DNA from: a virus
DNA length: 22,180 bases
Direction: 5' to 3' (one strand)
IMG/VR virus record: IMGVR_UViG_3300008110_005387
Location: 1-22,180 of that record
Under the pieces are notes generated by a model that saw only the letters and a program-made list of their open reading frames with translations, was not told the origin of the DNA and did not search any database. Made by a program: the position numbers and the translations under genes. Positions 1-22,180 of the stretch are shown piece by piece; the stretch's first letter is position 1; each line of letters begins with the position of its first letter.

Positions 1-275
1 TTGTCACCTTGTTTTAGCAAGACAACTGTGAATTTGTCTGACTTGAATAATGTGTTTAATTTTTTTGCTAAATTAATAGCATGACCCGGATTGGAGAAAC
101 TGACTTTCTTGTATTTTGGGCCAGGATATGCAACCAGTATATTGTGAGATTTTAAATTAATGGGTTGATTATCGTAAAACACCGCCCAGATACCTTCACT
201 GCTAAGTACTTGGTCACTTTTATAGTTTTGTTTATTAACGTATTCTAATAGAACATTCGGTTTAGGTCTTGACAT
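1..275 (-). CDS. Conserved phage hypothetical protein (3' end cut by window edge)
   Basis: The reading frame opens with ATG at 275-273 and stays open for 91 codons to the left edge, so only the N-terminal part is present. An AAGGAAA ribosome-binding site lies 6-7 bases before the ATG. The product begins MSRPKPNVLLEY and contains an aromatic, proline-rich centre (NILVAYPGPKYKK) followed by a helix-like stretch. I recognise no catalytic motif. The style resembles small conserved proteins of marine T4-like phages, but no function can be given. It is the last gene of the right-to-left series and is separated from its upstream neighbour by 52 bases. Confidence 0.7.
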   Translation of the reverse strand, partial: MSRPKPNVLLEYVNKQNYKSDQVLSSEGIWAVFYDNQPINLKSHNILVAYPGPKYKKVSFSNPGHAINLAKKLNTLFKSDKFTVVLLKQGD

Positions 276-327
276 TTCAACGTTTCCTTATAATTTATTT
301 ATGACAAAATATACGTAGTTTTTGAAA

Positions 328-813
328 TTAGTCGGTGTTGAGTTCTCTGGCCCGCTCGGTGGCTTCTTCCTTGGTTTCAAATGGTCCAACAAATTCATAG
401 CGTTGCAAAGTAATGAGCTTTGGGCAAAACGCCTTGGTCCAAACAGTACTAAATTTGATCAAGTAATGTCCTGCACAGAAATAACTTTTACTCTTGGCTG
501 TTTTAGTAAAAATGGGCAATTTTTTTCTTACATCATATAAAAGATTGTAAGGTTTAAACGTCGACGAATATCCATACACATCGTAGATGTTTTGTTTAAC
601 TGGCGGCTTCTCTGTTTTCTTTTGTTTATCAAAAACAATATTATGTTTCTTCCCCAACAACTTGACACTAGGAAAGTAACTGCGTTCTTGATCCTGTACG
701 TAAACTACTCCCCCAGTTTCGTCAATGGTTTGAATAGTGGCAATTTTTTTGCCATGATTTTCTACAATCCAAAACTTATTTTTAACAATTGGTTTGGCTA
801 ACAGCGTCTCCAT
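328..813 (-). CDS. Conserved phage hypothetical protein, 161 aa
   Basis: This ORF starts METLLAKPIVKNKFWIVE, with an AAGGAAT Shine-Dalgarno just upstream. The N-terminal third looks like a small beta-rich domain. A Lys/Pro-rich linker (about residues 64-75) precedes a second block with the run FTKTAKSKSYFCAGHYLIKF and a C-terminal helix. The layout suggests two small domains joined by a basic linker. I recall similar proteins in marine T4-like phages, all without assigned function. It lies in the same run of genes as the RNase H-like exonuclease, so a replication or nucleic-acid role is possible but is only inference. No signal peptide or membrane segment is visible. Confidence 0.75.
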   Translation of the reverse strand: METLLAKPIVKNKFWIVENHGKKIATIQTIDETGGVVYVQDQERSYFPSVKLLGKKHNIVFDKQKKTEKPPVKQNIYDVYGYSSTFKPYNLLYDVRKKLPIFTKTAKSKSYFCAGHYLIKFSTVWTKAFCPKLITLQRYEFVGPFETKEEATERARELNTD

Positions 814-848
814 ATAATTCCTTTAGTGAAAATGTTCCGGGTAATACA

Positions 849-1160
849 TCATTTGCTTTGCTCAAACTCATCAATTATTTTTTGTAGTTCAGCTTCGGCA
901 TCCCAATTTTCATCAACCTCGATATCGTCTTTGCTATCGATCTCCATATCAAATTCATTAAGAATTTCTAAGGCTAATGCTTCTAGTGTGGCCGCAGTCC
1001 AGTTTTCTTTTTGTTCGTATGCTACAACAATTTCGCGCTCAATAAAATGCATAACATGTTTGATAATTTCTTCGCCAAATTTTTGTTGTAAGTTGGAATT
1101 GACTGTAGGGTAATGCGACCCACCGGCTAGCAAACTAAACTCTTTAAATTTTTCATTCAT
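849..1160 (-). CDS. Small acidic hypothetical protein, 103 aa
   Basis: The ORF can be extended upstream to 1220, but the extra 20 codons lie inside the end of the exonuclease gene. The ATG at 1160-1158 has a good AAGGAAA site, so I choose that start (MNEKFKEFSLLAGG). The product has helical segments and a very acidic C-terminal third (about residues 73-95, rich in Asp/Glu). This start falls two bases past the exonuclease stop, so the pair is probably translationally coupled. No known family is recognised. The acidic tail could mimic nucleic acid or bind a basic partner, but nothing in the sequence proves this. Confidence 0.7.
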   Translation of the reverse strand: MNEKFKEFSLLAGGSHYPTVNSNLQQKFGEEIIKHVMHFIEREIVVAYEQKENWTAATLEALALEILNEFDMEIDSKDDIEVDENWDAEAELQKIIDEFEQSK

Positions 1161-1161
1161 G

Positions 1162-2154
1162 TTAATTTCCTTGGTAAGGAGCAACCAACAACTCCACATA
1201 ATTCTGTGCTTGGTCACCAATTCGGCTTAGCTCAAATTTTCCACAAAACTTTAAAAATTTTGTACCAACTTGCGGCACGTTCTTGGCTATAGAATTTGCT
1301 TTTATAGTACTGATTATTTTTTCTTTAATATCGTCGGGCTGGGCAGTCAGATCCACTAGGATCCTGTTTCTTTCGTAGTCATCTAATACTCTGTGTTCTA
1401 CATCATTGTGGTCTACCCATCTTTGTAGCATGAGATTGTTCCACGCAAAACCTTTTTTGTTCATGTCCTCGAAGGCTTCGGCAAGACCAACTTTGTTTTT
1501 AGAACCTTTGGTACGCACACCTGGATAGGCCGAGAACACATTGTCTGATGTATCGCCACGCATACATTTTTCAAAAAGAATCCACTTAGGATCGGGAATT
1601 CTTTTTGCCTCTTTAGTTTTTTTATCAACAACCGGTTTGCCTTTTTTATCAAAGATACCTTCTAGGGTATGCAACTCATCGGCAATGCCATTATATTGTT
1701 TGACATTGGGAGCCAGCAACTGATAGAAGTCTGTGTCCGAACTTACAATAACGTGTTCATCGTTAGGGTGACTTTGTATCCATCCTGCCACCAAGTCATC
1801 TGCCTCGAGGTTTTCGTGCCTGAGAACAGTACAATTTGTTTTGTCTTGCAGAAACGTTTTGAGCTCATCAAAAGTTTCCCAAAAGAGCTTGTCTTCTTCT
1901 GCTTCAGTTTCTGTAAGGGCGGCACGTGCGACTGCACGGTTCTTTTTGTACGGCTCATAAAAGTCCTTGCGCCAGCTTCGACCTTCTAAGCACCAAACCA
2001 CATGGTCGGCTTTCTGATCTCGCCAGGCTTTGTTAACACTACCCAAGGTCACGTGGATAGCAAAACCCAACTTGTCCCACGTATCGCTTTGACGGTGGGC
2101 ACTGTGACGGGCACGGAAGAATGTGTTAGCTGTGTCTACAATTAGATATCTCAT
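1162..2154 (-). CDS. rnh: FEN-family 5'-3' exonuclease, T4 RNase H-like
   Basis: The product is 330 aa, close to T4 RNase H (about 305 aa), the FEN/PIN-like nuclease that removes RNA primers and adjacent DNA from lagging-strand fragments. Acidic metal-binding positions are visible in the expected order: D7 in LIVDTAN, E117/D119/D120 in ENLEADD, D140/D142 in SSDTDFYQLL, and D201/D204 in RGDTSDN, which is followed by a glycine-containing helix-hairpin-helix-like segment (about 205-222). A basic patch near 62-73 (WRKDFYEPYKKNR) fits the helical-arch region that contacts DNA. It lies directly after the SGNH protein gene (17-base gap). The alternative is a generic phage 5'-3' exonuclease. The FEN fold itself is well supported. 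Confidence 0.88.
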   Translation of the reverse strand: MRYLIVDTANTFFRARHSAHRQSDTWDKLGFAIHVTLGSVNKAWRDQKADHVVWCLEGRSWRKDFYEPYKKNRAVARAALTETEAEEDKLFWETFDELKTFLQDKTNCTVLRHENLEADDLVAGWIQSHPNDEHVIVSSDTDFYQLLAPNVKQYNGIADELHTLEGIFDKKGKPVVDKKTKEAKRIPDPKWILFEKCMRGDTSDNVFSAYPGVRTKGSKNKVGLAEAFEDMNKKGFAWNNLMLQRWVDHNDVEHRVLDDYERNRILVDLTAQPDDIKEKIISTIKANSIAKNVPQVGTKFLKFCGKFELSRIGDQAQNYVELLVAPYQGN

Positions 2155-2171
2155 GTGGTAATAATAGCATA

Positions 2172-2891
2172 TTATTTAGGTTTCGTCAACTCATTATGCA
2201 CAATTTGGCTATATAAGAATTTGGCCCAGGCCGCATGTGCATCAGCACCAAAATGGTATGAGTCTGGGCGAACTGTTTTAAACCCATGTTGAATACACCA
2301 TTGGTAATAGGTGCCGTTTGAACAGTAAGGATCAATGTAGCAGTTGTTCCAGTCAAATTTTTTGTCTATGTGCAATTCGTCAAAATGACTGTAGGTATTG
2401 AAAAACAAATGTCGAATACCTTTGCGTGTCAGGTCCAAATGAAATTTGTAAATTGTATTATGTGACTGACGCATTTCTGTAGGCCAATCGATTTCGCTAA
2501 TGTATTTTGGGTATGCATCCTTGAGCCATGCAGGCCAATCCTCACCAACACCGCCGGCATTTACTTGCCAAACTATTCCAGTTGCTGGATCAGAAAATTC
2601 AGCTCGTTCCCAAGTGCTCCATCCAATTACAATATAATCTGGTTTTTGCTCACCGGTTATGTAATCCCATGTAGTTCGAATAACTCTTTGATTACTGCTA
2701 GCCGACTCGGCATCACAGTACAATACAGCATTCATCATATTGGCCAATTCACATCCGTAACTTACTCGCTCGTTGTCGGGGTGTGGTTGCCTGCCCAAGG
2801 CCCAGTACAGTGGATCGTCTTCGGCAAAGGCGTAGGAGTTTACTGCCTCTGCGCCAGCACTGTGACTGTCACCATTTACATAAAGAATCAC
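2172..2891 (-). CDS. SGNH/GDSL-like hydrolase, phage type
   Basis: The 239-aa product begins MILYVNGDSHSAG: the GDSH at 7-10 matches SGNH block I with Ser9 as candidate nucleophile. Near the C-terminus, DSYHFGADAHAAW matches block V, with D210 and H213 completing a Ser-Asp-His set. GWSTWERAEF in the middle lies where the Gly/Asn oxyanion block would be. Members of this superfamily are esterases, lipases or carbohydrate deacetylases. The substrate here is unknown, and a surface-glycan or virion role is plausible. The start is GTG at 2891-2889, in a GTGA overlap with the stop of the upstream gene. No signal peptide is seen, so it probably acts in the cytoplasm or on the virion. Confidence 0.72.
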   Translation of the reverse strand: MILYVNGDSHSAGAEAVNSYAFAEDDPLYWALGRQPHPDNERVSYGCELANMMNAVLYCDAESASSNQRVIRTTWDYITGEQKPDYIVIGWSTWERAEFSDPATGIVWQVNAGGVGEDWPAWLKDAYPKYISEIDWPTEMRQSHNTIYKFHLDLTRKGIRHLFFNTYSHFDELHIDKKFDWNNCYIDPYCSNGTYYQWCIQHGFKTVRPDSYHFGADAHAAWAKFLYSQIVHNELTKPK

Positions 2892-3307
2892 GATACTTCA
2901 CTACGTCCGTCGCCTAAGTCTTTGCGGTCAACAATGCGTGGTCTAGCTTCCATTGGTTGGTTACTTTCCCATTGTTCAAAGTTTTCTAAAACTACATTGC
3001 GGCACACATCCTGAAACCAACGATCAACAATGTCAACATCTGTTTTGCCTTTGTAACCGGCTTTTACTAATCGAGCTACAAAAATTTCATTCCAATCTAA
3101 TTCAAATGCACCATTGCCAATGTTGTCGGGGTCCACTTCAACAGATAATACATTGACCCAAGGCTCTCCGTTTTCAGTGGCCAATTCCTTTGGAGATTTT
3201 TTCTTTGATGTTTTTGGTTTAGTATTTTCTACTGGTGCCGACTGCTCTGGCATTGCAGGAGCGGCCACTTCTGGTTTTTTGCCAAACAGTTTATCTAATA
3301 GATTCAT
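2888..3307 (-). CDS. Conserved phage hypothetical protein with Lys/Pro linker, 139 aa
   Basis: The start MNLLDKLFGKK at 3307 forms a TAATG overlap with the queE stop. A start four codons upstream (3319) is possible but less likely. Residues 1-11 form an amphipathic N-terminal helix. Residues about 12-45 are a low-complexity Ala/Pro/Lys linker. A compact domain follows (WVNVLSVEVDP, FELDWNEIF, IVDRWFQDVC). The overall form matches a conserved protein I recall from marine T4-like phages, with no assigned function. Its tight coupling to queE and to the SGNH gene shows that it is co-translated with them. It is not part of any known deazaguanine pathway. Confidence 0.72.
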   Translation of the reverse strand: MNLLDKLFGKKPEVAAPAMPEQSAPVENTKPKTSKKKSPKELATENGEPWVNVLSVEVDPDNIGNGAFELDWNEIFVARLVKAGYKGKTDVDIVDRWFQDVCRNVVLENFEQWESNQPMEARPRIVDRKDLGDGRSEVS

Positions 3308-4179
3308 TAGGTACCCCACTCGTTCTTGAACAACGGCACTTGCAATCTGTCGCTGTAGCGTAAACCATGTCGCATAGCTAGGTCTGCCACTGTGCGATTG
3401 TTCAGCGCATACACACTCTCTACTCCGCCCACAGGCATCAGATAAACATGTCCTCGGAATCCTGCTTTGCGGAATTCAACAGTGGCAGTAACAGCATCAT
3501 CAAAATCATCTTCGGTGGCAATAACAAACTTCAAGTATGCTGTGCCAACTTGTTCGTACTCGCGAACAATCTCAGGACAGATAGCATCTTCCCACTTCTC
3601 GCCACTGCAAGGAAGTTTAGCACTTACTGAGAATGTAATTTCTCGAATTGGTCCACCATTGTGCCATGTTCTTGTTTGCCAGGTTTTCAAATACTCTTTA
3701 AATTCCGGAGTTAACTTTTGAGTACCATTGGTTTCAAATGTGATCTCTGTCAAGCCCGCCATCTTGGGATGATCCAACAAGTCTGGATAAGCACGTTGCC
3801 AACCCAGCAATGGCTCGCCGCCTGTGATAACCAAGTGTTCATCTTTCCATTCATTGTAAGGAATAATTTCCATAATGCGATCTACGATGGCATCTGTGGT
3901 CAGCATCGGACTAAGTTCTTTAAAGTCAGGATGCCAGCTAGCATAGCTGTCACAGCCTGTACTGACCAGTGGCAAGTCTTCGTATTTCTCAAATGCTTTA
4001 ATCATTGTATGCGTGGCCGCAATGTCTGTGGCCTCGTGACTTACCTGGCCACGTGGCATGCCAAAGCCCTCGCATTTAAAGTTACATCCAAATGTGCGTA
4101 GAAACACACTAGGCACACCCATGTAGCGGCCTTCTCCTTGAATACTGTAAAACAGTTCTGCTATTTTAATTTTGCTCAT
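3307..4179 (-). CDS. queE: QueE: 7-carboxy-7-deazaguanine synthase (radical SAM)
   Basis: QueE rearranges 6-carboxytetrahydropterin to 7-carboxy-7-deazaguanine (CDG). Family marks are clear: the N-terminal LFYSIQGEGRYMGVPSVFLR (the typical SIQGEG entry), the radical-SAM cluster start GCNFKC (C32, C36), the SAM-binding ITGGEPLL, and FETNG. The product is 290 aa, longer than the usual 210-250. The third cluster cysteine is not in the usual CxxC position: after C36 there is an insert of about 39 residues before TGCDSYASW (C76), giving C-x3-C-x39-C. It overlaps the MazG-like gene by 14 bases and its own downstream gene by TAATG. Together with FolE, QueD and the DpdA-like enzyme it implies 7-deazaguanine in phage DNA or host tRNA. 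Confidence 0.9.
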   Translation of the reverse strand: MSKIKIAELFYSIQGEGRYMGVPSVFLRTFGCNFKCEGFGMPRGQVSHEATDIAATHTMIKAFEKYEDLPLVSTGCDSYASWHPDFKELSPMLTTDAIVDRIMEIIPYNEWKDEHLVITGGEPLLGWQRAYPDLLDHPKMAGLTEITFETNGTQKLTPEFKEYLKTWQTRTWHNGGPIREITFSVSAKLPCSGEKWEDAICPEIVREYEQVGTAYLKFVIATEDDFDDAVTATVEFRKAGFRGHVYLMPVGGVESVYALNNRTVADLAMRHGLRYSDRLQVPLFKNEWGT

Positions 4180-4459
4180 TTAAGTCTTCTTTAAAAATAT
4201 TTGACCATTGTTTTAGTTTGGCAATTTTGTTGTCTGCGGCAATACTAATCTGTTCGCTACCTACTAGATTGAACTTGATGCACAAATCAATCATTGCCTG
4301 CAAGTCCCCTAGCTCTTCTGCCAGGTGGTCTCTATTTGTTTTAGGTTTGCCCGGCTTAAAGTTATCTAATCCAAAGCGATAACATTTAGAGATAGCCTGT
4401 GTTACTTCTGCACATTCCTCTTGTGTAATGAGCAAGATTTCATTTTCTTTTGAGTTCAT
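4166..4459 (-). CDS. mazG: MazG-like nucleotide pyrophosphohydrolase, 97 aa
   Basis: The ORF opens at a TTG (4489), but the ATG at 4459 with GGAA six bases upstream is the better start (MNSKENEI). The helical product carries the all-alpha NTP-pyrophosphohydrolase signature: QEECAEV (E14, E15, E18), followed after about 30 residues by AEELGDLQAMID (E48, E49, D52), the Mg-binding EExxD pair of MazG/dUTPase-like proteins. Such enzymes hydrolyse (d)NTPs to monophosphates. In marine phages MazG has been proposed to tune nucleotide pools or stress signals, though its natural substrate is debated. It overlaps the 5' end of queE, so the two are coupled. The substrate cannot be predicted here. Confidence 0.78.
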   Translation of the reverse strand: MNSKENEILLITQEECAEVTQAISKCYRFGLDNFKPGKPKTNRDHLAEELGDLQAMIDLCIKFNLVGSEQISIAADNKIAKLKQWSNIFKEDLNEQN

Positions 4460-4460
4460 A

Positions 4461-4655
4461 TTAGTTCCAATGACGTATTGTGTTTGCAATAATAAAAAAG
4501 CAGGTCACAACATGTATTATAACCCAGAACGTTTTAAAGAACAAGGCTATTCGGGCTTCTCGGCGTGTGAGAATTGGCACGTCGGGTCGGTCATCGTCGG
4601 TATTACCCATTAGATGACCGGTTGCTCTAGCCCAGATTTTTTCCAAGCTGTTCAT
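4461..4655 (-). CDS. Small single-pass membrane protein, 64 aa
   Basis: The likely start is MNSLEKIWARATG at 4655, which overlaps the end of the upstream gene by 29 bases. An upstream in-frame start at 4709 would lie deep inside that gene. The N-terminal half is soluble and charged, with an NTDDDRPDVP loop around residues 18-27. One strongly hydrophobic segment (about 37-59, LFFKTFWVIIHVVTCFFIIA) follows, then a short basic end. An inner-membrane location with one helix is likely. I recall similar short membrane proteins in marine T4-like phages, but the function is unknown. The Shine-Dalgarno is weak, so translation probably depends on coupling. Confidence 0.65.
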   Translation of the reverse strand: MNSLEKIWARATGHLMGNTDDDRPDVPILTRREARIALFFKTFWVIIHVVTCFFIIANTIRHWN

Positions 4656-4839
4656 GTTTCTGTTTTTCGGGTGTGTTAATGTGTGTAGGATTAGGCTTTG
4701 TATGAGCAATTCCGTATTGCTGATGCATCCATGCTACAAACTTCAACACTTCATCTTCTTGAAAATCGGTGTGAAGTCGTTGACTGTTGTAAACAGTGGC
4801 ACTGAGTACAACTTTATCTAACCATTCTTTGTCTGTCAT
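4627..4839 (-). CDS. Small hypothetical protein, 70 aa
   Basis: The start ATG at 4839-4837 forms an ATGA overlap with the queD stop, a strong sign of a real co-translated gene. The N-terminal 45 residues look helical (MTDKEWLDKVVLSA, DEVLKFVAWMHQQYG). The C-terminal 25 residues are polar, rich in Pro, Lys and Gln, and probably disordered. No motif or family is recognised. It sits between queD and the small membrane protein. Its role, if any, in the deazaguanine pathway is unsupported. Confidence 0.65.
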   Translation of the reverse strand: MTDKEWLDKVVLSATVYNSQRLHTDFQEDEVLKFVAWMHQQYGIAHTKPNPTHINTPEKQKHEQLGKNLG

Positions 4840-5333
4840 GCAAACAAATCCTCATTCCATTCACGGTGACCTTCACGGAAAGCCATGTTGCTCTGCGTTT
4901 CACGTACTTCTACGCGATAGCACCACAAACGTGCGGCTTCGCCTGGTCCCCACATCTCAGGAATGTATACGCCATTCACATACTTGTACAGCATGTCAGA
5001 CAGTCCCTCACAGCCTAGTTTTGGTAACACAACTATCTTGGCCATGTTACGTTCTTGTAACAGTTTAAATGTTTCCATTTCGGGATCATCTTGTGCTACA
5101 ATAAGTGTATGGTCAAATTGATCTTCTAGTGTTCGCTTTAGTTCTTTTAGGCCACCGTAGTCGGCAGCCCAGTTGCGGACATCTAGGTCATTGGTACCAA
5201 AGAAAAACTTCATGCTAAATGAATAGCCATGAATTAAATTACAATGACTGTCTGCCCTCCACTGTCTATAGGCGCAGGGAAATGCGTCATGGTACTCTTT
5301 GGTACTTGTATATTTGTAAACTACTGGTGTCAT
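4836..5333 (-). CDS. queD: QueD-like 6-carboxytetrahydropterin synthase, divergent
   Basis: QueD (6-pyruvoyltetrahydropterin-synthase fold) turns dihydroneopterin triphosphate into 6-carboxytetrahydropterin, the QueE substrate. Aligned by eye with E. coli QueD, the protein keeps the catalytic Cys in HCNLIHGYSF (C31), the DYGGLK strand (V/IDF.xLK equivalent), the Asp-His pair in FDHTLIV (D74, H75) and a Glu in VRETQ. The zinc site is unusual: AYRQ (Y22) replaces AHR, and HGY (Y37) replaces the second His of HGH, leaving H35 as the only standard ligand, with H30 a possible substitute. At 165 aa it is longer than the usual 120-140. The ATG has a strong GGAGAAA site lying beside a hairpin. Confidence 0.8.
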   Translation of the reverse strand: MTPVVYKYTSTKEYHDAFPCAYRQWRADSHCNLIHGYSFSMKFFFGTNDLDVRNWAADYGGLKELKRTLEDQFDHTLIVAQDDPEMETFKLLQERNMAKIVVLPKLGCEGLSDMLYKYVNGVYIPEMWGPGEAARLWCYRVEVRETQSNMAFREGHREWNEDLFA

Positions 5334-5342
5334 GCTGTTTCT

Positions 5343-5365
5343 CCTATGTTAAATTTTAGCATAGG
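5343..5365 (-). promoter_or_regulatory. Hairpin adjoining the queD ribosome-binding site
   Basis: On the minus strand the arms CCTATG (5365-5360) and CATAGG (5348-5343) are perfect reverse complements around an 11-base AT-rich loop that can pair further (TAAA with TTTA). The last two bases of the second arm, GG, are the start of the queD Shine-Dalgarno (AGGAGAAA), so a folded stem would partly hide the ribosome-binding site. This suggests control of queD translation by a protein, ligand or temperature. It matches no riboswitch consensus I recognise. Confidence 0.45.
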
Positions 5366-5381
5366 CTGGCAGAGTTTGTAT

Positions 5382-5406
5382 AGCGGGATGAAAGCCAAAG
5401 GCCGCT
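5382..5406 (-). promoter_or_regulatory. Second stem-loop in the queD leader
   Basis: On the minus strand AGCGG (5406-5402) and CCGCT (5386-5382) form a 5-bp GC-rich stem around a 15-base loop, which itself contains a GCC/GGC pair. It lies within the 93-base untranslated stretch between the upstream 70-aa gene and queD. No U-run follows, so it is not a simple terminator. With the hairpin at 5343-5365 it makes a two-hairpin leader. The short stem means moderate to low certainty. Confidence 0.3.
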
Positions 5407-5414
5407 TGGAATAA

Positions 5415-5447
5415 TATTTATTATAGTTAATTGTGCATAGAAAGCAA
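5415..5447 (-). promoter_or_regulatory. Candidate promoter for queD
   Basis: The minus strand shows a perfect TATAAT (5425-5420) with TTGCTT (5447-5442) 16 bases upstream, a fair sigma70-type promoter whose transcript would start near 5412. The overlapping AATAAATA (5422-5415) is one mismatch from the T4 late promoter TATAAATA, so a late-type reading is also possible. Either would give a leader of about 75-80 bases before the queD ATG. The region overlaps the end of the upstream gene. Confidence 0.4.
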
Positions 5448-5639
5448 ACCATTGGCTAACTTTTTCAACTCTTCATCAGTCATGAAAAATTGATAGGTTG
5501 AACTAAGATCTACTTCTTGATTTTTGTTCTTGGATTCTTGAATGAACTCAATGGCATTGAGTTCACTAGGTTTAACGCATTTCCAACTTTTTACACGCAA
5601 TCGAAATGCTTGATCATCTTTGATAATAAATTCTTTCAT
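5427..5639 (-). CDS. Small hypothetical protein, 70 aa
   Basis: The start ATG at 5639-5637 overlaps the upstream stop as ATGA, supporting a real coupled gene. The product begins MKEFIIKDDQAFRLRVKSW and ends with a predicted helix (TDEELKKLANGLLSMHN). The N-terminal half alternates polar and hydrophobic residues, like two or three beta strands. No family is recognised. It is the last gene before the queD leader, and its stop lies next to the candidate queD promoter. Confidence 0.65.
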   Translation of the reverse strand: MKEFIIKDDQAFRLRVKSWKCVKPSELNAIEFIQESKNKNQEVDLSSTYQFFMTDEELKKLANGLLSMHN

Positions 5640-5962
5640 ACATTCTCCTTTTGAAATTCTCTAAAATTGTGCGATGCAATTTGGTCAAGAAATGTCATTA
5701 AAAACATTGTGGCCACTGGACCGTCGGTTCCATTAAAGTGTAACCTTACTTGTTCTGTACCGTTTTGATGATAATGACACCATTTACCTTTGCCATATGA
5801 CACATATAATCTTTTAACTAGTCGCCCTCGGTAATCCCAATAGTCATCATGTTTTACATTACCACCAACTTCTTGGAACCATTGTATCATGTTATCATTG
5901 AGTTTTTCTAGCTCAATGGTTATTGGATAATTGACTGTACAGCCAGGTGGCAGTGTTATCAT
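5636..5962 (-). CDS. Hypothetical protein, 108 aa
   Basis: The start forms an ATGA overlap with the HDHPW cupin gene upstream, and its stop overlaps the next start in the same way. The product starts MITLPPGCTVNYPITIELEKL and has alternating strands with many aromatic residues (WFQEVGG, DDYWDYRGR, YVSYGKGKWCHYH), then a C-terminal helix (TMFLMTFLDQIASHNF). The first 15 residues are not a convincing signal peptide. It resembles no family I can name. Compact alpha/beta composition suggests a small cytosolic protein. Confidence 0.65.
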   Translation of the reverse strand: MITLPPGCTVNYPITIELEKLNDNMIQWFQEVGGNVKHDDYWDYRGRLVKRLYVSYGKGKWCHYHQNGTEQVRLHFNGTDGPVATMFLMTFLDQIASHNFREFQKENV

Positions 5963-6426
5963 GTGTAAGACTTTTTAGAAGCACGATGAGACAAATATTC
6001 CTCGTGTTGGATCCATTTATTCTTTACGAGAAATCCCCATTCTCTACGTTGTGGACCAGGCATGAACATTGTCCAGCAGTCTGTTCCTTCTTTAAGCTCA
6101 ACACGGTGATAGCTATTAGCACTGCAAATACGGAAGTGCCCAGGACCACGCCAATACCGTGTATGACCGACAAGGGCACCCGCCGGATTAAAGTTCGGAA
6201 TGTGTTCATAATATCCACCTTTTAGAATTAGAGTAGCGTAAGGCCATGGATGATCATGCACATCATCGGGGTCTGATTTAAGGAACTTGTGAAGAAACAC
6301 ATTGAAGGGGAAATGCTTTCTATCCTTAAGAAAAAGGTAGTAGCGTTCGAGGTAAGGTTCATTGTTTATCCTGTCCAATACAATACGTTTGCGACCTAAT
6401 TTTTCTAAAATTTTAAGAAGCCACAT
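5959..6426 (-). CDS. Cupin-fold protein with HDHPW metal motif, 155 aa
   Basis: The product carries VHDHPWPYATLILKGGYYEH (about residues 56-75), a double-stranded beta-helix motif in which the two histidines of HDHP and the Glu of YYEH could bind a metal. A second half-motif, ANSYHRVEL, supplies the expected later histidine. The C-terminus ends with WGFLVKNKWIQHEEY. Such phage cupins are usually annotated only as cupin-domain or dioxygenase-like proteins, and the reaction is unknown. Upstream spacing is 12 bases with an AAGGACAA ribosome-binding site. It lies among genes between folE and queD, which may be coincidence. The fold call is moderately sure and the function is open. Confidence 0.6.
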   Translation of the reverse strand: MWLLKILEKLGRKRIVLDRINNEPYLERYYLFLKDRKHFPFNVFLHKFLKSDPDDVHDHPWPYATLILKGGYYEHIPNFNPAGALVGHTRYWRGPGHFRICSANSYHRVELKEGTDCWTMFMPGPQRREWGFLVKNKWIQHEEYLSHRASKKSYT

Positions 6427-6438
6427 AATTATTTGTCC

Positions 6439-6921
6439 TTAGGTTGGAAATGGCCATGCGTTGCTGGGCGTTGGACGAGATTTTAGTTTTACATTTTCTT
6501 CAATCACTGTGCCGTCATCCTCGCACAAGCTGACTTGGTATGGTGCAATAATATGCACTGCGGCATCTTCTTCTTGCCAATCATGTTCACCATCATAGAG
6601 CCAACCTGCTCCACCTTCGTAGTATGCTTCTTTTAGTTCTTGTTGTTCCATTTCGTCGATGTCATCACTGAATTCCCATTCAATGCTGATGCTGTCGTCA
6701 AACTCGCAACCCCACCCGGCATCAGTTTTAGCGTAAGCAACCTTATCACCTTCCCAAGGAAGATTACAATCTAAGTCTTCTTCAATAAAGCCCTGACCCC
6801 ACCGATATGTTTCGTCGATATTAAACCAACTTGTAGTGCCATCCGGGTTCTCACGAAACATCTCCACATGGTAGACAATGCTTTTCTTTTCCAATGGTTT
6901 GATTAGATAAACTCGACTCAT
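6439..6921 (-). CDS. Acidic hypothetical protein, 160 aa (paralogue of 7097-7600)
   Basis: The product starts MSRVYLIKPLEKKSIVYHVE and is strongly acidic. Its second half has the order: Asp-rich strand (WGCEFDDSISIEWEF), acidic helix (about residues 90-103), GWLYDGEHDW, a hydrophobic strand ending IIAPYQV, and a DDGTVI turn. The neighbour at 7097-7600 has the same order of elements, so the two probably share ancestry. The start overlaps the small membrane-protein stop as ATGA. I know no function. The acidity could suit binding to a basic protein or mimicry of DNA, as in anti-restriction proteins, but that is speculation. Confidence 0.7.
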   Translation of the reverse strand: MSRVYLIKPLEKKSIVYHVEMFRENPDGTTSWFNIDETYRWGQGFIEEDLDCNLPWEGDKVAYAKTDAGWGCEFDDSISIEWEFSDDIDEMEQQELKEAYYEGGAGWLYDGEHDWQEEDAAVHIIAPYQVSLCEDDGTVIEENVKLKSRPTPSNAWPFPT

Positions 6922-7097
6922 TTAAATCCTCGATAAGCATCAAATATAAGGGCACCACCGATTGTGAATCCTATAATAGCAACTCCGTAATTGCCATTGA
7001 ATAATGCACTTAGTCCAGACAGTACATTTAGTCCACCAATTGTGAGGCTAATTGATTTACTGTTACGATTACACCATTCTAAAAATTTATCTAACAT
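6918..7097 (-). CDS. Small two-helix membrane protein, 59 aa
   Basis: An ATG at 7097-7095 opens a 59-codon frame ending in TGA at 6920-6918. It begins MLDKFLEWCNRNSKSI and ends DAYRGFK. Two hydrophobic stretches (about 16-34, SLTIGGLNVLSGLSALF, and 38-53, GVAIIGFTIGGALIFD) are separated by a short NGN turn, giving a helical hairpin. Both ends are locked into the operon: the start shares TAATG with the upstream stop, and the stop shares ATGA with the downstream start. That makes it a real gene despite its size. The Gly-rich helices could pack in the host inner membrane. The function is unknown. Confidence 0.75.
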   Translation of the reverse strand: MLDKFLEWCNRNSKSISLTIGGLNVLSGLSALFNGNYGVAIIGFTIGGALIFDAYRGFK

Positions 7098-7600
7098 TAT
7101 TCTTCCTCTACAAAATCAATGACATTGCCGTCATTGTCGGCAATAATAATACGAACATTGCCCGCTTCATCTTCAATTTCAAGCGGTCCCCATACCCAAC
7201 ATTCTGTTTCGTCAAGGAACCAATCACCGTCGCCATCTTCTTCCAGTGCGTATGCACCTTCTTCGTCGATGAGTTCACGAAGTCGTTCTGCTTCTTCTTC
7301 GTCCTCGACTTCAACTTCGACATCACCCCAGCAACCGCCATCGTACATTTCGACCATCTCAGTTGAATCGATATTGTCACCAATTAAACCGAATAAGTCT
7401 ATACTGTCTCGCTTGCCATCTCCGCCCGGTACCTCATCAAATTCAAATTGAGGAAACTCATCATCGGTGGTATAGATAATAAATTCTGCACGACGAAATC
7501 CGTCACGCACAATGATCTTGTCACTGTTTTTGCGATTGTAAAAATACTCAATCTGTTCACAAGATTTTTTGTAGTGTGTTCTAATAGTCCATGTTGCCAT
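7097..7600 (-). CDS. Strongly acidic hypothetical protein, 167 aa
   Basis: The product starts MATWTIRTHYKKSCEQIEYFYNRK, with a basic N-terminal third (about 1-36), then becomes extremely acidic. A long Glu-rich helix (about 95-114, DVEVEVEDEEEAERLRELID) is followed by DGDWFLDETECWVWGPLEIEDEAGNV and an acidic end. The helix-DGDW-strand-GP-strand order is shared with the gene at 6439-6921. The stop overlaps the small membrane-protein start (TAATG), and the ATG lies 11 bases past folE with a strong AAGGAGA site. I do not recognise a function. The charge distribution suggests a protein-binding or DNA-mimic role only as a guess. Confidence 0.72.
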   Translation of the reverse strand: MATWTIRTHYKKSCEQIEYFYNRKNSDKIIVRDGFRRAEFIIYTTDDEFPQFEFDEVPGGDGKRDSIDLFGLIGDNIDSTEMVEMYDGGCWGDVEVEVEDEEEAERLRELIDEEGAYALEEDGDGDWFLDETECWVWGPLEIEDEAGNVRIIIADNDGNVIDFVEEE

Positions 7601-7611
7601 GTTATGTCTCC

Positions 7612-8358
7612 TTATCGCGGTGCAAACTCTTGTTGCAGTTTGATGTTATCAAAGAACTCTTTTTTTGTACCAGGGTCGTCTTTGAATGAACCTTTTAATA
7701 CAGTAGTCTGTGTCAAACTACTATGTGCCATGATGCCACGATTTTCACAGCATCCGTGTACAGCCTGGATGTATACTCCTAGGTCAGTTGCTCCAGTTGC
7801 TTTGGCAATTTCTCTGGCAATGTCGTTAGCAAGTTCTTCCTGTAATGTGCCACGACGAGCACACCACTGAGCAATACGAGTGTACTTGCTAAGACCAATG
7901 AGCTTTTGAGCGGCAATAATCCCGATATAAGCAACGCCACTGACAGGTTGGTGATGATGACTGCACATACTGCGAAGCTCACTACGCACCACAAGCATTC
8001 CTTCATATCGATCTTCGCTGTCGTTTGGAAATGCTGTTGCGTCTGGTGCTTGGTCATATCTGCCTGCCATTATTTCGTTAAAATACATTTTAGCAAGTCG
8101 TCTTGCTGTGCCTTTGCTGTTGGGATCTGTTTCACGATCGATCAATAACACATCCAGCATTTTTTCAAATGCAGGTGTTGCTTCGTCGATTAGTTTCTCA
8201 ATATCACCTTCGTGCAAGTAATCACTAATGTTGTCGCCTGCCCAGAAACGTTTGCCTTCACGTTTCATTTTAAAGCGAATATGATCACCTAGGTATGCTT
8301 CTTTGTATCCGCCATCTCCTGCCATGGCGTCTAATCCTGTTTCTTTTTTATCTGTCAT
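7612..8358 (-). CDS. folE: FolE: GTP cyclohydrolase I
   Basis: FolE opens GTP to dihydroneopterin triphosphate, the first step of both folate and 7-deazaguanine synthesis. The 248-aa product has the type I signature: RSMCSHHHQPVSGVAYIGI (zinc Cys plus the His pair and the start of the core), KLIGLSKYTRI, the RRGTLQEELANDIA stretch, and the C-terminal zinc/catalytic YIQAVHGCCENRGI. An N-terminal extension of about 40 residues precedes the core, and the C-terminal tail after the core runs on for some 35 residues. In this context its product most likely feeds QueD. It follows a sigma70-like promoter and has a strong GGAGAAA ribosome-binding site, so it heads a transcription unit. Confidence 0.93.
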   Translation of the reverse strand: MTDKKETGLDAMAGDGGYKEAYLGDHIRFKMKREGKRFWAGDNISDYLHEGDIEKLIDEATPAFEKMLDVLLIDRETDPNSKGTARRLAKMYFNEIMAGRYDQAPDATAFPNDSEDRYEGMLVVRSELRSMCSHHHQPVSGVAYIGIIAAQKLIGLSKYTRIAQWCARRGTLQEELANDIAREIAKATGATDLGVYIQAVHGCCENRGIMAHSSLTQTTVLKGSFKDDPGTKKEFFDNIKLQQEFAPR

Positions 8359-8395
8359 TGTTTCTCCGAGTTAGTGACGTGGATGTCTTTGTATA

Positions 8396-8424
8396 ATTGT
8401 AATGTATTTAGATTGTTGTGTCAA
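8396..8424 (-). promoter_or_regulatory. Sigma70-like promoter for folE
   Basis: The minus strand shows a perfect TTGACA (8424-8419), exactly 17 bases of spacer, and TACAAT (8401-8396), one change from the TATAAT consensus. Transcription would start near 8389, about 30 bases before the folE ATG. The -35 box overlaps the stop codon of the aminotransferase gene. The spacer contains TCTAAATAC, a 9-mer that recurs elsewhere in the window. Confidence 0.65.
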
Positions 8425-9011
8425 GGCACAATAGTTATTTTTCTTAAATCTGGGTAATGAACTTTAGCCGGAATTGGTTTTGATTCTTTAACACCTTCGA
8501 GCAAGGCCAATCCTTGCTGTGCTTCTTCGATAGTTGGTTTATAATGAAACCCAACTTTAAAAACGGTTTGATCCTGCCACGGACTTACTGTTAAATCTCT
8601 ACCATCATAGCGTTGGTGCAATATGGTGTCGTAGGCAACCACATCATCAAGAAGAATAGCACCTCCGCGACCAATTGCCAACGGCTTTCCGTGACCAAAA
8701 CTTAAACATTGCATCTGACCTTCTCTGTACATGTTTTTTTCTAATCGACGGGCACTGTCCCAAACATCAGTTCCATAAAATCGATACTCTCCGGTCCAAG
8801 TTTCTGGAACCAATTCGTAGTCGATGTTTAATTTATGCATGGTCATTGGAACGCTCAAATAGGTATACGCAGTAAATTTAGTATGTTTAACTTTACAATA
8901 TCGTAAACACATTTCAATGGCGTGTGTACAACAATCTGTCATAATTGCATACGGTGCCCCAGTAAATTTGGCTAACTCTTTTTCAAAGGCTAAAATTTTA
9001 TCAAAGGTCAT
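8421..9011 (-). CDS. Short DegT/DnrJ/EryC1-type PLP aminotransferase, 196 aa
   Basis: DegT-family enzymes transfer an amino group to keto-sugars to make amino sugars for glycans. Family signposts appear in order: GAPYAIMTDCCTHAIEMCL (the cofactor-phosphate loop region), TYLSVPMTM, DVWDSARRL (D85, the PLP-ring Asp), and SFGHGKPLAIGRGGAIL, where K109 is the candidate PLP lysine. The usual length is 360-400 aa. Here most of the C-terminal domain is missing, yet the gene ends cleanly and is not visibly frameshifted. It overlaps the HldD-like gene by 11 bases. It may be a reduced but working enzyme, one chain of a complex, or a non-catalytic relic. Family call good, activity uncertain. Confidence 0.72.
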   Translation of the reverse strand: MTFDKILAFEKELAKFTGAPYAIMTDCCTHAIEMCLRYCKVKHTKFTAYTYLSVPMTMHKLNIDYELVPETWTGEYRFYGTDVWDSARRLEKNMYREGQMQCLSFGHGKPLAIGRGGAILLDDVVAYDTILHQRYDGRDLTVSPWQDQTVFKVGFHYKPTIEEAQQGLALLEGVKESKPIPAKVHYPDLRKITIVP

Positions 9012-9822
9012 AATTTAGTTTCATCCAATCTTCAACACTAGTCCATTCTTTTGGACCAACTGCGAGATTATATTGAGTAAGGTCTGCTTGTGTATGTTCT
9101 TGGTACGTAGAGGTCAAGATCGGGGGCATAGGAATGTATTCAATTTCGGCTGATTCTTGTTCGGCTACCAGTCTGGCGATACGTTCGAAACTTCTGGTAC
9201 TACCTGTTCCGACATTAAAAATTCCGCTGACATTGGTGTTTAAAAATCTCAAATGCGAATCAACTACGTCTTCGACACAGACAAAATCTCTACAGTAGTT
9301 TTCGCTGTTATAGAATAATTTAATCTTGCCAGTTTTTCTTGCCTGATTTCGAAACTGTGTTACAGGACTGGCCTGAGATCCTTTGTGCATCTCGCCACGT
9401 CCGTACACGTTAAAATATCTAAAACCTTGTACAACGTTACCTCCGCGGTGTTGTTCCACATGTCTGTCAAACAGATATTTGGACCAAGCATAAGGACTGC
9501 GAGGATCTGGATTGCAAGATTCTTTAAAATTTTGATTCAGTCCGTACACACTAGCCGAACTGGAATATTGAAAGTTAACGCCAAAAGTTTTACATTCATT
9601 AAAAAGTTCAATGCTGTATTCAAGATTTTGCTGTAGTACAAGATCAATGTTTCGTTCGGTGGTTGAACTGTTGGCTCCAATATGTATTACCCAATCATAT
9701 TCCATAACACCACGATGCCGATTGTGCCAATCAAAACTGTCGACGCTGTGTCCTGTATTTTTTAGTGCCTGTATCACATGCGGAGCAATAAATCCTTGAT
9801 CCCCAGTTACTAAGATTTTCAT
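9001..9822 (-). CDS. hldD: HldD-like ADP-heptose 6-epimerase (SDR family)
   Basis: HldD converts ADP-D-glycero- to ADP-L-glycero-D-manno-heptose. The 273-aa product has a Rossmann start (ILVTGDQGFIAPHV, a variant of GGAGFIG), SSTTE, YSSSASVYG, and Y111-xxx-K115 in PYAWSKYLFDR. It closely follows HldD in FRYFNVYGRGEMHKGSQAS, LFYNSENYCRDFVCVEDV, GIFNVGTG and EYIPMPPILTSTYQEHTQADLTQ. It is some 35 residues shorter than the E. coli enzyme, mostly around the NAD domain. It overlaps the kinase gene by ATGA and the aminotransferase gene by 11 bases. With the kinase, phosphatase and nucleotidyltransferase genes it forms an ADP-heptose cluster. Another nucleotide-sugar epimerase is possible but less likely. 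Confidence 0.82.
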   Translation of the reverse strand: MKILVTGDQGFIAPHVIQALKNTGHSVDSFDWHNRHRGVMEYDWVIHIGANSSTTERNIDLVLQQNLEYSIELFNECKTFGVNFQYSSSASVYGLNQNFKESCNPDPRSPYAWSKYLFDRHVEQHRGGNVVQGFRYFNVYGRGEMHKGSQASPVTQFRNQARKTGKIKLFYNSENYCRDFVCVEDVVDSHLRFLNTNVSGIFNVGTGSTRSFERIARLVAEQESAEIEYIPMPPILTSTYQEHTQADLTQYNLAVGPKEWTSVEDWMKLNYDL

Positions 9823-10589
9823 TGTATTTCCTCTAATGTGGGTGCATATACACCCAAGTGCTGTACTGTTACACCTGCGGCACGATTGGCGAATGCCACT
9901 GACATTCTAATGTCTTTTGTTACCAGGTACTGATAAGCAAGTGCGGCTAAAAAGGTATCGCCAGCACCGGTAACATCAACTACTTCTACCTTGGGTGCTG
10001 TTTCTTGAATTGCATGATGTATAACTTCTGCACCTTTGGCACCACGAGTTACAATCAACCCTGTACACTCACTTTTAATTTTAGAGTATTCGGGTTCGTT
10101 GATTTTGACCCAGGCGCCCTGCATACGTTCGAGGTCTGTTAGTTTGGTATCGATAAACACAGGAAACTTGACACCGCGATTTGATTGTTTGATGATATCT
10201 TCAATTAACTCATAATCAACTACACCTTTGGCATAGTCACTGATAACCACAGCATCGTATGGTGGTAGCTCAGTTTCAAATCGTAATGGTGTTGATTTTA
10301 CATCTTCGTCTATACGTGCAATTTGTTGTCGACTGCGCTGATCAATGAGTCGAGTTTTTTTGCTGGCGTGTCCACACAGCAAATTAACCGTACAACCTAA
10401 AGTAACTAAGTTGGCATATACATTACCAGCCATGCCTTCACGTTCTTCTTTGTATGTGGGCACAAATACAGGAACAGGTGCTTCGGGACTTAATCGATCA
10501 ATGGTTCCGTATTGATAAACATCAAGGCACGTGTCCCCGATTAGTAATATATTGAATTGTTTTGGTTGTTGAGTGCTCGGTTCGGTCAT
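9819..10589 (-). CDS. hldE: HldE kinase-domain protein (PfkB-type heptose 7-phosphate kinase)
   Basis: This equals the N-terminal half of bacterial HldE, which makes heptose 1,7-bisphosphate. The marks are NILLIGDTCLDVYQYGTIDRLSPEAPVPVF near the start (split here: GDTCLDVY, then LSPEAPVPVF), GMAGNVYANLVTLG, and the PfkB anion-hole/catalytic DVTGAGDTFLAALA (D211). I choose MTEPSTQQ at 10589 as start. The ORF could reach 10625, but that overlaps the upstream gene further. The 68-base overlap with the nucleotidyltransferase gene is already unusually long. The protein is 256 aa against about 315 in HldE, with a visibly shortened stretch after CGHASKKTR, where an ATP/lid region would lie. Confidence 0.82.
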   Translation of the reverse strand: MTEPSTQQPKQFNILLIGDTCLDVYQYGTIDRLSPEAPVPVFVPTYKEEREGMAGNVYANLVTLGCTVNLLCGHASKKTRLIDQRSRQQIARIDEDVKSTPLRFETELPPYDAVVISDYAKGVVDYELIEDIIKQSNRGVKFPVFIDTKLTDLERMQGAWVKINEPEYSKIKSECTGLIVTRGAKGAEVIHHAIQETAPKVEVVDVTGAGDTFLAALAYQYLVTKDIRMSVAFANRAAGVTVQHLGVYAPTLEEIQ

Positions 10590-10941
10590 AAAATAAAATT
10601 TCTTTACAAAGGTGTGATCCCACAATACGTTGATTTTTGTAATCGCTACCTTTGACCATTACGTCGGGTTTATACAATTCCAGTAGTTCTTCTAATTCAT
10701 CTTCGTCATCAAATATCCATACTTGATCTACACATTTTATATTTTCTAGAAAAAATTTTCTATCATTTTGGTTATTGATGGGTCTTTCATTGCCTTTGAG
10801 TTGTTTTACCCTGGCGTCCGAATCGATTAGTACTAAAAGAAAATCGCCAAGGCCTTTGGCGTATTTTAATAATTCGATGTGACCTCTGTGTAAAAGATCA
10901 AAAGTTCCATTAACTACAATTTTCTTTTCTGATACTTTCAT
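10522..10941 (-). CDS. hldE: HldE-type heptose-1-phosphate adenylyltransferase domain
   Basis: The 139-aa product equals the C-terminal domain of HldE, which transfers AMP from ATP to heptose 1-phosphate. It has the nucleotidyltransferase start VVNGTFDLLHRGHIELL with HxGH (H18, H21), then LIDSDARVKQLKG, RPINNQNDRKFFLENI, DVMVKGSDYKNQRIVGS and a C-terminal Ser/Thr run (STTKTIQYI). Bacterial HldE joins kinase and transferase in one chain with the kinase first. Here they are separate genes with the transferase translated first and overlapping the kinase by 68 bases. The start shares ATGA with the HAD gene. A glycerol-3-phosphate cytidylyltransferase is the main alternative, but the neighbours favour heptose. 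Confidence 0.83.
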   Translation of the reverse strand: MKVSEKKIVVNGTFDLLHRGHIELLKYAKGLGDFLLVLIDSDARVKQLKGNERPINNQNDRKFFLENIKCVDQVWIFDDEDELEELLELYKPDVMVKGSDYKNQRIVGSHLCKEILFYDRTEHSTTKTIQYITNRGHVP

Positions 10942-11420
10942 AACTTTTTAAGTTCATTTATTGTATTATTAAGATCCCCGCGATGTTGGATAGCAATACC
11001 CCCGGCACTACGCCATTCTTCGCAGTTACTGGTCCGATCATCAATTAATACATCTCCGGACTGGCAATGTACATGTTTGTCTTTACTAAAAGGTCCAAAC
11101 ATAACTGGAATGTCTGGATAGTGTGTGGCGGCCCAATGCACCTTGTCATAGAATGCCCAATGCACATCATTGCCTTTTGGTACCGCAGTCAAGAACATTA
11201 GATTCCAGCCATGTTGACTGCACAGTTGTCGACAATAATCAACCAATTGATCTGCTTCAACTGTTTTATCCAAGTCTCTATACAGTCTATGATTGTCTTT
11301 GAGACGTACCCAATCTTCATGGGGCCACTTTTCTTCATTGCTCTTTTTTCTTAATACACGGACTGCATACGATTTAAAATCTGCAATTACATCGTCCATG
11401 TCTAAATAAATTGTTTTCAT
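10938..11420 (-). CDS. HAD-family phosphatase (nucleotidase-like), possible GmhB role
   Basis: The 160-aa product begins MKTIYLDMDDVIADF, the HAD nucleophile motif DxD (D7, D9) of 5'(3')-deoxyribonucleotidase-like phosphatases. FLTAVPKG supplies the Ser/Thr motif II, and DVLIDDRTSNCEEWRSAGG supplies the acidic motif IV. By family it is closest to cytosolic deoxynucleotidases. By position, directly upstream of the heptose nucleotidyltransferase and kinase genes (ATGA overlaps on both sides), it could act as the heptose 1,7-bisphosphate 7-phosphatase, a job done in bacteria by the HAD enzyme GmhB. That role is inference only. The HAD assignment is firm. Confidence 0.8.
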   Translation of the reverse strand: MKTIYLDMDDVIADFKSYAVRVLRKKSNEEKWPHEDWVRLKDNHRLYRDLDKTVEADQLVDYCRQLCSQHGWNLMFLTAVPKGNDVHWAFYDKVHWAATHYPDIPVMFGPFSKDKHVHCQSGDVLIDDRTSNCEEWRSAGGIAIQHRGDLNNTINELKKL

Positions 11421-11776
11421 TTTTGACTATCGCCTTTGCCTATACGATAATTATCTTCTACACTGTCTGGTGTGCTAACTTCAATGATGGTACCTGCTTC
11501 AACACATACTACCTGATGAGGAAGTAAAGGTTTATTATGCCATACTTCTCCAGCACTCAATTGTGCTTCGTGCATAGTAGCATCTACAGTATCAATGTAG
11601 AATACGCTAAACTTGCCAGACAGCACATACCAAGTTTCTTCTTTTTCTTTATGAAAATGCATGCTGAATTTTGCACCAGCGTTGAAGTGCATGAGCTTGC
11701 CGCAGTACCGATCATTGGTTGCCCATATCTCTTCTGATCCCCACCCCTTGGGTACAATGCCTGTTAATCTTGTCAT
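11417..11776 (-). CDS. Cupin, mannose-6-phosphate isomerase type II-like
   Basis: The start MTRLTGIVPKGWG at 11776 shares ATGA with the galE stop, and an upstream start at 11791 is less likely. The 119-aa product has the cupin pattern FSMHFHKEKEETWYVLSGKF (two His, Glu, then the strand) and LLPHQVVCVEAGTIIEVS with the later His, all metal-site positions of small RmlC/PMI-like cupins. The N-terminal KGWGSEEIW resembles the entry to the phosphomannose isomerase type II cupin domain. Alone, without a nucleotidyltransferase domain, it could be a sugar isomerase/epimerase or a sugar-binding regulator. Location in the sugar cluster supports a carbohydrate substrate. Confidence 0.75.
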   Translation of the reverse strand: MTRLTGIVPKGWGSEEIWATNDRYCGKLMHFNAGAKFSMHFHKEKEETWYVLSGKFSVFYIDTVDATMHEAQLSAGEVWHNKPLLPHQVVCVEAGTIIEVSTPDSVEDNYRIGKGDSQK

Positions 11777-12747
11777 TTTCTTGTATACCATTTATAAGCT
11801 GTGTCTATGATTGTTTCGATGTCGCTGTGTTCAGGAACCCAGCCCAATACTTCATTGGCCAATGTAGCGTCAGCAACTAGTGTAGCAGGATCTCCTGGTC
11901 TTGCTTCACCAAAGAACACAGTACTCATTCCGTACGTGTCTTTAACATAGTCAAGTATCTGTCGATTGCTAGTTCCGTGATTGGTACCCAAGTTAAAAAT
12001 GTGCGCCCCGGGTTCTTGATCAACAAAGTCGACAGCACAAAGATGTGCGTGTGCTAGATCCCATACATGAATATAATCACGCACACATGTACCATCTGGT
12101 GTTGCAAAGTCTTCGCCGTTGATAGTAAATGCACGTCGATTGATACTGGCTTCAAGTACACGAGCAACAATGTGTGTGGCCTCTGGTTCTTGCCCTAAGT
12201 CAAAATTGTGAGGTTCTGCTCCGGCTGCATTAAAGAATCTAAAGCACACACTGTTAAGATTGTATGCTGTGTAGTAGTCGTTTAGAATACGTTCTACTGC
12301 TAACTTGGTATTGCCATATGGACTAATAGGATCCAATCTGTGACACTCCACCACAGGTACATGTTCTGGCTCTCCGTACACACTGGCACTGCTACTAAAC
12401 AATACCATTGGAGGTTTGTGTAATTGTTTGATACTGTTTAACATTGTGATAGTTTTTACCACATTGTTGTTGTAGTATTCTGCAGGATCAGTCATACTAG
12501 GACCAACTAAACTAGTGCCAGCACAGTGTACAATAATGTCCGGTGCCAGTTCACGAATAGTAGCAAGACTGTCGAGGCTGGCAAAGTCTCCAATGTAGTA
12601 TCCATCCATGCCGTTCAGTGCATGATCACGTTGTACACGATCGATTACGTATACTCGGTTACCTTTTTGTTTGAATGCACGAGCTACATGACTACCGATA
12701 TACCCGCATCCGCCAGTAACAACAACAGTTTTATTCTTTGTTGCCAT
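11773..12747 (-). CDS. galE: GalE-like UDP-glucose/GlcNAc 4-epimerase
   Basis: GalE interconverts UDP-glucose and UDP-galactose using tightly bound NAD. The 324-aa product is full length and has the NAD loop TGGCGYIGSH (residues 11-20), HCAGTSLVGPS, LFSSSASVYG (Ser118-120), PYGNTK with Y144 and K148 as the catalytic pair, FRFFNAAGAEP, CVRDYIHVWDLAHAH and the C-terminal FFGEARPGDPATLVAD. These are GalE-specific rather than general SDR marks. The ATG has an AAGGATT site. It leads the string cupin, HAD, HldE parts, HldD and aminotransferase, so it probably provides galactosyl or related donors for phage or host-surface glycans. It is the best-preserved sugar gene in the window. Confidence 0.9.
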   Translation of the reverse strand: MATKNKTVVVTGGCGYIGSHVARAFKQKGNRVYVIDRVQRDHALNGMDGYYIGDFASLDSLATIRELAPDIIVHCAGTSLVGPSMTDPAEYYNNNVVKTITMLNSIKQLHKPPMVLFSSSASVYGEPEHVPVVECHRLDPISPYGNTKLAVERILNDYYTAYNLNSVCFRFFNAAGAEPHNFDLGQEPEATHIVARVLEASINRRAFTINGEDFATPDGTCVRDYIHVWDLAHAHLCAVDFVDQEPGAHIFNLGTNHGTSNRQILDYVKDTYGMSTVFFGEARPGDPATLVADATLANEVLGWVPEHSDIETIIDTAYKWYTRK

Positions 12748-12751
12748 TTTG

Positions 12752-13294
12752 TTAATCCTTGTACCAAAACCAAACGTTATTTTCTGTAAATTGCAGTTCG
12801 GCAGTTATACTATTTTCTTTTCTAAATTCATTGACTGCTTGTTGTACAGACTCTAACTGCCAATCGTGTCCAGAAAATAGACCTTTTGATTTTATCTTTT
12901 TAAAAGAATTCGCTAAATCAAATTTAGTTGATTCGTAGCTGTGATCACCGTCAATAAAAATATAATCTAATGTGTCATCGTCAATGTAGTTTAAAGCCAC
13001 TGAGCTCTTGGCACGTAATACTGTAATTTTATCATCGTAGTCTTTTAATAGCTCTATAGCTTCCCGCATCCACGATTCTACAGTGTCTCGATCCATGCGA
13101 CCCCACCAATCATCGTATGGTTCCCAAGGATCAATTGCATAGACTGTTTTGATGTTTGGAACACGATCTAGTAAAAATCTTAGATTGCGACCTCTACATA
13201 CTCCTAGCTCACAGCCAGTAAGATCATCTCCGAGTTGAGCAATACGATCGACTAATCCGTGTGCGCTTATTGACGTTAAACTAGGTGAAAACAT
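12752..13294 (-). CDS. Class I SAM methyltransferase (Methyltransf_24-like), 180 aa
   Basis: The product has the SAM-binding motif I variant GCELGVCRGRNLRFL, an acidic strand end in VYAIDPWEPYDDWWG (motif II/ribose-binding Asp), and DYIFIDGDHSYESTKFDL (motif IV-like), followed by GLFSGHDW. This order is typical of small O-methyltransferases that act on sugars or small molecules. It precedes galE by only 4 bases, so a role in methylating a sugar is the likeliest. Methylation of a modified base cannot be excluded. The upstream spacer lacks a clear Shine-Dalgarno before the ATG, which is unusual here. The exact substrate is unknown. Confidence 0.78.
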   Translation of the reverse strand: MFSPSLTSISAHGLVDRIAQLGDDLTGCELGVCRGRNLRFLLDRVPNIKTVYAIDPWEPYDDWWGRMDRDTVESWMREAIELLKDYDDKITVLRAKSSVALNYIDDDTLDYIFIDGDHSYESTKFDLANSFKKIKSKGLFSGHDWQLESVQQAVNEFRKENSITAELQFTENNVWFWYKD

Positions 13295-13346
13295 TATTTA
13301 AATTATTGATATTTGCAGGACTCACTAATACTTAGCGTATCAATGA

Positions 13347-13538
13347 TCAGCTATCTAAATCCATTGTGTTGTATTCTTTCAACAACGCAATCAATTCTTC
13401 TTCTGTGTTACATACAACTTTACAGTTCTTCCAGTCGTTGTCTTTATCACGGCCGCCGACTTCTACCATCCAAGCGTTATCATACCGATTGATAGTGATT
13501 GATTCATTTACTTTTGCGAGTTTTTTTAGTTTTGACAT
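13347..13538 (-). CDS. Small hypothetical protein, 63 aa
   Basis: The product begins MSKLKKLAKVNESITINRYDNAWMVEVGGRDKD, then DWKNCKVVCNTEEELIALLKEY. It reads as two or three beta strands followed by a helix. It overlaps the 80-aa gene upstream by 35 bases. I recall near-identical layouts in marine T4-like phages, but no function. A 52-base spacer follows it before the methyltransferase gene. The spacer is AT-rich and I see no clear promoter or terminator in it. Confidence 0.7.
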   Translation of the reverse strand: MSKLKKLAKVNESITINRYDNAWMVEVGGRDKDNDWKNCKVVCNTEEELIALLKEYNTMDLDS

Positions 13539-13746
13539 TTGTGTCTCCTTCTGGTTTAACTTCGTTTAACGATTTTTCATATTCGGCAATTGCTTCTCTT
13601 ACATCTCGAGTTAGCAATTCCCAATCAGTATTTAATTCAACTCGACCATCTTCGTACTCGTAGCGAGTACTGTGACTGCCTGTTGTAATTTTTGGCCACT
13701 CTACGGTGTCCTCGCTGACTTTAGTTTTCGTTTTACGTGTTGCCAT
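13504..13746 (-). CDS. Small hypothetical protein with basic ends, 80 aa
   Basis: The protein has short Lys/Arg-rich ends (MATRKTKTK and KTKKTRKSK) around an acidic core (SRYEYEDGRVEL-like region, then DVREAIAEYEKSLNEV). Both tails could contact nucleic acid. It follows the Hc1-like gene by two bases and overlaps the next gene by 35 bases. No family is recognised. Confidence 0.65.
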   Translation of the reverse strand: MATRKTKTKVSEDTVEWPKITTGSHSTRYEYEDGRVELNTDWELLTRDVREAIAEYEKSLNEVKPEGDTNVKTKKTRKSK

Positions 13747-13748
13747 GT

Positions 13749-13937
13749 TTAGGCCTTTGCTTCCTTGCGAGCATTCTTGGTTTCTGTGATTTCGTTACGA
13801 CGAGCTTTCACAGCCTTGGCCAATTCAGCAAGTGCTTTGCGAGCACGAGTGCCAGCGGCACTGTTGCCTTTTTCGAATTTGTCATGCTCGGCCTCGTAAG
13901 CTGCCAAGTTTGTTTTGATGTCTTCATGTGCGCTCAT
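13749..13937 (-). CDS. Histone H1/Hc1-like small DNA-binding protein, 62 aa
   Basis: The central stretch FEKGNSAAGTRARKALAEL, followed by AKAVKARRNEI, matches by eye the N-terminal domain of the Chlamydia histone H1-like protein Hc1 (EKGN, AA, R-R, then a Lys-rich helix and KxxRxE). Such proteins bind DNA or compact it. The Lys-rich C-terminal tail of true Hc1 is absent, leaving only a short basic end (KNARKEAKA). The protein is one or two helices, with a good AAGGAAA site. In this phage it could coat or package DNA or touch the host nucleoid. Function is inferred from the weak family match only. Confidence 0.6.
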   Translation of the reverse strand: MSAHEDIKTNLAAYEAEHDKFEKGNSAAGTRARKALAELAKAVKARRNEITETKNARKEAKA

Positions 13938-13946
13938 AATATTTCC

Positions 13947-15122
13947 TTAAAATTTTGATTCATGTGTGTGCTTGCGGTAGTCAACGCTCATTCGTAACCA
14001 CTGCTCTCCCTTACCTTCTAAAATATCAACGATACGATCTACTGTACCATCGGTCCAGTCACTGAGTTTGCCCATATGTTCACTAGGACGCTCAAGCAGT
14101 GGCTCTAACTTGTCCATGGCATCTTCTATGCTCCAGGGTACATACAACCTGGTATGGTCGTTGGCAAATGTCTCTGGAAAACTGCGATATGCTGGATATA
14201 ATACATTACAACCTAATGCATCTGCCTCTGATACAGTGTTAGAAACCCAATCTTGTAAAGCACAATTAAACACAACACGACTGTCGTTGACAATGTTATA
14301 GTAATCGTTTTTCTCCAAGTCCTCATGGATAGTAAGCAATCCACGTGCCTGCATGTCGCGTGTACGAGACATATAACTTTCGTTATTGCTTTTTAACTTG
14401 CCGCCTGAACATACTGCAAACTCAACATAGCTCTTGGGATGGCGTTGGTGCCAGGCTTCAATTAGATCCATGTAGAAGTCTGGTTGCTTCTCTTGATCCC
14501 AACGTGCTGAGAATACAACACGATGCTTACGCTCACTAAATGGACGAATGGTGCCTACACGGCCTTGTACCTCATCCTTGCCAAATGCAAGTCCTGAAAT
14601 ATTATAGAGAGGGGCTTCCCAGCCTGCAATCTTCATGTGCATGACCATTTCTTCGTTAGTGGCCAATACGCCGGTAACAAAGCTGTCTACCATTTTTTCA
14701 TACAAACCCATCCATTTGCTCATGCCCCAAACATGAACAAAATCATCTGGATCGATTGATTGAGCAAGACAACGGACAAAAATCCTAGGACAATGAGCAG
14801 GATCGATTTGATTAAGAATGTAAGGTAAGCTCTCGATACCGGGTTGAAACATGTCTTCAAAATAGATAACATCCTCATTGCTACACTCACCTGCTTTCAT
14901 CATTCGAACAAGATTCATAAGTTGGCTCATGCCAAAATATGTGCGTCCATGTGCGTCTAATACTTGTCCAGTTACAATGGCTTGATCATTACTCAGTGTC
15001 TCGCCGGGCACAATAACATAGTCAATGCCACGACGTTTAAAAACACGTTCGTTCCACTCTTGTAGTTGTAAAGTATAACGAGCCTTATATGGCTCGAGTC
15101 CCATATAATATAGTTTTCTCAT
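13947..15122 (-). CDS. GT-B glycosyltransferase (family 1/4-like), 391 aa
   Basis: The product has a two-domain GT-B layout. The N-terminal half (about 1-200) carries short Rossmann strands such as GIDYVIVPGE, VIYFEDMFQPG and IFVRCLAQSIDP. The C-terminal half starts HRVVFSARWDQEKQPDFYMDLIEAW (split: VVFSARWDQEKQPDF, then MDLIEAW), continues FAVCSGG, and ends in the donor-binding region VFNCALQDWVSNTVSEADALGCNVLYP, where the Glu of SEADALG matches the conserved E near the nucleotide-sugar. It should move a sugar from a nucleotide donor, perhaps one made by GalE or the HldD pathway. The acceptor (DNA base, virion protein or host glycan) is unknown. Phages also use GT-B enzymes to glucosylate DNA. 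Confidence 0.75.
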   Translation of the reverse strand: MRKLYYMGLEPYKARYTLQLQEWNERVFKRRGIDYVIVPGETLSNDQAIVTGQVLDAHGRTYFGMSQLMNLVRMMKAGECSNEDVIYFEDMFQPGIESLPYILNQIDPAHCPRIFVRCLAQSIDPDDFVHVWGMSKWMGLYEKMVDSFVTGVLATNEEMVMHMKIAGWEAPLYNISGLAFGKDEVQGRVGTIRPFSERKHRVVFSARWDQEKQPDFYMDLIEAWHQRHPKSYVEFAVCSGGKLKSNNESYMSRTRDMQARGLLTIHEDLEKNDYYNIVNDSRVVFNCALQDWVSNTVSEADALGCNVLYPAYRSFPETFANDHTRLYVPWSIEDAMDKLEPLLERPSEHMGKLSDWTDGTVDRIVDILEGKGEQWLRMSVDYRKHTHESKF

Positions 15123-15130
15123 ATAGATCC

Positions 15131-15409
15131 TTACCTTGAGTTAAACCGCTGGTGTCTTCCAAACTGTGGTTTAGAAAACTGTGGTTTAGCAAAATGTGGT
15201 TTAGGATCACGGCCCCAGTTATCTCTAGGATACTTTCCATTTTGTACACGATGGAATTCACCCCATGGAGTACGATCGTTATATAGATGTGCTTCATTAA
15301 ACACATATCCATATTTTACACAAAATTCACTGTAAGCTTCAAGGTCTTCAAAGATTTTGTTAACCTCGGGTTTCATAGTAAGATATTTTTTAATCCAGGC
15401 TTGTGCCAT
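15131..15409 (-). CDS. Hypothetical protein with C-terminal KPQF repeats, 92 aa
   Basis: The N-terminal 70 residues (MAQAWIKKYLTMKPEVNKIF, then EDLEAYSEFCVKYGYVFNE) look helical and resemble a conserved marine T4-like phage protein with no function. The last 22 residues hold three copies of a KPxF unit (KPHFA, KPQFS, KPQFG), encoded by a 15-base tandem repeat, and are probably disordered. The gene follows a good AAGGAAAA site and ends eight bases before the glycosyltransferase start. Confidence 0.7.
   Translation of the reverse strand: MAQAWIKKYLTMKPEVNKIFEDLEAYSEFCVKYGYVFNEAHLYNDRTPWGEFHRVQNGKYPRDNWGRDPKPHFAKPQFSKPQFGRHQRFNSR
15161..15205 (-). repeat. Three tandem 15-base repeats encoding KPQF units
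   Basis: Units 15161-15175, 15176-15190 and 15191-15205 share the plus-strand core AAACTGTGGTTTAG with one internal change in the third unit. The period is in frame (15 = 5 codons), so copy-number change would lengthen or shorten the tail of the 92-aa protein without a frameshift. Confidence 0.85.
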
Positions 15410-15420
15410 TTTTATTTTCC

Positions 15421-15861
15421 TTAAACATTGATAAGTTGAGGACGGTGAGTTTCATATTTAATAAGTGCGCCGTTTTCACCATCTTCGGCCACTTCGATCC
15501 AGACACTGCGTCCAGGATACTTGTTGGCGATCTGCAAGTACAGATCGTCTGAGATCATTTCACAACTCTTGAAGTTGAGTTCCAGGGTTCCTCCGGCGTA
15601 GAGCTTCTCCAACCAACGTTTGAACTGGATGAATTCAATATCGCGATCATTATGAAAAACATCGATCCAAACTCTGAAATGGAAAATATGCCTATGAGGT
15701 ACCCCAAGAAAAGACACATCATATTCATCACCGGTCGCCAGTGCTGGGTCATCTGCGGCAGCAGGATACTTGTGGATTCCTTCTTTGCGGAAGGTGACCC
15801 AGATTTTTCTATCTGCACGTTGTTTAATTCTTTCAATTGCATCTCGCTGTTCTTGATTCAT
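15421..15861 (-). CDS. Conserved phage hypothetical protein, 146 aa
   Basis: The product contains the run WVTFRKEGIHKYPAAADDP and HRHIFHFRVWIDVFHNDRD, with an even spread of alternating strands, and ends with VWIEVAEDGENGALIKY. It resembles a conserved marine T4-like phage protein of unknown function. Several His and Asp residues (GVPHRHIFHF, FHNDRD) could bind metal, but no known motif is complete. The start shares ATGA with the 72-aa gene upstream. No membrane segment is seen. Confidence 0.75.
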   Translation of the reverse strand: MNQEQRDAIERIKQRADRKIWVTFRKEGIHKYPAAADDPALATGDEYDVSFLGVPHRHIFHFRVWIDVFHNDRDIEFIQFKRWLEKLYAGGTLELNFKSCEMISDDLYLQIANKYPGRSVWIEVAEDGENGALIKYETHRPQLINV

Positions 15862-16076
15862 AGTACTTTTCCCAATCCCAAATAAATTAATTGCTCTAGC
15901 TCAGTTTGATAGTCCCGACCAAGTCTACGCTTTTCATAGATGGCAGTAAGAATATCTTTGCCGTCGCCGTAGTCTGTGGTACCAGCACCGCGACTCGCTA
16001 ATTCTTCTACCAGATCATCTGTGTCAAAGTCTGACAAGCTGACATCAACTTCTACTTCTGTGTAAACTGTAGGCAT
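15858..16076 (-). CDS. Small acidic hypothetical protein, 72 aa
   Basis: The product starts MPTVYTEVEVDVSLSDFDTDDLVEELASRG and ends in a helix with YQTELEQLIYLGLGKVL. It is acidic, with a strand-rich start and helical rest. The start shares TAATG with the upstream stop and the stop shares ATGA with the next start. A similar protein occurs in marine T4-like phages. No function is known. Confidence 0.72.
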   Translation of the reverse strand: MPTVYTEVEVDVSLSDFDTDDLVEELASRGAGTTDYGDGKDILTAIYEKRRLGRDYQTELEQLIYLGLGKVL

Positions 16077-16585
16077 TATATAACCTCGTCTTGAGTGTAT
16101 TTAGACCAATCAGTAAAAACTGATTCACGTTTCATTAGACTATAAAGACTATGGCACCATACACCGGGGTTAGTTGCCTTAAAGTCTTTGTCATCTAGTT
16201 TAATTGTAGCATTGTAACCTAGTTGTTGTATATAGGGCAATTTAACCGAAATCATTGGAATAAAATTATGCTGTTCGGTTAATCCACTTTCTAGTAGTCC
16301 CTCAACACATTTTACATCAATATCTAACGTACACAAATAATCTCGTTTGAGAAAGTAGTCAATCATGTTTTCCCATTGTTTCCAACCTTCGGCATCGTTA
16401 TACGCCAAGTTGGGAAAACTTTGATTGGCTCCAAAGTATATGTGTTGATGTCCATGAAGTTTTGCGGCAATATCCTCAACCGAATGAACTCCAACTACAA
16501 ACAAAGTTTTTAATCCATATGCTGGAGTATGTTCTACTTCAGTTCCGGTAAAAAAGTTAACTGTTTCGTGTCCTGGTCGATCCAT
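16076..16585 (-). CDS. Conserved phage hypothetical protein, 169 aa
   Basis: The product carries the runs HETVNFFTGTEVEHTPAYG, TLFVVGVHSVEDI, HQHIYFGANQSF, LDIDVKCVEGLLE and KLPYIQQLGYNATIKLDDKDF. The alternating strand/helix order and the conserved Asp, Glu and His hint at a TIM-like or Rossmann-like alpha/beta enzyme, but no catalytic signature can be fixed. I recall homologues in marine T4-like phages without function. A GAGG site lies just before its ATG, and it is followed by a TAATG overlap. It sits in the same gene run as the DpdA-like enzyme. Confidence 0.75.
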   Translation of the reverse strand: MDRPGHETVNFFTGTEVEHTPAYGLKTLFVVGVHSVEDIAAKLHGHQHIYFGANQSFPNLAYNDAEGWKQWENMIDYFLKRDYLCTLDIDVKCVEGLLESGLTEQHNFIPMISVKLPYIQQLGYNATIKLDDKDFKATNPGVWCHSLYSLMKRESVFTDWSKYTQDEVI

Positions 16586-16587
16586 GA

Positions 16588-16797
16588 TTACCTCAATTGG
16601 TTAGTTATTTGGTTATAAGATTCTGTCACTTTAAAAGACACTGTACCGGACTCATCAAGGTCGTGTACCCAGATAGTCGAACTATCTTGATCATCTCTGT
16701 AGGCGATAATATAACTGGAGTTAACAGTTAATCGTCGAGCAGGAATTGATTCTGTCTCTGTACTTAATGCCGGTAGTGTCAACTCAATAAATTTCAT
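16588..16797 (-). CDS. Small FlbD-like hypothetical protein, 69 aa
   Basis: The product (MKFIELTLPALS, RRLTVNSSYIIAYRDDQDS, then TVSFKVTESYNQITNQL) has the order of a FlbD-like small protein: an opening strand, a short turn, NSSYI, a strand pair and a final V-E-S-x-x-x-I segment. Such proteins are common in phages and have no proven role. The start shares ATGA with the DUF465-like gene. The similarity is by eye and only moderate. Confidence 0.62.
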   Translation of the reverse strand: MKFIELTLPALSTETESIPARRLTVNSSYIIAYRDDQDSSTIWVHDLDESGTVSFKVTESYNQITNQLR

Positions 16798-17003
16798 CGA
16801 TCATCATCCAAGTCGACTCGTTGAGCATCTTCGTATTGTAAACGATATAGATCACGAATGCGATCTTTAATGGTTAATTTTTCTTTTTTTAATTCTTGTA
16901 GTCGAAATTCTTCGACGTGTGGGTGTTTTTGCATTTTACCAATTTCTTGTTCTAGTTTATGATGTTGGTATTCCAGTTCCTTGATTTTAGATGCGTAGTC
17001 CAT
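16794..17003 (-). CDS. DUF465/YdcH-like coiled-coil protein, 69 aa
   Basis: The product is almost wholly helical: KELEYQHHKLEQEIGKM, then RLQELKKEKLTIKDRIRDLYRLQ. The pattern LxxQHxxLxxEI with a later LKKEKLxxKDxI is that of the DUF465/YdcH family, short antiparallel coiled-coil proteins of unknown function found in proteobacteria and phages. An acidic end (VDLDDDR) follows. It has a GAGGAAT site and starts seven bases after the DpdA-like stop. Confidence 0.7.
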   Translation of the reverse strand: MDYASKIKELEYQHHKLEQEIGKMQKHPHVEEFRLQELKKEKLTIKDRIRDLYRLQYEDAQRVDLDDDR

Positions 17004-17010
17004 TTATTCC

Positions 17011-18561
17011 TCACAAGATGTTTTCAAGACTGTCAAGTTTTGATTCGTCAAAATCTTCTTGATCTAATTCTTCCCCGATGCTCTCGACTGTGTCAAACAG
17101 AGCGTTAAACATTGTATTGGCATTGCGAGTTTTTTTACCTTTAAACCCTCTAGTACCAATAATGTCCATCCAATAACGATCGTAATGCTCGATTATGGCT
17201 TCAGATTCATTCCGATCAGTTGTGGCAAATATAGCATCTACTATATCTGCAAATTTAGCGTGGTCACCATTTTCATTCCACATCATGTAAGGCCAACATG
17301 TGCCAGTATCAAACTCTCTATTGGCACGTTGTACAGCTTCTATGTGTGTCCAGACATTATGTCCCATGAGCAAAGCATAACTAAAGCTGTCCCATGAAGT
17401 CTTGCCTTCTTTGCCAATCTTGTTAAGGTCGCCTGGCTTGTAGATGCAGATGTCTTTCATGGTCAGTAACTGACTAATTGGGCTTTCGTCAAAATGTTTC
17501 CAGTATCCATCTGCCACAGTAGTTGTGCCATAAGGTCTTGTATCTGTGCTGTATTTTTTGTCATCGGCGCTGGGACTCATACGATAACACCATTTGTCGT
17601 TGTGCGGCAAATCAATGTGGTGATATACCTGTCCGTTAGCAGTGGCAAGGAACGGACTAGCACAGTCAAACGAAATAGTAAAAGACGGATTAACATATTT
17701 TCTAATTGCCCGCTGAATCACAGTGAGTAACACAGCCCATTCTAACTTTGATGTTCCCAAGAAGTGCATCCAATCATGTTTGCCCTCTTGTAACAAGTTG
17801 TCGTGACGTAGTGCTACCAGGCGCTTTAATACTAGATGTACGTCACACATGTTTTGTCCACCCATTGACCAACCATCAAAGTGAGTGTCTGGGTATTTAA
17901 CAGGGTCGCAGTATTCTTTCATGGTTTGATACCATTCCTCGGCTGAAGTATGATTATCGCCTTGTAGAACGTTTAGGAACTTGGCACCACCATTCTTAAC
18001 ACCCTTGCGGTGCTTCATGAAGTATTCGTTGTTGAACTTGGTAGCGTCAACTGCTTCTTGCAGTGTGGTAATTTGGCAGGCCTTTGATGCCTTCTTGTCG
18101 TGAATAACCCAGGTAGGAATATCCAAGATCATGCCATAGTCGGCAACATTGTCCAACCAGTTCAAGATTAGACTTCGTTTCTTTTGAGCCTTGGCACAAC
18201 CTGAGTTGGCTTTCCAATCGCCTTCCCACAAGCCCTTGGCAATCTGGAATCCACCCGAGTCACCTAACAGGAATGTACCAGGTTCACGATTACGTACCAT
18301 GTCCTCACTCCAGTCCTGCTTGTTCAAGTCCAAATTAGCATGACCGCCCGAATACAAACTCCACTTATAAGGGAACAGTGCTTTCTGACTGTTAAGCCAA
18401 TTCATCTGTTCCATGTCAGTTAGGCCTTGCGGCAAACGTGCAGGGTCTACATAATTCTCATTACGTTGTTTGCCCACAAAGGTGGCGTAGAAGCCACTGA
18501 TAGCTGGCAAGAATACAGCGTAATCTTTTTGGTTAGCGGTTAAATTATTTTCCGGAGTCAT
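17011..18561 (-). CDS. dpdA: DpdA-like DNA guanine transglycosylase (TGT superfamily), 516 aa
   Basis: TGT enzymes swap guanine for a 7-deazaguanine in nucleic acid, and DpdA proteins are the DNA-acting branch. TGT landmarks appear in order: GTFLLGDSGGFQIAKG (the DSGGFQ loop, D101, proposed general acid/base), FLNVLQGD (199-202, the VQG guanine-binding region), FDGWSMGGQN (230-237, the GG loop), MHFLGTSKLEW (267-275), and ISFDCASPF (D299, the candidate nucleophile). After D299 I see no CxCxxC...H zinc cluster of tRNA TGTs, and an extra C-terminal half (about 310-516) ends in a polar, acidic tail. These features favour DpdA over tRNA TGT. Its partners FolE, QueD and QueE are in the same window. 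It overlaps the upstream gene by 17 bases. Confidence 0.82.
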   Translation of the reverse strand: MTPENNLTANQKDYAVFLPAISGFYATFVGKQRNENYVDPARLPQGLTDMEQMNWLNSQKALFPYKWSLYSGGHANLDLNKQDWSEDMVRNREPGTFLLGDSGGFQIAKGLWEGDWKANSGCAKAQKKRSLILNWLDNVADYGMILDIPTWVIHDKKASKACQITTLQEAVDATKFNNEYFMKHRKGVKNGGAKFLNVLQGDNHTSAEEWYQTMKEYCDPVKYPDTHFDGWSMGGQNMCDVHLVLKRLVALRHDNLLQEGKHDWMHFLGTSKLEWAVLLTVIQRAIRKYVNPSFTISFDCASPFLATANGQVYHHIDLPHNDKWCYRMSPSADDKKYSTDTRPYGTTTVADGYWKHFDESPISQLLTMKDICIYKPGDLNKIGKEGKTSWDSFSYALLMGHNVWTHIEAVQRANREFDTGTCWPYMMWNENGDHAKFADIVDAIFATTDRNESEAIIEHYDRYWMDIIGTRGFKGKKTRNANTMFNALFDTVESIGEELDQEDFDESKLDSLENIL

Positions 18562-18898
18562 CTATTTCTTCTTTTCTACACAACACTTCTAGCATTTTAA
18601 ACTTATCGTGCAACTCTTGCAAGCCAGGATGCCGAGACATTAGCTCATTTAATTTTTGTTCTTCTTGCATTTTTGCATTGGCCCAGCGCAGAGCTTGTTC
18701 GGCGTCCCAGGAAAGACTAATCGTGGGTTGCATTGAATGTATAGTGAGCCAACTATTTCCATCATTGATTTCGAACTGTTGCATGTTTGAATTATAACGG
18801 ACCATGCCAGCACCATTACTACCAGGGCTTACATACGGATAACTCACCGTTGAGTTTTGTACTGTGATACCATATCCGCTAGTGATACTTTTAATCAT
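18545..18898 (-). CDS. Putative small virion-associated protein, 117 aa
   Basis: The N-terminal half has a GYGITVQNSTVSYPYVSPGSNGAGMVRYN stretch (split here: YVSPGSNGAG, then MVRYNSNMQQFEI) and NDGNSWLTIH, the pattern of marine T4-like phage structural or fibre-associated proteins in which a surface domain shows its presented sequence. The C-terminal 50 residues are a long helix (DAEQALRWANAKMQEEQKLNELM). A virion role is therefore likely but not proven. Its ATG overlaps the sulfotransferase stop region, and its stop lies 17 bases inside the DpdA-like gene. Confidence 0.62.
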   Translation of the reverse strand: MIKSITSGYGITVQNSTVSYPYVSPGSNGAGMVRYNSNMQQFEINDGNSWLTIHSMQPTISLSWDAEQALRWANAKMQEEQKLNELMSRHPGLQELHDKFKMLEVLCRKEEIDDSGK

Positions 18899-19466
18899 AA
18901 AATTTTACCTTGTTGATAAGTTTGTAATCTTCGTGAAAATAGTTTTTAACAGCATCACAGTATTTAGAATTTTCTTCTACAATAGATGAAAAAAAGTTTT
19001 TAAACTTTTGTCTAGGCGGAGAATCTTCACTGGTGTGTTGATAATCATATCTGGTATAATCTCTAGAAATGCCGTGACTGTTCAAGAACTTTGTAAATTT
19101 TTCTCTGTAGGTATTGTCGCACCGGAACCAAACACAATTGGACAAATCTAAACCTTGTAAAAAATAAAGCTGGCGTTCTGTGTGATCATCAAAAGCTATT
19201 CTATCAAATACCAGATCTAAAAACCCCTTATCGTAGCGGTGTTTTTCAATGTCTAGTTCATTATGATAAAGGGCAAAATACTCTGCAATACCCGATAGCC
19301 AGCGATTGAGAGGATCACGCAGAACAACCATAGCTAACTTATTGTTTAACTTATCTGTACGAAAATTATAAAATTCCCATTGCCAATCTAATAAGTTAGG
19401 TTTGGTCCACGAACTGGCATTTTTAGGAATGTGTACATACATGAGAGGTACAGCCGGGTGGCTCAT
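18891..19466 (-). CDS. Sulfotransferase-like protein (PAPS-dependent type)
   Basis: The product has the 5'-phosphosulfate loop MYVHIPKNASSW (K15, S18/S19 from my start), a version of the family IPKTGGTS loop, and the 3'-phosphate motif VVLRDPLNRWLSGIAEYF, matching LVRDPxxRxxSxY. It should move sulfate from PAPS to a sugar or protein. The acceptor is unknown. Two starts compete: ATG at 19466 with a strong AGGAGAG site five bases upstream, chosen here (191 aa), and GTG at 19514, which shares GTGA with the sliding-clamp stop but lacks a good site. The sequence has enough length for a small sulfotransferase. Context near glycan genes supports a sulfated sugar. Confidence 0.72.
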   Translation of the reverse strand: MSHPAVPLMYVHIPKNASSWTKPNLLDWQWEFYNFRTDKLNNKLAMVVLRDPLNRWLSGIAEYFALYHNELDIEKHRYDKGFLDLVFDRIAFDDHTERQLYFLQGLDLSNCVWFRCDNTYREKFTKFLNSHGISRDYTRYDYQHTSEDSPPRQKFKNFFSSIVEENSKYCDAVKNYFHEDYKLINKVKFYD

Positions 19467-19510
19467 ACACTCTCCTATAGAATGCCCTTTGTGAGACCAA
19501 TAATCAAATG

Positions 19511-20242
19511 TCACTTGGTTAGTGCAGGTAGAATGTAATTGTATTCGGCAACACCAGAATCTACAGTAATCTGCGAAGCACCTTCGTCACTGATCATGAA
19601 TGTTTTGTCACCAGGCAAAGCAAGAATGCTGATTACCGCAGAAACAGGCCATGACCAAGGCTTGCTTAATGTTCCGCTGACGTTTTGTTCAAACACAAAA
19701 TTACCAGCATGACTACTGTGATCGCCAAAGTAAAAAGTTAGATTACCATTTTCTGTTTTTGCAATAAATGAGTTTTCTTCACTGTTGGCTTGTGCCTGGA
19801 ACCTTAGGCGTTGAATGTTAAGTACACTGGGATTGAATTGAACATTCCATTTAACACCTTTAAACTTAAATGTCTTAAGTTTTTCATTAATGATTTCGCT
19901 AGTCATAAAGCGATAGTCATTTTTAAAGTCTCCGGCCTTGTTTTCAAAGTGAATGCCAACCGGAACTTCGTTGCCATCTTTGGCCTGTTTATTAATGCTT
20001 AGTTGAGCATTTTCTTTATATTCAGGAATATTAAGAATAGTGTTTAGCTTGCCCAGGTTAGGCATACCAAACACACCAATAAACTCGGGTACAGGGTTTT
20101 TAAATTTGGCCTGTAAAATGACACTGCGGTCTTCTGCAATAGCATCGACTGTGGTACCATTTTCGTCACCAGTTATTTTAACTAACTCAATAAATCCTAG
20201 TCCATGAGTATGTTGGACTATTTCTTGCAAGATATCTTTCAT
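19511..20242 (-). CDS. 45: Putative sliding clamp (gp45-like DNA polymerase processivity factor)
   Basis: I choose the ATG at 20242 (MKDILQEIVQHTHG) with GGAGGAAA directly upstream, rather than the ORF opening at 20254. The 243-aa product is beta-rich: an N-terminal helix, strands, then FIGVFGMPNLGKLNTILN, which matches the place of GFLGILSLV in T4 gp45. WNVQFNPSVLNIQRLRFQAQAN is followed by TENGNLTFYFGD, KPWSWPVSAVISILAL and ITVDSGVAEYNYILPA. Sliding-clamp subunits are two or three such repeated domains. T4 gp45 is 228 aa. Its place one gene after the DNA polymerase supports this, as gp45 is near gp43 in T4-like phages. Confidence is moderate because similarity is by pattern, not by alignment. 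Confidence 0.6.
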   Translation of the reverse strand: MKDILQEIVQHTHGLGFIELVKITGDENGTTVDAIAEDRSVILQAKFKNPVPEFIGVFGMPNLGKLNTILNIPEYKENAQLSINKQAKDGNEVPVGIHFENKAGDFKNDYRFMTSEIINEKLKTFKFKGVKWNVQFNPSVLNIQRLRFQAQANSEENSFIAKTENGNLTFYFGDHSSHAGNFVFEQNVSGTLSKPWSWPVSAVISILALPGDKTFMISDEGASQITVDSGVAEYNYILPALTK

Positions 20243-20260
20243 TGTTTCCTCCATTGATAA

Positions 20261-20297
20261 TGTATTGTACAGATTGTATTTAGAAAAATCAACCTAT
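20261..20297 (-). promoter_or_regulatory. Candidate promoter for the sliding-clamp gene
   Basis: The minus strand shows a TTGATT -35-like element just after the hairpin, a 17-base spacer and TACAAT. The spacer includes TCTAAATAC (20284-20276), the same 9-mer as in the folE promoter, which also resembles the T4 late promoter TATAAATA. Transcription would start a few bases before the clamp ribosome-binding site, so either a sigma70 or a late-type reading fits. Confidence 0.45.
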
Positions 20298-20314
20298 TAG
20301 GTATTATTAATAGG
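20284..20314 (-). terminator. Intrinsic-terminator-like hairpin after the methyltransferase gene
   Basis: On the minus strand CCTATTA... pairs with TAATAGG (arms 20308-20314 and 20293-20299, 7 bp) around an 8-base loop, and a run of five Ts (20288-20284) follows shortly. The stem overlaps the methyltransferase stop. The stem is AT-rich, so strength is uncertain. Confidence 0.45.
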
Positions 20315-21226
20315 CCTTACTTGTGCCAATGCCTGGTGTGCTTTTACTGTTGACAATTGACCGGGCTTGCGTAATTCAATCCAGCTGACTGTTTCCTGCA
20401 TTAAATTATTATCAAGCACTTCAAATCCGATCATCTCAGCCAACGGAATCAGCATGCTCCTTGGCACGTAGCTCATATAGTATTGTTCAGCAAAGTCGGC
20501 ACAGTAGGGAACATCGCCATCATTGTAACTGAACATAAAAACTCCACCGGGTCTCAAGACCGAAAAGACAGAATTCAAATATTGTCTAACAGTTTCAAAA
20601 CTAAAATAGTTAAAAGTATTCCAGCTAAACACAAACCCAAATTGTTTCTGTGGCAACATAGACAAATCGCCACTGCTGATATGATATGGTCGCACACGCC
20701 GTTGGTATACTTCTCCAAATTGTTTTAAACTCGAATCTAAAAATTCTTGAAAAATATCAACAATGTACAAAGGGTCACAGGTTACTAATTCTTTAGTCCA
20801 CTCTCCGTCGCCGGGTCCAATTTCTAATCCAGGATAACGCCAATCACAGTAATTGTATAATTTAGACAATACTGCCGCACGAGTGTCTGGTTTTAGTTCC
20901 AGTTTCCTTGCTTCTCGATTGCCCGGCACACCATACTCTAATTCCAACTCATAACTAGTAGTAAAATATTCTTTGGTTTTTCTTGTTATGTGTTCGTTTA
21001 TTTCTTTGTAGATTTCGTCTATCTCAGGTCTGAATTCCTGTGACAATGATTTTAAATTTTCATAAAAGTCAATTGATTTAGTAATATGATTTTGATAAAT
21101 TAGATCAACATCATAATCGGCATTAGATAGACTTTTCTGTACTTCTGCAATTGACAAGTATACGCCTTCGTGCCCGTATATACGTTCAAGATCTTTTTTA
21201 AGTTTGAGTAGTCTAGATAATTTCAT
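20297..21226 (-). CDS. Class I SAM methyltransferase with N-terminal helical extension, 309 aa
   Basis: The core has motif I, LEIGPGDGEWTKEL (about 134-147), the acidic YIVDIFQEFLD (motif II), SSGDLSMLP (motif III region), FGFVFSWNTFNYF (motif IV) and VLRPGGVFMFSYND (motif V), the order of Methyltransf_11-type enzymes. Residues 1-110 are helical, without a known domain, and could bind the substrate. The C-terminal part is short. It lies between DNA polymerase and the putative clamp, an unusual position that suggests a replication-linked or DNA-linked substrate, but the methyl acceptor is not evident. It has a GGGAG site just before the ATG, and no DNA-methyltransferase (DPPY/NPPY) motif is seen. 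Confidence 0.78.
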   Translation of the reverse strand: MKLSRLLKLKKDLERIYGHEGVYLSIAEVQKSLSNADYDVDLIYQNHITKSIDFYENLKSLSQEFRPEIDEIYKEINEHITRKTKEYFTTSYELELEYGVPGNREARKLELKPDTRAAVLSKLYNYCDWRYPGLEIGPGDGEWTKELVTCDPLYIVDIFQEFLDSSLKQFGEVYQRRVRPYHISSGDLSMLPQKQFGFVFSWNTFNYFSFETVRQYLNSVFSVLRPGGVFMFSYNDGDVPYCADFAEQYYMSYVPRSMLIPLAEMIGFEVLDNNLMQETVSWIELRKPGQLSTVKAHQALAQVRPINNT

Positions 21227-21229
21227 TGT

Positions 21230-22180
21230 TTACTCCCAACTAAACAAACTGTCAAATGTTGTTGTAATCTGTGTGTTTTCGTCAATTTGCCAACTTAACA
21301 CACCTAGCAAGTTTTCAACCTTTTGATTAACCACACTACTCTCCATTCCGTCATCGTCAAACGGCAAGTCTTTAAACCATTGCGGAATGTGTGACTCGTC
21401 GGTTGGATACCCAACACTGGTATATCCCAATGGGTTATCTTTTAACTTACACACAATGGTTTTCATTCCGTCCACAATTGCCATACTGTAATTATCGCCG
21501 TGCATGCGTTTTAAATTATTCCAATTCATTGCCGCACGTACATGTCCGGGCATGTTGGCTTTGCCTAGTCTTTCTTCTTCTTTAGAGTACTTGGTCAAGT
21601 TGTTGACACGTTTAGGCGTGCCTTTTTCCCAAGCCGGTCTTTCTTTGAACGCTAGTTTAAATTCGCGAACTTGGTCATAAATTTCTTCTTTTTGTGTTCC
21701 TGTGAGAACCTTTAGCAACAGCTCACTTAAAAACTCTTGGATTACTTTAGGTGTGTCTGACCGCTTAAGATCTAGTCCCATGGCTTTAACTTTGCCAGGT
21801 TTACCGTTTGTGTCTAATCTGTTGCCTTCTAGATCATAAATTAGTACAGCATAACGCTTCTTCTTAATAAACAGACCTTTTTCTGCAACCAGTTCTCGAC
21901 CACCTTTGATTAAACTGCCCATCTCTCTAGGACAATGAAATGCTTTTTCCATGAATCCGGGAAAACTGTCATTCACACTCTCGGCAATGGTATCGTATAG
22001 CTGTACACAGATGTCTTTGTTCCACTCCATGCGCCCAGATTCAATTTCTTCTTTGAGAATAGAATAGGCACTGAAATACACACTATCAGTGTCTCCATAG
22101 ATAATAGCTTTGCCAGTATGATCGTATTCGCCGGTGATGCATTCGTTTACATGACTGTCCATGTGGTGAGCAATGGCGCG
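21230..22180 (-). CDS. 43: Family B DNA polymerase (T4 gp43-like), C-terminal part
   Basis: The frame is open to the right edge, so this is only the last 316 codons. The exonuclease and most of the palm and fingers lie outside the window. Residues near the window edge carry YGDTDSVYFS, polymerase motif C with the two catalytic aspartates. Downstream are FIKKKRYAVLIYDLEG (KKRY, matching T4 AKKRYALNVYDME), MGLDLKRSDTPKVIQEFL (as in T4 MGMETQQSSTPKAVQEAL), the thumb region, and the C-terminal TTTFDSLFSWE, which ends like the clamp-binding tail of T4 gp43. It makes phage DNA with the clamp. The methyltransferase gene follows after four bases. Confidence 0.93.
   Translation of the reverse strand, partial: RAIAHHMDSHVNECITGEYDHTGKAIIYGDTDSVYFSAYSILKEEIESGRMEWNKDICVQLYDTIAESVNDSFPGFMEKAFHCPREMGSLIKGGRELVAEKGLFIKKKRYAVLIYDLEGNRLDTNGKPGKVKAMGLDLKRSDTPKVIQEFLSELLLKVLTGTQKEEIYDQVREFKLAFKERPAWEKGTPKRVNNLTKYSKEEERLGKANMPGHVRAAMNWNNLKRMHGDNYSMAIVDGMKTIVCKLKDNPLGYTSVGYPTDESHIPQWFKDLPFDDDGMESSVVNQKVENLLGVLSWQIDENTQITTTFDSLFSWE

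Follow-up and report, generated by a model that had tools for sequence, protein, structure and literature searches.

The window, the whole stretch of DNA analysed here, is a 22,180-base IMG/VR fragment, which, in the explanation that we favour, comes from a large relative of the PA5oct and Paride phages. It contains the following features:

3307..4179, minus strand: QueE-like radical SAM enzyme, CDG synthase (phrog_2076, QueE-like, E 2.6e-49)
4166..4489, minus strand: MazG-like pyrophosphohydrolase, between the QueE and QueD genes (PF03819, E 5.5e-5; phrog_4856, E 8.2e-23)
4836..5333, minus strand: QueD-like 6-carboxytetrahydropterin synthase (PF01242, E 2.4e-14, over the cut-off; phrog_2389, E 6.1e-35)
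7612..8358, minus strand: FolE, GTP cyclohydrolase I (Pfam PF01227, E 4.4e-38, over the cut-off; phrog_2197, E 5.5e-43)
8421..9011, minus strand: short DegT/DnrJ-type aminotransferase, candidate amino-sugar donor enzyme (PF01041, E 4.5e-12; in 24 of the 28 relatives with enough flank)
9001..9822, minus strand: second nucleotide-sugar epimerase (PF01370, E 2.8e-30; in 20 of 28 relatives, by a search that does not separate the first epimerase)
11773..12747, minus strand: GalE-like nucleotide-sugar epimerase, candidate sugar-donor enzyme (PF01370, E 1.6e-47; in 27 of the 28 relatives with enough flank)
13947..15122, minus strand: GT391, GT4-type glycosyltransferase of GT-B fold, candidate for acting on a modified base (fold and conserved linkage)
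15131..15409, minus strand: u92, small conserved ORF between u146 and the glycosyltransferase (in 28 of the 28 relatives with enough flank)
15421..15861, minus strand: u146, divergent QueD paralogue, candidate CDG-converting enzyme (phrog_17812, E 2.8e-36)
16076..16585, minus strand: u169, conserved protein (in 28 of the 28 relatives with enough flank)
17011..18561, minus strand: DpdA-like transglycosylase of 516 aa, a distant sister family of DpdA2 (TGT fold, DpdA2 profile match, invariant residues)

FolE, QueD and QueE together produce 7-carboxy-7-deazaguanine (CDG), a step that is established for these families. The three enzymes had been named in the original prediction, and the Pfam and PHROG matches bear these calls out; QueE is recognised by its PHROG, its match to the Pfam Radical_SAM model being 24.2 bits and under the cut-off of 29.5. 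Each of the three was found in all 14 records carrying the DpdA-like family, which comprise 11 of the longer IMG/VR contigs, Paride, Phosso and 2.275.O. The MazG-like ORF reaches 23.8 bits with PF03819 (cut-off 22) and was found in 5 of the 28 relatives, the flanks of which often stop short of its position; a role of its product in the pathway is uncertain.

As predicted, the window yielded no match to QueC. QueC was equally missing from the whole records of Paride, Phosso, BUCT-ZZ01, ACP17, RHph_I1_18, Ahp1, Bakedbeans, MA9V-3 and phiST. Among the records bearing the DpdA-like family, 2.275.O carries its own QueC, and over-cut-off matches were obtained in two of the other 13 (G001 and G008), in both cases just past QueE. 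The match in G001 is an NAD synthase (166 bits), while that in G008 was graded by the cut-off only.

The 516-aa ORF gave no match at 0.01 in Pfam, PHROGs, PADLOC or NCBIfam. Its AlphaFold2 model (pLDDT 79, pTM 0.83) shows the TGT fold: the best 15 rows of a Foldseek search against the PDB are all tRNA-guanine transglycosylases (E 5.4e-8 to 1.3e-3), and TGTs occur throughout among the 50 matches listed by VIA (Z 18.3–19.1; best matches Z 19.1, with 301 residues at rmsd 5.2 and 302 at rmsd 4.5). The viral structures matched by fold include DpdA2 of phage nt-1. D101-S-G-G, D147, G201 (QG), G235 and D299 (FDC) do not vary across the 24 family members compared, of which the window protein is one, so that both the assignment to the TGT superfamily and the landmarks named for it hold. 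A weak match between profiles (probability 17.7) places D299 opposite the FDC aspartate of a canonical TGT. The roles of the catalytic aspartate pair and of the base-pocket motifs among these residues are presumably those of the Z. mobilis TGT.

The family profile matched DpdA2 with a probability of 96.9 (E 1.5e-10) and canonical bacterial TGT with 17.7, which agrees with the predicted DpdA-like rather than tRNA-type character, although the contest is uneven because the TGT side consists of only two near-identical sequences. Phage 9g has a proven DpdA, to which the profile showed no similarity (probability 0.5), nor did it to those of Bipper (0.6) and phiSM (0.4). A PSI-BLAST search started from 9g DpdA also misses DpdA2, itself a proven DpdA in nt-1, according to an excerpt of PMC6884629. 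The DpdA2 model phrog_10773 did not match the window protein at 0.01, and at the same threshold the DpdA2 profile had no match in G001, G002, Paride, Phosso or 2.275.O. Judged by sequence, the protein lies outside the DpdA2 subfamily model and is related to DpdA2 at the profile-profile level only.

The zinc site of tRNA TGT has the form CxCxxC. This motif was not seen by eye in the profile of the DpdA-like family, the single conserved cysteine of which (C372) is not invariant in the 24 members. Of 17 family members, none matched PF01702 (tRNA TGT) with the threshold relaxed to E 10, while the canonical TGTs carried separately by two Magnetospirillum genomes score 529–530 bits. Both PF01702 and CxCxxC speak against a tRNA-guanine transglycosylase identity. 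The pathway could nevertheless serve tRNA, in a queuosine-like manner, or a free pterin glycoside instead of DNA, since the TGT fold is common to tRNA enzymes and the fold of GT391 resembles, among others, that of tetrahydrobiopterin glucosyltransferases (Z 19.3–19.5). However, the closeness of the profile to DpdA2, the separate canonical TGTs in Magnetospirillum, the DNA polymerase encoded a few genes from dpdA both in Paride and in the lineage of the window, and the finding of no tRNA gene in the window all argue against such a role, which we regard as highly improbable. Judging by its fold, its residues and the genes that accompany it, the 516-aa enzyme probably swaps a modified base into DNA.

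A second candidate enzyme of the pathway is u146. In hhalign comparisons it matched QueD (probability 94.7, E 5.8e-8) and neither FolE (0.6) nor QueE (0.4), while PF01242 gave no match even at E 1 and no QueD structure was found by sequence profile. H30 and an HxH motif (H56, H58) are invariant in the family, as is C100 in 12 members. In E. coli QueD, the catalytic cysteine precedes the HxH zinc motif; unlike there, the u146 alignment has no conserved cysteine ahead of H30 and HxH. By sequence and distribution, u146 is a candidate for the enzyme standing where QueC is missing. DpdL is a CDG decarboxylase, and u146 may be this published protein. A function is hereby suggested for PHROG 17812, which has had none assigned.

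u146 is present in 13 of 20 records tested. QueC was found in six of the seven u146-free records and in none of 94 u146 loci from IMG/VR and GTDB (within about 8 kb). Among the 13 records with u146, one over-cut-off QueC match is NadE, and D479 alone has a match that is not NadE, which is partial. A host QueC could convert the phage CDG to preQ0, with preQ0 or a derivative being inserted. Borrowing is feasible, as all four GTDB genomes checked that have related genes gave a QueC match, full-length in three, and 2.275.O, with the same DpdA family, possesses a QueC of its own. Against this, none of the records tested was found to combine u146 with a whole QueC, and we consider host conversion quite improbable.

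The model of GT391 (pLDDT 76.8) matched MshA in Foldseek with E 3.1e-11, and fold matching gave Z 21.8 with rmsd 3.8 over 330; Pfam glycosyltransferase models match below the cut-off. The complex of T4 alpha-glucosyltransferase with DNA (1ya6) was found at E 2.6e-7 and rank 45, amid many other glycosyltransferases. GT4 enzymes glycosylate many things, and GT391 is, from its fold and gene linkage, a candidate DNA glycosyltransferase. u92 and u169 match no Pfam family at E 1; a u169 homologue lies directly before DpdA2 in ACP17 (32.5% identity, E 6e-12), and others occur in 11 PA5oct-type records.

Both u146 and GT391 lie near dpdA in 28 of the 28 relatives with enough flank, and both recur in the unrelated phages ACP17, X1 and BUCT-ZZ01, where their neighbour is DpdA2 and not the window-type DpdA; ACP17 and BUCT-ZZ01, but not X1, supplied rows to the DpdA2 profile. 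In ACP17, all seven genes form one cluster in the order QueD-FolE-u169-DpdA2-GT-u146-QueE. The original prediction had described the pathway genes as spread, not forming one operon, and mixed with glycan and small genes. The dispersal is correct for the window, with the refinement that several intervening genes are conserved in relatives; the notion of mere bystanders found no support, and the intervening genes look like part of the system.

In the 18 phage records looked at, out of 20, homologues of GT391 sit in deazaguanine loci. A profile of the glycosyltransferase matched eight of 20 records, namely seven with u146 and either DpdA2 or window-type DpdA (six lineages) and Ep032; since six of the eight matching records supplied profile rows, the information in this test lies in the 12 records that gave no match. 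In all 11 PA5oct-type records, among which one phage was entered twice, the glycosyltransferase match begins 15 bases past the DpdA match. The glycosyltransferase was found in 78 of the 94 u146 loci, on the strand of u146 in all 78 and at a median gap of 389 bases. Sugar-donor genes are not universal, with galE in 39 and DegT in 28 of these 78 loci. Conversely, u146 occurs without the glycosyltransferase in six of its 13 records (phiST, Ahp1, D479, MA9V-3, RHph_I1_18 and Bakedbeans), so that the u146 branch would not depend on the sugar; a small TGT-like protein is encoded close to u146 in all of these except Bakedbeans. Five Magnetospirillum-type loci are ordered GT-u146-DpdA-QueD, preceded in the SpK locus by a CoiA-like nuclease.

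With modest confidence, we propose that the phage puts into its DNA a 7-deazaguanine whose synthesis bypasses QueC, and that a glycosyltransferase then glycosylates this base. FolE, QueD and QueE would make CDG, and u146 would act on it in place of QueC, diverting it from preQ0, with decarboxylation as the simplest reaction. The DpdA-like enzyme would swap the modified base into DNA, and the linked GT4-type enzyme would attach a sugar, supplied in the window lineage by the epimerase and the DegT aminotransferase, as gene linkage suggests. Attachment could be as an ester on the carboxylate, if kept, or as a C-glycoside on C7, if lost; a base decarboxylated by u146 poses a problem in having no obvious O or N handle at C7. 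Three options had been offered for the QueC gap. An undescribed finishing enzyme fits best, with u146 and the glycosyltransferase as candidates inside the interval; insertion of CDG itself or use of a host QueC is less explanatory, as neither accounts for u146 and the glycosyltransferase travelling with the pathway or for u146 and a whole QueC not occurring together in the records tested.

Among known systems, that of Vibrio phage nt-1 likewise couples genes for 7-deazaguanine synthesis to a DpdA of TGT fold (Hutinet 2019, PMC6884629, in excerpt). Its DpdA2 is the nearest known DpdA family to the window protein by profile and fold; unlike the window, nt-1 has QueC and lacks u146 and the glycosyltransferase, and its phrog_10773 misses the window protein. 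Mycobacterium phage Bipper has FolE, QueD, QueE and DpdA and lacks only QueC, CDG being named as a possible base (same excerpt), but its DpdA is of the phrog_887 type, without u146 or glycosyltransferase. Cellulophaga phage phiST shares FolE, QueD, QueE, u146 and the missing QueC; it differs in having no glycosyltransferase and, instead of a large DpdA, a 259-aa protein that is TGT-like by motif order only. Bipper and phiST are consistent with a phage that inserts only CDG or decarboxylated 7-deazaguanine, u146 being DpdL and the glycosyltransferase and sugar genes serving a virion or host-surface glycan. dCDG, dDG and DpdL themselves were reportedly described by Cui in 2023. However, the glycosyltransferase adjoins DpdA or u146 in six phage lineages (window-type, PA5oct-type, Phosso, ACP17, X1 and BUCT-ZZ01) and in Magnetospirillum, lies inside the cluster in ACP17, and as a surface-glycan gene would have no reason for deazaguanine company. 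We therefore rate this explanation as rather unlikely and retain glycosylation of the base.

Close in content to the window are the QueC-less loci of Acidovorax phage ACP17, Xanthomonas phage X1 and Synechococcus phage BUCT-ZZ01 with FolE, QueE, u146, glycosyltransferase and DpdA, which differ in using DpdA2 and, in BUCT-ZZ01, in a second GT-like protein; these are annotated records, and the portions of the literature consulted gave no description of them as a system. The bacterial Dpd island is said to couple modification with restriction (attributed to Thiaville, 2016). By gene content, the Magnetospirillum aberrantis locus likewise pairs DpdA with a nuclease-like protein, but carries u146 and the glycosyltransferase and has no QueC in the locus. 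T4 alpha-glucosyltransferase, which resembles GT391 in its GT-B fold (1ya6), acts on hydroxymethylcytosine, as opposed to the linked 7-deazaguanine. In T4, glucose is added post-replicatively (excerpt of PMC13216743).

No report of a sugar-bearing 7-deazaguanine mark in DNA was found. To our knowledge, the known 7-deazaguanine marks carry small groups. Tentatively, and with slightly more doubt than belief, we suggest a widespread hypermodification of this kind, in which a QueC-less branch of u146 and a dedicated glycosyltransferase has been combined with two different DpdA families, across six or more phage lineages, with a modification-plus-nuclease island in Magnetospirillum; the sugar would differ between lineages, as the donor genes are swapped. 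If true, it would unite the two major ways in which phages shield their DNA, with deazapurines and with glycosylated bases, and should stop a broader range of nucleases. It would also suggest a function for phrog_17812, for a bacterial locus and for the DpdA-like family, which is as yet without a model and occurs in at least 599 IMG/VR stretches. The prediction is directly testable because the cultured phages BUCT-ZZ01, Phosso, ACP17, X1, PA5oct and Paride carry the same genes. Paride kills dormant Pseudomonas aeruginosa, according to an excerpt of PMC10761892.

The genes discussed here all lie on the minus strand of the window, whose 22,180 bases hold no tRNA gene. Those referred to by position are:

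4836-5333, minus strand: QueD
9819-11791, minus strand: sugar kinase, HAD, cupin and cytidylyltransferase genes
13947-15122, minus strand: GT391, a GT4-type glycosyltransferase (GT)
15131-15409, minus strand: u92
15421-15861, minus strand: u146, a QueD paralogue
16076-16585, minus strand: u169
17011-18561, minus strand: DpdA-like transglycosylase of 516 aa

FolE, QueD and QueE were securely assigned by Pfam or PHROGs. The original prediction of a dispersed pathway of FolE, QueD, QueE and a DpdA-like protein without QueC is correct, and the system is bigger than first described. It is most likely a QueC-less branch of 7-deazaguanine modification, equipped with a QueD paralogue and a glycosyltransferase of its own, which predicts a sugar-bearing deazaguanine in DNA.

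The 516-aa protein had no match at 0.01 in Pfam, PHROGs, PADLOC or NCBIfam, and none in the PDB when searched by sequence. A direct sequence search with A1, a profile of its family (window-type DpdA), found no DpdA relatives in phages nt-1, Bipper, 9g and CP220, so that profile-profile and fold searches were needed. An AlphaFold2 model (pLDDT 79, pTM 0.83, 26-row alignment) retrieved tRNA-guanine transglycosylases (TGT) in the first 15 rows of a PDB structure search (Z up to 19.1). Among viral models, rank four went to a protein from phage Motura labelled 'tRNA guanine transglycosylase' and rank seven to DpdA2 of Vibrio phage nt-1. A 17-member family profile aligned to six DpdA2 proteins with a probability of 95.2 (E 2.6e-8), with DSGG, D147, QG, LG and ISFD in register; the conserved residues are presumably the general base and nucleophile known from TGT structures. 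With 24 members the probability rose to 96.9 for DpdA2 (E 1.5e-10) versus 17.7 for canonical TGTs, represented by two near-identical Magnetospirillum sequences, a gap that is overstated because six diverse sequences stand on the DpdA2 side and two alike on the TGT side. A1 gave 12.2 to the same two TGTs, below 1 to the DpdA proteins of 9g, Bipper and phiSM and to six unrelated control proteins, and at most 2.2 to the 109 CP220 ORFs that are 180 aa or longer. For six DpdA2 proteins taken singly its values ranged from 10.9 to 93.1, and the less diverse alignment A2 performed worse (1.9 to 83.7). The relationship was judged by profile comparison, the families being too distant to align well for a tree that also spans tRNA TGT and the DpdA subfamilies. 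By these profiles, the protein is a distant sister of DpdA2 that falls outside both the DpdA2 and the tRNA TGT model, which bears out its assignment as something other than a tRNA-type TGT.

In phage records, tblastn found the DpdA-like family 13 times: in 11 records of PA5oct-type Pseudomonas phages (33%) and one each from Sinorhizobium phage Phosso and Vibrio phage 2.275.O. In IMG/VR it occurs in at least 599 stretches, some on contigs of 317 kb and 344 kb. FolE, QueE and QueD were each present in 14/14 records carrying the family. IMG/VR scans with query proteins from Vibrio phage 2.275.O and from Paride gave no matches, and a Phosso query gave two loci. The plasmid collection yielded one distant match to a Magnetospirillum DpdA, from Azospirillum. 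In 2.275.O, a QueC-bearing relative, the window-type DpdA is followed by a putative amidoligase-like protein (L002:13723-14835; 21.9 bits, cut-off 22). A QueE-like radical SAM model matched eight stretches in the whole record of the large IMG/VR contig G001 and ten in that of G002, QueE included; further radical SAM proteins appear to be numerous in these phages.

Gene company was examined in 80 fetched relatives with the DpdA-like protein, one of which (L004) is identical across it; 28 of them have 9.5 kb or more of sequence downstream of this protein. In this set, tblastn (1e-4) recovered u169, u146, u92, GT391 and FolE in 28/28 each, the nucleotide-sugar epimerase galE324 in 27/28, the short aminotransferase DegT in 24/28 and QueD in 23/28. 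Of the genes at 9819-11791, those for the sugar kinase, the HAD protein and the cupin were each found in one of the 28 relatives and that for the cytidylyltransferase in two, which marks them as changeable cargo; such swapped sugar genes perhaps set which sugar is used. The conserved protein u169, considered as a missing enzyme, matched no Pfam family.

The claimed absence of QueC was upheld in the whole records of two relatives, the 287-kb Paride and the circular 469-kb Phosso, neither of which gave a match at 0.01. A real QueC was found in one of the 14 records carrying the DpdA-like family, that of 2.275.O. Matches of PF06508 over the cut-off in G001 and G008 cover positions 3-61 only and lie just beyond QueE. 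A hidden, divergent QueC beside QueE in G001 was rejected, the protein being an NAD synthase (166 bits versus 24.1 for QueC):

L086:1432-2184: NAD synthase gene of G001, just beyond QueE, at first mistaken for QueC

The G008 match is taken to be of the same kind, judged by place and score. Matches below the cut-off (13-15 bits) occur in G004, G005 and G009, of which the last adjoins QueE as in G001.

u146 was present in 13 of 20 phage records, which were picked partly for having u146 or QueC. Besides the NAD synthase match of G001, D479 was the only one of the 13 with QueC over the cut-off, a match of 32.8 bits that covers just a C-terminal part (positions 133-201); the match in X1 (16.2 bits) is below it. 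Six of the seven u146-free records have QueC (nt-1, 9g, phiSM, Ep032, 2.275.O and CP220, the last called by our own QueC model, which includes the CP220 sequence), and Bipper has neither. Whole records were searched with Pfam QueC and loci with our own model, trained on seven sequences; its reach is little tested, as the single outside control, PhiXhv-12, scores like its relative Ep032, one of the seven.

u146 corresponds to phrog_17812, a PHROG of unknown function. Its 12-member profile aligned to QueD with a probability of 94.7 (E 5.8e-8), compared to 0.6 for FolE and 0.4 for QueE. No match was obtained with Pfam PTPS, and the profile gave a chance-level match only in the PDB. The invariant residues are H30, H56, H58, H70, E76, S99, C100, E101 and E126. 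QueD relies on zinc histidines and a catalytic cysteine; from its residues, u146 seems to keep the former and to have lost the latter. In the window QueD itself, the supposed zinc site reads HGY, as in the QueD-like proteins of ACP17, BUCT-ZZ01, phiST, phiSM and RHph_I1_18; the 9g and Bipper proteins have HGH there.

The model of GT391 (pLDDT 76.8, pTM 0.78) has a GT-B fold. It matched MshA (E 3.1e-11), sucrose-phosphate synthase (Z 21.8), BshA (21.5), SenB (21.0) and tetrahydrobiopterin glucosyltransferases (Z 19.3-19.5); T4 alpha-glucosyltransferase with DNA ranked 45th (E 2.6e-7). The modelled fold is that of a glycosyltransferase; we infer the acceptor from gene company, the fold being silent on it. 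The tRNA glycosyltransferases QTMAN and QTGAL were considered as a possible precedent.

In the phage collection, GT391 had no matches other than Synechococcus phage BUCT-ZZ01 (65%) and two records of Acidovorax phage ACP17 (23%). The ACP17 GT as query retrieved 20 phage records, covering all matches of two other GT queries. The GT lies in a 7-deazaguanine locus in all 18 records examined (all but PhiXhv-15 and PhiXhv-16), ten of the 11 PA5oct-type records among them being judged from coordinates alone. In 11/11 PA5oct-type records the GT match starts 15 bases past the DpdA match. Of the 20 records tested for u146, a GT profile matched eight (G001, G002, BUCT-ZZ01, ACP17, X1, Paride and Phosso, with a weaker match in Ep032), six of which had contributed rows to it; the seven other than Ep032 fall into six phage lineages. 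Gene orders are:

ACP17: QueD, small ORF, FolE, u169, DpdA2, GT, u146, QueE
BUCT-ZZ01: QueE, two ORFs, QueD, FolE, second GT-like ORF, DpdA2, u146, GT
X1: FolE, three ORFs, GT, DpdA2, u146, QueE
Phosso: DNA polymerase, ORF, clamp, ORF, u146, GT, ORF, FolE, three ORFs, QueE; DpdA elsewhere

The second glycosyltransferase-like protein of BUCT-ZZ01 (L248:9010-10350, 447 aa), between FolE and DpdA2, scores below the Pfam cut-off.

A wider scan with a u146 alignment led by ACP17 covered the best 80 IMG/VR loci (at least 596 relatives among at least 599 stretches) and 14 GTDB loci. With our own models, a GT was found in 67/80 and 11/14 of them, respectively, a count (78/94) that is not a random sample because the viral loci were ranked by likeness to the ACP17 u146, itself GT-adjacent. 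Proteins of DpdA type, counting window-type, DpdA2 and small TGT-like ones together, were likewise found in 67/80 and 11/14. QueC over 40 bits was found in 0/80 and 0/14 within about 8 kb on each side, using the seven-sequence model. Of the viral loci, 42 are flanked by 5 kb or more on each side; these contain a GT in 40 cases, a DpdA-type protein in 38 and QueC in none. GT and u146 are co-stranded in 78/78 loci, with a median gap of 389 bases (maximum 3,305). At 50% identity the 78 GTs group into ten clusters. Five of these consist of one locus each, and in three of the five (L301, L308 and L349) the GT breaks off at the locus edge, so that the lineages number fewer than ten.

Phages phiST, Ahp1, D479, MA9V-3 and RHph_I1_18 carry u146 and no GT of this kind, each with a small TGT-like protein nearby; in Bakedbeans, which also has u146 and lacks such a GT, no small TGT-like protein was found in the locus. 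Four such proteins (259-290 aa) lie beside u146 in phages without GT:

L247:9789-10568: small TGT-like protein
L252:6417-7289: small TGT-like protein
L254:6686-7543: small TGT-like protein
L255:6785-7579: small TGT-like protein

Their TGT-likeness comes from motif order judged by eye, and they match by profile weakly: the probability to A1 was 22.3 with one unrelated row included. The profile gave 24.8 to the 24-member DpdA-like set and 1.6 to canonical TGT. The model matched RHph_I1_18 (169 bits) and CP220 (75 bits), the latter protein being presumably DpdA3.

Bacterial copies with the order GT, u146, DpdA, QueD occur in four Magnetospirillum contigs, including that of Magnetospirillum aberrantis SpK, and in one Rhodospirillaceae MAG:

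L346:5176-10905: GT-u146-DpdA-QueD locus of M. aberrantis SpK; also in L345, L347, L348 and L349

On the 424-kb SpK contig, a CoiA-like nuclease precedes the GT (PF06054, 27.7 bits, over the cut-off), and an ORF resembling a tyrosine recombinase by eye lies about 3 kb past QueD. Canonical TGT and QueC are encoded by genes of their own in SpK and in another Magnetospirillum genome. From its gene content, the SpK locus resembles an island for DNA modification that may include a restriction partner. The plasmid collection gave no match to the ACP17 u146. In Streptomyces sp. NEAU-Y11 (L350, L351), u146 stands with QueD and FolE in a locus that lacks both a DpdA-type protein and a GT, and the genome has no PF01702 match at 0.01; this is possibly another use of the base.

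The enzymes named are present and travel together. FolE, QueD and QueE lead to 7-carboxy-7-deazaguanine (CDG), as established for these families (excerpts of PMC6884629 and PMC13329287). u146 would divert CDG away from the QueC route, DpdA would insert the product into DNA and the GT would add a sugar to the inserted base. If that base were bare 7-deazaguanine, its nucleophilic C7 would be the sole handle and a C-glycosyltransferase would be needed; if CDG were retained, the carboxylate could serve as the sugar handle. The DNA nucleosides dCDG and dDG and a predicted decarboxylase, DpdL, were reportedly described by Cui in 2023. Since phiST carries u146 and is reportedly a phage with dDG, u146 may be DpdL. 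Bipper, missing QueC alone, could carry CDG according to an excerpt of Hutinet 2019 (PMC6884629). Among the matches listed in a literature search that covered few subscription papers, none dealt with glycosylated deazaguanine in DNA, judged by the title and the start of the abstract. A jumbo-phage review that mentions PA5oct describes deazaguanine as predicted for some of these phages; the Paride paper contains neither 'deazaguanine' nor 'queuosine', and none of its passages among those listed discusses modified Paride DNA.

In Erwinia phage Ep032 (L256:3747-6981) and Xanthomonas phage PhiXhv-12 (L258), a Gat-QueC-like fusion and a PIG-L deacetylase are followed by a more distant GT, a row that is possibly a second, QueC-based route to sugar-bearing deazaguanine.
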